From contig NZ_JAFMPP010000005.1 of assembly GCF_017349315.1 (NCBI RefSeq), forward strand, positions 124,001-188,000: a stretch of 64,000 nt of DNA. Direction: 5' to 3'. The stretch is from Jiella flava. GTDB taxonomy: Bacteria; Pseudomonadota; Alphaproteobacteria; Rhizobiales; Rhizobiaceae. Numbering within the stretch: the first letter of the stretch is position 1; the number at the start of each line of letters is the position of its first letter. Of this stretch, positions 1 to 64,000 are shown one piece after another. Position numbers and translations under genes: made by a program. The notes below the pieces were generated by a model. The model saw only the letters and a list, made by a program, of their open reading frames with translations, ran no database searches and was not told the origin of the DNA.

Positions 1-1160
1 TGGCCGTCGTCATCGGCTGGGGCATCTATGTCGGCGGGGTGCGGATCAATCTATCGCGCTTCTTTCGCGCCACGGGCGTTTTTCTCATTCTCGTCGCCGC
101 GGGACTGGTCGTTTCGTCGTTGCGAACGGCGCATGAGGCCGGCTGGCTGAATGTGGGGCAGGGCGTCGCCTTGCATCTCGCCTGGTTGGTGGCGCCCGGC
201 ACCATTCAATCCGCGTTGGTGACCGGCGTGCTCGGCATCCCGGCCGATCCCCGCCAGATCGAAGTGATCGGCTGGCTCGCCTATCTCGTGCCGACCGCGC
301 TGCTGGTCTACTGGCCGCAGAGCCGACGGCCGAGTGCGGCGACAGCCGTGAAGCTGCGGTTTCTCGGGGCCGGGGCACTCGCGGGTCTCGCCGCGGCGCT
401 TGCGCTTTTCTACCCGGAGCCGGCGACTGTTTTGCCGGGCGCTGTCCCGATCGTGACAGCCAAGGCGGAGGCGATGACGTCGGCCGGCACGATTTCGCTT
501 GAACGGGCGGTGGATGGAACGCCTTCGCTGCTCGATCTCGATCGCGAAGGCGTGCCGCAAGGCAGCATCGATCTTGCCGGCGCGGAGAGCCAGCCCACCC
601 ACCACGCGGGCATGGCCGCTCGGCTCTGGACCGTCAGCGCGCGCGCACGGCCCGAAGACATGCCCGAAGAGCTTAGTTTGGACGACGTCGTTCGGCTGGC
701 CGGTGGTCGATTGCCGCGCGGGCTCAGCCCTTCGTCCCATCCGGGGCCTTTTACCGCGGACTGGACGCTCGACCGTTCGCTCGACCTCTGGACAGTCAAG
801 GGGCAGCTTCTCGATGCCCAGGAGACCGACAAGGTGCTCGTGAAGCTGTCGGGAAGTGGCTTGATGGGCGCGCGCTTCCTGCGTGTCGCCGATCTCGATC
901 AGATGCCCTTCGCCGCCGGCTGGCAGGTGTCCGACGCCTACCGCGAAAAGGCGGCTCGAACGTTCTCCGCCCTCGAATTGGCTGAGGCTGGCCGAGCGTT
1001 CTGGGTGCGGGATCTGCCGATCGGCCTGTTGGCGATCGCGCTCTTTTTCACGGTGACGGGCTGGCGCTTGCTGCAGCGCGAACGCCGCTCCTCCCGAGCC
1101 ACCAACGCAATCCCATTACCGCATCATGATCTTAAAGGAGAACCGCATGCCTCGCATTAA
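1..1160 (+). CDS. efeU: EfeU ferrous iron permease (FTR1 family), C-terminal part
   Basis: This is the inner-membrane channel of the EfeUOB iron uptake system, cut by the window edge: the frame is open from base 3, so the start and the REXXE iron-binding helices lie upstream. The visible part reads on with GWGIYVGGVRINLSRFF and three membrane segments typical of EfeU/FTR1. About 190 residues of predicted periplasmic sequence follow (rich in Leu, Asp, Gly), then a last membrane helix near LPIGLLAIALFFTVTGW and a basic cytoplasmic tail. The extra periplasmic section between the last two helices is longer than in E. coli EfeU. efeO starts inside the last codons, so the two genes are translationally close. 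Confidence 0.9.
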   Translation, partial: AVVIGWGIYVGGVRINLSRFFRATGVFLILVAAGLVVSSLRTAHEAGWLNVGQGVALHLAWLVAPGTIQSALVTGVLGIPADPRQIEVIGWLAYLVPTALLVYWPQSRRPSAATAVKLRFLGAGALAGLAAALALFYPEPATVLPGAVPIVTAKAEAMTSAGTISLERAVDGTPSLLDLDREGVPQGSIDLAGAESQPTHHAGMAARLWTVSARARPEDMPEELSLDDVVRLAGGRLPRGLSPSSHPGPFTADWTLDRSLDLWTVKGQLLDAQETDKVLVKLSGSGLMGARFLRVADLDQMPFAAGWQVSDAYREKAARTFSALELAEAGRAFWVRDLPIGLLAIALFFTVTGWRLLQRERRSSRATNAIPLPHHDLKGEPHASH

Positions 1161-2361
1161 GTCGCTCGTTCATTCCCTGCGTTTCGGTGGAATTACGGGC
1201 CTTGCCGCCCTGATGCCCCTGCTACCGGGTTCCGCGCTTGCGAGCGAAGCGCCGATCCATAACGGCGCCTCGCAGGTTGCGATCACGCTCACCGGCGACA
1301 AGGGCGGCTCCTGCAAGCTGGATCATGATGCGGCGAAAGCAGGTCCGGTCACCTTTAAGGTCACCAACAAGACCGCGACTTCGATCAATGAGGTCGAGCT
1401 TTTGAGCAACGACCGGATCCTCGGCGAGAAGGAAAATCTGGCGCCGGGTCTGCCGACGGTCGGCTTTACCGTTACCCTCGGCGGCGGCAAGTATCAGATC
1501 TACTGCCCCGGCGCGGCGAAGGAAACCGTCGCCTTCACCGTCAAGGGCAAGGCCGTGAAGAAGTCCGGCACCGTCGCAAATCTCTTCGCCGACGGCACCA
1601 AGGGTTACGCCCATTATGTCGACGGTGTCGTTGACGCCATGGTGACGGCGGTCGGTCAGTTGAATGCCGCCATTCAGGCGGGCGACATTGACAAGGCGAA
1701 GGCTGTCTATCCGGGTTCGCGGGCCTTCTACGAACGCATCGAGTCCGACGTCGACGGTTTCGTGCTGCCCGGCTTCAAAGCCACTGACAATGCCGGTAAT
1801 CTCGACTATCTGATCGATATGCGGGCTTCCAATCTCGATCCGGCTGTCGGTTGGCACGGCTTCCATGCAATCGAGCGCGATCTTTACCAGAACAACGCGA
1901 TCACCGATGGGACCAAAAAGCTGGCGGCCGAGCTCTATGCCAATGTCAAGAAGCTTGACGAGTTGGCCGGCAAGTTGAAATATCAGCCCGAGGATCTGGC
2001 GAATGGTGCCGCAGATCTCCTTGAAGAAGTCCAGACCAGTAAGATCACCGGCGAGGAAGAGGCGTTCAGTCATGTCGACCTCATCGACTTCGCGGCCAAT
2101 ATCGAGGGCGCCGAACAAGCCTTCGCGTTTTTGAAGCCGGGCATGGAGAAGATCGACCCCGATCTCACCTCGCTGGTTGCCAAGCAGTTCGCCAATGTTC
2201 ACAAGGTCATCGAAACGTATCGCGACCCGAAGGTTCCCGGTGGCTATAAGGTCTACACGGCGGCGTTGAAGGCCTCCGATGCGGCCAAGCTTTCCAAGAT
2301 CATTCAGGCCCTCCAGGAGCCGCTTTCAAAGATCTCTGAAAAAGTTGCAACGGCACGGTGA
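1147..2361 (+). CDS. efeO: EfeO periplasmic iron-binding protein (cupredoxin-like + M75 imelysin-like)
   Basis: EfeO is the periplasmic partner that binds iron and hands it to EfeU. The start at 1147 is chosen because AAAGGAG sits at 1134-1140, six bases upstream; the frame is open further upstream but without such a site. The 404-residue protein has a signal peptide ending near SALASEA, an N-terminal cupredoxin-like domain (about residues 30-130, with a Cys-containing KYQIYCPG strand) and a C-terminal M75 domain with the conserved GFHAIE (His240, Glu243). It lies between efeU (14-bp overlap) and efeB (one-base overlap at TGATG), so the three are one operon. Confidence 0.95.
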   Translation: MPRIKSLVHSLRFGGITGLAALMPLLPGSALASEAPIHNGASQVAITLTGDKGGSCKLDHDAAKAGPVTFKVTNKTATSINEVELLSNDRILGEKENLAPGLPTVGFTVTLGGGKYQIYCPGAAKETVAFTVKGKAVKKSGTVANLFADGTKGYAHYVDGVVDAMVTAVGQLNAAIQAGDIDKAKAVYPGSRAFYERIESDVDGFVLPGFKATDNAGNLDYLIDMRASNLDPAVGWHGFHAIERDLYQNNAITDGTKKLAAELYANVKKLDELAGKLKYQPEDLANGAADLLEEVQTSKITGEEEAFSHVDLIDFAANIEGAEQAFAFLKPGMEKIDPDLTSLVAKQFANVHKVIETYRDPKVPGGYKVYTAALKASDAAKLSKIIQALQEPLSKISEKVATAR

Positions 2362-3659
2362 TGAACGACGACGCTGTCGAAAAGACGGGTGAAAAGGCGG
2401 CGGGGGGGATGCATCTCTCCCGCCGGGGCATGCTGCTCGGCGCAGTGGCCGGTGGCTTCGGGGCGGCTATCGCCCCGAGCCATGCCGAGGCCGGGTCCTC
2501 GTCGAAAGCGAGCACCGGCAGCGACGATGAGATTGATCTCGATCGTTCGATTCCCTTTTATGGGGAGGGCGTGGCGCAAGCGGGGATTCATACGCCGCCG
2601 CAGCGCCACATTCTCTATATGACCTTCGACTTGACCACGACCGATCAGCGGGCCCTTCAGGTCTTGCTCGCGCGTTGGTCGGCGGCGATCGCTCAGCTGA
2701 TGAAGGGCGAGCCGATCGGTCAGGTCGAGCCTGAGCGTCAAGGGGCGGTGGGCTTCGATACCGGCGAGGCTCTGGGGCTCGATCCGGCATCGCTGAGCGT
2801 GACGGTCGGCCTCGGCCCGCGTATCTTCACCGAAGCCTTGGGTCTTGCGGACAAACGCCCACCCTTGATGCGCGAGTTGAAGCAGCTGCCGAGTGATGCC
2901 TTCCGGCCGGAGCTCACCGGTGGAGATCTGTCGCTTCAGGCCTGCTGCGACGACCAGCAGGTTGCTTATCACGCCGTCCGCGATCTCGCGCGCATCGCCA
3001 AGCAGACGGGTGTGGCGCAGACGCGCTGGACGGTCATGGGCTTTGGGCGCGCTTCGGCCGGGAAAGGGCAGACGACGCCGCGCAATCTGTTTGGCTTTAA
3101 GGACGGCACGCGCAACATCGTCGACGACGAGGATTTCGCCCGGCATGTTTTCATCGCCGACGGGCCGAAATGGCAGCATCAGGGTTCTTACCAAGTGGTC
3201 CGCAAGATCGCGATGCATATCGAGAACTGGGATACGGACCGCGTCAGCGATCAGAATGCCGTTTTCGGTCGGCATAAGGTATCGGGGGCGCCGCTTTCCG
3301 GCACCTATGAATTCGAAACGCCCGACTTTGCGGCCCGCGATGCCAACGGCGATCTGTTGATTCCGGCCAATGCGCATATTCATCTTGCCGCGCACGAGAA
3401 CAATGGCGGCATCAAGATTTTGCGCCGCTCCTATAATTACACGGATGGAATCAATGCCGTCGGCCAGCTTGATGCCGGCCTGCTGTTCATCTCCTATCAA
3501 AAGGATCCGGCGCAGTTCGAGACGCTGCAGGAGCGTCTCGGCGCATCCGATGGGATGAACGAATATATCTCCCATATCGGATCGGCGATTTTCTTCGTGC
3601 CGCCGGCTCCGCGTGAGGGATCCTATATCGGCGAGGCGCTGTTTAGCGCGCAGACGTGA
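2361..3659 (+). CDS. efeB: EfeB, Tat-exported Dyp-type haem peroxidase
   Basis: EfeB is the haem peroxidase of the EfeUOB system, exported folded by the Tat pathway and proposed to oxidise ferrous iron or act on haem. The N-terminus carries a twin-arginine signal (LSRRGMLLGAVAGG, then a cleavage region near PSHAEA). The diagnostic GXXDG motif is present as GFKDG at about residues 245-249, and the haem-ligand region reads HIHLAAHENNGG. The ATG at 2361 overlaps the efeO stop; a GTG at 2358 is a possible alternative. A run of seven G (2402-2408) falls in the signal-peptide coding part. The 432-residue length is normal for the family. Confidence 0.95.
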   Translation: MNDDAVEKTGEKAAGGMHLSRRGMLLGAVAGGFGAAIAPSHAEAGSSSKASTGSDDEIDLDRSIPFYGEGVAQAGIHTPPQRHILYMTFDLTTTDQRALQVLLARWSAAIAQLMKGEPIGQVEPERQGAVGFDTGEALGLDPASLSVTVGLGPRIFTEALGLADKRPPLMRELKQLPSDAFRPELTGGDLSLQACCDDQQVAYHAVRDLARIAKQTGVAQTRWTVMGFGRASAGKGQTTPRNLFGFKDGTRNIVDDEDFARHVFIADGPKWQHQGSYQVVRKIAMHIENWDTDRVSDQNAVFGRHKVSGAPLSGTYEFETPDFAARDANGDLLIPANAHIHLAAHENNGGIKILRRSYNYTDGINAVGQLDAGLLFISYQKDPAQFETLQERLGASDGMNEYISHIGSAIFFVPPAPREGSYIGEALFSAQT

Positions 3660-3845
3660 CGAGGCCCGACAGTCGCAGACGCCGCGAATCCGGATGCGGA
3701 TCGGCATTTGACACGCGTACTGAAACATCGGGCCGGCGGTGAGTTCCGCTCATCGTCGGCTTTATGCGCTTTCGGCTCTGCGGCTTGTGGTGCCGGCAGG
3801 CTGAGGGGCTCTCTCGGTCGGTGTCGCTGCGCTTGCGAACCGGCG

Positions 3846-4001
3846 CGCATCGACGCGGCAATCGGTCGGGCGATCGCGATGAATCCGAAACGGATGCTGT
3901 TCGACAAGGTGACCTCGGCGCTCGATCCCGAACTCGTCAACGAAGCGCTGTAGGTCATCAAGAATCTCGCCAAGGACGGCATCAGCCTAGTCACCGTCAC
4001 C
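3846..4001 (+). pseudogene. Remnant of a GlnQ-type amino-acid ABC transporter ATPase
   Basis: About 50 codons match the Walker B end of polar amino-acid transporter ATPases: an AIARA-like stretch read as AIGRAIAMNP, then MLFDKVTSALDPELVNEAL, an in-frame TAG at 3951-3953, and VIKNLAKDGISLVTVT. Intact family members read MLFDEVTSALDPE, so the catalytic Glu has become Lys. The P-loop and signature are missing and the sequence breaks off where the two-hairpin repeat begins. This is a dead 3' fragment; the rest of its transporter is not in the window. Confidence 0.75.
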
Positions 4002-4004
4002 ACT

Positions 4005-4111
4005 CCAGCATCGGCCCGAACATCGGAATCGATTTTCGGCAAAGCCCGATGCGTCGATTCAAAGGGTGAGAGCGACCTTTCTGCGTCCGATCGGACGCAG
4101 GGCGCTCTAAG
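4005..4111. repeat. Two-hairpin RIME-like intergenic repeat, copy A
   Basis: The first hairpin region (CCGAACATCGG..CGATTTTCGG) is followed by the conserved GATGCGTCGATTCAAAG and a second, perfect 20-bp palindrome CTGCGTCCGATCGGACGCAG near 4082-4099, ending GGCGCTCTAAG. The same layout recurs at 8255, 41889 and 52408, with a variant at 5372. It resembles the RIME-type mosaic elements of rhizobia (family assignment by memory). Confidence 0.75.
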
Positions 4112-4159
4112 ACGCGCTTTGCCTCCGATGCGCCGACTTTGTCAGACTGCGCGTCTTGT

Positions 4160-4179
4160 GTGCGTCCTGTCGGACGCAC
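4160..4179. repeat. Single hairpin related to the two-hairpin repeat
   Basis: GTGCGTCCTGTCGGACGCAC is a near-perfect palindrome matching only the second hairpin of the repeat family. It lies 60 bases after full copy A and is followed by the same GGCGCGC context as copy D at 41889. Confidence 0.6.
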
Positions 4180-4370
4180 GGCGCGCGAAATGGCTGGGCG
4201 GTGGCGATCTTTTCTGCAAAACATGCCATGGACACAGCGCTTGCCGATGGCATCCGAGCGTTGATTGGCGACGATTTTGCCAAGGGTTCGGGGCGGTCGC
4301 CGAGAAGCCTTGATGTTATGGCGTTTTGCGATCGTGACAGATCGCGATGTCGATGAAATGGAGTTGGACG

Positions 4371-5249
4371 ATGCGGATACTTGTGACCGGACGCGATGGT
4401 CAGGTTGCCCGTTGCCTGGCCGATTTGGCCGACGACGCACATGCCGTCTTTCCGGTCGGGCGACCCGACCTCGACCTGACCGACCCGGCCACGATCACCG
4501 CGGCGATCGCTGCCGTGAAACCCGACGTCGTCGTTAACGCCGCGGCTTACACGGCCGTTGACAAGGCCGAGAGCGAACCCGAGGCGGCTTTCGCGGTCAA
4601 TGCGGAGGGGGCCGAGCACGTTTCTCGGGCTGCGTTTGATGTGGACCTGCCGGTCATCCATATTTCGACCGACTATGTTTTTTCCGGCGACAAGACCTCC
4701 CCTTATCTCGAGTCCGATGCGACTGGGCCGACAGGGGTCTATGGCAGCACGAAGCTTGAGGGCGAGGCGCGCGTTTTGGCTGCCAATCCGCGCGCTGTCG
4801 TGCTGCGAACCGCTTGGGTCTTCAGCCCTTACGGCAACAACTTTCTGAAGACGATGCTCCGTGTTGCAAAGGATCGCGATGAGCTGAGGGTGGTCGCCGA
4901 TCAACGCGGAACGCCAACCTATGCACCCGATATCGCGGCGGCGGTGCTGGCCGTTTGCGACCGGGTAACCGGCGAGCCGGGCGGTGCGTGGTCGGGAATC
5001 TATCACATGGTCGCTTGCGGCGAGACGAGTTGGGCGGGATTTGCCGAGGCGATTTTCGTGGCATCAAGGGCGAGCGGCGGTCCTGCGGCCAAGGTTACCC
5101 GGATCACCACGGCCGACTATCCAACGCCCGCGCGTCGCCCTGCCAATTCCCGGCTCGACAATAGCCACTTTACCACCACTTTCGGATATCGTTTCCCGAA
5201 TTGGATCGACACGATTCCCCGGTGCTTGGCTGCGCTCGCTAAGCAGTGA
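4371..5249 (+). CDS. rmlD: dTDP-4-dehydrorhamnose reductase
   Basis: RmlD makes dTDP-L-rhamnose from dTDP-4-keto-L-rhamnose with NAD(P)H, the last step of the rhamnose donor pathway in the cytoplasm. The protein (292 residues from 4371) starts MRILVTGRDGQV, the family's glycine-rich cofactor loop, and has the SDR catalytic YGSTK (Tyr124, Lys128) and the STDYVFSG strand. The start at 4371 is preceded by GGAG at 4360-4363; an upstream ATG at 4347 only adds MSMKWSWT. No rmlABC genes are in the window. The next gene is a glycosyltransferase, which fits rhamnose transfer to a surface polysaccharide. Confidence 0.93.
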   Translation: MRILVTGRDGQVARCLADLADDAHAVFPVGRPDLDLTDPATITAAIAAVKPDVVVNAAAYTAVDKAESEPEAAFAVNAEGAEHVSRAAFDVDLPVIHISTDYVFSGDKTSPYLESDATGPTGVYGSTKLEGEARVLAANPRAVVLRTAWVFSPYGNNFLKTMLRVAKDRDELRVVADQRGTPTYAPDIAAAVLAVCDRVTGEPGGAWSGIYHMVACGETSWAGFAEAIFVASRASGGPAAKVTRITTADYPTPARRPANSRLDNSHFTTTFGYRFPNWIDTIPRCLAALAKQ

Positions 5250-5326
5250 TCCCTTAAGCGGCACCCCGTGCCGGCTGCAGCCGGCAGCGCTTGTCGCCGT
5301 GTGTCTAGACGTCTGCGGAGGCGAGC

Positions 5327-7903
5327 ATGTGGAATGGCGTCTTTCAAAAATTCCGTCGCGGATCGGAACGACTAGAGCATGATGCCGAAACGTTGCATGA
5401 CGTTTCGGATCCCGACATGCGGCAAAGCAAAGGTTTGGAGCGGAATAGCGATTCCGGTTCATCGCATTCCGCTCTAGACGCGGCCGGCCGATCGCAGACC
5501 ATATCGCCATCTGAAACGGTGGCATCGCCTGCTGAAGTGGGGGGGGAAACGCCTCAGGGCATGTCGTTAGAGGCGTTGATTGGCTGGTTCGCGGCGCAGG
5601 ACGGTATCGATCCGGCCCGTTATTCGTGGCGTAACCTGGTGCGGGATCCAGGGGGTGTTCGCACCCGCGATCTCGCGGCGGCAAAGCGGTGGTGGTGGCG
5701 TCAAGCCTTGGTGCGCCGCGCTGACGTGCGACGCAAGCGCGGTCGCGTGGCGGACGCTGCGATCGCTTACAGGGCAGCGCTGGCGTTGGCGCCGTGGAGC
5801 ACTCGGCTGAAGATCCTTTGCGGCAATTTGCTGCGCGATGCCGGGCAATTCGAAGCGTCGCTTGTGCACTATCGTTCGGCGCTCGATGACAATCCGAAGA
5901 GCGCAAGAGCCTATCTCCATCTCGGTCATACCCTGAAGCTGATGGGAGAGCGATCTGCGGCGATCGACGCCTATCGCAAGGCGTTTGCGCTGGAGCCCGG
6001 GCATGAGCAGGCCGCGTGGGAATTGGTGCAGGCTGGCGAACAGCGCGAGCAGGGCATGGACTTCGTTGCCCAGATGAAGAATTCCGGCGTCGAGACGCTG
6101 CTGAAGATGTCAGTGGACGTTGCCGAGATGCGCACTCGGCTTGCGGAGATCTCATCCCATCTCCCGGATCTGGCGACGCTACGGTCCTTTCCTGTCCAGG
6201 CCTACGGGACCTTTCGGCGCGTTCATCAGCTCCCAGTGCCGACGCCCATGGATACGCCGTTGCCGAGCGTCCTGATCTTGGCGCGGGCGGCGGGGCTCGA
6301 TCCTGATGCGTTGCATCGGCTTCTGGCCTCGATCGTCACGCAGACGGTTGGAACCTGGCGTACCGTCATCCTCGACGCGGATCCGGACGGGCAGAAGGCT
6401 GTCGCACGCATCATGCGGGCGGAGCCCCGTCTGCAATTTGCCGGCCGTGAGAGCGGCGAGACGGCCAGCGCTTTGGAATATCGCCTCGCGCACGCCGCGA
6501 GCGAAAGCGCTGTTCTCTTTCTGAGAGACCACGCCATTCTCGACCGCAGTTGCGTCGCCTGGGTGGCCACGGTGATGACGGCTGGCGACGCGGCCGTTGT
6601 GACCTGTGATGAAGAGTGGCTGAGCCCTGGAGCCGGCGAGCCGATCGCCTTTGCGGCGCGGGGCCGCTTCGACCGCGACATGCTCCTCCAGGCGAATGTC
6701 TGGGGCGCGTCGATGGCCGTGCGAACCGCGGCGTTCAGGAGCCTTGATCTTTCGTCGGCGGAGGATGACATCGCCTTTGCCCGCTCCGACCTCCTGTTTG
6801 CGAGCACGCGAGCGGCATTGCGCATTGCCCATCTGCCGCTTCCGTTGATCGCCAGTGTCCCGCGTGATCACGAATCGGATGACGTTGGCAGCGGGGCGGC
6901 CTCGCAGGGGCACGAGCGTGCAGTGGAACGCCATCTCAGCTTGGCGATGCCAGGTTGCCGACTGGCGACAAAAGGCACCGACGGCAAGCGACCTTTACGG
7001 CTGGTTTGGCCGGCACCGAAGGAGGCCGACACGATCACCGTGATCGTTCCAACACGCAACAACGCAGACGACTGCACGGCGATGGTCAAAAGCCTCTTTG
7101 ACCGCGCGGGAAAGCCAGATGCCGTCGCGTGCCTGGTCGTCGATAACGGGACAGACCGTCCCGCGGACCGCGATCAACTGACGGCGCTTTCTGCTCGTCA
7201 AAACGTTTCGGTCTGGCGTGACGAGGGCGCGTTCAACTGGTCGCATCTCAACAATGTGGCGGCTGAGCAAGCCAAGTCACCACTCTTGCTCTTTGCCAAC
7301 GATGATATGGAAATGTTGACCGGCGGCTGGGACGAGATGCTGCGCGGTCATCTGGCACGGCCAGAAGTCGGCGCGCTTGGCGCCAAGCTGCTTTATCATG
7401 ACGATACGATCCAGCATGCCGGTGTGATCTTCGGCTGGAAGGGATCGGTGATCCATGATGGGCTCTACGAGCCGTCCAAGGCGCCCGGGCCGTTGGGACG
7501 CTGGCAAATGACACGGCAGGTGAGCGCTGTCACCGGCGCGTTCATGGCGGTTCGGAAGGCCGATTTCGAAGCTGTCGGCGGCTTTGATGCCGTTGGGCTG
7601 CCGGTTGGATACAGCGATGTCGATTTGTGTCTGAAGCTGCAGGCCAAGGGTCTTGCGGTCCTCTGGACGCCCGACATTAGCCTCTATCATGCCGAGTCGA
7701 AATCTCGGGGCTTCGACCATCTCGATCTTGAGCGGGCGGCGCGAAGCATGTCGGAGCGTCGGACAATCGAGGCGCGATGGGGCCGGGAACGGTTTTGCGC
7801 CGACCCCACAGTCAATCCGATATGGGTCGATGCCACCCTGCCGTTCCGCTTGATCGCTGCCGTCGATGCCGAGCAGGCGCTCGCTTTTGCCAAGCTGCGA
7901 TAG
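5327..7903 (+). CDS. TPR-containing family 2 glycosyltransferase
   Basis: A large cytoplasmic enzyme probably transferring sugar during surface polysaccharide synthesis. After a variable N-terminus it has TPR-like repeats (about residues 125-230), a divergent first glycosyltransferase-like region (about 320-510) and a clear GT2 domain from about residue 568 (TVIVPTRNNADD), with the metal-binding NDDME near 657 and a TGAFMAVRK acceptor-loop region. The start at 5327 is supported by GGAGG a few bases upstream, but residues 16-50 are encoded by a two-hairpin repeat (5372-5477) and a run of eight G follows at 5539-5546, so the N-terminus may be variable; ATG at 5561 (MSLEALIGW) is the first start after both. 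rmlD just upstream suggests rhamnosyl transfer (inference). Confidence 0.85.
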   Translation: MWNGVFQKFRRGSERLEHDAETLHDVSDPDMRQSKGLERNSDSGSSHSALDAAGRSQTISPSETVASPAEVGGETPQGMSLEALIGWFAAQDGIDPARYSWRNLVRDPGGVRTRDLAAAKRWWWRQALVRRADVRRKRGRVADAAIAYRAALALAPWSTRLKILCGNLLRDAGQFEASLVHYRSALDDNPKSARAYLHLGHTLKLMGERSAAIDAYRKAFALEPGHEQAAWELVQAGEQREQGMDFVAQMKNSGVETLLKMSVDVAEMRTRLAEISSHLPDLATLRSFPVQAYGTFRRVHQLPVPTPMDTPLPSVLILARAAGLDPDALHRLLASIVTQTVGTWRTVILDADPDGQKAVARIMRAEPRLQFAGRESGETASALEYRLAHAASESAVLFLRDHAILDRSCVAWVATVMTAGDAAVVTCDEEWLSPGAGEPIAFAARGRFDRDMLLQANVWGASMAVRTAAFRSLDLSSAEDDIAFARSDLLFASTRAALRIAHLPLPLIASVPRDHESDDVGSGAASQGHERAVERHLSLAMPGCRLATKGTDGKRPLRLVWPAPKEADTITVIVPTRNNADDCTAMVKSLFDRAGKPDAVACLVVDNGTDRPADRDQLTALSARQNVSVWRDEGAFNWSHLNNVAAEQAKSPLLLFANDDMEMLTGGWDEMLRGHLARPEVGALGAKLLYHDDTIQHAGVIFGWKGSVIHDGLYEPSKAPGPLGRWQMTRQVSAVTGAFMAVRKADFEAVGGFDAVGLPVGYSDVDLCLKLQAKGLAVLWTPDISLYHAESKSRGFDHLDLERAARSMSERRTIEARWGRERFCADPTVNPIWVDATLPFRLIAAVDAEQALAFAKLR
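5372..5477. repeat. Two-hairpin repeat inside the glycosyltransferase frame, copy B
   Basis: The element is bounded by inverted CTAGAGC (5372-5378) and GCTCTAG (5471-5477). Inside are a perfect 9-bp-stem hairpin CCGAAACGT-TGCATG-ACGTTTCGG (5385-5408) and a second hairpin GAGCGGAAT..ATTCCGCTC (5438-5475). The core GCATGATGCCGAAA matches copy D at 41889, so it belongs with the other copies although the second hairpin differs. It is open in the glycosyltransferase frame. Confidence 0.75.
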
Positions 7904-7962
7904 CGCGTCGCTTCACGCCGCCTTCTCAAATTTTGGCTCGACCCTATCCAACGCAGTCGACC

Positions 7963-7988
7963 GGCGGCCTTCGGCTGCGCCGATTTTT
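7963..7988 (+). terminator. Possible intrinsic terminator after the glycosyltransferase
   Basis: GGCGGCC-TTC-GGCTGCGCC can fold as a stem with a two-base bulge and is followed by GATTTTT. It lies 60 bases after the stop codon. The stem is imperfect, so support is modest. Confidence 0.35.
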
Positions 7989-8254
7989 AACGATTGGCCG
8001 GATGGTGCCGACCGACGGAGCGTTGATTTGGCCCCCTGAATTTTCTCTTCAAGAATTATAGTTGACACGTAATAAAAATTTGCGTTTCCTGATGGTCGTT
8101 GGCCTTTGGGCGTGTGTTCTTGGTGGCGCGGCGATACGGGCCGGGCGCTTTCGGCAGATCGTTGCGGGCCGGCGATGACGTGACGGCGATGATTTTACGG
8201 GAATGACGGGCCGGCGCTGACCAACCCGAGAGTGCGTCTGCGGGCCGTGCGGCT

Positions 8255-8359
8255 CCAGCATCGGCCCGAAAATCGGAATCGATTTTCGGCAAAGCACGAT
8301 GCGTCGATTCAAAGGCTTAGAGCGACCTTTCTGCATCCGAAGGGACGCAGGGCGCTTAA
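8255..8359. repeat. Two-hairpin RIME-like repeat, copy C
   Basis: A perfect 10-bp stem CCGAAAATCG-GAAT-CGATTTTCGG (8266-8289) is followed by GATGCGTCGATTCAAAG and an imperfect second palindrome CTGCATCCGAAGGGACGCAG. It is nearly identical to copy A over its whole length. Confidence 0.75.
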
Positions 8360-8407
8360 CGGGTGCGCGCGAGCGAAAATGTGTGAGATTGGATGGAGCG
8401 GGAAGCC

Positions 8408-9769
8408 ATGACCAGGGTTGCGAGACTGGCCATCATCGGCGCCGGACCGAGCGGTCTGGCGGTGTTGCGTGCCTTCGAGACGGCGCGGCGCAAGGGCGCA
8501 ACGATCCCCGACATCGTCTGCTTCGAAAAGCAGGAGACCTGGGGCGGCCTGTGGAACTACACGTGGCGCACCGGGCTCGACGAATTCGGCGAGCCGGTCC
8601 ATGGCTCGATGTACCGTTATCTCTGGTCCAACGGGCCGAAGGAATGTCTGGAATTTGCCGACTATTCCTTCGAGGAGCATTTCGGCCGGCCCATCCCCTC
8701 CTATCCGCCCCGCGCCGTGCTGCACGACTATATCGCCGGCCGGGTCGAAAAAAGCGGCGTCAAGCCGTATGTCCGCTTCCGCACGCCGGTGCGACACGTC
8801 GCCTATGACGCAGCGCGTCAGCGCTTCGCCCTGACGGTTGCCGATCTCTTGCGCGATGAGACCCGCTGCGAGGAATTTGACGCGGTGGTCGTCGCCAACG
8901 GCCATTTCTCGGTGCCCAACGTGCCGTCGTTCCCGGGGATCGAGAGCTTTCCCGGCCGCGTGCTGCATTCCCACGACTTTCGCTCGGCGGACGAATTCGC
9001 CGGCAAGACGGTGCTGATCGTCGGTTCCAGCTATTCGGCCGAGGACATCGGCGTGCAGTGCTTCAAATATGGCGCGAGCGGCATTGTCTTCAGCTATCGT
9101 ACCCGGCCGATGGGCTTCGACTGGCCCGAAGGTTTCGAGGAGCGGCCGCTGGTGACCGAGATCGCCGGCAACCAAGTGACATTCAAGGACAGCAGCCGCC
9201 GCGAGGTCGACGCGATCGTCCTGTGCACCGGCTATCGCCACAGTTATCCGTTCCTGCCGGACCAATTGCGGCTGAAGACCGACAACCGGCTTTATCCGCT
9301 TGGTCTCTACAAGGGCGTGATCTGGCAGGACAATCCGAAGATCGCCTATGTCGGCATGCAGGATCAGTACTATACCTTCAACATGTTCGACGCCCAGGCG
9401 TGGTTTGTCCGCGATGTCCTCCTCGGGCGGATCGCGCTGCCGCCGCACGCCGATCGCCAGGCCGACATCGCCGCTTGGCGGGCGCGCGAAGAGGCGGTGG
9501 GCGATCCGCTTCAGGCAATTGATTTCCAGACCGACTACGTCCGCGACCTTTTGCAAGCGACAGATTATCCAGCCCTCGACGTCGACCGTGTCGCTGAGCT
9601 CTTCAAAGAGTGGGAGCATCACAAGGAGGCGGGCATCCTGACCTATCGCGATCGCTCCTATCGCTCGACGCTGACCGGCACGATGGCGCCGCGTCATCAC
9701 ACCGACTGGATGGACGCGATGGACGATTCCCTCGAAGCGTTCATGGCGGTGCGCGAGGCGGCCGAATAG
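8408..9769 (+). CDS. tmm: Trimethylamine monooxygenase (flavin-containing monooxygenase)
   Basis: Tmm oxidises trimethylamine to trimethylamine N-oxide with NADPH, O2 and FAD in the cytoplasm. The 453-residue protein has the FAD loop GAGPSG (residues 11-16), the FMO signature [11 protein letters not shown] (about 180), the NADPH loop GSSYSAED (about 206) and the ATG-like [10 protein letters not shown] (about 273). The text [20 protein letters not shown] and [13 protein letters not shown] is characteristic of the Tmm subgroup. Start 8408 is preferred over the in-frame ATG at 8393, which is followed immediately by GGAG and leaves no ribosome site. tdm follows after 10 or 43 bases, making a two-step TMA degradation operon. 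Confidence 0.93.
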
Positions 9770-9812
9770 CCACCGGGACATGGTGCGAGGCGGTAACGGG
9801 GAGCCCGAGCGG

Positions 9813-12110
9813 ATGGAGAGGATTTGGCTGCCACGGGCGGGAAAGGCGCGGCCGGAGCCGATCCAGGCGCTGCGGCCGGCGCAAATCGCGATCGCTGGTG
9901 GCGGCCATGGGCTGTTCGAACTGGCCGATGGCGACCGGCTGACGGTTACCGATCCCGAAGGGCTTCAAGCCGCCGAAATCCACGCCTTCGGGCCGGGACA
10001 ACTGGCCGGTCTCGATGCGGCGCCGCCGGTGCTTGTCTCGAAAGACTGGGGAAGGCCGGCCGAATGGTCGCCGGCCGCACGGACGCAGTCGGGGCTGTTG
10101 CTAGCCAAGGGCGAGGCGGCAGGCGCGTCGGCGATGCTGGTGGCGTCGGGGCCGGTGCGGCTTGCGGTTGTCGCGCCCGGACCGGCGATGGCGCCGGACG
10201 CGCAGGATGCGCCAAGCGATCTGATCGTCGAGATCGTGCCGTGCGATGGCTCGCCAAGCGCTGCCCCACCGCCGCTCGCCGGCGGGGTGGTCAGCCTTGA
10301 TCGGCGCATTGCTGCCGCCACCGCCGCGGCCTACCGGGTGAAGGCCGGCGATTACATCCAGATCATCGATGTCGACGGCCGCCAGTGTTCCGATTTTCTC
10401 GCCTTCGACGCGGCCGCGCTCGAGGCTGGCACGGAATTCGACCTCGATGCCACCACCACCCGCACGTTGATGGGCACAAGCTTTGCCACCCCCGGCCTGC
10501 ATGCCAAATATTTTGATCGCCGGATGCAGCCGCTGATCGAGATCGTGCAGGACACGGTCGGCCGACACGACACGTTTCTCCTCGCCTGCACGGCCAAATA
10601 TTACGCCGACATGGGCTATCCCGGCCACGCCAATTGCACCGACAATTTCAATGCCGTGCTCGCTCCCCACGGTGTCAAGCCGCGGGCCGGCTGGCCGGCG
10701 ATCAACTTCTTCTACAACACCAGCGTCGGCGGCGACGATCGCATCGGTATGGACGAGCCGTGGTCGCGGCCGGGGGACTATGTCCTGCTGCGGGCCTTGC
10801 GCGATCTCGTTTGCGCCTCGTCCTCCTGCGCCGACGATATCGATCCCGCCAATGGCTGGGAGCCGACGGACATCCACCTCAGGGTCTATGACGGCGCCCG
10901 GTCGAGCTTTGTCAAAGGGAAGGCGCATCGTATGCGTGCCGAGGCCGAGCCCCGCCTGTGCCGTGAAAGCGGCTTTCACCGCCCGATCAGCCGGCTGACC
11001 CGCAATTTCGAGGATTATCGCGGCTTCTGGCTGCCGACATGCTTTTCTGCCGTCGGGCCGATCGCCGAATATTGGGCCTGCCGCGAGCGCGCCGTGGTGA
11101 TGGATCTCTCGGCGCTGCGCAAGTTCGAGATCACCGGACCGGACGCCGAAGCTCTGTTGCAGCGCGCAGTGCCGCGCAACGTCAAGAAGCTCGCCGTCGG
11201 GCAGGTGGTTTATACGCCGCTGCTTTACCCCCATGGCGGGATGATCGACGACGGCACGATCTTCCGGCTCGGCGCGAACAATTTCCGCTTTGTCTGCGGT
11301 GACGAGGCCTGCGGCCTCTGGCTGCGGGAGTTGGCCAAGACCCATGGCCTCCATGCCTTCGTGCGCAGCTCGACCGATCAACTGAACAATCTCGCCGTCC
11401 AGGGACCGCGTTCGGGGGACATTCTGGCCGCCGTGCTGCAGACGCTGCCGCGGCAGCCGGCACTGCAGGAACTGACCTGGTTTCGCTTCACCATCGGGCG
11501 GATCGGCGAGGCGCCGGTGCTGGTGTCGCGCACCGGCTATACCGGCGAACTCGGCTTTGAGGTTTGGTGCCATCCGACGGGGGCCGAGGCTGTGTGGGAG
11601 GCGATCTGGGCAGCGGGCCAGCCCCATGGCCTGGCGCCGATGGGACTGGCGGCGCTTGATATGGTGCGGATCGAAGCCGGGCTGGCCTTTGCCGGCTTCG
11701 AGTTCTGCGATGCCACCGATCCGTTCGAGGCCGGCATTGGCTTCACCGTGCCGCAGCGCCTGGACGACCCCTATGTCGGCGACGTGGCGCTCGCCCAGCG
11801 CCGGGCCGCGCCGCAGCGTGTGCTGGTCGGACTCGACATCGCCGGCAACGATCCGGTCGCCCATGGCGACAGCGTGCATCAGGGGCGAGCCGAGATCGGG
11901 ATCGTCACCAGCGCCACGCGCTCGCCGCTGCTCGGCAAAACCATTGCGCTTGCAAGGCTCGACGTCGCGGCGGCAACGATCGGAACGGCGGTCGAGATCG
12001 GCAAGCGCGACGGCCATCGCAAGAAGCTGCCGGCCGTCGTCGTGCCGTTTCCGCACTATGATCCGCAAAAGACCCGCGTGCGGGCCGATTGGGCGGCCGA
12101 GCGGGAATGA
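9813..12110 (+). CDS. tdm: Trimethylamine N-oxide demethylase (DUF1989 + GcvT domains)
   Basis: Tdm splits TMAO into dimethylamine and formaldehyde; the C-terminal tetrahydrofolate domain is thought to capture the formaldehyde. The protein (765 residues from 9813) has an N-terminal linker region, a DUF1989 zinc domain (about residues 150-400, with DGRQCSDFLAFD, a Cys-rich CTAKYYADMGYPGHANC stretch and WEPTDIHLRVYDG) and a C-terminal aminomethyltransferase-like half (about 410-760, with TGYTGELGFEVWC). This domain order is specific to Tdm. Start 9813 follows GGGGAG at 9798-9803; ATG at 9780 is an alternative adding 11 residues. The neighbour tmm makes the substrate. No downstream folate or DMA genes are present here. 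Confidence 0.92.
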   Translation: MERIWLPRAGKARPEPIQALRPAQIAIAGGGHGLFELADGDRLTVTDPEGLQAAEIHAFGPGQLAGLDAAPPVLVSKDWGRPAEWSPAARTQSGLLLAKGEAAGASAMLVASGPVRLAVVAPGPAMAPDAQDAPSDLIVEIVPCDGSPSAAPPPLAGGVVSLDRRIAAATAAAYRVKAGDYIQIIDVDGRQCSDFLAFDAAALEAGTEFDLDATTTRTLMGTSFATPGLHAKYFDRRMQPLIEIVQDTVGRHDTFLLACTAKYYADMGYPGHANCTDNFNAVLAPHGVKPRAGWPAINFFYNTSVGGDDRIGMDEPWSRPGDYVLLRALRDLVCASSSCADDIDPANGWEPTDIHLRVYDGARSSFVKGKAHRMRAEAEPRLCRESGFHRPISRLTRNFEDYRGFWLPTCFSAVGPIAEYWACRERAVVMDLSALRKFEITGPDAEALLQRAVPRNVKKLAVGQVVYTPLLYPHGGMIDDGTIFRLGANNFRFVCGDEACGLWLRELAKTHGLHAFVRSSTDQLNNLAVQGPRSGDILAAVLQTLPRQPALQELTWFRFTIGRIGEAPVLVSRTGYTGELGFEVWCHPTGAEAVWEAIWAAGQPHGLAPMGLAALDMVRIEAGLAFAGFEFCDATDPFEAGIGFTVPQRLDDPYVGDVALAQRRAAPQRVLVGLDIAGNDPVAHGDSVHQGRAEIGIVTSATRSPLLGKTIALARLDVAAATIGTAVEIGKRDGHRKKLPAVVVPFPHYDPQKTRVRADWAAERE

Positions 12111-12177
12111 CACGGCCGCCGCTCATGCGCGTCGAAAACCATGCATGTCCTGTTTTGAAAGGGTGTCAATCACCTCC

Positions 12178-13329
12178 CTATCCGCGTCCGACGCTCTCGG
12201 CGCTCTCGGCGCTCTCGGCGCGGGCGGCGCGGGCGGCGCGGGGACGTGGCCAAAGCCGAAGCGGGCGCGCGCTGCCGGTGGCGAAGACGCGTTGCTTGAA
12301 GACCCATTCATAGGGCGCCCGCTCAAGCAGCCGGTGGGCGAGGATCGTCGCGGGCAGGGTGACGAGGGTGGTGACCGCAATGAAGGCGGTCATGCTGAGC
12401 GTGATGGTGTCACCGAACCAGCCGAGATGGGCGAAGCTCATGCGCGTGGCGAGATAGGTGTAGGGGTGGACGAGATAGAGGCTGTAGCTGATCGTGCCGA
12501 GCCAGGCCGCCGCGCGATTGTCGAGCAGCCGCGCGGTCAGGCTGCCGGGGGCGATGGCGAGGGCGAAATAGGCGGTGGTCACGACGATCAGCGCCGGCAG
12601 CACCGGATTGTGCATGTCCGACCAGCGATAGCCCCAGTGGCCACGCGAGGCGAGGGCGACGAGGGCGGCAAAAGCGATGGCTTCGAGGACCGGCCGCGGT
12701 CGCTGCAGCAGCTTTGTGCCATCTGCGATAACCCGCACCAAAAGCCCGCCGATGAAATAGAAGGCGCTCGGAAAGCGTGAGAGGAAATAGCCGACAAAGA
12801 CGAGCAGCAGGATTTGCGCCGTGCGGCTCGGCGTCTTGACGAAGACGATCACGCCGATCACCGTCATCACATAGAACCACACCTCGAAGGTCAGGCTCCA
12901 GGCGTTCGGTGTCAGCTGCAGGGTGCGGGTGAAGATGTTGACAAAGGTCAGAGCCGCGAGGATCGCGCCTGGATCGTTGGTCTTGGGCTCGACATGGGTC
13001 AGCGCGTTGAGCGCGACGTAGACGAGCGAGAGCACGAAGAACAGCGGATAGATCCGCATGAAGCGGCGCGCGGCGAATTCGCTGGCCGAATAACGCAGCG
13101 CGCTCGGTAGGATGACAAAGCCGCTGATGACAAAGAACAGAAAGACGCCGTAGGTGCCGAAATTCCAAAAGGGGGCGACCCCGTCGACGTAATCCGCGCG
13201 TCCGGCATAGATATGCTCGGCGGTGCCGCCGATGAGATGGGCCAGGAAGACCATGACGGAGGCGATGCCCCTCAGGCCATGGGTCGCTCGGTTGAAGGAG
13301 ACCTGCTTGTCCGTGGCGGATCGGGGCAT
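12178..13329 (-). CDS. Acyltransferase family 3 membrane protein
   Basis: A multi-spanning integral membrane O-acyltransferase of the OafA/NodX/ExoZ type, likely to acetylate a surface polysaccharide. The family opening is seen as RATHGLRGIASVMVFLAHL, with the arginine-rich RRFMRIYPLFF loop and about ten hydrophobic segments. The start at 13329 (MPRSATDKQ) gives 383 residues, the usual size; the frame is open another 260 bases upstream without domain content. The C-terminus ends in a low-complexity tail of Ala, Arg, Ser and Glu made by short tandem repeats. It converges with tdm across 67 bases. Acceptor unknown. Confidence 0.85.
   Translation of the reverse strand: MPRSATDKQVSFNRATHGLRGIASVMVFLAHLIGGTAEHIYAGRADYVDGVAPFWNFGTYGVFLFFVISGFVILPSALRYSASEFAARRFMRIYPLFFVLSLVYVALNALTHVEPKTNDPGAILAALTFVNIFTRTLQLTPNAWSLTFEVWFYVMTVIGVIVFVKTPSRTAQILLLVFVGYFLSRFPSAFYFIGGLLVRVIADGTKLLQRPRPVLEAIAFAALVALASRGHWGYRWSDMHNPVLPALIVVTTAYFALAIAPGSLTARLLDNRAAAWLGTISYSLYLVHPYTYLATRMSFAHLGWFGDTITLSMTAFIAVTTLVTLPATILAHRLLERAPYEWVFKQRVFATGSARPLRLWPRPRAARAARAESAESAESVGRG
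12190..12242. repeat. Short tandem repeats at the acyltransferase 3' end
   Basis: Three to four units of GGCGCTCTC followed by repeated GCGGGCGGCG units lie within the last codons of the acyltransferase and give a repetitive AlaArgAla and SerAlaGlu tail. Confidence 0.7.
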
Positions 13330-13605
13330 GGGGCGGTGCTGGCCTCCGAGCTTGGATAGGGCGCCAGGCGGGCCGAAGCGCGCCGTTCGGCGATGGGCGG
13401 GGGATGATCCCGCAGGCCATCGACCCTCGGCCCATTTCGGCGCCGCTGAAAGTCCGCCTTTTGGCGATGGCTGGCCTACTCCGCGGCCGCCACATTTGCC
13501 CGCCCCGTGGCGGCAGTGATAAACGCGGCGGCTTCCCGTGTGATCGGCAAACCTTTGGCAGGGCCCCATGACCTCATCCTCCCTTCTCACCGACGCGTTG
13601 GCGCC

Positions 13606-14910
13606 ATGCGTCTAGGCGGGCGACTTGCGGCGGCGATCGAGGTGCTTGGCGATGTCGAGGCGCGGCGTCGGCCGGTCGCCGACGCCTTGAAGGATTGGGG
13701 CCTGTCCCACCGTTTCGCCGGCTCCGGCGACCGGGCGGCGATCGGCAACATCGTCTATGATGGGCTGCGCAAGAAGCGCTCCTTCGGCTTTCGCATGGGC
13801 GACGATAGCGCCGCAGCGCTCGGTATCGCGGCGGTGCTGGAGGGTTTGTCGATGACGCCCGAGGCGTTGGCCGCGGCACTCGCCGGCGATCGTTTCGCGC
13901 CGGCGATTCCGCCGTCAGAGCGGCTGGCAGGGTTCGTTGCGGCTGATCTTGAGACGGCTTCGGAGGCGGTTCGCGCCGATGTGCCGGATTGGCTCGCCGG
14001 CCGGTTGGCAAGCGGGCTCGGCGCGGATTGGGGGGTGGAGGCCGCAAGCTTGGCCGAACGTCCGCCGCTGGACCTTCGCGCCAATCCGCTGAAGGCTGAT
14101 CGCGACAAGGTGTTGAAGGCGCTGGCTCCGCTTGGCGCCACGCCGGCCGATCTCGCGCCGCAGGGCCTGCGCATCGCGGCGATCGAAGGCGCCGGGCGCC
14201 ATCCCAATGTTCAGGTCGAGGCGGGCTTTCAAAAGGGCTGGTTCGAGGTGCAGGACGAGGGTTCGCAGCTGGCGGCGGCCTTGTCTGGTGCCAAGCCCGG
14301 CGAGCAAGTGCTCGATCTGTGCGCCGGAGCCGGCGGCAAGACGCTGGCGCTCGCCGCGATGATGGACAACACCGGTCAGATCCATGCCACCGATGCCGAT
14401 CGTCAGCGCCTGGCGCCGATCCACGAACGGCTGAAACGGGCCGGCGCCCGCAACGTCCAGGTCCATGATCCGCGCGAGGATATGGCCGGGCTGTTCGGCG
14501 GTATGGATCTCACCCTCGTCGACGCGCCCTGCACCGGATCGGGCACCTGGCGACGGCGGCCGGACGCCAAATGGCGCCTCACCGAGAGCGCGTTGGAAAA
14601 ACGCATGGCCGAGCAGGATGCCGTGCTCGATCGGGCGGCGCGCTTCGTGCGTCATGGTGGCCGGCTGGTCTATGTCACCTGCTCGCTTTTGGCCGAGGAA
14701 AACGTCGAGCGCATCGCGGCCTTTCTGCAGCGCCACGTCGACAAGGGGTTCACCGTCGCCGATGCCGGTGCGCGCTGGGCCGCGGCTCTGTCGGACAATG
14801 AGCTTGAGCGATGCCGGGTGACGCCGCTTGTCGGCGGCAGCGTCCTGACGATGACGCCGCATCGTACCGGCACGGACGGCTTCTTCTTCGCGTTGTTGGA
14901 AAAGGCTTGA
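13606..14910 (+). CDS. rsmB: 16S rRNA m5C methyltransferase RsmB-like
   Basis: This enzyme methylates a cytosine (C967 in E. coli) of 16S rRNA with S-adenosylmethionine. The 434-residue protein has the N-terminal NusB-like RNA-binding region, then the methyltransferase domain with the SAM loop DLCAGAGGKTLALAA and the two catalytic-type cysteines in DAPCTGSGTW and VYVTCSLLAEEN. Start 13606 (MRLGGRLAAAIEVL) matches the usual family length; no clear ribosome site is seen, and frames open further upstream add sequence without similarity. tspO follows 10 bases later. The exact target base is taken from the family, and other m5C enzymes of the family look similar. Confidence 0.85.
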   Translation: MRLGGRLAAAIEVLGDVEARRRPVADALKDWGLSHRFAGSGDRAAIGNIVYDGLRKKRSFGFRMGDDSAAALGIAAVLEGLSMTPEALAAALAGDRFAPAIPPSERLAGFVAADLETASEAVRADVPDWLAGRLASGLGADWGVEAASLAERPPLDLRANPLKADRDKVLKALAPLGATPADLAPQGLRIAAIEGAGRHPNVQVEAGFQKGWFEVQDEGSQLAAALSGAKPGEQVLDLCAGAGGKTLALAAMMDNTGQIHATDADRQRLAPIHERLKRAGARNVQVHDPREDMAGLFGGMDLTLVDAPCTGSGTWRRRPDAKWRLTESALEKRMAEQDAVLDRAARFVRHGGRLVYVTCSLLAEENVERIAAFLQRHVDKGFTVADAGARWAAALSDNELERCRVTPLVGGSVLTMTPHRTGTDGFFFALLEKA

Positions 14911-14920
14911 GCTGTCGACA

Positions 14921-15370
14921 ATGCCACGCCCTCTTGCCCTGATCGCGTTCCTGGTCCTCACGGTCGGCGGCGGCGCGCTGATTGGTCTGACGGTCGAGAC
15001 CGGTGGCTGGTTTTCTGGGCTCGACAAACCCGCCTTCAACCCGGCGACGTGGATTTTCGCTCCGGTCTGGACGGTGCTTTACATCCTGATCGGCATCGCC
15101 GGCTGGCGGGTCTGGCGAGCGAAAGACAAGGCGATGCAGGGGCTGTGGTGGCTGCAATTGGCGCTCAACTTTGTCTGGCCGCCGATCTTCTTCACCGCCC
15201 ATGCGCTCGGCTGGGCGCTGGCCGTCATCATCGCTCTGCTGGCGGCGATCGCCGGCTTCACCGGGCTCTGCTGGAGGCGCGAGCGGACCGCGGCCTGGCT
15301 GTTTCTGCCCTATCTTGTCTGGGTCGCCTATGCGACGCTGCTCAACGCCGCTTTGTGGTGGATGAACTGA
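14921..15370 (+). CDS. tspO: TspO/MBR family tryptophan-rich sensory protein
   Basis: A small membrane protein that binds tetrapyrroles and, in alphaproteobacteria, tunes photosynthesis or stress gene expression. At 149 residues it has five predicted membrane helices and the family's PAFNPATWIFAPVWTVLY segment, many Trp residues, and the conserved WWLQLALNFVWPPIFF stretch. It starts 10 bases after rsmB with no obvious ribosome site, suggesting translational coupling. Nearby genes give no hint of its ligand. Confidence 0.9.
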   Translation: MPRPLALIAFLVLTVGGGALIGLTVETGGWFSGLDKPAFNPATWIFAPVWTVLYILIGIAGWRVWRAKDKAMQGLWWLQLALNFVWPPIFFTAHALGWALAVIIALLAAIAGFTGLCWRRERTAAWLFLPYLVWVAYATLLNAALWWMN

Positions 15371-15420
15371 AGCGATTGCCGGTGCATCGCGTCGTTGTCA
15401 TATGTGACAAAGGAGCGGTC

Positions 15421-16152
15421 ATGGTGGTCCTCAACCGGGCAAGGCTCGGGCAAGACGGGCCGGGCGAGGGCGCGTCAGAAGAGGCAGCGATGAGCGACGA
15501 TGATTTGACCATGCTCGACTGCTCGCTGGCCACGCTTCGTGGCCGCAAGGTGCTCTTCGTCATGGCGGCCGAGGCCGAATATGGCGCCGCGCTCAAGGCA
15601 AGGATCCGGCCGCTGATGACCGGCGTCGGGCCGGTCGAGGCGGCGCTCGGCACCGGGATTGCGTTGCATGCGCTCCAGGCCGCCGGCCATTTGCCGGATC
15701 TCGTCGTCTCGCTCGGCTCGGCCGGCTCGCGCAGCCTCGAACAAGGCGCGGTCTATCAGGTCGCGTCGGTCTCCTGGCGGGACATCGACGCCTCCCCACT
15801 CGGCTTTGCGAAAGGCGTGACGCCGTTTCTCGATCATCCGGTCGACACGCCGCTGCCGGCGCCGATCCCGAGCCTTGCCGCCGCGCGCCTTTCGACCGGC
15901 GCGAACATCGTCTCCGGCGCCGCTTATGACGCGATCGACGCCGACATGGTCGACATGGAAACCTTCGCCGTTCTGAGAGCTTGCCAACGGTTTTCGCTGC
16001 CGCTTGTCGGCCTGCGCGGGATTTCCGACGGCGCGGCCGACCTCCACCATTACGATGACTGGGCGACGCTGCTGCACGTCATCGACGCCAAGCTCGCCGA
16101 TGCCGTCGACCGGCTGGAAATCACCATCGATTCGGGCCTGCTGGCCCTCTAG
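15421..16152 (+). CDS. mtnN: 5'-methylthioadenosine/S-adenosylhomocysteine nucleosidase-like
   Basis: This nucleosidase removes adenine from methylthioadenosine and S-adenosylhomocysteine in the methionine salvage and activated methyl cycles. Family traits are [12 protein letters not shown], the [10 protein letters not shown] phosphorylase-like strand, [12 protein letters not shown] with the purine-binding Met-Glu pair, and the late RGISDGAAD with its catalytic-type Asp. AAAGGAG at 15409-15415 strongly supports the start at 15421 (243 residues); an in-frame ATG at 15490 behind GAGG gives 220 residues, closer to the common family length. It sits between tspO and guaA on the same strand. Confidence 0.8.
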
Positions 16153-16241
16153 CGGCAGGGGAAATGCTGCAATTTCGAACGCTTGGCGCTATCGCGCAAA
16201 ATTGGGTTTTCAAGGGGGCCGGATTTCTTTATGAGTCCGCC

Positions 16242-17798
16242 ATGACAGCGCACCCCGACACCGTCCTCATCATCGACTTTGGCTCCCAGGTCACGCAGCT
16301 GATTGCGCGGCGTGTGCGGGAGGCCGGCGTCTATTCCGAAATCGTACCGTTCCAATCGGCGAAAGAGGGTTTCTACCGCCTGAAGCCGAAGGCGGTGATC
16401 CTGTCCGGCTCGCCAGCCTCGGTGACCGACGAGGATGCGCCTGGCGCGCCTCAGGCGATCTTCGATTCTGGGCTGCCGGTTCTCGGCATCTGCTATGGCC
16501 AGCAGACCATGTGCGCCCAGCTCGGGGGCCATATCGAGGGCGGCCTGCATCGCGAATTCGGCCGGGCCTTTGTCGAGGTCCAACAGGCGTCACCGCTGTT
16601 CGAGGGGATCTGGGCCGAGGGCACCCGCCATCAGGTCTGGATGAGCCATGGCGACCGGGTGACCGTGCTGCCCGAGGGGTTTGAAGTGATCGCCGCTTCG
16701 CCCGGTGCGCCCTTTGCGGCGATCGCCGACGAGAGCCGGCGGTTCTACGGCGTGCAGTTCCATCCGGAGGTGATCCACACGCCGGACGGGGCCAAACTCT
16801 TGTCGAACTTCGTCCACAAGATCGCTGGCCTTGCTGGCGATTGGACGATGGCGGCCTTCCGCGAGCAGGCGATCGCCGAGATCCGCGCCAAGGTCGGCGA
16901 CGGAAAAGTCATCTGCGCGCTGTCGGGGGGAGTTGATTCCTCCGTTGCGGCGGTCTTGATCCACGAGGCGATCGGCGAGCAGCTGACCTGCATCTTCGTC
17001 GATCACGGCCTTTTGCGCCTCAACGAGGCCGAGGACGTGGTGGCGATGTTCCGCGACCACTACAACATGCCGCTGGTTCATGTTGAGGCGCAGGACACCT
17101 TCATCGGCGCGCTGGAGGGCGAGAGCGATCCGGAGGTCAAGCGCAAGACCATCGGCCGGCTGTTCATCGAGACCTTCGAGGCCGAAGCCGCCAAGCTTGG
17201 CGGCGCCGATTATCTCGCCCAGGGCACGCTCTATCCGGATGTGATCGAAAGCGTCTCCTTCACCGGCGGACCCTCGGTGACGATCAAGTCGCATCACAAT
17301 GTCGGCGGCCTGCCCGAACGGATGAACATGACGCTCGTCGAGCCTTTGCGCGAACTCTTCAAGGACGAGGTGCGGGCGCTCGGCCGCGAACTCGGTCTGC
17401 CGGCGCATTTCATCGGCCGTCAGCCCTTCCCGGGGCCGGGTCTTGCCATCCGCTGCCCGGGCGGCGTGACCCGCGACAAGCTGCGGATCCTGCGCGAGGC
17501 GGACGCGATCTATCTCGACGAGATCCGCAAGGCGGGCCTTTATGATGCGATCTGGCAGGCCTTCGCGGTGCTTTTGCCGGTCCAGACCGTCGGCGTGATG
17601 GGCGACGGGCGCACCTACGAATTCGTCTGCGCGCTGCGCGCCGTCACCTCGGTCGACGGCATGACGGCGGATTTCTACCCCTTCGACATGGACTTCCTTG
17701 GCCAGGCCGCCACCCGCATCATCAACGAAGTGCGCGGCGTCAACCGGGTGGTATACGACGTGACGTCGAAGCCGCCGGGAACCATCGAGTGGGAATGA
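16242..17798 (+). CDS. guaA: GMP synthase (glutamine-hydrolysing)
   Basis: GuaA converts XMP to GMP using ATP and glutamine. The 518-residue protein has the class I glutamine amidotransferase domain with nucleophile Cys84 in LGICYGQQ and a His-Glu pair in FHPEV, the ATP pyrophosphatase P-loop SGGVDSS (about 228-234) and the C-terminal dimerisation domain ending in PPGTIEWE. Start 16242 gives the standard length; the frame is open 78 bases further up. The last 18 bases serve as the attachment site of the island that follows, and the gene is left intact by the insertion. Confidence 0.97.
17781..17798 (+). other. attL: island attachment site in the guaA 3' end
   Basis: ACCATCGAGTGGGAATGA encodes the last five residues (TIEWE) and stop of guaA and is repeated with one mismatch at 33668-33685. 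The matching ends exactly here: the flanking bases on both sides differ. Confidence 0.85.
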
Positions 17799-17914
17799 TC
17801 TAAGGTCGTTTCAGACCATCTCGCTCCGTGCCAAAAGCCGCACGATCTATTTGACTGATAAGGATTATTTTTCCCACCCCGTATCGCTGCATGTCACCCC
17901 AACCTAGCCACTTT

Positions 17915-17988
17915 GTTGGTAGTGATGTTGGTATGGCGCAGGATGGTCGAGAAACGGGTCTTCAGTACCAACGTTGCTGTTGTTGGTA
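17915..17988. promoter_or_regulatory. Cluster of GTTGGTA repeats, putative integrase arm or excisionase sites
   Basis: GTTGGTA occurs at 17915-17921, 17927-17933 and 17982-17988, and inverted as TACCAAC at 17966-17972, all between attL and the integrase start. One more copy lies at 33604-33610, about 60 bases inside attR, sharing GTTGGTATGG with the 17927 copy. Copies at both ends fit arm-type binding sites. The last pair forms an inverted repeat that could also regulate the integrase promoter. Confidence 0.5.
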
Positions 17989-18018
17989 TCTGTTTGCCCC
18001 CAGACCGGATGCGGATTT

Positions 18019-19368
18019 ATGGGCGATCTCACTGATAAAGAACTGAAAAATCTGAGGCCAAAGGCCAAGCTGTACAAGGTGACGGACCGCGACGGGATGC
18101 ACGCTGCCGTCACGCCGACCGGGGTCATCTCGTTCCGGTATCAGTACCGGGTGAACGGGCGGCAGGAGGTGTTGACCATCGGCCGATATAGCCCCGAAGC
18201 GGCGCGCAAGCTGACACGGGCACCCGATGCGCTGGAATACGGAATGGAGGTGTCGCTCGCCGAGGCGAGGACGCTGCTGGCCCGGGCTCGGCGTCAGGTC
18301 GAGCGTGGAGAGTCGCCGTCGAAGGCCAAGGTGGAGAAGCGCACCGCGTCAGCCGAGGCGTTGACGTTCGGCGGGTGGGCGGAAGCCTACTTCAAGCACA
18401 AGGCCGATCCCAAATCGGGGGCCGAAAAGCTGGCTGACAGCACCTTGGCGATGCGCCGATCGGTCTATGATCGCGCTATCGCGGGCGAGTTGTCGAAACT
18501 CAAGCTGGGAGAAGTGACGCCGCAGCGCCTCAAACGTCTGTGCGACGAGGTCAAGGAGAAGCGCGGACCGGCCGTTGCCGTTCATGTCCGCGAAGTCGTG
18601 TTGCTGGTGTTCCGCCACGCTCAAGGAAGCGGGCTGGATGTAAGCAACCCGGCCGAGTCGATCCGCACCAGCGCCATTGCCACATTCGAACCACGCGACC
18701 GCGCCCTTTCGCCGTCCGAAGTCCGTGCGGTTATTGCGGCTTTGGATCACGTATCGGCGGCTCCCACCTTGCGCTCAGCGGTGAAGTTTGTCTTGCTGAC
18801 CGGTGTTCGCAAGTCGGAGTTCATCGACGCCACATGGGCGGAAATCGACTTTGCCGCCGCGCGCTGGACAATTCCGGCCGAGCGTATGAAGGCGGGCAAG
18901 GCGCATGTCGTTCCGTTGAGTGATCAGGCACTTGATATTCTGACTGCGTTCCGCACCATGTTCGGTGCCAGCCGATACCTGCATCCTGGCCGGTACGATG
19001 GTGATACGCCCATCAGCAACGCCACGCTCAACCGCGTGATAGACACCGCCGTAGAGCGCATCCGGAAAGATGACCCTGACTTTCAGACTTTCGGTGTTCA
19101 CGACCTGCGCCGCACGTTTTCGACGGGCCTAAATCGCGCCAAGTTCGATGATCGCTGGATCGAGATGAGCTTGGCCCACGCGCCACGCAACCGGATCGCC
19201 GCCGTCTACAACGTAAATCGCTACCTCGCCGAGCGGAAGATTATGCTTCAATGCTGGGCCGATATGGTTGACGCTTGGGTGAGGGGCGAATCCGCGAAAG
19301 AGTTGATCGCAGATGCAAAACGGCTTGCAGCCGAGGTCCACGATGATGAACTGGACGACGATCTCTGA
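18019..19368 (+). CDS. Tyrosine recombinase (island integrase, DUF4102 type)
   Basis: This enzyme integrates and excises the island at guaA. The 449-residue protein has an N-terminal arm-binding DUF4102-like domain (LKNLRPKAKLYKVTDRDG), a SAM-like core-binding domain (about 115-210) and the catalytic domain with Arg264 (TGVRKSE), His361 and Arg364 (HDLRRT), a second His in LAHAP and the nucleophile Tyr397 (AVYNVNRY). All expected catalytic residues are present, so it should be active. Start 18019 (MGDLTDKELKN) matches family starts; the frame is open 45 bases upstream. It lies 220 bases from the attachment site with GTTGGTA repeats between. Confidence 0.92.
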   Translation: MGDLTDKELKNLRPKAKLYKVTDRDGMHAAVTPTGVISFRYQYRVNGRQEVLTIGRYSPEAARKLTRAPDALEYGMEVSLAEARTLLARARRQVERGESPSKAKVEKRTASAEALTFGGWAEAYFKHKADPKSGAEKLADSTLAMRRSVYDRAIAGELSKLKLGEVTPQRLKRLCDEVKEKRGPAVAVHVREVVLLVFRHAQGSGLDVSNPAESIRTSAIATFEPRDRALSPSEVRAVIAALDHVSAAPTLRSAVKFVLLTGVRKSEFIDATWAEIDFAAARWTIPAERMKAGKAHVVPLSDQALDILTAFRTMFGASRYLHPGRYDGDTPISNATLNRVIDTAVERIRKDDPDFQTFGVHDLRRTFSTGLNRAKFDDRWIEMSLAHAPRNRIAAVYNVNRYLAERKIMLQCWADMVDAWVRGESAKELIADAKRLAAEVHDDELDDDL

Positions 19369-19395
19369 CCGGAGATGCATCGCAAACCCTTTCTG

Positions 19396-19602
19396 TCAGT
19401 CATTGTCATTGGTGACTCGCCACGCGACGGGGTTTTCGATCCAGCGGTTGATATCGGATTCATGCCAGCCGGTGCCGTTGGTGCTGATCCTGAGTTTGGC
19501 CGGGAACGTGCCCTCGGCGATCTTGCGGTAGATGGTCGAGCGCGACAGACCGGTCCGCGCAAGGACGGTCTTCATGCGGATGATACGGTCTGGCTGATGC
19601 AT
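19396..19602 (-). CDS. AlpA-family helix-turn-helix regulator (excisionase-like)
   Basis: A 68-residue DNA-binding protein of the AlpA/phage regulatory family. It shows KTVLARTGLSRSTIYRKIAE as the winged helix-turn-helix and the typical WHESDINRWIE close. AlpA proteins activate integrase genes or act as excisionases; this one converges with the integrase 27 bases away, and could bind the GTTGGTA repeats (inference). It is transcribed in the same direction as traA, whose stop is downstream of it in the opposite order, so it is probably a separate unit. Confidence 0.85.
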   Translation of the reverse strand: MHQPDRIIRMKTVLARTGLSRSTIYRKIAEGTFPAKLRISTNGTGWHESDINRWIENPVAWRVTNDND

Positions 19603-19733
19603 GGCTGCGGTGCCTCCTGCTGGTTGTCTGTGGTGATTGCAGAGACCAGACGAAGCAATGCATTCCTCCTGCGCAAGAGGTGTTCAGGTGTCGGCGTACT
19701 GTGGCGAAGTATCGGCGGTGAATAGGACGGTTC

Positions 19734-22700
19734 TCAAAGCCCGATCCCGCGTCCCCTGCCCATGTCGATGCCGTGCGCGAAGGCGAGCGCCGCCCCTATC
19801 CGGCGTCCGCTCTCCATCTGGATACCAAGCTCGGCCTTGCGGTTGGCGAGGATGGATTCCATCTGCGGATCGCGTTCAAGGCTCTTGGCCATATTGCCCA
19901 TCTCGGCCCGCGTGGACTTGTAGCCGGACATGTCGCCTGCCTGGTACTGGCGCTGGCTGGTCTGGTCGAGGGCCTGCCAGCGCTGCACGAAGCGGTCGGC
20001 GCGCAGGCTCGGATCGCGGGCCGGATCGGCATCCCGCCCGGTGCCACGTCCGGTGCGGATTTCGGCTTCGAGCTGCAGGGCGCGGATGGTGCGGTTGATG
20101 CGTCCCGTTCCGGCCTCGCGCGCGAGACTGTTGTCCTTGCTGTAAGCGGCTTCCGCATCCTGCCAGCCATTCGGGCGCACGGCATTGAAGGCATCCCGCG
20201 CCGCACCGAGTTGGCGCCGCTGTTCGGCGGAAGGCGTCAGGCCCTCGCGTTTCGCCTCGATGATCGCGTCGGCGGCGCGGGCATGGCGGATCAGCGCATC
20301 GGTGCGGGCCTTGCGCATGGCGGCATCAGGATCAACCGCCACGGCCCTCTCCGGCGCATCCGCCTGCGGCTGAACCGGCGAAGCTGTGTTCGGCTCCTGC
20401 GTCCCGTCAATGCCGGGTGTCGCCCTGTCGATGGATGCTGTGGGGAGCCGCAGGCCGTTGAACATGCCGCGCACCGTCTCCGGCACCTTGCGCACGATCT
20501 CGGCGACACGCTCGCGGAAGCTGATGCCCCGCCGCTCGGCATAATCCCTTGCCGGTTCGGCCTGGCTGTAGTCCGTCGCCATATCCTTGGCCCGGTCGCG
20601 CGACAGGGCGTTGACCAGCCTGTCCCGGCTGGCGAAGTCATCGCGGCCATAATGCAGGTCCATGCCGTCACGATGGCGCGAGAGGGCGACATAGCTGCCA
20701 TGGGCGTCCATGCCGGGCGTGGCCAGAACATGGGTGCGGTCCACCGTCATGCCTTGGGCCTTGTGGATCGTGGCGGCATAGCCGTGGTCGATCCTGTTGT
20801 AATCCTTCAGGTCGAACGAGACATTGCGGCCATCGTCCGTGCGAACCGTCATGGCCTGCGGGCTGACCTGCTCGATGGAGCCAAGCGTCCCGTTCTTCAC
20901 GCCAAGCCCGCGCTCGTTAGCGAGGAACATGACGCGATCCCCGGCGGCGAAGTGTCTGGTCCCGCGCTCGACGGTGACGCGCACGTCCTCGCCCAGATCG
21001 CCAGCCTCCCGCATCCGGCTCCGGGCCGCCTCGTTCAACTCCCGCACCTCGGCGTTGGTGTGGGTGAGGATGATGCGGCTGCTGTCGGGTGACGACTGCC
21101 GCTCCCGGTCCCATCTGTCGATAAGGTCGCCGCGTGCCTGCTCGCGGGTCTCGGCCACATGCACCATATCGTGCGCGTCATAGGCATGGATCGCCGGACC
21201 GGTTCTGCCGGTCGCCAGATCGCGCGTGGCGTCCCGCTGCCAGTCCTCGCGCTGGCGGCGCACCTCGCTGATTTCGACACCGCCATGACGTTCATGGATC
21301 GACCGGAAGGCGGCACCGGCTTCGATGGATTGCAATTGCTGCGGATCGCCGACCAGAACGACCTTGGCTCCGGCTTCCCGCGCATGGGACAGCACACGCT
21401 CCAACTGCCGCGTGCCGACCATGCCCGCCTCGTCGATGACAAGCACGTCGCGCGCCGTGAGCAGGTCGCGGCCCTGTCCCCAGCCATGTTCCATGCTGGC
21501 GATGGTGCGCGAGGCTATGCCTGATCCGCTCTCCAGATTTTCCGCCGCGATGCCGGAGAGCGCCGCGCCGCGAACCTCATAGCCCGCCGCTTCCCACGCC
21601 TCGCGCGCCACGCCCAGCATGGCGCTCTTTCCCGTTCCGGCATAACCGACGACGACGCCGAGATCGCGCCCGTCCGTGACATGCGCCAGCGCCTCGGCCT
21701 GCTCGCCGGACAGGACAAGCCCGCGTCGTTCGGCGCGGACCAGGGCCGCCTCCCTGTCGCGGTCGCTGACCTCGTGCAAGTCCCGCTCGGCCATCAGTGC
21801 CGCCGCGTGGTGCAGGCGCTGTTCGGCCTCGATCATCTCGCGTGTGGTGAACCGGTCCTCGCCGCGTCCGTCTCTGCCCAGTTCGACCAGATCGGGCGCG
21901 CCACGCATCGCGCCCATGACGGCGTTGAACTGGTCCAGCCCATCGCTGTGCCGGTGCGCGAACATCGCCATATCGCGCCGTGTGAAGGTCGATTGCTGAT
22001 GGGTGATCGCGTCCAGCGCCACCGAGGGATCGGCGATGATCCGCACGCCGTTGTTACGCGCGATCTCGCGGTGCATCTCCGCGCGATCCGCCGCCTCGAT
22101 CCCTTCGCCCTCGATGCGCTGCGCGGGCGCGCCGATCTGGCTTTGCGGCTCAAGGCCAATGCCCTGCGCTTCCAGACTGCGGTGGTCGATCCGCGCGTCG
22201 ATGTCGAGTTCGGCCAGCCGCTCGTTGACGTGATCGGCCCAGCGTTCCCGCCAGCGCTCGACCATCTCCGTGCGGTTCCAGTCCCGCACCTTCGAACCGA
22301 ACCCGTTCTCATCCACGCTGCGCATGGTGAGCATGACATGGGCATGGGGTTTGGGGCTGCCGTCCTCGCCGATATCCCAATGCACATTCAGATCGGCGAT
22401 CATGCCCTGATCGACGAATTCGGCCTGCACGAAGTCGCGGGCGAGTTCGACGCCCTGGGCCTGCGTCATCTCGCGCGGAAGGGCGAACTCCACCTCGCGG
22501 GCGAGCTGGGCGTCCTTCCTGACTTCGAACGCCTCGACATCGTTCCAGAGCCGTTCGCGGTCGCTCCATGACTCGGGCGCGTTCTCCGGCAGCATGACCT
22601 CGGAATGGACGACACCGCGTTTGCCGGAGAAGTCGTGGCTGCGTTCAAGCCGGTCGTCGCGCAGCCGCGAGGCCGAGCGGTAGGCGGCGGACGCCACCGC

Positions 22701-22754
22701 GCTGGAGCCTGCCTTGCGGCCAATGACCTTGACGTGAAGATGATAGATCGCCAT
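19734..22754 (-). CDS. traA: Ti-type conjugative relaxase TraA (MOBQ relaxase plus helicase)
   Basis: TraA nicks oriT, stays bound to the 5' end and unwinds the strand for transfer. Starting at MAIYHLHVKVIGR (22754) it has 1006 residues: a MobA/MobL relaxase domain (about 1-230) with Tyr25 in AAYRSAS and metal-binding HAH at 137-139, and a RecD/TraI-like helicase domain with Walker A GYAGTGKSA (about 375) and Walker B VIDEAGM (about 440). The C-terminal 250 residues are charged and less conserved. It is divergent from traC-traD across a 181-bp gap holding an oriT-like sequence, exactly the Ti-plasmid arrangement. Confidence 0.93.
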   Translation of the reverse strand: MAIYHLHVKVIGRKAGSSAVASAAYRSASRLRDDRLERSHDFSGKRGVVHSEVMLPENAPESWSDRERLWNDVEAFEVRKDAQLAREVEFALPREMTQAQGVELARDFVQAEFVDQGMIADLNVHWDIGEDGSPKPHAHVMLTMRSVDENGFGSKVRDWNRTEMVERWRERWADHVNERLAELDIDARIDHRSLEAQGIGLEPQSQIGAPAQRIEGEGIEAADRAEMHREIARNNGVRIIADPSVALDAITHQQSTFTRRDMAMFAHRHSDGLDQFNAVMGAMRGAPDLVELGRDGRGEDRFTTREMIEAEQRLHHAAALMAERDLHEVSDRDREAALVRAERRGLVLSGEQAEALAHVTDGRDLGVVVGYAGTGKSAMLGVAREAWEAAGYEVRGAALSGIAAENLESGSGIASRTIASMEHGWGQGRDLLTARDVLVIDEAGMVGTRQLERVLSHAREAGAKVVLVGDPQQLQSIEAGAAFRSIHERHGGVEISEVRRQREDWQRDATRDLATGRTGPAIHAYDAHDMVHVAETREQARGDLIDRWDRERQSSPDSSRIILTHTNAEVRELNEAARSRMREAGDLGEDVRVTVERGTRHFAAGDRVMFLANERGLGVKNGTLGSIEQVSPQAMTVRTDDGRNVSFDLKDYNRIDHGYAATIHKAQGMTVDRTHVLATPGMDAHGSYVALSRHRDGMDLHYGRDDFASRDRLVNALSRDRAKDMATDYSQAEPARDYAERRGISFRERVAEIVRKVPETVRGMFNGLRLPTASIDRATPGIDGTQEPNTASPVQPQADAPERAVAVDPDAAMRKARTDALIRHARAADAIIEAKREGLTPSAEQRRQLGAARDAFNAVRPNGWQDAEAAYSKDNSLAREAGTGRINRTIRALQLEAEIRTGRGTGRDADPARDPSLRADRFVQRWQALDQTSQRQYQAGDMSGYKSTRAEMGNMAKSLERDPQMESILANRKAELGIQMESGRRIGAALAFAHGIDMGRGRGIGL

Positions 22755-22784
22755 CGCGATCCCAACATCAGCACGGAAAAGCGC

Positions 22785-22812
22785 ACGTCGGAACGACGTA
22801 TAAGCGCGCCCT
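22785..22812 (+). other. Putative origin of transfer (MOBQ type)
   Basis: A perfect hairpin ACGTCG-GAA-CGACGT (22785-22799) is followed after one base by TAAGCGCGCCCT (22801-22812). RSF1010-type and Ti-type oriTs have an inverted repeat followed by a TAAGTGCGCCCT-like nick region, so both sequence and position (between divergent traA and traC) agree. The nick is expected within GCGCCCT. Confidence 0.72.
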
Positions 22813-22935
22813 CGAAATGAAATTCTCGGGACTGCCCGCGCCGTGTCAGACTGTCCCGGCGACAATACAGCATTCCTCGTGGCGCTCCACTATCATCGCT
22901 CCAACGGCAACTTGCAGAGACGATTGGAGACCCTG

Positions 22936-23262
22936 ATGCGCAAGCCACGCGACTATGACGCCGAACTGAAGGCGCTCGAAGACAAGGCCAAAGACCTCAA
23001 GACACGCAAGGTCCAGCAACTCGGCGAACTGGTGATCGCCACCGGAGCCGACACGCTCACCGCCGACGAACTGGCGGGCGCGCTGATCGTGCTGGCGGAA
23101 ACCACCGATGCCGCAAAGAGGGAGGCATGGGCCAAGCGCGGCGCGGCATGGTTTCGGGGAAAATCACGGCGATCTGCATCAGCGCTTGAGCGCGACAGTG
23201 GCGGCGCTCAAACGCAATCGAGCGGCGCGCAACCGGCATCAGGCGCAACGGGCGCGGCATGA
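22936..23262 (+). CDS. traC: TraC-like conjugal transfer protein
   Basis: A 108-residue relaxosome accessory protein of the kind found beside oriT in Ti plasmids. It starts MRKPRDYDAELKALEDKAKD, has an alanine- and lysine-rich helical middle (QQLGELVIATGAD, then AKREAWAKRGAAWF) and a low-complexity C-terminus. The start at 22936 is preceded by GGAG at about 22926-22929. traD starts two bases after its stop. In annotation practice this family is named either TraC or TraD. Confidence 0.8.
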   Translation: MRKPRDYDAELKALEDKAKDLKTRKVQQLGELVIATGADTLTADELAGALIVLAETTDAAKREAWAKRGAAWFRGKSRRSASALERDSGGAQTQSSGAQPASGATGAA

Positions 23263-23263
23263 C

Positions 23264-23506
23264 ATGCGCACCTGGCAGGTCGAGCGCCGCAAGCGCACGC
23301 GGCACCTGATCGAACTCGGCGGCCTCGTCGTCAAATCCGGGGTCGTGGACCTCACGAATGACGACCGCGCCACGATCCTCGGCGCGCTCCTCTGGATGGC
23401 CGACAAGCTCAAGAGCGACGACGGACAACGCGCGCGACAACTGTGGGCCGGAAAAGGAAAGCAGGCGTTCGAGAATGAACGCCATGGCATCACCGGAAAA
23501 AGCTAG
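23264..23506 (+). CDS. traD: TraD-like conjugal transfer protein
   Basis: An 80-residue protein with the family signature RRKRTRHLIELGGLVVKSG followed by DRATILGALLWMADKL and a KGKQAFE end. TraD proteins assist the relaxosome of Ti-like plasmids. Start 23264 fits the family length; the frame is open upstream into traC. In Ti plasmids traG follows here, but in this island the next gene is the convergent AbiE toxin, whose stop overlaps the traD stop by four bases. The junction probably marks where transfer genes were lost or defence genes were added. Confidence 0.82.
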   Translation: MRTWQVERRKRTRHLIELGGLVVKSGVVDLTNDDRATILGALLWMADKLKSDDGQRARQLWAGKGKQAFENERHGITGKS

Positions 23507-24363
23507 ACTCCGAACCGCTTTCGCATGTCTCCGGTCTTTGCCCATTCGCCGCCGGGTATCCGGTCGATCAATTCATTCATCACCCTGACGAAAGCGGCTT
23601 TGAGCGTCTCGTCGTTCAGCGCCTTGGCGCGATCTGTCTGGAGCAGCGGGCGCATGTCAGTGAAGAAGTTCGGATTGACGAGTTTCTGGAACATGCGCTG
23701 CTGCGCCTCGGCCCTGGAAATCGTCACCTCCGACTTTTCAAGGTAAAGCAGGAAACATTCGACGATTCTTGCCGCATTCACTCCCTCAAACACGGTGAGA
23801 GCGTGGTCGAGGTCGAACAGATCGCGGCCTTTGCTGCGTTGAAGCAAAGCCCGTAGCTTGGTTGCCAGCATTTCTTCTCGCGAGAAGGTTGGGATGGCGA
23901 CCTCGCCGGCGAACCAGGGATTTTCGACGCCGAAAGAAATCTCGATGGGCGGATCGTAGGCTTCCCGTTCACGCGTGTTGATTTCGATCTTGAGCTTTAT
24001 CGGGCTCGGCGAGTCTCTGTCTTCGGCATCGACCGTGTATTTGAGCTTGGGTGCAACGGGACTTTGATCGAAGCGGGGTTTGCCGAGCCACGGATCAAGG
24101 ACGCCATGTAGGTGGTCCAATATCGGACTGATGGGGCCGGCGGTTGTTCGGACAAGATCTATGTCTTCCGAGTAGCGTAGCGGTGCGGGGAAATGCAGCT
24201 TGTTGAGTGCTGTGCCGCCTCGGAAGCGCAGTTCGCCACGCAGGAATGGATCGGAGAAGATGGCGACAAGCGCACGGCTGATGATGAGGTCTTGCTCGAC
24301 CTGCCGCTGGCTGGCCCACGGCGCGACGCGGCTCCAAGCGGTGATGTAGTCCTGCGGAATCAT
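23503..24363 (-). CDS. abiEii: AbiEii-type nucleotidyltransferase toxin
   Basis: Toxin of a type IV toxin-antitoxin pair used in phage abortive infection; related toxins transfer nucleotides onto tRNA. The 286-residue protein has the polymerase-beta-like motif GGTALNK (49-55) with SEDIDL (65-70), a downstream KLKIEIN strand, and the EEMLATKLRALLQRSKGRD segment typical of the family. All expected catalytic residues are visible. Its start overlaps the antitoxin stop by four bases (ATGA type), so the two are co-translated. Confidence 0.9.
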   Translation of the reverse strand: MIPQDYITAWSRVAPWASQRQVEQDLIISRALVAIFSDPFLRGELRFRGGTALNKLHFPAPLRYSEDIDLVRTTAGPISPILDHLHGVLDPWLGKPRFDQSPVAPKLKYTVDAEDRDSPSPIKLKIEINTREREAYDPPIEISFGVENPWFAGEVAIPTFSREEMLATKLRALLQRSKGRDLFDLDHALTVFEGVNAARIVECFLLYLEKSEVTISRAEAQQRMFQKLVNPNFFTDMRPLLQTDRAKALNDETLKAAFVRVMNELIDRIPGGEWAKTGDMRKRFGV

Positions 24364-25187
24364 TCGTCTATCTCCGGCGGTCGCCGAACGATCACGCGCC
24401 AGCGGTCATCACGTTCAGATGGCGGCGGCGACAAATCGGGATCGCCCGCTTGTTTGGGATCGAGTTCAACCCACGGCAGCGGTCCTCGCGCCGACAGCGC
24501 CACGAACATCGGCTCCGCAATCTGCGGATGCCTTAGCCTTCCGAGCAGATGCCCAAGGCGTTGCACCACCGCTTTCTCGAAAGCGCCTGACAGGGAGGCA
24601 AGCTTTTCCGGTTGCAGCCGTTCGGCAAGCTCGGAAAGCACCGTCGCGATGTTGTCCAGGCCCGCGCCTGATTGTGGGTATCGCACCAAATCGAGCGCCG
24701 TGAGTTCCGGCGAGGACATCTTCATATAGCCCGATTGCGTCTTGCGCTCCTCGATCCCTGCCGCCACCGCCGCCATGTCCTTGCGATAGGAAAAGACAAT
24801 CCGCGTCCGTCCGGCCTCGATGTCAGGCAGGAGTTTGTCCGTGACGACCTGAAATTCCATGACGGCCTGATGGGAAGCGCCGTGGGCCGCCGCCGCAGAC
24901 AGCAGCCCCACATAATAGGGCCGCCTTTCGTGGCGCATCAGGGCGTCAATATACCATTCCGGCGGCGGCGCTCCCGTGGTCGCGTGCTGAGGCGGCACGA
25001 TCACGTAGAAACCGCGTCGGGGCCGGAGAAGCTGGCCGCGCCGCTGCAAACGCTCGGCGGCGTCGAGGAATGCGCCTCGGCTGATGCCGATCTCCTTCTG
25101 CGCTTCATCCGCAGAGAAGACTCCCCGGCCCGCAGCAAGCAGGCCGGAAGCGTAAGAAGACAGGGCTGATCGCTCGACTCGAATCAT
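24360..25187 (-). CDS. abiEi: AbiEi-type antitoxin and transcriptional repressor
   Basis: AbiEi proteins silence the toxin and repress their own promoter. This 275-residue protein has the N-terminal winged-helix region (GVFSADEAQKEIGISRGAF, then QLLRPRRGFYVIVPP) and the C-terminal antitoxin domain with YYVGLLSAAAAHGASHQ and the MKMSSPELTALDLVRYP segment. It precedes the toxin with a four-base overlap. A strong inverted repeat (25184-25226) overlaps its start codon, as expected for autorepression. The start MIRVERSALSSY leaves no room for a ribosome site outside the repeat. Confidence 0.88.
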   Translation of the reverse strand: MIRVERSALSSYASGLLAAGRGVFSADEAQKEIGISRGAFLDAAERLQRRGQLLRPRRGFYVIVPPQHATTGAPPPEWYIDALMRHERRPYYVGLLSAAAAHGASHQAVMEFQVVTDKLLPDIEAGRTRIVFSYRKDMAAVAAGIEERKTQSGYMKMSSPELTALDLVRYPQSGAGLDNIATVLSELAERLQPEKLASLSGAFEKAVVQRLGHLLGRLRHPQIAEPMFVALSARGPLPWVELDPKQAGDPDLSPPPSERDDRWRVIVRRPPEIDE

Positions 25188-25226
25188 ATCGCATTATCCG
25201 CTATATGTGCGGAAATTGCAATATGA
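25184..25226. promoter_or_regulatory. Inverted repeat at the abiEi start, likely AbiEi operator
   Basis: Arms TCATATCGCATTATCCGC (25184-25201) and GCGGAAATTGCAATATGA (25209-25226) match at 15 of 18 positions around a 7-base spacer. AbiEi antitoxins elsewhere bind long inverted repeats near their own promoter. The left arm contains the abiEi start codon, so binding or RNA folding could also block translation. Confidence 0.65.
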
Positions 25227-25399
25227 TGCAAGGTATGTTTCATCATTAAGAATCCGCTCTAAAGACGGGCTTTTGAATACGATACTTGGAAGGCTCTCGT
25301 TCCAGCCCCAAACGTTCAAAAATTGAAGAGTTGTCGCTATCTTCCCTAATTTTCTCTAATGTTCTATACACTTTCCAAAACGCGAGTCACGGCTGGCAG

Positions 25400-25597
25400 A
25401 TGGCAGACGAAATTCTGACGATTCGAGAGGTGGCTGAACTCCTCAAGATCAACGAGAAGACCGCCTACAAGCTCGCTCTCGCGCGCGAGATTCCGGGCTT
25501 CAAGGTCGGCGGCTCATGGCGGTTCCAGCGGCAGGAAATCGCAAACTGGATAAAGCGTAAGGTGGAAGAACAACAAAAGGGCGGTAGGGGAGAATGA
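25400..25597 (+). CDS. Small helix-turn-helix (excisionase-family) DNA-binding protein
   Basis: A 65-residue protein with the HTH_17/excisionase fold: LTIREVAELLKINEKTAYKL, then IPGFKVGGSWRFQRQEI and a basic tail. Its stop overlaps the hsdR start (ATGA at 25594-25597), so it is the first gene of the restriction operon. Possible roles are a transcriptional controller of the hsd genes or a second recombination factor; the position favours the first. No strong ribosome site precedes 25400. Confidence 0.82.
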   Translation: MADEILTIREVAELLKINEKTAYKLALAREIPGFKVGGSWRFQRQEIANWIKRKVEEQQKGGRGE

Positions 25598-27966
25598 CGA
25601 ACGAAGCCGATACTTGCCGAAAGTTCGTCACGCCCAAGCTGCAAACTGCCGGTTGGGATAGTGAACCTCATTCCATTGCCGAGCAGCGCACCATCACGGA
25701 TGGTCGCGTCATTCCGGTGGGCAAGGGTTTTGTTCGCAAACCACCCAAACGGGTGGACTACCTGCTGCGCTACACGCGGGACTTTCCGCTCGCCGTGGTC
25801 GAGGCGAAGGCGAGCTACAAATCCGCGACCGACGCCGTGCAGCAGGCCCGAGAATATGCGGAAATCCTCAGTCTTAAATACGCCTACGCCACCAACGGTG
25901 TCGAGATCATCGAGATCGACTATTTCAAGGGAACGGAAACTCGCGTCCCCGACTTCCCCACGCCGGACGACCTTTGGCGGCGCTATCAGGCAGGCAGTGG
26001 GATCAACACGCCCGAGCGTGTGGAGCACCTGATCGCCCCCTACAACACGGTCGGCGGTAAGCCGCCCCGCTACTATCAGCAGATCGCCATCAACCGCACG
26101 GTCGAAGCCATCCTTGCTGGAAAGAAGCGCCTGCTGCTCACGATGGCGACGGGCACCGGCAAAACCATCGTGGCCTTCCAGATTTGCTGGAAGCTCTGGT
26201 CGAGCCGCTGGAACACGACCGGAGAATATCGCAAGCCGCGCATCCTATTCCTCGCGGATCGCAACATCCTCATCGACGACCCAAAAGACAAGACCTTCAC
26301 CCCCTTCGGGGATGCCCGCCACAAGATTGAATCTGGCGAGATCGTCAAAAGCCGGGAAATGTATTTCGCGATCTATCAGGCTCTAGCCGAGGACGAGCGC
26401 CGCACAGGGCTCTTCCGCGACTATCCGCCGGACTTCTTCGATCTTATCATCGTTGATGAATGTCACCGGGGCAGCGCACGAGACGATAGTTCGTGGCGTG
26501 TCATCCTTGAGCATTTCAAGCCCGCCTACCAGCTTGGCATGACGGCCACACCGCTGCGCGAAGACAACCGCGACACTTACCTCTATTTCGGCAATCCCAT
26601 CTACGAATACAGCTTGCGCCAGGGCATTGACGACGGTTTTCTCGCCCCCTATCGAGTGCATCGCATCGTCACCCAATGGGATGCGACAGGTTGGCGTCCA
26701 AGCAAGGACGAGGTTGACCGCTTCGGCCGCGCGATCCCCGACGACGAATACCAGACCAAGGACTTCGAGCGGTCCATCGCCTTGCGCGCCCGCACGGATG
26801 CCATCGCCCGCCACCTGACCGACTTCCTCAAAAAGACCGACCGCTTCGCCAAGACCATCGTGTTCTGCGTCGATCAGGAACACGCCTCGGAAATGCGGCA
26901 GGCGCTGGTCAATCTCAATGCCGACCTTGTGGCGCAGTATCCCGACTATGTGGCGCGCGTCACCGCCGATGAGGGTGCCATCGGGCGCGGCCACCTGTCG
27001 AAATTCCAAGACCTCGAAACCAAAACGCCGGTTATCCTCACGTCGTCGCAGCTTCTGACGACCGGCGTTGATGCGCCGACTTGCAAGAATGTCGTTCTGG
27101 CGCGCGTCGTCGGGTCCATGAGCGAGTTCAAGCAGATCATCGGGCGCGGGACGCGCCTGCGCGATGACTATGGCAAGCTGTGGTTCAACATCCTCGATTA
27201 CACCGGCTCGGCCACCCGCATGTTCGCCGACCCGGACTTCGACGGCGATCCGGCCCGGATCACGGAAGAAGAAGTCAACGACGCAGGCGAGACCACCGCG
27301 GCGACGGAGATCATCCCCGACGGGCAGGAACCGGAGCCCGCCCCGCCGGAGGAAGGCGAACCCGGCGTGATCGAGCCGCCGACCGGCGAACCGCGCAAAT
27401 TCTATTTCGACGGGGGCCAGGTCGAAGTCGTGGCCCATTTGGTCCACGAGCTTGATCCGAACGGCAAGCAGCTTCGCGTCGTCAAATACACCGACTACGC
27501 CGCCGAAAGCGTCCGCTCGCTCGCGCCGACCTCCGCCGAGCTTCGTAAGCGTTGGGCGGATGCAGACCAGCGCAGCGAGATCATCGCCGCGCTGGCCGAA
27601 CGCGGCATAGACTTTGAGGTGCTGGCCGAACAGACGGGCCAAACCGACGCGGACCCCTTCGACCTGCTTTGCCATCTGGCCTTCCACGCGCCGCTTCGCA
27701 CAAGGCGCGAACGGGCGCAGCGCCTCAAGGCCGAGCGAAAAGACTATTTCGAGAAGTTCTCGCCCGAAGCGCGTCAGGTGCTCGACGAGCTTCTGGAAAA
27801 ATACGCGGAACACGGCGATGCGCAGTTTGTCCTGCCGGACGTGCTCAAGGTTCCGCCCATTTCAACCCACGGCCAGCCCGCCGAAATCATCAAGCTGTTC
27901 GGCGGCCCCGATGAACTTCGCCGGGCCGTGAACGACCTGCAAGGACTGCTCTATGGCACGAACTAA
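25594..27966 (+). CDS. hsdR: Type I restriction endonuclease subunit R
   Basis: HsdR translocates DNA and cleaves unmodified targets as part of the R2M2S complex. The 790-residue protein has an N-terminal nuclease region with VEAKA (about 69-73), a helicase domain with Walker A ATGTGKT (about 184-190), DECH box (about 288-291) and later SAT-like and QIIGRGTRLRDD motifs, and a C-terminal EcoEI-type domain. A Glu/Pro-rich linker lies near residues 565-600. All motifs are intact. It overlaps the HTH gene by four bases and hsdM by 14 bases. Confidence 0.94.
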   Translation: MTNEADTCRKFVTPKLQTAGWDSEPHSIAEQRTITDGRVIPVGKGFVRKPPKRVDYLLRYTRDFPLAVVEAKASYKSATDAVQQAREYAEILSLKYAYATNGVEIIEIDYFKGTETRVPDFPTPDDLWRRYQAGSGINTPERVEHLIAPYNTVGGKPPRYYQQIAINRTVEAILAGKKRLLLTMATGTGKTIVAFQICWKLWSSRWNTTGEYRKPRILFLADRNILIDDPKDKTFTPFGDARHKIESGEIVKSREMYFAIYQALAEDERRTGLFRDYPPDFFDLIIVDECHRGSARDDSSWRVILEHFKPAYQLGMTATPLREDNRDTYLYFGNPIYEYSLRQGIDDGFLAPYRVHRIVTQWDATGWRPSKDEVDRFGRAIPDDEYQTKDFERSIALRARTDAIARHLTDFLKKTDRFAKTIVFCVDQEHASEMRQALVNLNADLVAQYPDYVARVTADEGAIGRGHLSKFQDLETKTPVILTSSQLLTTGVDAPTCKNVVLARVVGSMSEFKQIIGRGTRLRDDYGKLWFNILDYTGSATRMFADPDFDGDPARITEEEVNDAGETTAATEIIPDGQEPEPAPPEEGEPGVIEPPTGEPRKFYFDGGQVEVVAHLVHELDPNGKQLRVVKYTDYAAESVRSLAPTSAELRKRWADADQRSEIIAALAERGIDFEVLAEQTGQTDADPFDLLCHLAFHAPLRTRRERAQRLKAERKDYFEKFSPEARQVLDELLEKYAEHGDAQFVLPDVLKVPPISTHGQPAEIIKLFGGPDELRRAVNDLQGLLYGTN

Positions 27967-29512
27967 AAAGAAGAACGGCGCAGACGCCGCACCGATGACG
28001 ACCTCCCAGATGCTCGGTAGCCTTCTCAAGTCCGCGCGCGACATCATGCGCAAGGACAAGGGGCTAAATGGCGACCTCGACCGTCTACCGCTTCTCACAT
28101 GGATCATGTTCCTCAAATTCCTCGACGATCTCGAGCAGCAGCGCGAGGAAGAGACAGCGCTATCCGGCAAAAAGTTCAAGGCCGCCATCGAGGCTCCGTA
28201 TCGCTGGCGCGATTGGGCCGCCGATCCGCAGGGGATCACAGGCGACGAACTGCTTTCCTTCATCAATTCCGACGAAGCCGTGCGCTCGGATGGGACGAAA
28301 GGTCTCGGCCTGTTCGCTTATCTGCGTTCGCTCTCAAGTTCCAACGGCGATAACCGCCGCGACGTGATCGCCACCGTATTCAAGGGCGTCGATAACCGCA
28401 TGAAGAGCGGCTATCTGCTCCGCGACATCATCAACAAGGTTGGCGGGATTCATTTCACGTCGTCGGACGAGCTTCACACCCTCGGCGCGCTCTACGAATC
28501 CATGCTCCGCGAAATGCGCGACGCGGCGGGCGATTCCGGCGAGTTCTACACCCCGCGCGCCGTCGTCCGCTTCATGGTGGAAGTCACCGATCCTCGGCTT
28601 GGCGAAACCGTCCTCGACCCAGCCAGCGGCACGGGCGGGTTCCTGGTGGAAGCCTACAACCACCTTGAAAAACAAGTGAAGACCGTCGCCGACCGCAAGC
28701 GTCTGCAAGACGACTCTATCGCCGGCTGCGAACCAAAATCCCTCCCATATTTGCTGTGCCAGATGAACCTGCTGCTGCACGGGCTGGACGCGCCGCAGAT
28801 CGACCCCGGCAACGCCCTGCGTTTCAAGCTCACCGAGATCGGCGAGAAAGAGCGCGTCGATGTGATCCTTACCAACCCGCCCTTTGGGGGTGAGGAGGAG
28901 AAGGGCATCCAGGGGAACTTCCCCGAAGACCGCCAGACAGCGGAAACCGCGCTGCTGTTCCTTCAGCTCATTATGCGCAAGCTCAAACGCCAGCCGACTC
29001 TCGCTGGTCGCCCGGCGCGTGCTGCTGTCGTCGTGCCGAACGGCACGCTGTTCGGCGACGGCGTATGCGCTCGCATCAAGGAAGAGCTTCTCAAGTCATT
29101 TAATCTGCACACAATCGTCCGACTTCCTAACGGGGTGTTTGCCCCCTACACGCCGATCCCTACCAACCTTCTATTCTTTGATTCATCTGGCCCGACTAAA
29201 GATATTTGGTTCGTCGAACACACCATCCCTGAAGGACGAAAACATTACACCAAGACACAGCCGCTGAAATACCCAGATTTCGAGCCATGCCTCAACTGGT
29301 GGAACCGCCGTGAGGTCAACGAAAGTGCCTGGATGGTGCCAGTGTCCGAGATTCGAGACGCCAATTACAATCTCGATCAACGAAATCCAAACAAGAAGAG
29401 CTTAGTTGACGAACTGGCACCGGCCGAGGCCGCCAATCGCATTCTGCAAAGCGAAAGAGAGATATTGGCTATACTCGAAGGGCTCGTAAATTCTATGAGT
29501 GAAGGCTCATGA
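27953..29512 (+). CDS. hsdM: Type I restriction-modification methyltransferase subunit M
   Basis: HsdM methylates adenine in the recognition sequence chosen by HsdS, using S-adenosylmethionine. The 519-residue protein has the N-terminal HsdM helical domain, SAM motif DPASGTGGF (about 222-230) and catalytic NPPFGG (about 307-312). The start overlaps hsdR by 14 bases and the stop overlaps hsdS by four. From about 29095 onward the base composition drops visibly towards A+T, continuing into hsdS. Confidence 0.94.
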   Translation: MARTKKKNGADAAPMTTSQMLGSLLKSARDIMRKDKGLNGDLDRLPLLTWIMFLKFLDDLEQQREEETALSGKKFKAAIEAPYRWRDWAADPQGITGDELLSFINSDEAVRSDGTKGLGLFAYLRSLSSSNGDNRRDVIATVFKGVDNRMKSGYLLRDIINKVGGIHFTSSDELHTLGALYESMLREMRDAAGDSGEFYTPRAVVRFMVEVTDPRLGETVLDPASGTGGFLVEAYNHLEKQVKTVADRKRLQDDSIAGCEPKSLPYLLCQMNLLLHGLDAPQIDPGNALRFKLTEIGEKERVDVILTNPPFGGEEEKGIQGNFPEDRQTAETALLFLQLIMRKLKRQPTLAGRPARAAVVVPNGTLFGDGVCARIKEELLKSFNLHTIVRLPNGVFAPYTPIPTNLLFFDSSGPTKDIWFVEHTIPEGRKHYTKTQPLKYPDFEPCLNWWNRREVNESAWMVPVSEIRDANYNLDQRNPNKKSLVDELAPAEAANRILQSEREILAILEGLVNSMSEGS

Positions 29513-30753
29513 CCGGGATTAGTGTCCAAAACGCACCCTTCACCGACGTATTTGAACGCGTGAAACGCCCGACTTTCCTTGAGGATGCGGTCGAATACCC
29601 GTGCCTCGGTGTCCGCTGGTATGGCCTTGGCGCGTATATCCGCGAGACAAAGCTCGGAGGCACGATTGCGCGCAAGGAGCAGTGGCGAGTAAAGGAGAAC
29701 GACGTTCTCTATAACAAGCTCTTCGCGTGGCGTGGTGCCTTCGCCGTCGCTGACAAGATTGCCGACGAATGTATCGCGTCTGATAAGTTCCCGACCTACC
29801 GTTTCGACTGCTCCCGAGTTAATCCTGACTATCTGCGGCTATGGTTTCGAAGCCCTCAGCTTGCCGATCAAGCGCAAGCCCTTTCGAAAGGGGCGGCCGC
29901 ATTGAGCAAACTAACGCTGAATCCACCTGACTTTTGGAAACTTACAATTCCGCTCCCGCCGCTTCAGCAGCAAACCGAAATTGCGCAAACAGTCATGGCG
30001 ATGCTCACCTCGATCGAGCGCATCGAACGAGCGCGCGCACCCCTTGATGCAACGATCCACGGGCGGCGCGCAGGCGTGGGTTCGCAGGTTCGGCTTGTCC
30101 TCGATGCTGCGTTGGCCGATCTCAATTCTTGCTTCGTATCTGACCTTGGCATTCTGGATGAGGTCCTGACGATGCGACCACGGTCGGGGCCTTCCTTCGT
30201 TGTCTCTGAGGAAGGAGAGGGCATACCCGTGATTATGCCGTCGGCAACGCTTGGCTATCGCTATGATGCGGCGAAGTGCCTTTACGGCCTCGGCGGCGAG
30301 GCTGTCTCACCAAAGGACATTCTTACTCCTGGTGATCTCTTGATATCTCGTGGAAATTATCGCGATCAGGTTGGCATCTGCATAGTTTATCCAGGAGCGG
30401 CTGAGGAGAGGACTTACGCTAATTTGCTTATGCGTATGCAGGTCGATCGAGCTCGAGTGATGCCCGAATTCGTCAAGTATTGGATTATGTCTCCCCTCTG
30501 TGTGCACTACATTCGCAAGCACACCAAGGGAACAAGCCCATCTGTCCAAAAGATCAATCAGCGTGCGCTAGTTGCTATGCCGTTTCCACGCGGCGCGGCT
30601 CTCAATGTGCAGCGAACCTGGGTGGAGCGACTGGATCGGGTATTCGATGAAGCTGAATATCTCGAACGCAAAATACGCGAACAGTATTCTGCAATTCAGG
30701 CGTTCAAGGACAACCTCATCCGGGCTGCCTTTGATGGGCGCCTTGAGTGTTAG
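29509..30753 (+). CDS. hsdS: Type I restriction specificity subunit S
   Basis: HsdS sets the DNA target. The 414-residue protein has a first target-recognition domain (about 1-145), the conserved FWKLTIPLPPLQQQTEIAQ helix region (about 143-161), a second recognition domain (about 210-360) and a closing coiled-coil with AIQAFKDNLIRAAFDGRLE. Its first domain is short and divergent. A+T content is higher than in hsdR, as is usual for exchangeable specificity genes. It overlaps hsdM by four bases and is followed after nine bases by the ATPase gene. Confidence 0.9.
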   Translation: MTGISVQNAPFTDVFERVKRPTFLEDAVEYPCLGVRWYGLGAYIRETKLGGTIARKEQWRVKENDVLYNKLFAWRGAFAVADKIADECIASDKFPTYRFDCSRVNPDYLRLWFRSPQLADQAQALSKGAAALSKLTLNPPDFWKLTIPLPPLQQQTEIAQTVMAMLTSIERIERARAPLDATIHGRRAGVGSQVRLVLDAALADLNSCFVSDLGILDEVLTMRPRSGPSFVVSEEGEGIPVIMPSATLGYRYDAAKCLYGLGGEAVSPKDILTPGDLLISRGNYRDQVGICIVYPGAAEERTYANLLMRMQVDRARVMPEFVKYWIMSPLCVHYIRKHTKGTSPSVQKINQRALVAMPFPRGAALNVQRTWVERLDRVFDEAEYLERKIREQYSAIQAFKDNLIRAAFDGRLEC

Positions 30754-30762
30754 GCGGAGGGG

Positions 30763-33390
30763 ATGGTCCAAATGAGCGCCTCGACTGCGCAATCCGCTCC
30801 TCTAACCGAAAAGGCGGCCCTCACAGACCTCGTGACATGGGCAGAGAAGCGCCCGGCGTGGCAGAGGGACGCCCTTCGCCGTCTGGTCACAGGTGAAACG
30901 CTCAACGATCAAGCGATTGAGGAACTTACGGAGCTTTGCCTGGATCCCGCGCGCACCCATACGCCGATTGCACAATTACATATTGTGGCTGAAACCAGCG
31001 CCGCAGAGCCGATTTCACTCATTTCGATAAAGAACCCCACCGCCATCAACGCGCTTGCCAGCCAACAAGAGCTATCCTTTGAACCTTCCGGGTTGACGGT
31101 GATTTACGGCGACAACGGTTCGGGAAAGTCCGGCTATGTCCGTCTCCTGAAACACGCGTGTCGGTCGCGGGACGAAAAGTTCGCAATTCACAGGGACTTG
31201 GAAGACAAGACCGACACGCCGCAATCTGCGGAGATATGTTTTACGCGGGGTGCGAACACCGAAAAATTCAATTGGACGCCTGACGGTGAGCCGCAAAGCG
31301 ACCTGCCATCGGTCAGCATCTTCGACTCCCGAAGCGCAAGCATCCATGTCGAAAGCACCAACGAGGTAGCCTATATCCCCCGGCCAATGCGGTTGCTGGA
31401 GGCGCTGGCCGATGCTTCCGACCGCGTTAAAACGGCGCTCGACGGCAAGATCGCAACGCTCAAGGGGCAAATTCCCCTTGCGATTTCAAACCCGTCTCTG
31501 AGCAGGGAAACGGCCGCTGGCAGCTATGTCTTCGCGTTGAGCGCGAAATCCAACATCCCGCAGCTTGATAAGCTCGCCGCGTTTACCGATCAGGAAACCG
31601 CTCGCCTCACCACGCTGGAAACCGACTTCGCTCAAGACCCCAAGCGCGCCGTGGCGCGGCTTGATAATCAGCGCGGTGAAGCGGAGCGCATCCAGGCGAC
31701 CCTTCAAACCCTTATTGCGGCTACGAATGCGGTGGCGTTCGCGGGAATCAAGACACTGAGAAAGACCCACGGCGATGCCGTGGAAGCAGCGTCGTTAGCA
31801 TCGCAACAGCTATTCAGCGCATCGCCATTGCCCGAGGTAGGCCAAGCCGCCTGGCAAAAACTGTGGGAGGCCGCCCGCACCTATGCGGACACCGTGGCCT
31901 ATCCCGGCAAGACCTTCCCTTCGAGCGAACCGGATACGCTTTGCGTGCTTTGTCAGCAGCCCCTCGGAGCTGACGCAATGGTGCGCCAGCAGACATTCGA
32001 GTCGTTTGTAAAAAGCTCGACGAAGGCTGATGAAGCGACGGCGCGCGCGAAGCTGGATGCCGCGCTCACGCAGTTGAAAGGGCAAATGCTGCGCCTTGGC
32101 GATGTGCTAAAATCCGGCAAATTCCTCGCCACTGAGATCGGCGATGCGGCGCTTGCCCAGCAAGTCCGCCGGGCCTTTGTCGTGGCGCTTTGGCGGCTTC
32201 GGGCAATGGTCAGGGCATACGGCGAGCCCAAGCCGCTTGGCGCTGATCCGCTCCAGGCACTTATGGCGCTCGCAACCGATCTCAAGACCCGTGCCGCGCA
32301 GCTTTCCGCCGATACGCAGAGCGACGACTACAAGAAGCTGAAATCCGAATACCTTGAACTCAAGGAGCGTTCCGCCCTTGCGCCGCTGCTCCCGGACATC
32401 AAGGCGCAGATTGCGCGCCTCAAGGAAATCGAGTCGATCAACACCGCGCTGAAGGCGACCGCCAAGAAGCCGATCACCGATAAGAACAAGGAACTCTCGG
32501 ATCGTATGGTGACGGACGCGCTGCGCGGTCGGTTTGCGCGCGAGATCGGAAAGCTCAAGTTGTCCAGAATGCCCGTTGAGCTACGCAAGGAGAAAGATCG
32601 GCAGGCCGTATCGTATTTTCGCGTTGCGCTAGTTGAGAACCCTAACGCCAAGGTCGGTGAGATATTCAGCGAAGGCGAACACCGCTGCGTTGCGCTTGCC
32701 GCTTTCCTTGCCGAGTTGGTGACGGCGCAGCGTTATTCTGGCATCGTTTTCGATGATCCGATGTCATCGCTCGACCACATACACAGGGGCGCAGTTGCGG
32801 CGAGGTTGGTGGAGGAAGCGGAACACCGCCAGGTCGTCGTATTCACGCATGACCTCGTGTTCTTGTACGAACTTCGCCGCGAAGCCGAAAAGGCAAACCG
32901 GCCGATCGCCTTTCGTAATGTCAGGCGGCAGCAAGACAAGCCCGGCTACATTGAAAACGAGTTGCCGGACAAGGCTAAATCAGGGCTTGAGATGTGCAAC
33001 GCGCTGCGGTCGTCGCTCAAAGCGGCAAAGCCGGGCTTTGACAAGCTGACCGATACGCAGCGCACCATTTTTTGCAAAGGGACTATTGGTCAGTTGCGTG
33101 ATGCCTGGGAACAGGCGATCTCCGACTATATCCGTCCCGTGCTTGAGCGGTTCGACAACAAGGTTAAGCCGACTTCAATGTTCAAGCTCGGCATTCTCAC
33201 CGAGGACGACGTGAAGCGGGTGATGGTAGCCCAATCGAGGCTGTCCGAAGACCTTCATTCGTCGGCGCAGGCGCTGAACCCTGAAGCTGTCTCGCTTGAT
33301 GACCTGCTCAATGAGGTCAAGGCGCTGGAAGATTGGATTCAGTCTATCCGTGACCGTCAAAAGAATGTGGTTAAGCCTGTTCTGAATTGA
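30763..33390 (+). CDS. RloC-like AAA ATPase with zinc-hook motif, possible anticodon nuclease
   Basis: An 875-residue SMC/Rad50-like ATPase: Walker A GDNGSGKS (116-123), long helical arms, CVLC zinc-hook motif (Cys394, Cys397) near the middle, ABC signature FSEGEH (about 635-640) and Walker B GIVFDDPMSS (660-669). This layout is that of RloC, a tRNA anticodon nuclease linked to type I restriction loci. The C-terminal 100 residues contain Arg779-x3-Glu783 and His832, reminiscent of the Arg-Glu-His triad of PrrC/RloC, though the spacing to His differs. ATG at 30772 is an alternative start. It follows hsdS by nine bases, so it is the last gene of the restriction operon. ATPase call is firm; nuclease role is inferred. 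Confidence 0.75.
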   Translation: MVQMSASTAQSAPLTEKAALTDLVTWAEKRPAWQRDALRRLVTGETLNDQAIEELTELCLDPARTHTPIAQLHIVAETSAAEPISLISIKNPTAINALASQQELSFEPSGLTVIYGDNGSGKSGYVRLLKHACRSRDEKFAIHRDLEDKTDTPQSAEICFTRGANTEKFNWTPDGEPQSDLPSVSIFDSRSASIHVESTNEVAYIPRPMRLLEALADASDRVKTALDGKIATLKGQIPLAISNPSLSRETAAGSYVFALSAKSNIPQLDKLAAFTDQETARLTTLETDFAQDPKRAVARLDNQRGEAERIQATLQTLIAATNAVAFAGIKTLRKTHGDAVEAASLASQQLFSASPLPEVGQAAWQKLWEAARTYADTVAYPGKTFPSSEPDTLCVLCQQPLGADAMVRQQTFESFVKSSTKADEATARAKLDAALTQLKGQMLRLGDVLKSGKFLATEIGDAALAQQVRRAFVVALWRLRAMVRAYGEPKPLGADPLQALMALATDLKTRAAQLSADTQSDDYKKLKSEYLELKERSALAPLLPDIKAQIARLKEIESINTALKATAKKPITDKNKELSDRMVTDALRGRFAREIGKLKLSRMPVELRKEKDRQAVSYFRVALVENPNAKVGEIFSEGEHRCVALAAFLAELVTAQRYSGIVFDDPMSSLDHIHRGAVAARLVEEAEHRQVVVFTHDLVFLYELRREAEKANRPIAFRNVRRQQDKPGYIENELPDKAKSGLEMCNALRSSLKAAKPGFDKLTDTQRTIFCKGTIGQLRDAWEQAISDYIRPVLERFDNKVKPTSMFKLGILTEDDVKRVMVAQSRLSEDLHSSAQALNPEAVSLDDLLNEVKALEDWIQSIRDRQKNVVKPVLN

Positions 33391-33754
33391 TGGCCATGAG
33401 GGAATCGTCCAACAGGTTGTTGGACAAATTTGCGGGGGTAGTCAGTTTCAGCGCGATGGGCGGGGCGAGGAGCCTTCTCCTGAAGCTCAAACCTTCCAGT
33501 CTGCGTATCCTCGAACCTCGTTTATGATGTACCAGCGTTTATGACGGGAAGGATTGCAGTATACGATCCGCAAAACCAGCCCGTTTGGCTTGATGGTATC
33601 GCAGTTGGTATGGATTTTGGGCCTGAGCTGAAAGCCCAATATTTACAACGCGAACTCAAACCCATTGACCATCGAGTGGGAGTGACGGACAAAATGGGGC
33701 GGGGATCAGCGCCGTTTCGGCGATGATTAATTCCGGCCATGCCGGGGTGGGCTG
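33391..33754. other. Right end of the island and junction spacer
   Basis: No convincing gene. It holds a GTTGGTA motif at 33604-33610 and the right attachment site at 33668-33685. A 61-codon frame (33541-33726) runs through the attachment site and has no recognisable similarity. Sequence after 33685 should be the original region downstream of guaA. Confidence 0.55.
33668..33685 (+). other. attR: right attachment site of the island
   Basis: ACCATCGAGTGGGAGTGA repeats the last 18 bases of guaA with one A-to-G difference. The flanking sequence differs on both sides, and no guaA coding sequence precedes it. Confidence 0.83.
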
Positions 33755-34624
33755 TTATCGCGACCATTTCGCGACGATCTTTCCGACATCCGCCAGCACC
33801 GCCTTGCGCCTGGCGGCGTCATGGTTCTCCGCCCTGTAATACGCGGCGACGATCATCGGCGCGCGGTCTGGCGGCCAGACGACCGCAATGTCGTTGTTGA
33901 TCACACGTGCTGCGCCGGTCTTGTCAGCAATGCGCCAGTCAAGCGGCAGACCGGCTCGCAGCGATTGCGCCCCCGTCTGGTTGGTCGTCATCCACCCGGC
34001 CAGCCTGTCGCGTGAGGTCTTGGACAGCGCGTTGCCGAGCAGTACCGTCCGCATGTTGTCGATCATCGACGCGGGCGTGGTCGTGTCCTCTTCGCCTTGC
34101 GATTGAGCGTTCAGCGGCTCTCGCTGATCCAGCCGGGTCTTGGTGTCGCCAAGGGTGCGGGCATAGGCCGTGATGGCGGGTGGGCCGCCCATCGTTTCCA
34201 GCAGCAGATTGGCGGCGGTGTTATCGCTCATGATGGTGGCCGCCTCGCAAAGTTGCCCGAACGTCATGCCCGGCGACCCGACATTGAGCTGGGTGACCGG
34301 CGCCCAGTCGAGCAAGGCGCCCTTGTTGAAGACGATTCGCCGGTCGAGTTCCTCCTTCGCGTGATCGACACGCGCCAGAACGGCCGCGACAAGCAGGAAC
34401 TTGAAGGTGCTGCAGATCAGGAAGCGCTCGTCGCCTCGGTGCGCGACCTGCCTCCCATTGCCCGTGTCGAGGATGGCCACGCCCAGCCGGCCGCCGTGTT
34501 TGTCTTCCAAGGCGGCGAGCCACCGTTTTGCAGTGGAAGCATTGGCGGCCAACGGCCGCGTCGGACGAAAGGCAAGCGTGGCTGCGCTGACGGTGGAGCC
34601 GATCAAAAGATCACGGCGATTCAT
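33755..34624 (-). CDS. Class A beta-lactamase
   Basis: A periplasmic serine beta-lactamase of 289 residues. The N-terminus looks like a signal peptide with MNRRDLLIG, possibly Tat-dependent. Active-site motifs are STFK (Ser72-Lys75), SDN (133-135), REPLN in the omega loop (Glu169) and DKTG. In most class A enzymes the omega loop reads E-P-x-L-N; here one residue is missing between Pro and Leu and the loop after it is also short, which could alter deacylation or substrate range. It lies 70 bases outside the right end of the island, so it is chromosomal by this layout. No regulator gene is beside it. Confidence 0.92.
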   Translation of the reverse strand: MNRRDLLIGSTVSAATLAFRPTRPLAANASTAKRWLAALEDKHGGRLGVAILDTGNGRQVAHRGDERFLICSTFKFLLVAAVLARVDHAKEELDRRIVFNKGALLDWAPVTQLNVGSPGMTFGQLCEAATIMSDNTAANLLLETMGGPPAITAYARTLGDTKTRLDQREPLNAQSQGEEDTTTPASMIDNMRTVLLGNALSKTSRDRLAGWMTTNQTGAQSLRAGLPLDWRIADKTGAARVINNDIAVVWPPDRAPMIVAAYYRAENHDAARRKAVLADVGKIVAKWSR

Positions 34625-34895
34625 CGGAACATTTTCATGAGCAAATCAGGACAACAAGGTGTGCCACGGACCCCAGCAATGCAGCATAAATCGGGGCGCC
34701 GGCACATTCCGCTGCGTCGGCGTGTGGAAGCTCCATGAGCAGGACGACGGCCAGCGCGCTGTTTAGAAAGACGCAAGCGCGCGGTGCGGCGGGCGCCGGA
34801 GCGCACGATCCCGAAGGAGGGGATGAAGGCGCTTTCGAAATCGCCCTTTCGGCCGTGGCGCAAGGTCGGGCACGCATGCCGCCTCCGGCAAAAGC

Positions 34896-35708
34896 TCATG
34901 CCCCGTCTGGTTCTGGCGCCTGGCCGAGATGGTCGCGCAGAAAAGCGTGGGCCGCGGGGTTGGCGACGATGAGGATGGCGGATCGTTCGTAGAAATCCGG
35001 GCCGCGGCCCCACCAGTCGCTGACGAGGCCGCCGGCCTCTTCGACGAGGAGGATGCCGGCGGCGGTGTCGACGAAGCCGGTCTGCTCGAAATAGCCGCTG
35101 AGGCGGCCGCACGCAACGTGGGCGCAGGAGCTGGCGGCGCTGCCGAGAACCCGCACCGCGCCGATCTCGGCGCGGATCGCCGCGAGCCGTGCATAGGCGC
35201 CCGGATAGAGCGACAGTTCCGGCGTCGGCAGGCCGGTGCCGACGGTGAAGAAGCGTGGGTCGCGCGCCCGGCTGACGGCAAGGCGCGTGCCGTTCAAAAA
35301 GGCGCCTCGACCCTTCAGCGCGGTGAACATCTCGTCCGCGACCGGATCGAAAACCAGGCCGCAGATCGTTTCGCGCCCGTGCCTCAAGGCGATGGTGATG
35401 GTGTAGGGCAGGCCGTTCAGGAAATTCGTCGTCCCGTCGATCGGATCGACCAGCCAGCGATGGGTGGGGTCTTCGCCCTCGACCGGGGCGAATTCCTCGC
35501 CGGTCAGGCTCCAGCCCGGATAGCGCGACAAGAGATGGTCGCGGATCAGCGTTTCGGAGGCCCGGTCGGCCTCGCACACGAAGTCGCCGGGGCCCTTGAC
35601 GCCGACTTCGAGTTCGCCGAAGCGCTTAAAATAGTCGAGCGTTAAGGCGCCGGCGGCGCGGGCCGCCGCGACCATGTCGGCGAGGACGGCGGAATAATCG
35701 AGGCTCAT
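34896..35708 (-). CDS. Inositol monophosphatase family phosphatase
   Basis: A 270-residue metal-dependent phosphatase of the IMPase/FBPase-like family. The metal-binding motif WLVDPIDGTTNF and the earlier TGEE pair are intact, as is the C-terminal GFVDTAAGILLVEEAGG. It is the last gene of the LacI-transporter operon and overlaps the phosphodiesterase gene by four bases. In agrocinopine operons the equivalent enzyme (AccG) removes phosphate from the sugar phosphate released by a GDPD-family enzyme, which suggests a similar second step here (inference). Substrate is not evident from sequence. Confidence 0.88.
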   Translation of the reverse strand: MSLDYSAVLADMVAAARAAGALTLDYFKRFGELEVGVKGPGDFVCEADRASETLIRDHLLSRYPGWSLTGEEFAPVEGEDPTHRWLVDPIDGTTNFLNGLPYTITIALRHGRETICGLVFDPVADEMFTALKGRGAFLNGTRLAVSRARDPRFFTVGTGLPTPELSLYPGAYARLAAIRAEIGAVRVLGSAASSCAHVACGRLSGYFEQTGFVDTAAGILLVEEAGGLVSDWWGRGPDFYERSAILIVANPAAHAFLRDHLGQAPEPDGA

Positions 35709-36547
35709 GCGGCAAGCCGTGCTGCGAGAGTGTCACTGTCGTCAGTGGTGATCTGGTCGACCCGCAAGTCGAGCAACCGCCGGACCGCCGCGAGCGTCTC
35801 TTCCGTCACTGCCTGAATTGTCCACGCGTCGACCCGCCGACCCGCCGCATGGACGGCAGCGATCATGTCGAAGCCTACGCGATCGGCCTTTAAGATCAAG
35901 CGGTAGTCGAGATAGATGAAGGCCGCATCCGGGGCCTTGTCGAGTGCGGCGGCGGTGAAGGCGGCGAACGCGGCGTGGGTCTGCGGTGAATCGGCGGCGT
36001 CAAGATCTTCTGGCGTCGGATCGTAGCCGGTGGCGAGCCCCGGTGTTCGCTCCGCCAACGCCGCAACGGCTTCGGCATCGCCACCCGACAGGATCATGTT
36101 GCGGGCAAAGGGCGCGACATGATCGGCGACGGCGGCGATGGTGGCCGCGTCGAGCGCGGCGCGGCGCTCCTTGAAATCCAGCTGCAGCAGAGCTTGCGGA
36201 TGGACCCTCGCACTGGCGAGCAGGGCGCAGAGATCCTCGAGCAGCATCACCGGCTCGTCCAGCGGCGCGCCGTCATTGCCGCGCAGCTTCAGCTGGCGGA
36301 GCGCTGCCGCAGGGGTGTCGATCACCCGGCCGCGGCCGGTGGTTGCGCGTTCCAGCACCTTGTCATGCAGGATCGCGCAGCCATGATCGGCATGGATGAC
36401 GAGATCGACCTCGACGCTGGCGCCGAGCCGCATGGCTTCCAGAATACGGCGGCCGGAAAATTCCGGATCGGCGGCGCTGCGCCGGGCCCGATGCCACTTG
36501 AACCAAGTGCGGTGGCCGTCGCGCTCGATGAAGATGGGGTCAATCAT
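35705..36547 (-). CDS. Glycerophosphodiester phosphodiesterase family protein
   Basis: A 280-residue TIM-barrel enzyme cleaving a phosphodiester. The GDPD signature appears as WHRARR near residue 17, EVDL followed by HDKVLERATTGRG, and the later LQLDFKE metal region. No signal peptide is seen, so it acts in the cytoplasm on imported substrate. Start 36547 (MIDPIFIERDGHR) is chosen over a frame open 48 bases upstream. It overlaps the transporter ATPase gene by eight bases and the phosphatase gene by four, so uptake, diester cleavage and dephosphorylation are co-expressed. Confidence 0.85.
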   Translation of the reverse strand: MIDPIFIERDGHRTWFKWHRARRSAADPEFSGRRILEAMRLGASVEVDLVIHADHGCAILHDKVLERATTGRGRVIDTPAAALRQLKLRGNDGAPLDEPVMLLEDLCALLASARVHPQALLQLDFKERRAALDAATIAAVADHVAPFARNMILSGGDAEAVAALAERTPGLATGYDPTPEDLDAADSPQTHAAFAAFTAAALDKAPDAAFIYLDYRLILKADRVGFDMIAAVHAAGRRVDAWTIQAVTEETLAAVRRLLDLRVDQITTDDSDTLAARLAA

Positions 36548-37583
36548 GGACGTCCCGATAGATTTCGCGGCTTTCGCGATAGACGGTGAGGGCACGGGGG
36601 ACGAGATCGACTCCCTGGCCCGGTCTCAACGCGTTGGGCTGGGTGGCCATGGATTTCAGTCGCGTGCCGTCCGACAGTTCGAGATCGACGATGCCGTGGG
36701 TGCCGAAATCGGTGATGCGGTGGACCTGTGCCTGACCAGGCTCGGCGGCGATCAGATCGAGCGCCTCGGGCCGCACGGCGAGCGTTGCGGGGCCGTCCGC
36801 CACCGGCAGCGGGACGCGGATCCCCGCGCGGGTGAAGGCGCCGCGCATGACCTGGCCCTCGACCAGGTTCATTGTTCCGATGAAGCCGGCGACGAAGGGC
36901 GTGAGCGGTTTGCGATAGACGGCGTCCGGTCGGCCGATCTGCTCCGTCCGCCCGTCGCGCATGACGACGATCCGATCGGCCATGGACAGGGCCTCGTCTT
37001 GGCCGTGGGTGACGAACAAGGTGGTGATCTTCAGCCGCTGCTGAATGTCGCGGACCTCTTCGCGCAGCCGCTCGCGCAGATGCTGATCGAGGCTGGCGAA
37101 GGGTTCGTCGAGGAGCAGAATCTTCGGCTCCAGCACCAGTGAGCGGGCGAGCGCGACACGCTGCTGCTGACCGCCCGAGAGCTGATGGATCATCCGCTTG
37201 CCGTAGCCCGCGAGCCCGACCATCTCCAGCACGCCCTCAACATTCTGACGAATCTCGGCGGCCGGCAGTCCGCGCAGCCGCAGGCCGAATGCGACGTTCT
37301 TGAAGACGTTCATATGGCTCCACAGCGCGTGGCTCTGGAAGACCATGGCGGTGGGGCGACGTTCTGGCCACTGGTCGGTGATATCGGCCTCGTCGATGAA
37401 GATCTTACCCTGGGTTGGCCTTTCGAAACCGCCGACCATGCGCAGCAGCGTCGATTTGCCCGAGCCCGACGGCCCAAGCAGGCAGACGAGTTCGCCGTCG
37501 GAGACCTCGAGCGACAAGTCGTCGACGGCGGTGGTGCCGCCTTGAAAGATCTTTGAGACGTTTTCGATCTTGAGAACGGCCAC
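36540..37583 (-). CDS. ABC transporter ATP-binding protein (iron/polyamine/organophosphate type)
   Basis: The 347-residue ATPase powers the importer encoded upstream. It has Walker A GPSGSGKST (about 36-44), signature LSGGQQQRVALARSL, Walker B LLLDEPFASLD, the H-loop TLFVTHGQDEA and a C-terminal TOBE domain (about 270-340), the layout of PotA/FbpC-type ATPases. It lies nine bases after the second permease gene. Transporters of this subfamily carry ferric iron, polyamines, thiamine, phosphonates or sugar phosphates. Confidence 0.93.
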   Translation of the reverse strand: MAVLKIENVSKIFQGGTTAVDDLSLEVSDGELVCLLGPSGSGKSTLLRMVGGFERPTQGKIFIDEADITDQWPERRPTAMVFQSHALWSHMNVFKNVAFGLRLRGLPAAEIRQNVEGVLEMVGLAGYGKRMIHQLSGGQQQRVALARSLVLEPKILLLDEPFASLDQHLRERLREEVRDIQQRLKITTLFVTHGQDEALSMADRIVVMRDGRTEQIGRPDAVYRKPLTPFVAGFIGTMNLVEGQVMRGAFTRAGIRVPLPVADGPATLAVRPEALDLIAAEPGQAQVHRITDFGTHGIVDLELSDGTRLKSMATQPNALRPGQGVDLVPRALTVYRESREIYRDVHD

Positions 37584-37592
37584 GAGATTTCC

Positions 37593-38453
37593 CTAACCTC
37601 CAAAGCCCCGCGCGAAGGCATCTCCGCCGATGAAGCGGCGGGCGAAGATCAGCGCGATAGCAGAGGGCACCCACAACAGAACGGACAGCACCGCCCCGTA
37701 TTGGATGACCATTTCGTTGTTGATGAAGCCGATCATCAGCACCGGCGTGGTGCGGATCTCCGGAGCGCCGATCAGCCAGGCCCCGTCGGTTTCGTAAAAG
37801 GTGGTGACGAAGCTCAAGAGCAGCGCCGCGATGATGGTGGGGGCAGCCTGGGGCAAGGTGATCGACCAGAACACCCTCAGCGGCCCGGCGCCGACGTCGC
37901 GCGCGGCTTCTTCCATGCGTTTATCGATCGCCTGGAACGCCGCCACCGGAATCCAGATCATGAACATCAGAATATTGACGAGCTGGATCAGCGCGACGCC
38001 CCAAAAAGTGCCGATCAGATCGAGCCGGAGGAAGATAGCGGCGATCGTCACCAAGAGGCCGAATTTGGGGAACGCATGGGCGGCGAGGAACGAGAGGAAC
38101 AGCGTGTCGCGGCCAAAAAAACGCATCCTCGAAAAGGCATAGGAGGCCGGCAGGCAGATGACGGCGGCGACCGCTACAACGACCGTCGAGAGCCGGAGAC
38201 TGAGGCCGAGTGCGTCCCACACATCGTCACGGCTCAGCGTCTGGTTCCAGAAGCGCAGGCCGAATTGTTGCGGCAGGAGATGGGGATAGCGCCAGACCTC
38301 GCTGAACGCCCAAAGCGCCACGACGAGCAGCGGCACGATAACGGCCAGCGTCAAGATGATCGCCAGGGTGATACCGGCAAGGTCGGCCTTGGTGCGGATG
38401 GTTGCCAGAGAGCTGATTGGGGCCTTCTGGCTGGTGGCAGTGATGGCCGTCAT
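37593..38453 (-). CDS. ABC transporter permease (second)
   Basis: A 286-residue inner-membrane permease with six predicted helices and the cytoplasmic coupling loop EEAARDVGAGPLRVFWSITL, the EAA motif that contacts the ATPase. It overlaps the first permease gene by four bases. Similar in type to PotC/FbpB-half permeases. Confidence 0.9.
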   Translation of the reverse strand: MTAITATSQKAPISSLATIRTKADLAGITLAIILTLAVIVPLLVVALWAFSEVWRYPHLLPQQFGLRFWNQTLSRDDVWDALGLSLRLSTVVVAVAAVICLPASYAFSRMRFFGRDTLFLSFLAAHAFPKFGLLVTIAAIFLRLDLIGTFWGVALIQLVNILMFMIWIPVAAFQAIDKRMEEAARDVGAGPLRVFWSITLPQAAPTIIAALLLSFVTTFYETDGAWLIGAPEIRTTPVLMIGFINNEMVIQYGAVLSVLLWVPSAIALIFARRFIGGDAFARGFGG

Positions 38454-39331
38454 GGTTGCCGCCCCTGATTGCGCGCGACCGAACGGACATAGAACAGGCC
38501 GAACAGGATGCAGAAGGCGAAGCTGATCACCGCCTGGGTCACCGCGGCGACCGGGTCGTTCACGTCGTCGAAGGTGCGCTGCATGAAGGGCCCCATCATC
38601 TCCGGCGAGGCGGGGCCAAGCAGATAGGGCAGGGTGAAGGCGGAGAAGATGCCGAGCACGGCGAAGGACAGCGCCACCAGGATCGAGTTTGAAATCGTCG
38701 GCATAATGATGTGGCGCAGCACCTGCAGGCGATTGGCGCCGACATCGCGGGCCGCCTCAACCGCCTGATCCTTCACCGAGCCGAGGCCCGAGAGCAAAAT
38801 CAGCACCGTCAGCGGGATGTTGTCCCAGACAAGGCCGATCACCGGTCCCCAGGGGGTAAGATAGGGGGTGCGCAACTTCGGCAGGCCGAGTCCGTGGAGG
38901 ACGATGTCGTAAAAGCCGTTCGGGCCGAGCACGCGGATGAATGCATAGGCGAGGATGATGGACGGCACGAAGAGTGGCAGGATGGCCAGGGTCTGGACAT
39001 AGCCGGTGATGCGGCCTCGGCCGAAGCGCAGATAAAGTGCGATCGGCAGGCAGCAGATCAAAAGCAGCGCCGCGCAAATGCCGGTGGTCCAGAGTGTCAG
39101 GGCGAGGTTGTTGAGACTGTAAGTGTCGGTGAAGAAAAAGACATAAGAGGAGGCATCGAAGCCGACATGGCCGTGGCCGTCGGAGCGCCACAGCGTGTCG
39201 ATGACGGCGCTGATGATCGGCCAGATCACCAGCCACACGATCAACAACACCGGGATCGCAACGAGAAGCAGCCCGAGCGGCTGCTTCTCGTTGCCTTCAT
39301 CCGGGCTGACGATGCTGCCCGCCTGCGCCAT
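38450..39331 (-). CDS. ABC transporter permease (first)
   Basis: A 293-residue inner-membrane permease with six predicted helices and the EAA loop EAARDVGANRLQVLRHII. The N-terminal tail is hydrophilic. It follows the solute-binding protein gene by six bases and overlaps the next permease gene by four, so the two form a heterodimeric channel. Confidence 0.9.
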   Translation of the reverse strand: MAQAGSIVSPDEGNEKQPLGLLLVAIPVLLIVWLVIWPIISAVIDTLWRSDGHGHVGFDASSYVFFFTDTYSLNNLALTLWTTGICAALLLICCLPIALYLRFGRGRITGYVQTLAILPLFVPSIILAYAFIRVLGPNGFYDIVLHGLGLPKLRTPYLTPWGPVIGLVWDNIPLTVLILLSGLGSVKDQAVEAARDVGANRLQVLRHIIMPTISNSILVALSFAVLGIFSAFTLPYLLGPASPEMMGPFMQRTFDDVNDPVAAVTQAVISFAFCILFGLFYVRSVARNQGRQP

Positions 39332-39337
39332 TTCGCC

Positions 39338-40495
39338 TTAGGCCTTGCGCTGGAGGTTCGGCGCGACGTTGCGATACCAGCCGTCATTGACGGCGTCTGA
39401 CCAGTCACCCGAGGGGAAGGTCGGGATCGAATGCGGAACGATGTCGGCGAATTTTTTGCGCAGCGCCGGCGAGACGTAATCCCAGCTGACCCCCGGGAAA
39501 CCGCCGAGCTTGGTCAGGATGGCGGTTTGGATCTCTTCGGTCAGGACGAAATTGGCGAGCTTCAGTGCGGCGTCGCGATTGATGCCGTTGCTGAGCACGA
39601 TCGCGCGATCGAACCCGCCGCAGAGCGCCAGATCCTGCAATTGGACAAGGCCGGTGGTCTCCGGCAAGACACCTTGGGCGATCGCTTGCAGCACCTGGTC
39701 GGACCAGACCGGTGTCATGGTCACGACGCCCTGGGCGAGCAGCTGGATCGACTGGGTGTTGCCGGATGAATAGGCACCCCCATCATACAGCGACGGAGCG
39801 ATGTCCTGAAGCAGTTTCCAGGCCTTGCCGAGGGCGATGTCGGCCTTGGCCTTGGAGTAGTTGTCGATGGTGAACGCCTTGGGATCGAGGCCGTTGGCCT
39901 GATGGATGGCGCGGCGCACGAAATTGCCGCCCGAGCCGCCCTTGTCGGGCCGATTGTAGACGAACTGGCCGGGATGGGCCTTGATCCACTTGACCAGCGC
40001 GTCCCAGCTTTTCGGCGCATCGGCGGGTGATAGCTTGGTGGTGTCGTAGGCCAAAAGCACCTGCGAGCCGCGATAGGGCAGGCTGTAGTCGCTGTCGATC
40101 GCCAGCGGGTTGACCTTCGAATAGTTGGAAAGCCCGGCCGTCTTCATGTTGACGTAGAGCCCGGCCTCGATGGCGCCCTTCGGCAGGCGCGGATAGCCAG
40201 CCTCGAAATAGTCGGCATGCGGATCCGTCTTGGTCTGCATGGCGGCCAGCGCACGCTCGGCAATGGCCTTGATCCCGGCATCGTTGCCGGCATCGACGAG
40301 ATTGATGGTCGTTCCCGCATTGGCCTTCTCGAAGGCGGGCTTGATGGTGTTGGCCCAGAAATCGAGGATGTTGCTGTCGGCGGCCGTATACCAGTCGATC
40401 CGACCCTTTTGGGCGAAGGCCATCCGGGGCAGGAGCACCAGACCGGCCAGCGAGCCGGCCGTCGAAATCAGGAAGCTGCGCCGTTTCATCGTCAT
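39338..40495 (-). CDS. ABC transporter periplasmic solute-binding protein
   Basis: A 385-residue binding protein of the type 2 (iron/polyamine/sugar-phosphate) fold. A Tat-like signal MTMKRRSFLISTAGSL ends near RMAFAQ. The start at 40495 has GGAG nine bases upstream. The body has the family features of a mixed alpha/beta protein with a hinge, but ligand residues cannot be read by eye. It is the first structural gene after a 223-bp spacer with two palindromic operators. Paired with the phosphodiesterase and phosphatase downstream, a phosphodiester or sugar phosphate is the best guess for its ligand. Confidence 0.88.
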   Translation of the reverse strand: MTMKRRSFLISTAGSLAGLVLLPRMAFAQKGRIDWYTAADSNILDFWANTIKPAFEKANAGTTINLVDAGNDAGIKAIAERALAAMQTKTDPHADYFEAGYPRLPKGAIEAGLYVNMKTAGLSNYSKVNPLAIDSDYSLPYRGSQVLLAYDTTKLSPADAPKSWDALVKWIKAHPGQFVYNRPDKGGSGGNFVRRAIHQANGLDPKAFTIDNYSKAKADIALGKAWKLLQDIAPSLYDGGAYSSGNTQSIQLLAQGVVTMTPVWSDQVLQAIAQGVLPETTGLVQLQDLALCGGFDRAIVLSNGINRDAALKLANFVLTEEIQTAILTKLGGFPGVSWDYVSPALRKKFADIVPHSIPTFPSGDWSDAVNDGWYRNVAPNLQRKA

Positions 40496-40615
40496 CGTTA
40501 TGATCTCCGGTTGGTGGCCGCTCCGGGCCTTCGGGACGTCGCGCGGCGTTCGTGCAGACAGAACAGCACGGGACGGTTCGGGGATAGGCGCCATATGCCA
40601 GCGCCCGCCAGATCG

Positions 40616-40633
40616 CCTGCACGGCCGTGCAGG
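40616..40633. promoter_or_regulatory. Palindromic operator 1 upstream of the transporter operon
   Basis: CCTGCACGGCCGTGCAGG is a perfect 18-bp palindrome with TGCACG half-sites, 121 bases upstream of the binding-protein start. The second palindrome, 79 bases away centre to centre, shares the same half-sites, pointing to the LacI-family regulator encoded next door. Confidence 0.6.
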
Positions 40634-40694
40634 ACCAACCTGAAGCGCCAGGACGACTAACGTGATTTCTTGAAGCTCTGATGACAGAATTTAA

Positions 40695-40712
40695 TTTGCA
40701 CGCGCGTGCAAA
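40695..40712. promoter_or_regulatory. Palindromic operator 2, next to the lacI-type gene
   Basis: TTTGCACGCGCGTGCAAA is a perfect 18-bp palindrome with the central CG typical of LacI-family operators. It lies seven bases beyond the stop of the regulator gene and upstream of the transporter operon, in A+T-richer DNA suitable for a promoter. Confidence 0.68.
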
Positions 40713-40718
40713 AAATTC

Positions 40719-41756
40719 TCACGTCATGACGCAAGGGCGGACCGATTTGCGCCAGACCGGCACCGGTTCGAATATCGCCTGCCGGGGGGCGGTCACCTGT
40801 CTGCCGGTCAGGCGGGCGGCCACCTCGGCGGCCATGGCTTCGAGTGGCTGCGCGAAGGTCGTCAGCCGATAGGACTGCCAGCCGGCTTGTTCGATGTCGT
40901 CAAATCCGATGATCGAGAGGTCATCCGGGATGCGCAGGCCAAATTCCCGCCGGGCGGTGTCCATGAAGCCAAGCGCCAGAAGATCGGTGGTGCAGAAGAC
41001 ACCATCTGGACCGTTGGAGCGGCCGAACAGCCGTCGCGCGGCCTCGCCGCCGGCCTCGTAGCCGGTGGGGCCCGCTGCGATGACATTGACCTGGCAGGCG
41101 GCTGCAGCAGCCGTCGCGACGAAGATTTGCTCGCGCGCGATCAGGCTGGCGGTGTTGGCGGTGGAGGTGACGAGGCCAAGATTGCTGCAGCCTGCGCGAC
41201 GTAAGAGATAGACCGCCTCGCGTGCCGCCATGGCATTGTCGACGCTCAAATGTTCGCAGCCGGGTAACGCCTCGTCGCGGTTGATCAGGATCACCTGCTG
41301 GCCGTTGGCGAGCGCCATCTCGATCAACGACGGGGCGGGCGTGCCGGAGAGGACGACGGTTGAATCGGCACGATAGTGCAGTGTCTGGCGCAGGGCGGAG
41401 GACACGCTGTCGGTGTCGCTTTGGGTGTTGATGACGACGGTGATCTTCTTGGCGGCCTGCAGCCGGCGGGTCAGCGCATCGACCATGCCGGCACGGATCG
41501 GCGTGGTCATGTCCGAGACGATCAGGCAGACGATGTTGCTCCGCTCGTTCAGCCGCCGGGCGAGGTGGTTGACATGATAGCCGAGGGCTTCGGCCGCTTC
41601 CAGCACCTTGCGCCTTGTCGCCTTGGAGACGCTGGCGCCATCGGTGAAGGTGCGCGAGACCGCCGAGCGCGAGACGCCTGCCCGCTCGGCGACCATCTTG
41701 GCATTGACGAAGGCCGGCGCCCTGACCTCGCCGTCCGCGCTGTCGTCCTTGGCCAT
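40719..41756 (-). CDS. LacI-family transcriptional regulator
   Basis: A 345-residue repressor. The N-terminal helix-turn-helix is seen as MVAERAGVSRSAVSRTFTDG with the hinge region YHVNHLARRLNERSN, followed by a periplasmic-binding-protein-like effector domain (about 80-345, with IPDDLSIIGFDDIE). Start 41756 (MAKDDSADGE) leaves a short acidic tail before the HTH. It lies upstream of and in the same direction as the transporter operon, with two palindromes between, so it most likely controls that operon. The effector is probably the transported compound or a breakdown product. Confidence 0.9.
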   Translation of the reverse strand: MAKDDSADGEVRAPAFVNAKMVAERAGVSRSAVSRTFTDGASVSKATRRKVLEAAEALGYHVNHLARRLNERSNIVCLIVSDMTTPIRAGMVDALTRRLQAAKKITVVINTQSDTDSVSSALRQTLHYRADSTVVLSGTPAPSLIEMALANGQQVILINRDEALPGCEHLSVDNAMAAREAVYLLRRAGCSNLGLVTSTANTASLIAREQIFVATAAAAACQVNVIAAGPTGYEAGGEAARRLFGRSNGPDGVFCTTDLLALGFMDTARREFGLRIPDDLSIIGFDDIEQAGWQSYRLTTFAQPLEAMAAEVAARLTGRQVTAPRQAIFEPVPVWRKSVRPCVMT

Positions 41757-42100
41757 CGCCGCCTCGTCGTTTGGTCGTACCAACGTAATTTGCCAGCTTC
41801 GATAAGCGGTTTGTGACAGGTCCGGCAAGATGCCGCGGTGCGAAGCGACGCAGATTGTCCTTCAGGCTGCGGCGGGATCACGCTATACAGCATGATGCCG
41901 AAAATCGGGATCGATTTCCGGAACGCACGATGCGTCGCTTCAATGATTGAGAACGTCCTTCGTGCGTCCGATCGGACGCACGGCGCGCAAAGTCCGGCGG
42001 CGCGAAGCGCACATGCCGGCAGCTCGGGCGCCCTTCGCCATCCTGCAGCACAAGCTGGTGGTTTGACGCGCCTATCGGCTCTTAAGTCTTCATAGCCGCC
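41757..42100. other. Spacer between GMC oxidoreductase and the lacI-type gene
   Basis: No gene. It contains repeat copy D (41889-41985). The region just upstream of the regulator start (41757-41800) could hold its promoter; no clear operator is visible there. Confidence 0.5.
41889..41985. repeat. Two-hairpin RIME-like repeat, copy D
   Basis: GCATGATGCCGAAAATCGG..CGATTTCCGG forms the first hairpin; CGTGCGTCCGATCGGACGCACG is a perfect 22-bp palindrome. The opening GCATGATGCCGAAA is shared with copy B, and the rest with copies A and C, linking the two subtypes. Confidence 0.75.
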
Positions 42101-43711
42101 TCAACGCGCTGCCGGTGCGCCGAGGCGGGTGGCGGCGCGCTCGGCGATGAGGATGACGGTGGCGTTGAGATTGGCCGAGATCATTTTGGGAAACACCGAG
42201 GCATCGGCCACGGCCAGACCCTCGATGCCGTGGACGGCGAAGCTCTCGGGATCGGTCACGGCCATGGCGTCGCGGCCCATGCGGCAAGTGCTCGACGGGT
42301 GATAGAGCGTCGAGCAATGGCCGCGAATGTGCTGGACGATGTCCGCATCGGTCCGGCACTCGGCGCTGGGGCTGAGTTCATGGGAGATCAGCGCGGCGAG
42401 CGGCGCCGTGGCGGCGATGGCGCGGTTGATCTTCACCCCCTCCACCAAGGTGGCAAGATCGGGCGTTTCCGCCCCGCCGTCAAAATAGCGTGGATCGATG
42501 ATCGGTGGCTCCAGCGGATCGGCTGACGCAAGGCGGATCTCGCCGCGGCTTTGCGGCCGCTGCAGCACCGCATGCAGGGTGAAGCCGGAGCCCGGATAGA
42601 GAAACCGCGCATAGTCGCGATGCGGGCTGACGGCGCCATAAAGTTGGAGATCGGGCTCGGCGGCATAGCGGGTGGTCACATGCCCGCCGGCGGCGACGAA
42701 GGGGGACGTGCGCGGACCGGTCCGCCGATCGCGCCATTCGGCCAAGGAGGCGGCGAGGTCCGCCTCGCTCCAGGCGCCGATGCCGAGCGGCGCCTTGGCG
42801 GCGAAGGCGATCTGGATGTTGATGTGGTCCTGCAGGTTCTGGCCGACTCCCGGCAGATCGTGCCGCGGCGTGACGCCGGCGGCGGCGAGGTGATCGGCGG
42901 GGCCGATGCCGGAGAGCATCAACAGATGCGGCGAGGCGATCGCGCCGGCGGCCAGGATCACCTCGCCCGACGCGTCAAAGCGCACCGGCTCGCCGCGCTC
43001 CAGGCCCTCAATGCCGGCGGCGCGGCCATTCTGAAGGCAAATGCGGGTGGTGCGGATGCCGGTCTTGACGGTGAGGTTCGGGCGCGTCAGGGCCGGTTTG
43101 AGATAGGCGCCGAACGTTCCCCGCCGGGCGCCGTCCTTCAGGGTGAACTGGAAATAGCCGACACCGTCTTGCGACGCGCCGTTGAAGTCGGCGTTGAAGC
43201 GGTGGCCGGCGGCTTCCGCGGCCTCGATGAAGGCGGTCTCGCCAGGATCGCGATAGGGGCTGTCCGCGACATACAGCGGGCCACCGACGCCGTGATACGG
43301 GTCGCCGGCAAATTTCGGATTGTCCTCGCCGGCGATGAAATCCGGCCGCACCCGCTTCCAATCCCAGCCGGGACAGCCCATCGCCGCCCAGCCATCATAA
43401 TCCGACGGCAGGCCACGCAGATAGATCATGGCGTTCATCGATCCCGAGCCGCCGAGCATTTTTCCGCGCGGCCAGAAGATCCGGCGGCCGCGGCAGCCGG
43501 GCTGGGGCGCCGTGTGAAAACTCCAGTCGGCGGCGGTGTTGAACAGCGTCGGCCAGTCGGAAGGGATGGCGGCGGTTTCGGGTGGCGCGCCGCCAGCCTC
43601 CACGAGGAGCACCCGCCGAGCCGGATCGGCCGATAGCCTTGCCGCAAGAACGCAGCCCGCTGAGCCTGCGCCGACGATGATCGTGTCGAACTCTGCGCGC
43701 GTTGCCGTCAT
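42101..43711 (-). CDS. GMC-family FAD oxidoreductase (choline/alcohol dehydrogenase-like)
   Basis: A 536-residue flavoprotein oxidising an alcohol. The FAD loop is IIVGAGSAGCVLAARLS, the GMC signature follows as GKMLGGSGSMNAMIYLRG, and the second as GAIASPHLLMLSGIG. The C-terminal catalytic histidine region reads STLYHPSSTCRMG. It resembles choline dehydrogenase and other GMC alcohol dehydrogenases in length. It is the last gene of the amide regulon, five bases after the small monooxygenase gene. The true substrate is unknown; an alcohol linked to the amide pathway is a guess. Confidence 0.9.
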   Translation of the reverse strand: MTATRAEFDTIIVGAGSAGCVLAARLSADPARRVLLVEAGGAPPETAAIPSDWPTLFNTAADWSFHTAPQPGCRGRRIFWPRGKMLGGSGSMNAMIYLRGLPSDYDGWAAMGCPGWDWKRVRPDFIAGEDNPKFAGDPYHGVGGPLYVADSPYRDPGETAFIEAAEAAGHRFNADFNGASQDGVGYFQFTLKDGARRGTFGAYLKPALTRPNLTVKTGIRTTRICLQNGRAAGIEGLERGEPVRFDASGEVILAAGAIASPHLLMLSGIGPADHLAAAGVTPRHDLPGVGQNLQDHINIQIAFAAKAPLGIGAWSEADLAASLAEWRDRRTGPRTSPFVAAGGHVTTRYAAEPDLQLYGAVSPHRDYARFLYPGSGFTLHAVLQRPQSRGEIRLASADPLEPPIIDPRYFDGGAETPDLATLVEGVKINRAIAATAPLAALISHELSPSAECRTDADIVQHIRGHCSTLYHPSSTCRMGRDAMAVTDPESFAVHGIEGLAVADASVFPKMISANLNATVILIAERAATRLGAPAAR

Positions 43712-43716
43712 CGGCT

Positions 43717-44019
43717 TCAGCCGCGTTTGGCGCTGAGCTCGTCGGCGGTGACGAGCACCACCTCGCCGCTCAAAATCGGCTTGGCGATGGCGAAGAAGTC
43801 GGCGACGGCCGCCGAACCGTTGTGGCGGTCCATGGCGGCTTCGTCGGTGAAGCGCTCATAGGTGGTGAAGCGGCAGGGATCGTCGCGGTCCTGCGCGACG
43901 AAGAAGTCGATCGTGTCGGGCTCAGCCGCGCGCACGTGATCGGCGACCGAAAGGAGGGCGTCGGCCATGACGCCCTCCTTTCCGGGTTTCGCCGTGATCA
44001 CGGCGGTGATGGTGATCAT
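43717..44019 (-). CDS. Antibiotic biosynthesis monooxygenase (ABM) family protein
   Basis: A 100-residue ferredoxin-like fold protein of the ABM/YgiN type: ITAVITAKPGKEGVMADAL, a central FFVAQDRDDPCRFTTYERF strand pair and HNGSAAVADFF. Members are cofactor-free monooxygenases or structural homologues. Its start overlaps the amidase stop by one base, so it belongs to the amide operon. Role in the pathway unknown. Confidence 0.82.
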   Translation of the reverse strand: MITITAVITAKPGKEGVMADALLSVADHVRAAEPDTIDFFVAQDRDDPCRFTTYERFTDEAAMDRHNGSAAVADFFAIAKPILSGEVVLVTADELSAKRG

Positions 44020-45533
44020 CAGAAGCTCTTCCAGTCGCCCTGGGCCTCGAAGGCGGCCGCCGCCTGATAGATGGTCGCCTCGCCATAATCCTTGGACGCG
44101 AGCATCAGCCCGACCGGCAGGCCGTCGGACAGGCCGCAGGGGATCGACATCGCCGGGTGGCCGGTGACGTCGAACTGGCAGGTGGCGCCGACCATCTCGA
44201 AGGCCCGCATGATCACCTCCGACAGTGGCGCGTCCTTCTCCGGCAGCTTGGTGGCGACGACCGGCAGGGTCGGCATCAAGAGCAGGTCGTATTGGGCGAA
44301 GGCGTCGTCATAGGCCGCCTTCATCCGCCGGGCCAGATTCTGGGCCTTGGCGTAGTAGCGGCCGCGATAATGCGACAGACCCCACTGGCCGACCAGCATC
44401 GACAGCTTCAGCGTCTTGGAGAGTTCGTCCGCCCGGTCCGTCCAGGCCGAATGGGCGTCGAGCAGCGACACGTCATACTGACCCTTCCAATTGAAGCCCA
44501 TGCCGTTGCCGATCATCATCTGGACGACGAGACCCTCGAGCGCGATCGGCTGCCACACGGCGGCGGTCAGCGGGTGTTCGGGCAGCGAGATTTCCTCGAC
44601 GCTGGCACCCATGGCCGAGAAGCGCTCGGCGCCGGCCTTGACCTTGTCGGCAACGCCGGGCTGCATGTTGGGCAGGTCGAACCCTTCTTTCAACACGCCG
44701 ATCTTCAGGCCGTCGACGCCCTTGCCGAGCGCTTCGGTATAGGCCGAGACCTTCGGTGCGTATTGGCGCGGATCGAGACCGTCTGCGCCGGCCAGCACTT
44801 CCAGCAGCAGGGCGTTGTCGGCGACCGTCGCGGTCATCGGGCCGGTGTGGTCGATGGTGGCTTCGATCGGCATCACGCCGGTATAGGGGACGAGGCCGTA
44901 GGTGGCCTTCATGCCGTAGATGCCGCAATAGGCGGCGGGAATGCGGATCGAGCCGCCCTGATCACCGCCGATCGCCATGTCGACATCGCCGGCGGCCACC
45001 AGCGCGGCGCTGCCCGAGGACGAGCCGCCGGCCGAATAGCCCATCTTGTGCGGATTGTGCACCGCGCCGGGGTCGGAGGTGTGGCTGCCGCCGGAGAGGC
45101 AGAAGTGCTCGCAGACCGCCTTGCCCACGATGGTGGCGCCAGCGTCGAGCATGCGGGTGACGATGGTGGCGTCGATGGTCGGGACGAAGCCCTCCAGCGT
45201 CGAGGCGCCGTTCATCATCGGCACGCCGGCGAGCGAGACATTGTCCTTCAGCGCGACGGTCTTGCCGGCGAGCTTGCCGCCCGGCGCGCCCTTGACCTCG
45301 CTCTTACAGGCCCAGGCGTTGTACTTGTTTTCCTCGCCATAGGGCCGGTAGCCGGGCACGCGCGGATATTTCACCGGCGCGACATAGTCCGGCAGGGCGT
45401 CGACGACGTCATAGGCGTCGAAATTGGCTGCCATCAGTTCGAGATATTCGCCGGACTCTTCGAGCGAAAAGGCCATGCCGAAGGATTCGGCCATCTCCTG
45501 AATCCGGGGCGCGGTTGGACGGGTGATAGGCAT
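44019..45533 (-). CDS. Amidase-signature family amidase
   Basis: A 504-residue amide hydrolase of the Ser-cisSer-Lys class. The catalytic Lys lies in [18 protein letters not shown], and the serines in [17 protein letters not shown] and [13 protein letters not shown]. The sequence resembles the amidases found in nitrile hydratase pathways of Rhodococcus (from memory). Start 45533 has AAAGGAG just upstream, so the 345 bases of open frame beyond are not used. No signal peptide is seen: amides are cut in the cytoplasm after import by the transporter encoded upstream. Substrate size cannot be read by eye. Confidence 0.92.
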
Positions 45534-45619
45534 GACGTCTCCTTTCTCGCGAACGAGCGTTTCCAAGTTGGTGGTGTTGCAGTTCGAACGCCGGGCCGCC
45601 GGAGCGAGCCGGCGGCTGT

Positions 45620-46321
45620 TTAAGCTGCGGTCATCGCGACGTCTCCGGACAACAGCCGCTCCCGGTCGACCTCGCCGGTAATCCGGCCTTTCTGGATCGA
45701 CAGGACACGGTCGGAGAGGGAGGTGATGAAGTCGAGATTCTGCTCGACGATGATCATCGAGAGCGACCAGCGCCGGCGCAGCGTCTGGAGGGTCTCGATC
45801 ATCTCCTCGATGATCGAGGGCTGGATGCCCTCGGTCGGCTCGTCGAGGAGAATGAGTTTCGGCTTGGCGCACAGGCACCTTGCGAGCGCCAAGAGCTGCT
45901 GTTCGCCGCCGGACAGGGCGCCGCCCCGTCGATCGAGGAGGCGCACCAGCCGCGGGAAGTCCTGAAGCACGCCGTCGATCACCGCCCGGTCCTCGCGCTT
46001 GGCGGCGGCGAGCCCCATGCGCATATTCTCCTCGACGCTCAAGGTCGGGAAGATCTCGCGGCCCTGGGGGACGAGGCCGAGGCCGAGTCGCGAGCGCTGA
46101 TGGGTGGCGAGCTTGGTGACGTCGGTGCCGGCGAAGTGGATGCTGCCGGCGGTGGCGGGAAGACTGCCCATGATGGTGCGCATCAAGGTGGTCTTGCCCA
46201 TTCCGTTATGGCCGAGAATGCCGAGGAACTCCCCCTCGGCCATGGTGAAGTCGACCCCGGCGAGGATCGGCACCCGGCCGTAGCTGGCGCGCAGGCCCTC
46301 GACGGCGAGCAGCGGGCTCAT
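45620..46321 (-). CDS. UrtE-like ABC transporter ATPase (LivF type)
   Basis: A 233-residue ATPase with Walker [10 protein letters not shown], signature [15 protein letters not shown], Walker [16 protein letters not shown] and H-loop IIVEQNLDF. The text [14 protein letters not shown] is typical of urea-type UrtE. It overlaps the UrtD-like gene by four bases and forms the ATPase pair of the importer. Confidence 0.92.
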
Positions 46322-47058
46322 GCCGCCACCTTCTTGCCGAGATAGACGTCGCGCACCCGGCTGTCGGCGAGAACGGCGTCGACACTGTCCTCCATCATGA
46401 TCCGCCCCTGGTGGAAGACGGTGACTTTCTTGGCGATCATCTTGATGAACTCCATGTCGTGTTCGACGACGATCAGCGCCCGGTTCTTGTTGATCTCGCG
46501 AATGATCTCGGCGGTGCGCACGGTCTCTTCGTCGGTCATGCCGGCGGCCGGCTCGTCGAGCAGGATCAGCTCAGGCTCGGCGGCGAGCACGGTGCCGATC
46601 TCGACCCATTGTCGTTGGCCGTGGGAGAGCTGACCGACGATCGCCTCGGCGAGATGGGGCAGCATGATCCGCTCCAGGACGTCGTCGACGATCGCCTTGG
46701 CGCGGATCGTCGAGGCGTCACGGCGGGCCGCCCGCGCGGCCGCCAGCCAGATGTTCTCTCGCACCGACAAGCCATTGAAGACGTTGGGGATCTGGGTTTT
46801 GATGCCAATTCCGAGGCGGGCGATCTGATGGGGCAGATTGCCGGCGATCGGATAGGTGCGAAAGCGGATCCGCCCCTCGCTGGGCGTCAGCTGGCCGGTG
46901 AGCATCTTGAAGAAGGTGCTCTTGCCGGCGCCATTCGGCCCGATCAGGCAGCGCAGCTCCATCTCTTCGAGGGCGAAGTTGACGTCGTCATTGGCGACGA
47001 CGCCGCCGAAGCGCATGGTCAAGCCACGGGTTTCGAGGAGGGGGGGGATGGTGCTCAT
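46318..47058 (-). CDS. UrtD-like ABC transporter ATPase (LivG type)
   Basis: A 246-residue ATPase with Walker A GPNGAGKST, signature LSHGQRQWVEIG and Walker B LILLDEPAAGMTDEE. LSHGQ followed by QWVEIG is the urea-type (UrtD) form of the signature. The ATG at 47058 is chosen because GGAG lies eight bases upstream; a GTG at 47067 overlaps the previous gene. A run of eight C on the coding strand (47040-47047) falls at codons 4-7, a potential slippage site. Confidence 0.92.
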   Translation of the reverse strand: MSTIPPLLETRGLTMRFGGVVANDDVNFALEEMELRCLIGPNGAGKSTFFKMLTGQLTPSEGRIRFRTYPIAGNLPHQIARLGIGIKTQIPNVFNGLSVRENIWLAAARAARRDASTIRAKAIVDDVLERIMLPHLAEAIVGQLSHGQRQWVEIGTVLAAEPELILLDEPAAGMTDEETVRTAEIIREINKNRALIVVEHDMEFIKMIAKKVTVFHQGRIMMEDSVDAVLADSRVRDVYLGKKVAA

Positions 47059-47063
47059 GAGGC

Positions 47064-48125
47064 TCACTCCGCGCCGACCGGCTGACCGGCGGACAGGTCG
47101 GGGGCGGCGTTTGGCGCCTGGCCGCGGCCCTTTGTGGCAAGGCGCCCGGCACCTTCGAGGAGGAGCCGGATCGTCGGCACCAACCCCTTCGGCAACAAAA
47201 GGACGAAGACGATCAGGATCGCCCCGAGCACGAGGTTCGAATTGAAGCTCTGCTGGCTGCCGATCTGCGAGATCAGATACTCGATGATAAAACAGCCGAC
47301 GATCGGCCCGATCAGCGTGCCGAGACCGCCGATGCAGATCCAGATGATGATCTCGGCCGACAGCGACAGGGAAAAGATCGTCGGCCCCACAAAGGCGCCC
47401 CAGTTGACGTAGAGGGCGCCGCCAAAGCCGGCGATCGCGCCGCCGAGGACGAAGACGCCGAGCTTGATGGCGCGCGGGTCGTAGCCGAGCAGCGAGGCCC
47501 GCGTTTCGTTCTCGCGCACGGCGATGGCGACGCGGCCGAAGGGGCTGCGCAGGATCAGCCGCAGGCCGATATAGATGGCGATCAGGGCGCCGCCGGTGAC
47601 GTACCAGGACTGTTCGGGAAACAACACCGAGGACGGGTCGAAGGGCATGTTGAAGGTCGGCACCGCCGGCATGCCGTTGAAGCCGCCGAGCCTGGCCGTG
47701 CCGATCTTATAGGCGTCGCCCGCCATCGAGTTGAAGACGTTGAAGAGGATCAGCGTCACGGTGAGGGTGATGACGCCGAGATAGACGTCGCTGATCCGGC
47801 CGTAGAAGACGAAATAGCCGAGCGCCAAAGCAAACAGCGCCGGGACAATGATGGCGAGCAGGATCGCAGGGGTGGAGTCGCCGAAATTGATCGCTGCGAC
47901 CGCGTAGGCATAGGCGCCGAGGCCGAAAAAGGCGGTCTGGCCGAAGCACAGGATGCCGCCAAACCCCCAGATGAAGCCGAGGCTGAGGGCCAGCACCGCC
48001 ATCGAGGCGAACAGCGTGAACTGCATCAGCTGGAACAGGTCGACCGCGACCGGCATCACCGCGACTGCGACGCAGGCGACGAGGATTGCGACGACCTGCA
48101 GGGAAAGCTTGACGGAGGCGGACAT
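47064..48125 (-). CDS. UrtC-like ABC transporter permease (LivM type)
   Basis: A 353-residue inner-membrane permease with about ten helices and the LivM/UrtC hallmark SPFGRVAIAVRENETRA. GALYVNWGAFVGPTIFS and GGLGTLIGPIVG are also typical. It lies between the UrtD-like and UrtB-like genes with spacings of a few bases. Confidence 0.92.
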   Translation of the reverse strand: MSASVKLSLQVVAILVACVAVAVMPVAVDLFQLMQFTLFASMAVLALSLGFIWGFGGILCFGQTAFFGLGAYAYAVAAINFGDSTPAILLAIIVPALFALALGYFVFYGRISDVYLGVITLTVTLILFNVFNSMAGDAYKIGTARLGGFNGMPAVPTFNMPFDPSSVLFPEQSWYVTGGALIAIYIGLRLILRSPFGRVAIAVRENETRASLLGYDPRAIKLGVFVLGGAIAGFGGALYVNWGAFVGPTIFSLSLSAEIIIWICIGGLGTLIGPIVGCFIIEYLISQIGSQQSFNSNLVLGAILIVFVLLLPKGLVPTIRLLLEGAGRLATKGRGQAPNAAPDLSAGQPVGAE

Positions 48126-48128
48126 GGC

Positions 48129-48995
48129 TCAGACCGTTCCCTTGAAGAAGCGTCCGGAAATGCCCTGGGGCAACAGGCGGATGAGGATGATAGCGGAGAC
48201 GAACAGGATGACCTCGCCATAGACCGGCGTGGTGAAATAGGCGCCGAGCTGATTGACGAAGCCAAACAGGCCGGAGGCCGAGACCGTGCCGGAGATGATC
48301 GCCGCGCCGCCGCCGACGACGGTGATGAAGGCTTTGGCGACATAGGCGCCGCCCATCACCGGGGTGATGCCCGAGACCGGCGCCAGTACGCCGCCGGCAA
48401 GCCCGGTGACCGCCGCGCCCAAAGCGAAGGTCGCCATATAAACCCTTGCCGGATTGACCCCGAGCACGGCGGCCATCTCCGGGTTTTGCATCACCGCCCG
48501 GGCGATCAGGCCGAAGCGGGTGTAGCGCAGGACGCCGTAGACCAGCGCCAGCATGGCGATCGCCACGGCGAGCAGAAACAGCGTGTAATAGGAGGTGCGG
48601 TAGGCGCCGATGGCAAAGCCGCCGAGCGGCGTCGGCACGCCCTGCATGGTGTTGCCGAAGATCGTCGTCACCAGCCCGATGATGAGCAGGCTGAGCCCCC
48701 AGGTGGCGAGCATGGAATCGACCAGCCGGCCATAGAGAAACTGGATCAGGCAGCGCTCGACGACGATCCCGACGAGGCCGACGAAGAGCGGCGCGACGAT
48801 CAGCATGGCAACGAAGATGTTGACCCCGGCATTGGCCGCGATCACCGCCGCATAAGCGCCGAGCATGACGAACTCGCCATGGGCAAGATTGATGATCCGC
48901 ATCATGCCGAAAATGATCGCAAGACCGAGGCAGAGCAGAAAGAGCGAGGCGGCGCCGTTGACGACGTTGAGCCCGAGGATGGCGACAAGATCCAT
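48129..48995 (-). CDS. UrtB-like ABC transporter permease (LivH type)
   Basis: A 288-residue permease with about eight helices. MRIINLAHGEFVMLGAY and the coupling loop RFGLIARAVMQNPEMAAVLG are LivH/UrtB hallmarks. Start 48995 (MDLVAILGLNVV) matches family starts; the open frame beyond is unlikely to be coding. The UrtC-like gene follows after three bases. Confidence 0.92.
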   Translation of the reverse strand: MDLVAILGLNVVNGAASLFLLCLGLAIIFGMMRIINLAHGEFVMLGAYAAVIAANAGVNIFVAMLIVAPLFVGLVGIVVERCLIQFLYGRLVDSMLATWGLSLLIIGLVTTIFGNTMQGVPTPLGGFAIGAYRTSYYTLFLLAVAIAMLALVYGVLRYTRFGLIARAVMQNPEMAAVLGVNPARVYMATFALGAAVTGLAGGVLAPVSGITPVMGGAYVAKAFITVVGGGAAIISGTVSASGLFGFVNQLGAYFTTPVYGEVILFVSAIILIRLLPQGISGRFFKGTV

Positions 48996-49059
48996 GGCGG
49001 TCTGATCCGATCGAGTACGAAGGGCGGGTGAGGGCGGCCGATCCGACCGCCCCCGTCCG

Positions 49060-50301
49060 TCAGGCCTTGATGTCGATGACGTATTGCTGATTGTCCCGCG
49101 GATTTTTGATGAGGTTGCAGACGCTCGCGGTGTCCGACGGCGGCACCGCCTTGAAAGTCTCAAGGACGTTCCATTTTCGGTCGTGGACCTGGGCGAGATA
49201 GGCGTTGCGGATGGTATGGTGGGTGTCCGGATCGAGCTTCACCTCGCCGCTCGGCCCCTTGAACGAGATGCCGCTCTCCAGCGCCTCGATCACCTTCATC
49301 CGGTCGATCGAGCCGGCCTTCTTGACGCCCTCGGCCCATAGATAGAGGCCTTCATAGGTCGCCGCCGTCAGCTCGCTGATATAGGGGATCTGCGGCCAGC
49401 GCTTTTTCAGCTTGTCGACGAAATCTTTGCTCTCCGGCGTTTCGAGTTCTTCGAAATAGCCGTAGCAGCCATAGATCCCCTCGCTGACCTTGGCGTCGAC
49501 CGTCGAGGGTTCGTTGACGAGGCCGAAGGTGGTCGAGGCGATCGGGATCTGGTCCTTCATGCCGGCGGCCTCCCACTGGCGGTAGAAGGAGACATGATTG
49601 CCACCGACGAGGGCCGACAGGATCAGATCCGGCTTGGCTGCCTGGATCTTCGAGATCGTCGGGCCGAAATTGGTGACGTCGAGCGGGAAGAAGTCGACCG
49701 ACAGCACCTCGCCGCCATTGTCGCGCATATATTTGGTCATCCACTTGGCGGTGATCTGACCGTAATTGTAGTCGGCGGCAAGGATATAGGCCTTCTTGCC
49801 GCTCTTCTTCATCGCGTAGGGCACGAGCTTTTCAACCGTCTGAGCCGGCGTGGTGCCGGTGCAGAAGGTGTCGCGGTCGCAGACCCCACCCTCATAAAGG
49901 ACGTTGTAGAAATACAGCACCCGGAAGCGGTCGAAGGTCGGCCGGATCGCCTCGCGCGAGGCCGAGGTGATGCCGCCATGGACGACGTCGACCCGGTCCT
50001 TCAGGGCCAGCTGCTGGGCATATTGCGAATAAAGCTGGATGTTCGACTGGGTGTCGTACTGGAACAGTTTGAGCGGCCGTCCGAGCAGGCCGCCGGCGGC
50101 GTTGATCTCGGCGATCCCCTGCTGCATCGCCGTCACCATGGTCACGCCCGACGAGGCGATCGCGCCCGACTGATCGAGCAGGCTGCCGACTTTGATCGGA
50201 TCCTCGCTGCCGAAAGCATAGCGCGTCGAGATGGCGGGCGCGGCAAGCGCCGCCGAGGCGGTCATCGTCGTCTTCAGAAAGCTGCGGCGAGAAATCGTCA
50301 T
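49060..50301 (-). CDS. UrtA/FmdD-like amide or urea binding protein
   Basis: A 413-residue periplasmic binding protein. A Tat signal (MTISRRSFLKTTMTAS) ends near RYAFGS. The mature part starts IKVGSLLDQSGAIASSG and shows YNYGQ and the SAYFxL-like YFEELETPESKDFV segment typical of the urea/short-chain amide group (UrtA, FmdD, AmiC). It heads the transporter genes. Its ligand is probably an amide or urea, given the amidase in the operon. Confidence 0.92.
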   Translation of the reverse strand: MTISRRSFLKTTMTASAALAAPAISTRYAFGSEDPIKVGSLLDQSGAIASSGVTMVTAMQQGIAEINAAGGLLGRPLKLFQYDTQSNIQLYSQYAQQLALKDRVDVVHGGITSASREAIRPTFDRFRVLYFYNVLYEGGVCDRDTFCTGTTPAQTVEKLVPYAMKKSGKKAYILAADYNYGQITAKWMTKYMRDNGGEVLSVDFFPLDVTNFGPTISKIQAAKPDLILSALVGGNHVSFYRQWEAAGMKDQIPIASTTFGLVNEPSTVDAKVSEGIYGCYGYFEELETPESKDFVDKLKKRWPQIPYISELTAATYEGLYLWAEGVKKAGSIDRMKVIEALESGISFKGPSGEVKLDPDTHHTIRNAYLAQVHDRKWNVLETFKAVPPSDTASVCNLIKNPRDNQQYVIDIKA

Positions 50302-50397
50302 TGCGGACCCCTTGTTGACCCGAGAGCGGCGATAGGCGGGGTTATTTGAAATCACATAATTTGAAAAAGCAAATAGTTTTTGCGATGCAATGAGCGT

Positions 50398-51435
50398 TTA
50401 ACGCAGAAGCGTGATGTCGAGCCCGTCGACGGCGGCCAAGTGGATCGGCTGGCGCTCGCCGGCGACCGTTGGCGTATCGAAGCCGCGAGCGGTGTTGCGC
50501 TGGCAGGCGCGGCCGAGCCGGTCGATGACGGCCGGCACCGCGAGGTCGCCGGCGGCCTCAGCCAAGGCCAACAGGCAGTAGATGCCCTCGTAACAGGACT
50601 GACCGAAGGCGTTGGAGGGCGGCGGGTTGTCGCCGAAGCGGGCGTGATAGCGTTCCAGGAAGGAGCGGTTGTTGCGCGAATCCAAGACGCCGAAATAGCC
50701 GGAGCTGACATAGAGATTTTCCGTCGCCTCGGCGCCGATGCCGAAGATGACCGTCTCGTCGATGGCCGAGGAAAACCGCAGCACCTTGGCCGCCAGACCC
50801 GCCTCGGCGAAGCTGCGGTTGAACGACACCGCCTCCGCGCCGAGAAAATAGGGCACCACCACATCCGCCTGGCTGGCGGTAATCTCGCCGAACAGCCGGT
50901 CGTAATCCTCGTAGCCGAACGGCACTAGCCGCTCGCCGACGACCGAGCCGCCGCGTTCGCCGATCAGCCGGCGCGCTGTCGCCAGCGTCTCGCGTGGCCA
51001 GACATAGTCGTTGCCGACGAGGAAGTAGCGCTCCGCCCCGCGATTCTCGAACAGCCAGTCGATGCCGGGCTCAAGCAGCTCGCGCGAGGTCTCGCCGACG
51101 GTGACGATCGCCCGATCGCGCTCCAACCCCTCAAATTGCGGCGTGTAGATGAATGGCACCCGACCGCCGATGGCCGAGGAGGCGGCGGCCCGCTGGTAGC
51201 TCGGCATCATGCCGATCAACGCGTCGATCTCGTCGACATCGATGGAAAAATCCACCGCCTCGGCTGCGCTCATCGCACTTTCGCCGGCATCGATGACGAG
51301 AAGGTCGACATCGCCGCCGAGCAGGCCGCATTGGGCGTTGATCTCCTCGATTGCGAGCGTTGCGCAGGCTTCAGCCGAGGGCGCCCAGATCCCGGATGGA
51401 CCGCTTTGTGGAAGCAACAGGCCGATGCGTCTCAT
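50398..51435 (-). CDS. AmiC-like cytosolic amide-sensor protein
   Basis: A 345-residue protein with the same fold as UrtA but no signal peptide: it begins MRRIGLLLPQSGPSGIWAPS directly with the first strand of the binding domain. In Pseudomonas AmiC is the cytosolic amide sensor that holds the antiterminator AmiR. No AmiR-like gene is present here. Start 51435 is supported by position; frames open further upstream have no similarity. It is the first gene of the amide operon, 96 bases before the UrtA-like gene, and divergent from a MarR regulator. A regulatory role is likely but unproven; a signal-less transporter component is the alternative. Confidence 0.8.
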   Translation of the reverse strand: MRRIGLLLPQSGPSGIWAPSAEACATLAIEEINAQCGLLGGDVDLLVIDAGESAMSAAEAVDFSIDVDEIDALIGMMPSYQRAAASSAIGGRVPFIYTPQFEGLERDRAIVTVGETSRELLEPGIDWLFENRGAERYFLVGNDYVWPRETLATARRLIGERGGSVVGERLVPFGYEDYDRLFGEITASQADVVVPYFLGAEAVSFNRSFAEAGLAAKVLRFSSAIDETVIFGIGAEATENLYVSSGYFGVLDSRNNRSFLERYHARFGDNPPPSNAFGQSCYEGIYCLLALAEAAGDLAVPAVIDRLGRACQRNTARGFDTPTVAGERQPIHLAAVDGLDITLLR

Positions 51436-51851
51436 GCGAAACTCCAAGGCACCCGTGCGTCCGAAGGGACGCCTGACAAAGCTCGATCGTTGCGTCGCCC
51501 GGATCTCGCGGTCTGCCAATCGCGGCTGGCCCGCGGACCGAGGCCGCCGCACTTCGCGGTGGGAAGGGCCCCAGACGCCGGACCGACGCGACACGGTCGT
51601 CGCCGATGGCGACGCATATCTCATGCCAGTTGCGAATCGCCGGCTTTACACAGCGGCTTTGCCGGTGCGCTCGCCTGACGCTGCGCCAATGCGAGCAAAT
51701 TGAACAAAGTATGAGCAGTTTCATCGACTGTTGCAATTTGATGCGCGGCTTCCGGCCGGCGCCTGCAACCGGTCGGCTCGTGGCGCAAAGCCCGGCCCGC
51801 CGGCGGCTGTGGGCAATTGGCGACAGTCACATAAATTGCGTCCCGCGACGA

Positions 51852-51864
51852 CAATTCGAAATTG
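51852..51864. promoter_or_regulatory. Candidate MarR operator
   Basis: CAATTCGAAATTG has perfect CAATT/AATTG arms around CGA. It overlaps the -35 region of the candidate marR promoter, the usual place for MarR autorepression. Related AAATTG words occur at 51696, 51734 and 51823. Confidence 0.4.
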
Positions 51865-51890
51865 CAAAACCCGCGCGCGCTGAATATATG
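51862..51890 (+). promoter_or_regulatory. Candidate marR promoter
   Basis: TTGCAA (51862-51867) and TATATG (51885-51890) are separated by 17 bases, a sigma-70-like layout, and the marR ribosome site CTGGAG follows at 51905-51910. Confidence 0.4.
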
Positions 51891-51917
51891 AAAATTCTAG
51901 TATTCTGGAGATCTCCC

Positions 51918-52352
51918 ATGAATGGCTCGTCCGGGACCGGCCTGATCGGCCTTTCCGAACTCATTGCTGGCGTCAATCGTCGGCTCGACCTCGCCGTCGA
52001 GATGCGGCTGAAGCCGGCTGGCGTGCGGATCGAGCAGTATCGGGTGCTCGAAGCCCTGACCCGGCAGGACGGCCAGTCGATGGGCGAGCTGGCCCCGTCA
52101 GTCTTCGTCGATCTGCCGACTCTCACCAAGATCGTCGACCGGATGGTTGCCAATGCCCTGGTCTATCGCGCGCCGGACCCAAGGGACCGCCGCCGGGTGC
52201 TGGTGTTTCTGTCCGAACGCGGCCGGGAGCATTTCGCAACGCTTCTGCCGGCGGTCGAAACCGAACGTCGACAGGTGATTGACGGCCTCAGCCCAAGCGA
52301 GGCAAGTCAACTGACCGCGCTGCTGGCCGGCCTGCTCGATCGTAAGACCTGA
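51918..52352 (+). CDS. MarR-family transcriptional regulator
   Basis: A 144-residue winged-helix regulator. The DNA-binding region reads GELAPSVFVDLPTLTKIVDR and the wing APDPRDRRRVLVFLSERG, both typical of MarR. Start 51918 has CTGGAG seven bases upstream. It is divergent from the amide operon and probably represses it until a ligand binds. Confidence 0.9.
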   Translation: MNGSSGTGLIGLSELIAGVNRRLDLAVEMRLKPAGVRIEQYRVLEALTRQDGQSMGELAPSVFVDLPTLTKIVDRMVANALVYRAPDPRDRRRVLVFLSERGREHFATLLPAVETERRQVIDGLSPSEASQLTALLAGLLDRKT

Positions 52353-52407
52353 GCGGGTACTGGTGGGGCAGAGCGATCGAGAGTGGACGCTGGTGCTGTC
52401 TGCGGAT

Positions 52408-52515
52408 TGCAGCATCGGCCCGAAAATCGGAATCGATTTTGGGACAGCACGATGCTTAGAATCAGGAAGATCGCGCGTCCTTTATGCGTCCTGTCGGATG
52501 CGCGGCACGCTAAGA
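52408..52515. repeat. Two-hairpin RIME-like repeat, copy E
   Basis: CAGCATCGGCCCGAAAATCGGAATCGATTTTGGG is close to copy C; the second hairpin is degenerate (TGCGTCCTGTCGGATGCGC). It lies between marR and the permease gene and is the most diverged copy. Confidence 0.65.
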
Positions 52516-52583
52516 CGGTCGCCTGACGAAATCGCACATCCTTTGCGGGCGGCGACCGGCGGGACCGGGAGGGACGACAGAGC

Positions 52584-53810
52584 GTGACCGTGAACATCCT
52601 CGTCGTCCTGGTCGCGATCGCCGCGGCGGCAATCCTGCTCGCCCCGACGCTGCGCGCATCAACCCGCTGGCGCGCCACGGTGACGCCGCTCGCCTCGATC
52701 ATCGGCAGCGGCTTTCTGGTTTCGGTGCCGCTGCTCGCCCGGTCGGTCGGCGATTTCGCGATCGTCGCCATGGCCGGGCTGATCGCCGCCTCCTTCGGCA
52801 TCGGCGCGGTGCTGCGCTTCAACATCGCCCATGTCGAGCCGCTTTTGGCGGACCCGGCCAAGGCAGCCCCGTTTCGCCTGACGGTCGGGCTCGAACGGCT
52901 GTCGCATTTCGTCCTCGCCTTCGCCTATTTCGTCTCGGTCGCCTATTATCTCGTGCTGCTCGGCAACTTTCTCTTGAAGGGCGTCGGCATCGAAAGCGCT
53001 TTCGGCGCCAAGCTGGTCGCCACCGCGATTCTGGGCTCGCTCGGCATTCTCGGCCTCGTCAAAGGGCTCGGCATGCTCGAAAATATCGAGGAATATACCG
53101 TCGGCCTCAATCTCGCGGTGATCGCGGCACTGCTCGCCGGCCTCGCCTTCGACAATGGCGCGGCGCTTCTTGCCGGGACCTGGCATCTGACCGGCGGCGC
53201 ACCGCAGCCGAGTTTCGATACGCTGCGCATGGTGCTCGGCCTGTTGATCGTCGTCCAAGGCTTTGAAACCTCGCGCTTTATGGGCGACGAATTTGACGCG
53301 CCCACCCGCATTGGCACCATGCGCAACGCCCAGCTGATCGCCGGGGCGGTCTATCTGGTCTTCTTCGCTTTGGTCACCACGCTGTTCGGCGATCTTGGCG
53401 AGGACGAGGGGGTGGCGGCGATTGTCGGCCTCGTCTCCCATGTCGCGCCGATCCTGCCGTTGCTTCTCGTCGTCAGCGCGGTGGCGAGCCAGTTCAGCGC
53501 CTCGGTGGCCGATTCCGTCGGCGGCGCCGGGCTGATCGAGGGCATCACCAGCGGCCGGCTCACCTCGCACGTCACCTATCCGCTGATTGCCGGCGTCGCC
53601 ATTGCGGTAACTTGGGGCACGGACGTCTTCCGGCTGGTGACCCTCGCCTCCCAGGCCTTCGCGCTGTTCTACTGCGTCCAGTGCGGCGTCGCCGTGACGT
53701 TGGTCTGGTGCGATCGCCGTGCCGCGCACCGGACGACGCGCCTCGCCCTCTTCAGCGTCGCCGCGCTCTTCTGCCTGGCGGTGACGGTGCTTGGCATTCC
53801 GTCAGGGTGA
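52584..53810 (+). CDS. APC-superfamily-like membrane transporter
   Basis: A 408-residue integral membrane protein with about eleven hydrophobic segments. SIIGSGFLVSVPLLARSVGD near the first helix and VVQGFETSRFMGDEFD are reminiscent of APC/NSS-type amino-acid transporters, but no specific family can be named by eye. GTG at 52584 follows GGGAGG at 52568-52573; a second GTG lies at 52590. A terminator-like hairpin follows the stop. Substrate unknown. Confidence 0.75.
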   Translation: MTVNILVVLVAIAAAAILLAPTLRASTRWRATVTPLASIIGSGFLVSVPLLARSVGDFAIVAMAGLIAASFGIGAVLRFNIAHVEPLLADPAKAAPFRLTVGLERLSHFVLAFAYFVSVAYYLVLLGNFLLKGVGIESAFGAKLVATAILGSLGILGLVKGLGMLENIEEYTVGLNLAVIAALLAGLAFDNGAALLAGTWHLTGGAPQPSFDTLRMVLGLLIVVQGFETSRFMGDEFDAPTRIGTMRNAQLIAGAVYLVFFALVTTLFGDLGEDEGVAAIVGLVSHVAPILPLLLVVSAVASQFSASVADSVGGAGLIEGITSGRLTSHVTYPLIAGVAIAVTWGTDVFRLVTLASQAFALFYCVQCGVAVTLVWCDRRAAHRTTRLALFSVAALFCLAVTVLGIPSG

Positions 53811-53826
53811 TGCCGAGAGCGATGTC

Positions 53827-53856
53827 GCGGCCTCAGGGAGGGCCGCCGCGTTTTTG
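53827..53856 (+). terminator. Intrinsic terminator between convergent genes
   Basis: GCGGCC (53827-53832) and GGCCGC (53841-53846) form a 6-bp stem with an 8-base loop, then CGCGTTTTTG. It lies 16 bases after the permease stop and directly before the stop of the convergent GSCFA gene. Confidence 0.5.
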
Positions 53857-55845
53857 TCACCGATCGAGGGCGGCTTCCTCACATTCGACCTCGACGAATT
53901 TTTCGGCGGCGCGCTTGAAGGCTTCGTTGGCGTCGCCTTGGTTCTGCGGCGGCGCCTGAACCGGGGCGTTTTGAGCGCGGGTGTCGGTGGCGTGTTTCAG
54001 GAACAGGCGCATGACATGCGACACGCCGTTCTCGGTGACGTTGCGCAGATCCCCGGCATAGTAGGCGCCGCGATTGAAGGCGCCGGTGATGATCTCGTAG
54101 GACGGGAAATAGTGGACGTTGGCGTGGCCCTCGTCGAGGGTCTGGGCGGCGACGCGCAGCACCGATTTGGAATAGGTGGTGGCCGACAGCACGTGCTGAT
54201 CGGGCGCCGCGGTCGCCATCAGCGGCACCGGCGAGACGGTGAGAACGATCTCGGCCTTGGGGTTGACCCGCTTCAGATAGGCGATGACCGCCTCCATGTC
54301 GGCGACGACATCGGCGACCGGCTGGTTGTAGAATTCGTAGCGCTCGGGGTCGAAGGTTCCGCCCTCGACGCCCGGGCAGAGCGGGAAGACGGCGCCATCG
54401 GCCTTTGAGCGCCAGCATTCGGTCAGGCCGAGGGTGAAGACGAAGACGTCGAGGGATTGGAACATCGCGCGCACGATCGCCAGATGCTGGGCGCGATCGG
54501 CCATCATCTCCTCGACGGAGACGAAATTGCCGGGCTGGATGGCGGGGCGGAACGGATCGCGGACGGTGCCGTCGGGATCGATCCATGCGGCCTCGCTGGG
54601 GGTGAACTCCCCTTCCGCCCGTTCGATCAGCTGGCGGAGCTGGCGGGCGGTGTAGACATTGCCGTATCGCGCCGAGAAGGTGCCGTAATTGTTGGCCCTG
54701 CGGATGGGCTCGGGAATGATCGGATGGCCGTCTTCGGCGACGTAGTAGAGGAAGCCGGACTTCTGCAGATGCCGGGCGATATGCTGGGCAAAGCAGCTGC
54801 CGGCGGTGGCGACCCGGGTCTGCGGCCCGATCTTGAGATCGAAGCCGGTGACGGGATCAACCTCGCTCGCGGCCGGCTTGGCGACGGACCGCTTCCAGAA
54901 GGCGGTATCGGGAAGATGGCGATAGGGATGGTCCGTCTTGGCTATGGCGAATCCTTTGAATTCGTGATTGCGTTCAACTCGGCGAGCAGCTGCTGAATGA
55001 CGAAAGCGCCATAGCCTGCATTGGCTTAGCTGGCGTCCGACCCGTAACAACCCGGCGCCAGAAACCCGTCGGAATCTTGCGCCTCTTTGGGGCCGAACAG
55101 GAACTGTTGCGCTCGATTCCGCCAACAGCTGCTCGACCACGAGACCACCGTAGGCGACATTTGCGTGGCTGGAGTCTCGGCCGTAATAGGCCGGCTCCAG
55201 AAACCCGTCCGCATTTCGCGTACCCTCCGGATTGGGCAGGAACTTGACGCCGATCTCCGCGCAAAATTCGGTGAGGGTCCGCTGTTGCAACTCCCACAAC
55301 TTGAGCCGCACCGGCGCCGGCGTCACGCCGACATTCTCGATGCCGGCCTCGCGGAACGGTGTCTCGGCACCGCGCAGGATATGGTCCTCGTCCGCCTTCG
55401 GCGCCGGCGCTGCCAGGCAGAATGTCGGGGCCCGAGAATGCTGGATGAAACTCTGCATCAGCTCGCCATAATATCCCTGCCGCAGAAGGTCGCGCAGGTA
55501 GGAATATATCATCGACGAAGGGAGGATCTCGGACGATTGGTCGGTCGGCGCTTGCGCCATGCCGGGAACCTGGATGTCGAAGGCGCGCGGATGCTGCATC
55601 AGGCCGATCGTATTATATTGATTGCCACGTAGGGCGAGGACGAGTGCATCGGCCGGGGTCAAGCGCCCAATGGCTTTGCGAATATCTTCCACCGCGACAT
55701 ATTCATCCATAAAGGCCTTGTCTGACCTGGCGGGTCGCATCAGTGTGAACTTGGTACCGTTCACGACATTCTGGTGATTTCTGAGCGCAGCGCGGATCGC
55801 GTAGATATGGCTATCGCCAACGATCAGAATGTTTTTGCCCTGCAT
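53857..55845 (-). CDS. SGNH + GSCFA domain protein, copy 1 (rearranged linker)
   Basis: A 662-residue protein. The N-terminal domain (about 1-255) starts MQGKNILIVGDSHIYAIR, with GDSH as an SGNH-hydrolase-like block; the C-terminal GSCFA domain (about 305-620) has VATAGSCFAQHIARHL and FTLGLTECW. GSCFA proteins are SGNH-like and often near polysaccharide genes; a role in polysaccharide esterification is possible. Start 55845 is preceded by AAGGAAG. Between the domains, about 50 residues (from VPVRPQRGA to NHEF) are an out-of-frame reading of a duplicated module. The C-terminal half is almost identical to copy 2. It could be functional or a chimera on its way to decay. Confidence 0.78.
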   Translation of the reverse strand: MQGKNILIVGDSHIYAIRAALRNHQNVVNGTKFTLMRPARSDKAFMDEYVAVEDIRKAIGRLTPADALVLALRGNQYNTIGLMQHPRAFDIQVPGMAQAPTDQSSEILPSSMIYSYLRDLLRQGYYGELMQSFIQHSRAPTFCLAAPAPKADEDHILRGAETPFREAGIENVGVTPAPVRLKLWELQQRTLTEFCAEIGVKFLPNPEGTRNADGFLEPAYYGRDSSHANVAYGGLVVEQLLAESSATVPVRPQRGARFRRVSGAGLLRVGRQLSQCRLWRFRHSAAARRVERNHEFKGFAIAKTDHPYRHLPDTAFWKRSVAKPAASEVDPVTGFDLKIGPQTRVATAGSCFAQHIARHLQKSGFLYYVAEDGHPIIPEPIRRANNYGTFSARYGNVYTARQLRQLIERAEGEFTPSEAAWIDPDGTVRDPFRPAIQPGNFVSVEEMMADRAQHLAIVRAMFQSLDVFVFTLGLTECWRSKADGAVFPLCPGVEGGTFDPERYEFYNQPVADVVADMEAVIAYLKRVNPKAEIVLTVSPVPLMATAAPDQHVLSATTYSKSVLRVAAQTLDEGHANVHYFPSYEIITGAFNRGAYYAGDLRNVTENGVSHVMRLFLKHATDTRAQNAPVQAPPQNQGDANEAFKRAAEKFVEVECEEAALDR
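54966..55205 (-). repeat. Partial tandem duplication inside GSCFA copy 1
   Basis: The segment 54966-55070 matches 57411-57515 of copy 2 closely (GCGTTCAACTCGGCGAGCAG.. onward), while 55117-55205 is the original, more diverged version of the same module. The inserted module, read in its own frame, contains a TAA (55026-55028); the long frame avoids it by reading another frame. Confidence 0.7.
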
Positions 55846-56301
55846 GGTCTTCCTTGATTTTCCGACCCCGCGGGTCTCACGATTCAGAGCCGTCGAACCG
55901 TAGCCGGTCATATTTCGATTCCGCAGATTTTCGGTTGGATGATGTCTGCTGCGGGACTGTATGTCGGCGGTGAAACGATCACTGCAATTGTTCAAGCATG
56001 CCTTTATTGCCAGTGCCGCACGTCTGAATGAGCGCTGAGCGGATGCCCTCGCATTTTGCCTTGCATCGAGTTTTGGGCTGATGTTCGAGCCGGAAGACAG
56101 CAACGTCCGGGCCTTTGGGCTGTGAGGAAACATGACAAGCCAAGCTTCGAGATTCGGCGCGGTCCTCGCCCGGCGTCGCTCGTCCCTGAGCACGGCCATC
56201 AGATCATGGGCAAAACGGCTCGCGGGTAAAGCGGTCTTCTCGCAACGAGCCGCCTTCGGCGAGCATGCCGTGTCGACCAGCAACGTCCCCATGCCCTCGT
56301 T
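55846..56301. other. Spacer between the two GSCFA genes
   Basis: The reading frame of copy 1 happens to stay open through this stretch, but the sequence shows no domain and the strong ribosome site at the 55845 start argues against coding. Apart from a promoter that must drive copy 1, nothing is recognised. Confidence 0.5.
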
Positions 56302-57386
56302 TCACCGATCGAGGGCGGCTTCCTCGCATTCGACCTCGACGAATTTTTCGGCGGCGCGCTTGAAGGCTTCGTTGGCGTCGTCTTTGTCCTGCGGCGGCGC
56401 CTGAACCGGGGCGTTTTGAGCGCGGGTGTCGGTGGCGTGTTTCAGGAACAGGCGCATGACATGCGACACGCCGTTCTCGGTGACGTTGCGCAGATCCTCG
56501 GCATAGTAGGCGCCGCGATTGAAGGCGCCGGTGATGATCTCGTAGGACGGGAAATAGTGGACGTTGGCGTGGCCCTGGTCGAGGGTCTGGGCGGCGACGC
56601 GCAGGACCGATTTGGAATAGGTGGTGGCCGACAGCACGTGCTGATCGGGCGCCGCGGTCGCCATCAGCGGCACCGGCGAGACGGTGAGAACGATCTCGGC
56701 CTTGGGGTTGACCCGTTTCAGATAGGCGATGACCGCCTCCATGTCGGCGACGACATCGGCGACCGGCTGGTTGTAGAATTCGTAGCGCTCGGGGTCGAAG
56801 GTTCCGCCCTCGACGCCCGGGCAGAGCGGGAAGACGGCGCCGTCGGCCTTTGAGCGCCAGCACTCGGTCAGGCCGAGGGTGAAGACGAAGACGTCGAGGG
56901 ATTGGAACATCGCGCGCACGATCGCCAGGTGCTGGGCGCGATCGGCCAGCATCTCCTCGACGGAGACGAAATTGCCGGGCTGGATGGCGGGGCGGAACGG
57001 ATCGCGGACGGTGCCGTCGGGATCGATCCAGGGGGCCTCGCTGGGGGTGAACGCCCCTTCCGCCCGTTCGATCAGCTGGCGGAGCTGGCGGGCGGTGTAG
57101 ACATTGCCGTATCGCGCCGAGAAGGTGCCGTAATTGTTGGCCCTGCGGATGGGCTCGGGAATGATCGGATGGCCGTCTTCGGCGACGTAGTAGAGGAAGC
57201 CGGACTTCTGCAGATGCCGGGCGATATGCTGGGCAAAGCAGCTGCCGGCGGTGGCGACCCGGGTCTGCGGCCCGATCTTGAGATCGAAGCCGGTGACGGG
57301 ATCAACCTCGCTCGCAGCCGGCTTGGCGACGGACCGCTTCCAGAAGGCGGTGTCGGGAAGATGGCGATAGGGATGGTCCGTCTTGG
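56302..57386. repeat. Near-identical 1,085-bp direct repeat (with 53857-54941)
   Basis: The GSCFA-encoding halves of the two paralogues align with a constant offset of 2,445 bases, no gaps and only scattered substitutions. Identity ends abruptly at 54941/57386, while the N-terminal halves are much more diverged. Confidence 0.85.
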
Positions 57387-58149
57387 TCATCAGTTCCCTT
57401 TGGGAGCATGCGATTGCGTTCAACTCGGCGAGCAGCTGCTGAATGACGAAAGCGCCATAGCCTGCATTGGCATGGCTGGCGTCGGGCGCGTAGTAGATCG
57501 GTGCCAGAAACCCGTCTGCATTTCGCGTACCCTCCGGATTGGGCAGGAACTTGACGCCGATCTCCGCGCAGAACTCGGCGAGGGTCCGCTGTTGCAACTC
57601 CCACAACTTGAGCCGCACCGGCGCCGGCGTCACGCCGACATTCTCGATGCCGGCCTCACGGAACGACGGCTCGGCGCCGCGCAGAATATGGTCCTCGTTC
57701 GCCTTCGGCGCCGGCGCTGCCAGGCAGAATGTCGGGGCTTGGCTGCGCGTCGCGAGATCCTGCATCAATCGACCGTATCCTTGTCGCAGAAGGTCGCGCA
57801 GGTAGGAATATATCATCGACGAGGGAAGGATCTCGGACGATTGGTCGGCCGGCGCTTGCGCCATGTCCGGAACCTGGACGTCGAAGGGGCGCGGATGCTG
57901 CATCAGGGCGAGTGAGTTATAGTGGTTGCCACGCAGGGCGAGGACGAGCGCATCGATCGGGGTCAAGCGCGCAATGGCTTTGCGAATATCTTCCACCGCG
58001 ACATGGTCGCCTGCCGTGCTGCTATCCGGCTTGACCGGTCCCATCAGCGTGAAACTGACGCCGTTTACGACATTCTGGTGATTTTCGAGCGCGGCGCGGA
58101 TCGCGTAGATATGGCTATCGCCAACAACCAGTATATTTCCACCCTGCAT
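56302..58149 (-). CDS. SGNH + GSCFA domain protein, copy 2
   Basis: A 615-residue paralogue of copy 1 with an undisturbed linker (VIQQLLAELNAIACSQRELM). The N-terminal SGNH-like domain begins MQGGNILVVGDSHIYAIRAA; the C-terminal GSCFA domain begins near TKTDHPYRHLPDTAFWKRS. No signal peptide or membrane segment is visible, so it is probably cytoplasmic. The reading frame stops at the same relative site as copy 1. The upstream 400 bases are A+T-rich and should hold its promoter. It may modify a surface polysaccharide or lipid (inference). Confidence 0.82.
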   Translation of the reverse strand: MQGGNILVVGDSHIYAIRAALENHQNVVNGVSFTLMGPVKPDSSTAGDHVAVEDIRKAIARLTPIDALVLALRGNHYNSLALMQHPRPFDVQVPDMAQAPADQSSEILPSSMIYSYLRDLLRQGYGRLMQDLATRSQAPTFCLAAPAPKANEDHILRGAEPSFREAGIENVGVTPAPVRLKLWELQQRTLAEFCAEIGVKFLPNPEGTRNADGFLAPIYYAPDASHANAGYGAFVIQQLLAELNAIACSQRELMTKTDHPYRHLPDTAFWKRSVAKPAASEVDPVTGFDLKIGPQTRVATAGSCFAQHIARHLQKSGFLYYVAEDGHPIIPEPIRRANNYGTFSARYGNVYTARQLRQLIERAEGAFTPSEAPWIDPDGTVRDPFRPAIQPGNFVSVEEMLADRAQHLAIVRAMFQSLDVFVFTLGLTECWRSKADGAVFPLCPGVEGGTFDPERYEFYNQPVADVVADMEAVIAYLKRVNPKAEIVLTVSPVPLMATAAPDQHVLSATTYSKSVLRVAAQTLDQGHANVHYFPSYEIITGAFNRGAYYAEDLRNVTENGVSHVMRLFLKHATDTRAQNAPVQAPPQDKDDANEAFKRAAEKFVEVECEEAALDR

Positions 58150-58560
58150 ATTTTATCTCTTGATTTTTCGGGATATTTTCTCGCAGCTCCTTAATTTTTT
58201 TACTGCTTAAAATCTATAATCATTTGCATCGATATTTATTTCTCTCGCCTTATTAAATGTCGATAGCTGCCAATTTCCACAGAATTTAGGGCATCACGTC
58301 TGGATATGCTTCCAATCTCGCGAGGCAATCCTTCTATTATAGTCGATTTAGGATCGCGCGGGGAACCCACCTCATTTGGCCATTTGGACGCACGGGCTGT
58401 GCCGCCAAGCGGTCTTGTTTCCGCTTCGAAGGTCGGTCGGATTCTCGGAATTGTTGATCGTACCTTAATACAGAGGGCGGCGAATTAATCCCGAGCGGAT
58501 CTGAAAAGGCCCGCTGCGCCTGGCATCGTGCGGCGTTGCGGCCGCACGCCATCGCCCCTT
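58150..58560. other. A+T-rich spacer upstream of GSCFA copy 2
   Basis: The segment 58150-58260 is strikingly A+T-rich for this genome and includes TATAAT-like words on both strands, suitable for the copy 2 promoter. A 60-codon plus-strand frame (58306-58488) has no recognisable similarity. No other feature is seen. Confidence 0.5.
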
Positions 58561-60381
58561 TCAGCTATCCATTTTCAGGGCGGCGATGAAGGCTTCCTGG
58601 GGGATTTCGACCTTGCCGAACTGGCGCATGCGCTTTTTGCCTTCCTTCTGTTTTTCCAGAAGTTTGCGTTTGCGCGTCGCGTCGCCGCCGTAGCACTTGG
58701 CGGTGACGTCCTTACGCAACGCCGAAATGGTTTCGCGGGCGATCACCTTGCCGCCGATCGCCGCTTGGATCGGGATTTTGAAGAGGTGCTGGGGAATCAG
58801 CTCTTTCAGCTTTTCGCACATCGCCCGGCCGCGCCGCTCCGCCTGCGAGCGGTGGACCAGCATCGACAGGGCGTCGACCGGCTCGGCATTGACGAGGATG
58901 CTCATCTTCACGAGGTCGCCCTCGCGATAGTCCGTCATCTGATAGTCGAAACTGGCATAGCCCTTGGAGATCGATTTCAGCCGATCGTAAAAATCGAACA
59001 CCACTTCGTTGAGCGGCAGCTCATAGGCGACCATCGCCCGCTTGCCGACATAGGAGAGATCGGTTTGCACACCGCGCCGCTCCTGGCAGAGCTGCAAAAT
59101 GTTGCCAAGATAGTCGTCGGGCGTCAGAATCGTCGCCTTGATCCACGGCTCTTCGATATGATCGATCCGCACCACGTCCGGCATGTCGGCCGGATTGTGC
59201 AGCTGGGTCACCGTGCCGTCGGTGAGGCGAATATCGTAGACCACCGAGGGGGCGGTGGCGATCAGGTCGAGGTCGAACTCGCGCGACAGCCGCTCCTGGA
59301 TGATTTCCAGATGGAGGAGGCCGAGAAAGCCGCAGCGAAAGCCGAAGCCGAGGGCGGCCGAGGATTCCATCTCGAAGGAGAAGCTCGCGTCATTCAGCCG
59401 GAGCTTGCCCATGGCGGCGCGCAGATCGTCGAAATCGGCCGCATCGACCGGGAAGAGGCCACAGAACACCACCGGCTGAGCCGGCTTGAAGCCCGGCAGC
59501 ATCGCGGCGGTCTGCCGCTTGTCCTCGGTGATGGTGTCGCCGACGCGGGTGTCGGCAACCTCCTTGATCGAAGCGGTGATGAAGCCGAGCTCGCCCGGAC
59601 CGAGCGCTTCGACCTGGACCATCTTGGGGGTGAAGACGCCGACCCGGTCCACCGGATATTTGGCGTCCGTGCCCATCATGCGGATGGTCTGGCCCTTTTT
59701 CAATTCGCCGTCGATGATCCGCACCAGGACGATGACGCCGAGATAGGCGTCGTACCAGCTGTCGACCAGCATCGCCTTCAACGGCGCGGCGCGGTCGCCC
59801 TCCTTCGGGGCCGGCAGGCGGGTGACGATCGCTTCGAGGACGTCATCGATGCCAAGGCCGGATTTGGCGGAAATCATCACCGCCTCGGAGGCGTCGAGGC
59901 CGATCACCTCCTCGATCTGCTCCTTGACCTTGTCGGGCTCGGCCGCTGGCAGGTCGATCTTATTCAGAACCGGCACGATCTCGAGATCGTTGTCGAGGGC
60001 GAGATAGACATTGGCGAGGGTCTGTGCCTCGACGCCCTGGGCGGCGTCGACGACGAGCAGCGCGCCCTCGCAGGCCGACAGCGAGCGCGACACCTCATAG
60101 GCGAAGTCGACATGGCCGGGCGTGTCGATCAGGTTGAGAACGTAAGTTTCACCGTCCCTGGCGACGTAGTGCAGGCGGACGGTCTGGGCCTTGATGGTGA
60201 TGCCGCGCTCGCGCTCGATATCCATCGAGTCGAGCACCTGATCCTTCATTTCGCGGGTGTCGAGGCCCCCGGTGTTCTGGATCAGGCGGTCGGCAAGGGT
60301 CGACTTCCCGTGGTCGATATGGGCGACGATCGAGAAGTTGCGGATGCGCGAAAGCGGCGTGTTTGCGGGCATGGTGCTCAT
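58561..60381 (-). CDS. lepA: Elongation factor 4 (LepA) GTPase
   Basis: LepA is a ribosome-bound GTPase that helps translation under stress. The 606-residue protein has the G1 loop AHIDHGKST, the switch region, DTPGHVDF and NKIDLP of translational GTPases, EF-G-like domains III and V, and the LepA-specific C-terminal domain ending in basic residues ([15 protein letters not shown]). Starts at 60381 and 60372 are both possible. Full length and intact. Confidence 0.97.
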
Positions 60382-60598
60382 GGTCCGCGATATAAAGAGA
60401 GTTAACCTGTCTTGGAAGCGTCAGAATTCGCGTTAGGGGGGAGATTTTGCCGCAAAATTTGACCGCCGGGTGCCCGGTCACTGCACAAAATGACGGGGCG
60501 GGCGCATTCGACCGGTGGCTGAGACGGACGATGAAGGCCGTGGATTGCCGCTGGAGGTGCGCCGGCGGCCGCGATACGGCTTGATCGCCGCGCCCGGC

Positions 60599-61117
60599 TC
60601 AGCGCACGGCAAGCGCTGCGCGGGCCGTTGCCGACTGGCGGTGATGGGTGTGGCAGATGGCAATGGCCAGCGCGTCGGCGGCGTCGTCCGTTTCGAAATG
60701 CGCCTTCGGCATCAGCACCTTGACCATCATATGGATCTGCTTCTTTTCGCCGTGGCCGACGCCGATCACCGCCTTCTTCACCGCGTTCGGCGCATATTCG
60801 GCGACCGGCAGGCCGGCGAGCGCCGGCACCAGAAGCGCGATCCCGCGGGCCTGGCCGAGTTTCAGCGTGGCCACCGCGTCCTTGTTGACGAAGGTCTGTT
60901 CGACAGCGGCTTCGTCCGGCCGATGGCCATGGATGACCGCCGAGAGGCCCTCATGCAGTTGGCAAAGGCGTGAGGCGAGGTCGGCCTTGGCATCGGAGGT
61001 CACGGTGCCGCTGGCGACGAAGCGTAGCGAATTGCCGAGGGTCTCGACGATCCCCCAGCCGGTGCGGCGCAACCCCGGATCAATCCCGATGATGCGGATC
61101 GGAACCTCCATCAGCAT
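60599..61117 (-). CDS. ruvC: Holliday junction endonuclease RuvC
   Basis: RuvC resolves Holliday junctions with RuvAB. The 172-residue protein has the RNase H-like fold with catalytic acidic residues in [16 protein letters not shown], in [11 protein letters not shown] and in the C-terminal [13 protein letters not shown]. Start 61117 (MLMEVPIRI) has GAGG about nine bases upstream and gives the normal length. ruvA and ruvB are not adjacent in this window. Confidence 0.95.
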
Positions 61118-61189
61118 CTGTACCAGCCTCTCTCTACCCGAATCGTCGCCGATTGGACAGACGAAACGTGAACAAAAGGGAAATGGGGC

Positions 61190-61212
61190 GATGCGTCTGA
61201 AGGGATGCACGA
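61190..61212. repeat. Degenerate hairpin of the repeat family
   Basis: GATGCGTCTGAAGGGATGCAC resembles the second hairpin of copies C and E. It lies in the ruvC upstream spacer. Confidence 0.4.
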
Positions 61213-61295
61213 GGCGGGACGTGTCGACGCCGTTTCGCTGATGCTTGGCTTGCTCGTGAAGCCGAAGAAGGCGGTGCGATCTGATGGACCTTGTT

Positions 61296-62459
61296 CTACG
61301 ACTGCAGGGGGCCCTTTCGGCTTGTCAGCAGCGCGTCGCCGGCGGCCTTACAGCCTCGCTTGGCCCAGTATCCGGCAATCAGGCGAAAGGCATGGTCTTC
61401 GCCGAGCGGATGCGCTTTCGAAATGCGAGACAGGGGCGCTTGGACCGTCTGCAAACAGCCGTCGCGCAGCCTGGCATTCCACTCCGGGACAAGCAGGGCG
61501 ATGTCTTCGACAAGCGATTTGTCGGCGCTCGCAAAGATGTCGCCGATATTCGACCAGTCTTTTTGAATCTGCGGGGCGTCCGCCATGCTCTGGTCTGGCA
61601 TCTTCAGGTCTGGAAATGCCAAATTCATTTGTTTCACATAATCGCGGCTGGCATGTGCCGCAAGCGCGGCAGCCTCGGCACATAATTTCGGTTTGGTTCC
61701 AAATAATACTGGCTGATTCAAATTGACAAAGAAATTGAATAAATGGCCGCGTGCATCGGAGAAATGCTGGGGATTTTTCGCCGAATCTCGATTGATCTTT
61801 TGGAGGACCATGATTTGCTCGGCGGACAGGGAGGTGTTGTCGCGATTGTTCGGCAGCGTCAGCCCGTCGAGGTCGAACAAATCGCGGATCACCGTCTCGA
61901 AATCGCGGACAACGCTGTGATCGGGAAAGCGGGAGGGGTCAAAGAGGCGAACATCGAGCGAGGCGACGCGCGCTTCCCTCTGCCACGCTTGAAGCATGCT
62001 CAAAGTATCCCTGTTCGGGCGGCTGGGAGGCTCAACGGTGTGAACCGTCTTCAGGCGCTGTTGCTGGGCCGACAGATATCTGGAGACGGGCGGTCGGACA
62101 TAGGCGATGACGTCGATCCGCTTCACGCTCGGCATGGCGTCTAGAAACAGGTCGAGTACGCGCGACGGATCCGATCGGATGAACGTCTCGGCCGAAAGGA
62201 TTGCACGGCCGAATTTCGGGGACTCGCGTTGGATGTCCGCCATCAATGCGAACTGGCTCGGTTTGAGATCCTCGGAGTCCAGCTTTCCGATTGTTTCTCC
62301 GATCAGGACGATCGATCGACTGTGACCGCCGCCGCGGCGATGGGCACGATAGAGGATATCCTTCGCTGCAAGCTCGTGTGCGTGGTCATAGAGCGACGTT
62401 TGAATGGATGTGCTGCCGCATTTCGCATCCCCGATGTGGATGACGAGATGATGGACCAT
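61296..62459 (-). CDS. Sulfotransferase-like protein
   Basis: A 387-residue protein with two features of PAPS-dependent sulfotransferases: a 5'-phosphosulfate-binding-like loop [16 protein letters not shown] near the N-terminus and a 3'-phosphate-binding-like [15 protein letters not shown] near residue 140. GGAGAG precedes the start. No signal peptide is seen. Such enzymes sulfate glycans or lipids in rhizobia, but the acceptor is unknown. Parts of the gene are A+T-richer than neighbours. Confidence 0.72.
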
Positions 62460-63153
62460 TCATCTCTCCAGTGCGAAGTTAAATTTTTCGACGGCCGGCC
62501 GTTTGACGCTGCTGAGATGCCGAGTGGGACAAAGCGGAATCTGGATTTTAAACGATAATTTTATCAACGATTTCATGATATTCCGTAGAGTCTGATAGGA
62601 ATTTTCAGCGGATCAAATCTCTCTGAGATAACGATTGGTCTGTGATAATCGAGGATTGTCATTGATTCTGATCTGTCGGTCAAGTTGTAGATTGAAAATC
62701 CTTGCGGAATTTTGTGATATATATTTGATATAATTGGAAAAATAGACGAAGTATTCTGCTTTTGTTCCGCGGTCTCCATCGGGGGTTTGGCGTCTGCCGC
62801 TGCGGAGGACATGACGTGTTCCTCTCGCGCCTTTGGGATGAGGGCCAACATGGCGTTTCCGGGGGGGGGTCTTCAGGATTTGGCGTGCGGTGGCGCCGTG
62901 ACGGTTGACGCCCTTGGTCGGACTGCGGGTAACAAGCCGGGTCAGGCAGAAGGCGACACAAGCGGCGGACAATCCTGCCAGCGACGCGTAAGCGTCTGGC
63001 CGTGACCGCCGCCGCGGCCTTCGTGTTCTCAAAATCAGAACGCAAGTTGCAAATTTTGCCGCTTGTCAGAACGCGACGTCTTGCGCAGGCTGATCAAAAT
63101 GGCGGCGATACGATCAACTGGCGCATTTTTGTGCGGTGCAAAAGGATTGTGGA
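62460..63153. other. A+T-rich spacer with poly-G tract
   Basis: From 62470 to 62760 the DNA is distinctly A+T-rich. A minus-strand frame of 92 codons (62573-62851) has no recognisable similarity; a run of nine G (62861-62869) lies just upstream of its ATG. No confident gene, RNA or repeat was found. The part before 63154 should hold the promoter of the DUF3100 gene. Confidence 0.45.
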
Positions 63154-63984
63154 ATGCACAGAACTCTTCCGTTCCAGCATCTCGTGCTTCACGCGCTCGT
63201 CGTCGTGATCGTCATGATTGCCGAGGCAATCGGCATCCTCAAAATTCCGATTGGCTTCGGCGCAGTGATCCTTCTGCCGATCCTTTACGCTTTCGCGATG
63301 GGGATCGCCATCAATCCGGCGATCTTCAAGGCGACCGGAAAATTGCTGAAGGCGCCGGGGACGAAGCTCGCCGGAACCATGATCACGATTGCGATCATGC
63401 CGTTCATCGCCAAATTTGGAACCACCGTCGGACCGAAGATCGCAGAGGTCGCCGCCGCCGGGCCGGCGTTGATCCTTCAGGAGCTTGGCAATCTCGGCAC
63501 GATCTTCATTGCCTTTCCTCTCGCGGTCTTCGTCTTCGGGATGGGGCGAGAAGCGATCGGCGCAAGCTACTCCATCGATCGCGAGCCCAATCTGGCCGTG
63601 ATCGCTGACAAATACGGGCTGAACAGCCCCGAGGGCGCTGGCGCCATGGGCGTCTACGCCACCGGCACCTTGATCGGCACCTTCGTCTTCGCCTTGCTGC
63701 CGCCTCTCATCCATTCCTTGGGGCTGTTCGATGTGCGGGCCCTGGCCATGTCCTGCGGCGTCGGTTCCGGCAGCATGCTGGCCGCCTGCACCGGCGGTCT
63801 CGTTGGCGTGGTTCCCGATCAGAAGGAGGCGATCTTGGCACTGGCGGCCGCCAGCAACATCCTCACCTATGCCACCGGTCTTTATGCCGCGGTCTTCCTG
63901 GCGCTTCCGCTGACCGAATGGCTCTACAAGACATCGCGTCCCGGCACGGCGTCGGGCGATCTCGTGAAAGGAGCGGCGAAATGA
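63154..63984 (+). CDS. DUF3100 family membrane protein
   Basis: A 276-residue integral membrane protein with about eight hydrophobic segments: LVVVIVMIAEAIGILKIPIG first, then a central MGREAIGASYSIDREPNLAV loop and SCGVGSGSMLAACTGGLVG. This matches the DUF3100 family as I remember it; function unknown, probably transport. Start 63154 is preceded by AAGGA. The stop overlaps the start of the next gene (ATGA at 63981-63984), so the two are co-translated. Confidence 0.75.
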   Translation: MHRTLPFQHLVLHALVVVIVMIAEAIGILKIPIGFGAVILLPILYAFAMGIAINPAIFKATGKLLKAPGTKLAGTMITIAIMPFIAKFGTTVGPKIAEVAAAGPALILQELGNLGTIFIAFPLAVFVFGMGREAIGASYSIDREPNLAVIADKYGLNSPEGAGAMGVYATGTLIGTFVFALLPPLIHSLGLFDVRALAMSCGVGSGSMLAACTGGLVGVVPDQKEAILALAAASNILTYATGLYAAVFLALPLTEWLYKTSRPGTASGDLVKGAAK

Positions 63985-64000
63985 GCGACGGCCACAACGC
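63981..64000 (+). CDS. Start of a gene cut by the window edge
   Basis: ATGAGCGACGGCCACAACGC begins a frame (MSDGHN) overlapping the DUF3100 stop by four bases, the usual sign of an operon partner. Too short to identify. Confidence 0.45.

Follow-up and report, generated by a model that had tools for sequence, protein, structure and literature searches.

Does the 18-bp sequence that closes guaA, and that recurs further along the same strand, bound a complete mobile element, and if so, what does that element carry and how would it travel? These questions were addressed in a 64-kb window (the whole stretch of DNA analysed, 64,000 nucleotides) and in related loci of other genomes. Our reading, to which we give a probability of about 85%, is that a 15.9-kb integrative mobilizable element (IME) lies in the 3' end of guaA, and that it belongs to a family of mobilizable carriers of exchangeable anti-phage systems among Alphaproteobacteria. 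The features of the window are listed below; the AlpA-family gene was not in the gene list of the first-pass annotation and was added by this analysis.

17781..17798, plus strand: attL, the last 18 bases of guaA including the stop; inferred crossover core GAGTGGGA at 17787-17794
17799..18018, no strand: left arm, from attL to the integrase gene; 80-90% identical to the same interval in close-integrase loci
18019..19368, plus strand: tyrosine integrase, P4-like, 449 aa, with Arm-DNA-bind_3 and Phage_integrase domains
19396..19602, minus strand: AlpA-family gene, putative recombination directionality factor (RDF), 68 aa, downstream of traA (PF05930, E 5.6e-17)
19734..22754, minus strand: traA, Ti-type MobQ relaxase/helicase, 1006 aa (TIGR02768 TraA_Ti, 916 bits, cut-off 590)
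22779..22813, no strand: putative oriT core, a 35-mer with an inverted repeat and a nick-region-like run
22936..23262, plus strand: traC, TraC/TraD-family relaxosome accessory protein (PF06412, E 2.2e-17; ATG start from the sequence)
23264..23506, plus strand: traD, small Ti-type TraD, not a VirD4 coupling protein (PF06412, E 2.2e-23)
23503..24363, minus strand: abiEii, nucleotidyltransferase toxin (PF08843, PDLC02294)
24360..25187, minus strand: abiEi, antitoxin (PF09407, PDLC02282)
25337..25597, plus strand: small HTH_17 protein before hsdR (PF12728, E 5e-15; start codon uncertain, longest ORF from 25286)
25594..27966, plus strand: hsdR, EcoAI/FtnUII-type type I restriction subunit (NF046051, 1056 bits, cut-off 550)
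27953..29512, plus strand: hsdM, type I methyltransferase (PF02384, PDLC03025)
29509..30753, plus strand: hsdS, type I specificity subunit (PF01420, PADLOC Specificity_I)
30763..33390, plus strand: PDC-S06 candidate-defence ATPase, 875 aa, with a mid-protein CxxC (PDLC04891, E 1e-181, full length)
33628..33667, no strand: right arm, ending ...CCCATTGACC; the same sequence type stands before attR in 15 of 16 paired sisters
33668..33685, plus strand: attR, the 18-bp guaA end with one mismatch; core GAGTGGGA at 33674-33681
after 33685: right flank, with a beta-lactamase-like gene, GDPD and an ABC transporter

The repeat at guaA and the ends of the element

The last 18 bases of guaA, stop included, read ACCATCGAGTGGGAATGA (17781-17798) and recur with one mismatch as ACCATCGAGTGGGAGTGA (33668-33685), at a core-to-core distance of 15,887 bp; the first-pass annotation had proposed that this pair bounds an island, and the statistics of the repeat agree. 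With up to three mismatches to the pattern these are the only two sites in the 64-kb window, where 0.08 would be expected by chance, and a third core copy is absent at the same tolerance from the window and from the rest of the contig. The genome holds three further near matches, each with three mismatches and all on other contigs. A second 18-mer unrelated to integration could in principle arise by chance, or as a fragment of the conserved guaA 3' end left by some other kind of duplication. This explanation has next to no probability in our estimation: two matches occurred in none of 100 shuffles of the window, 15 of 16 sister right ends agree with the 40 bases preceding attR, and the sister empty sites described below fall exactly at the core.

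The sisters come from a scan of the genome collection with the integrase, in which the best 80 loci of the matches listed were followed; 32 of these 80 carry a close integrase (at least 85% identity to that of the window, observed 87-97%). Among the matches listed, guaA lies 166-222 bp upstream of the integrase in 28 of the 32 close loci; in the remaining ones the contig starts 236 bp before the integrase (L124), the core is present with no guaA (L099, L118), or a mismatched core is present with no guaA (L112). The more distant integrases of the same scan have guaA within 450 bp in 45 of 48 loci, and two of the three others have less than 1 kb upstream (among the matches listed). Sixty relatives yielded five full-length integrase homologues with 46-48% identity, all within 350 bp after guaA, and a partial homologue (50% over 161 aa, G036:C28) that lies away from guaA.

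A second core beyond the integrase, on the same contig and strand, was found in 16 of 27 sister genomes (G078 is counted among the 16). Fifteen of the 16 far ends have a right arm ending TTGACC-ATCGAGTGGGA, as at window 33628-33681, the exception being G080 (L183), which has another right end; the start of the left arm likewise shows the same motif at sister attL sites. The 15 sister elements with the window-type right end measure 10.6 to 74 kb from core to core. Their integrase-side copy reads GAGTGGGA-GTGA in all 15 cases, the far copy reads ATGA, GTAA or ATAA after the octamer in eight of the 15, and in the Nitrobacter pair the differing base lies directly before GAGTGGGA. From these attL/attR differences we place the crossover inside GAGTGGGA, so that the element would write the last codon and stop of guaA. 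The window pair is reversed relative to the sisters, with ATGA at guaA and GTGA at the far end, which would fit A in the element and G in the host. The suggestion that the insertion leaves guaA intact stands in so far as a 544-aa reading frame is open to its end at 17798, but the last bases of the gene are probably supplied by the element.

A further prediction had been that, in related genomes lacking the island, guaA continues directly into what lies beyond 33685. For the window's own species no such site was found: its right flank was not found beside guaA in nine congeners and 150 family genomes searched, its DNA gave no adjoining case when compared with the guaA loci of relatives, and a protein-level comparison found none of its ORFs in the stretch of at most 20 kb that follows guaA in ten relatives. 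Searches with the flank gave short or diverged matches only, and none of the loci fetched from relatives (L059-L067, L185-L193) contains guaA. The comparison was therefore moved to sister elements, for which the prediction proved exact to the base in two congeners. In the Methylosinus congener G254, guaA (95.7% over 600 bp) abuts the right flank of the sister element (96.3% over 999 bp) with zero bases between, and in the Shinella congener G261 guaA (98.2% over 600 bp) again abuts the sister right flank (92.0% over about 1 kb) with zero bases between. The two are 25 bp apart in the Mesorhizobium congener G213, where the corresponding sister element measures 40.7 kb; the 10 kb retrieved from it contain no traA. 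The yield of these searches varied: guaA was joined to the flank in one of nine Methylosinus congeners (L198-L201 and L204 have flank-like sequence, 69-72% identical, with no guaA in the locus) and, at base resolution, in one of 20 Shinella congeners, five more having guaA 69-135 bp before a recognisable flank and L212, L216 and L217 having the flank with no guaA match in the locus; Mesorhizobium gave any match in one of 40. The observation that the first-pass annotation had envisaged as speaking against an island, a second core in genomes without the integrase, was made in none of ten relatives over about 20 kb after guaA (L068-L077). The empty sites and right arms of the sisters bear out the proposal that a complete mobilizable island, flanked by its two attachment sites, lies at the 3' end of guaA, and we regard it as confirmed that the 18-bp repeat pair bounds an integrative mobilizable element.

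The behaviour of the right flank also bears on whether the island is larger or composite, in which case the repeat would enclose only an inner unit and what follows 33685 would belong to an older guaA-associated insertion. This flank stands beside guaA in no relative examined, the genes just before guaA are conserved, and stacked guaA elements occur in sisters (L165, L176, L177, L178/L179, L229). Such an arrangement nevertheless seems to us distinctly improbable, as no third core copy accompanies the pair, the G+C content after 33685 (0.635) is near that of the left flank (0.642) and not that of the cargo half (0.585), and the right-flank ORFs go unmatched after guaA in the ten relatives, which makes the region variable anyway.

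Integration and transfer modules

The 15.9-kb IME combines an integration module and a transfer module in its left half. The integrase alignment has invariant R264, K291, H361/R364, H387 and Y397 in catalytic-type columns, and the protein matches PRK09692, which we take to be a model of P4-like integrases, below the cut-off of that model. An AlpA homologue accompanies the integrase in 26 of the 32 close loci among the matches listed, and from its family membership and position AlpA is a likely directionality factor. A plus-strand reading of this gene (19375-19725) was rejected, because conservation is higher in minus frame -3 (mean 68% vs 54%), which also matches PF05930. Two features of guaA-type islands are thus found in the window element, namely insertion at the 3' end of guaA with a direct repeat that contains GAGTGGGA, and a P4-like integrase with an AlpA gene nearby.

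In the transfer module, the traA product scores above the cut-off of the MobQ profile NF041496 (254 bits, cut-off 200) as well as that of TraA_Ti, and the likely start of the gene is the ATG at 22754. The putative oriT lies between traA and traC. Its 35-mer is identical in 11 of the 14 sister loci with traA and agrees at 33-34 of 35 bases in the other three, and the run after its inverted repeat presumably resembles the RSF1010/Ti nick region. The traD product remains below the cut-off of NF010421 (44 of 117 bits). Profile matches agree with the first-pass annotation on the presence of the integrase, the Ti-type traA/traC/traD set, AbiE and hsdRMS. They also agree with it on the absence of coupling and secretion genes, which can now be stated genome-wide for two markers: the profiles PF02534 (VirD4) and PF03135 (VirB4) have zero matches in an assembly listed as 99.99% complete, and a helper would therefore have to come from elsewhere. 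The element has the parts by which an IME is recognised, its own integrase with bounding att sites and its own relaxase and oriT (the relaxase by curated cut-offs, the putative oriT by conservation only), and has neither the complete conjugation machinery, to judge from PF02534 and PF03135, nor the type IV secretion system of its own that defines an ICE.

The same lack of VirD4 and VirB4 matches could be read as a sign of decay, the ends and integrase of a degraded island being recognisable while the island itself is now immobile and kept for its defence or addiction genes only. Excision is supported by no observation, and an AlpA gene with 87% DNA identity at C7:269-584 suggests a second, already decayed element in the genome. 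On the other side, the reading frames of int, AlpA, traA, traC, traD and every cargo gene are open, the oriT-like 35-mer is exact in the 11 sisters mentioned, and both core sites and arms are present, so we consider a degraded island unlikely. Instead we infer, from sequence features, a mobilizable element that could excise, be transferred and still be mobile at present.

Defence cargo and the guaA family

The right half of the island brings together three systems. An HsdR above the cut-off of NF046051, accompanied by hsdM and hsdS, places the restriction system in the EcoAI/FtnUII type I group, and an hsdR homologue 97% identical to that of the window occurs in four of the 32 close-integrase loci among the matches listed. 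PADLOC mad matches on the hsdM and hsdS products were weaker than the type I matches, and MADS was rejected as a cargo system (MAD2, 80 bits against a cut-off of 720). The PDC-S06 ATPase, a candidate defence protein, has a Walker A motif, CVLC and RLSEDLH; no homologue was found by the criterion used in the 80 integrase loci among the matches listed, and no relative of solved structure at E 0.01. An RloC/HEPN-type reading of this protein would draw on the CxxC and R-x5-H motifs only. The G+C content of the island as a whole is 0.605, that of the transfer half 0.648, resembling the host, and that of the cargo half is unlike the host.

Close integrases are found, among the matches listed, in Methylosinus, Methylocapsa, Nitrobacter, Devosia, Xanthobacter and Ancylobacter, and further in Mesorhizobium, Shinella, Roseomonas, Gluconacetobacter, Acidiphilium and Rhizomicrobium; the orders of three carriers, which were looked up, are Hyphomicrobiales, Micropepsales and Acetobacterales. 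Because the integrase is more alike in DNA to that of the window (83-91%) than is the guaA of the same loci (70-81%; among the matches listed), the element appears to move between lineages. The combination had been called unusual in the first-pass annotation. This description does not hold, since the integrase and AlpA with the traA/oriT/traC/traD set recur at guaA across Alphaproteobacteria as a family.

Gene content divides along the element. Among the 32 close loci of the matches listed, traA is present in 24, traC in 22 and traD in 22, AbiE in 11, the HTH gene in 10, hsdR in four and PDC-S06 in none, all counts being lowered by contig ends and by the 10-kb limit. A traA match is missing in eight of the 32 (among the matches listed), two of which end within 140 bp of the integrase. 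The six others (L097, L101, L102, L104, L124 and L125) have 8.6-10 kb downstream with no traA by the criterion used (L101 has a weak fragment), so this integrase is evidently used by islands lacking the transfer module as well; the traA-less group takes in the paired elements of 40.7 and 74 kb, two of the 16, and the Mesorhizobium empty-site case belongs to it too.

Twelve sister elements were read to or near their far end (L167 without its integrase side, L172 stopping before attR), and 37 of their 61 listed ORFs were scanned with PADLOC. All 12 carry traA, a known or candidate defence system was found in 11 of them, and the systems vary between elements:

L165: type III methyltransferase-like and PDC-S19
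L166: type III restriction and Argonaute; AbiE in two pieces
L167: partial HEAT-ARM matches only
L168: type IIG
L169: type I; AbiE
L170: type I; SIR2-HerA; AbiE
L171: type I; HEC-01
L172: type III methyltransferase; AbiE
L175: AbiE
L176: type I
L177: type IIG; AbiE
L178: type I; AbiE of another type

As a control we took the longest ORF downstream of the integrase in 10 guaA loci with a distant integrase (the first 10 of 14 listed ORFs; PADLOC at E 1e-30). None of the 10 gave a PADLOC match, and Pfam identifies two of the ORFs as TraG-type ATPases, two as Mu-type transposases, one as a metal ATPase and three as enzymes, leaving two unmatched. The close loci were sampled a second time by a similar rule (10 of 13 close ORFs, hand-picked and not blind), which gave matches in six of the 10 longest downstream ORFs (AbiEi, PDC-S68, ZorA, HsdR, RT_UG19 and a DrmD-like helicase), two of which (L085, L100) were known beforehand. 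The misses were L089 and L097, L101 and L104, the last three without traA or with a fragment only; L095 was left out as a known hsdR homologue, and L107 and L114 because their genomes had already been sampled as L176 and L167. The contrast in defence content is suggestive only, as the control loci, viewed over 10 kb only, may be longer (conjugative) elements or host DNA.

Several sisters lie in tandem with other elements. In Xanthobacter YC-JY1, guaA is followed by a 47%-identical integrase, then by a close-type element 52 kb on and an integrase fragment; in Nitrobacter a close-type element is followed directly by one with a 45% integrase; and in Gluconacetobacter, Ancylobacter and Acidiphilium sequence resembling the left arm of further elements comes right after attR. 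This stacking, together with the TraG-type ATPase in two of 10 distant-integrase loci, suggests that neighbouring guaA elements may act as helpers, and one might speculate that a stacked conjugative neighbour could carry the IME along.

A proposed cycle and its relation to known elements

The arrangement of the element suggests how it might move. The integrase would recombine GAGTGGGA on the circular form with the same octamer in guaA, and the element would supply the final codon and stop, so that this essential gene stays whole. AlpA, whose gene directly follows traA and is probably expressed along with it, would direct excision and thereby couple it to expression of the relaxase. TraA, with TraC and TraD, would nick the circle at the oriT beside traA, an arriving conjugative element would supply the coupling protein and channel, and after transfer the IME could re-enter guaA, which is present in most recipients. 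The right half would serve as a cargo bay, filled here by AbiE, the EcoAI-like system and PDC-S06 and in the sisters by other defence systems. A stronger version, in which the guaA-anchored family is a dedicated order-crossing carrier of defence with a largely constant left and a swapped right half, helped perhaps by stacked neighbours, even in cis, is put forward tentatively, as a possibility to which we give somewhat less than even odds.

Several of these parts have precedents, cited here from the portions of the papers available to us. guaA is an established target of genomic islands (Song et al. 2012, as cited in PMC7775301), and excision of GIsul2 and its integration at guaA have been shown experimentally (PMC9376610). 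GIsul2 (PMC9376610) and ICERspD18B (PMC7775301) share with the window element the integrase after guaA, GAGTGGGA in the repeat and AlpA nearby. They differ from its Ti-type module and defence cargo in that GIsul2 has IncP-related transfer proteins and resistance cargo (PMC9376610), and ICERspD18B a type IV secretion system and resistance cargo (PMC7775301). An IncP island, GIsul2 and ATE-1 likewise have in common with it a tyrosine integrase and the guaA 3' end, whereas the relaxases are MobP in the IncP island and MobV in ATE-1, as against the Ti-type TraA/MobQ of the window (PMC5704250). According to the part of this 2017 review at hand, no canonical IME, with its own relaxase and no coupling or channel protein, had been described in Proteobacteria (PMC5704250).

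Close counterparts of the transfer module are the IMEMl-R88B-like traACD IMEs of Mesorhizobium, which, as far as the accessible text describes them, also have a Ti-plasmid-like traA and a divergent traC around oriT, and a putative RDF gene downstream of traA, where the window has AlpA as its putative RDF (PMC8627217). The delineated Mesorhizobium traACD IMEs are integrated at tRNA genes or radC, unlike the window element at guaA (PMC8627217), and what the latter shares with them is the transfer module and not the integration module. The same source, in its available part, reports guaA as a site for ICEs in Mesorhizobium, files the Mesorhizobium TraA under MOBF, whereas the TraA of the window matches the NCBIfam MobQ profile, and refers to CRISPR spacers, though not to any guaA IME carrying defence genes (PMC8627217). 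No description of a cross-order guaA/traACD family of defence IMEs was found in the open-licence papers searched. Already known, then, are the guaA target and the traACD IMEs; new are their pairing, the spread across orders and the changing defence half.

It is known that defence systems travel on mobile elements, the vehicle often not being delimited. In the present case its ends are defined, its target gene is widely shared, its putative oriT is conserved, and empty sites exist in relatives of the sister carriers. With changing cargo on a similar vehicle, the passage of anti-phage systems between orders and the identity of the helper can be tested directly, and the conserved arms offer a simple means of locating complete islands and, in the interval from traD to attR, new defence genes.

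Parts of the vehicle also occur outside guaA. Plasmid p2 of Paracoccus sp. TOH (NZ_CP098363.1) carries, in an order similar to that of the window, traA, an AlpA gene and two genes of the TraD family. Close by are trb genes and a 'recombinase family protein', and the stretch inspected contains no guaA integrase, so that the transfer module appears to pass from one recombinase to another. Where the plasmid matches the island, over 22% of the latter, the DNA identity is 83%.

Stacked elements at guaA and related integrases

Stacked islands, in which the left arm (the interval from attL to the integrase) or the integrase of another guaA element follows directly after the right end of one element, were observed at guaA in Xanthobacter YC-JY1 (fetched loci L178/L179), Nitrobacter (L177) and Ancylobacter (L176), and also in Gluconacetobacter (L165) and Acidiphilium (L229). 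In Xanthobacter autotrophicus AM5 (L180), an element whose integrase is at least 85% identical to that of the window starts at ATGGAGTGGGAGTGA, position 9995, and the 10 kb upstream of it contain no guaA match; this start is possibly a secondary integration site, or the element may be a piece of an array. Integrases also occur at guaA in the betaproteobacteria Paraburkholderia, Aquabacterium, Piscinibacter and Variovorax (L111, L113, L115-L117), with 56-74% identity to that of the window over the best segment, and the DNA fetched for these loci yielded no traA match.

Transfer-module and AlpA genes elsewhere

The same traA/AlpA/TraD module as in the island lies on plasmid p2 of Paracoccus sp. 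TOH (L228, 161800-182950), where trb genes and a gene for a 'recombinase family protein' lie close by, and therefore the transfer module seems to have been exchanged between recombinases. A second AlpA gene is found in the Jiella flava genome itself (L002):

contig C7, 269-584: AlpA gene, DNA 87% identical to that of the island

The few hundred bases preceding it lack traA, and there the contig appears to begin with a transposase-like end. This gene is probably a leftover of a second element of the same kind.

Right flank and terminal cargo gene

33755-34624, minus strand: class A beta-lactamase-like gene (PF13354), outside the island
30763-33390: PDC-S06 ATPase

The beta-lactamase-like gene ends about 70 bp past attR, with GDPD and ABC-transporter genes further out; in the relatives examined, this right flank was not found adjoining guaA. 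Within the island, the PDC-S06 ATPase carries a Walker A motif, a CVLC pair in its centre and RLSEDLH at its C-terminal end, motifs that would be in keeping with an ATPase-coupled HEPN nuclease bearing a zinc hook.
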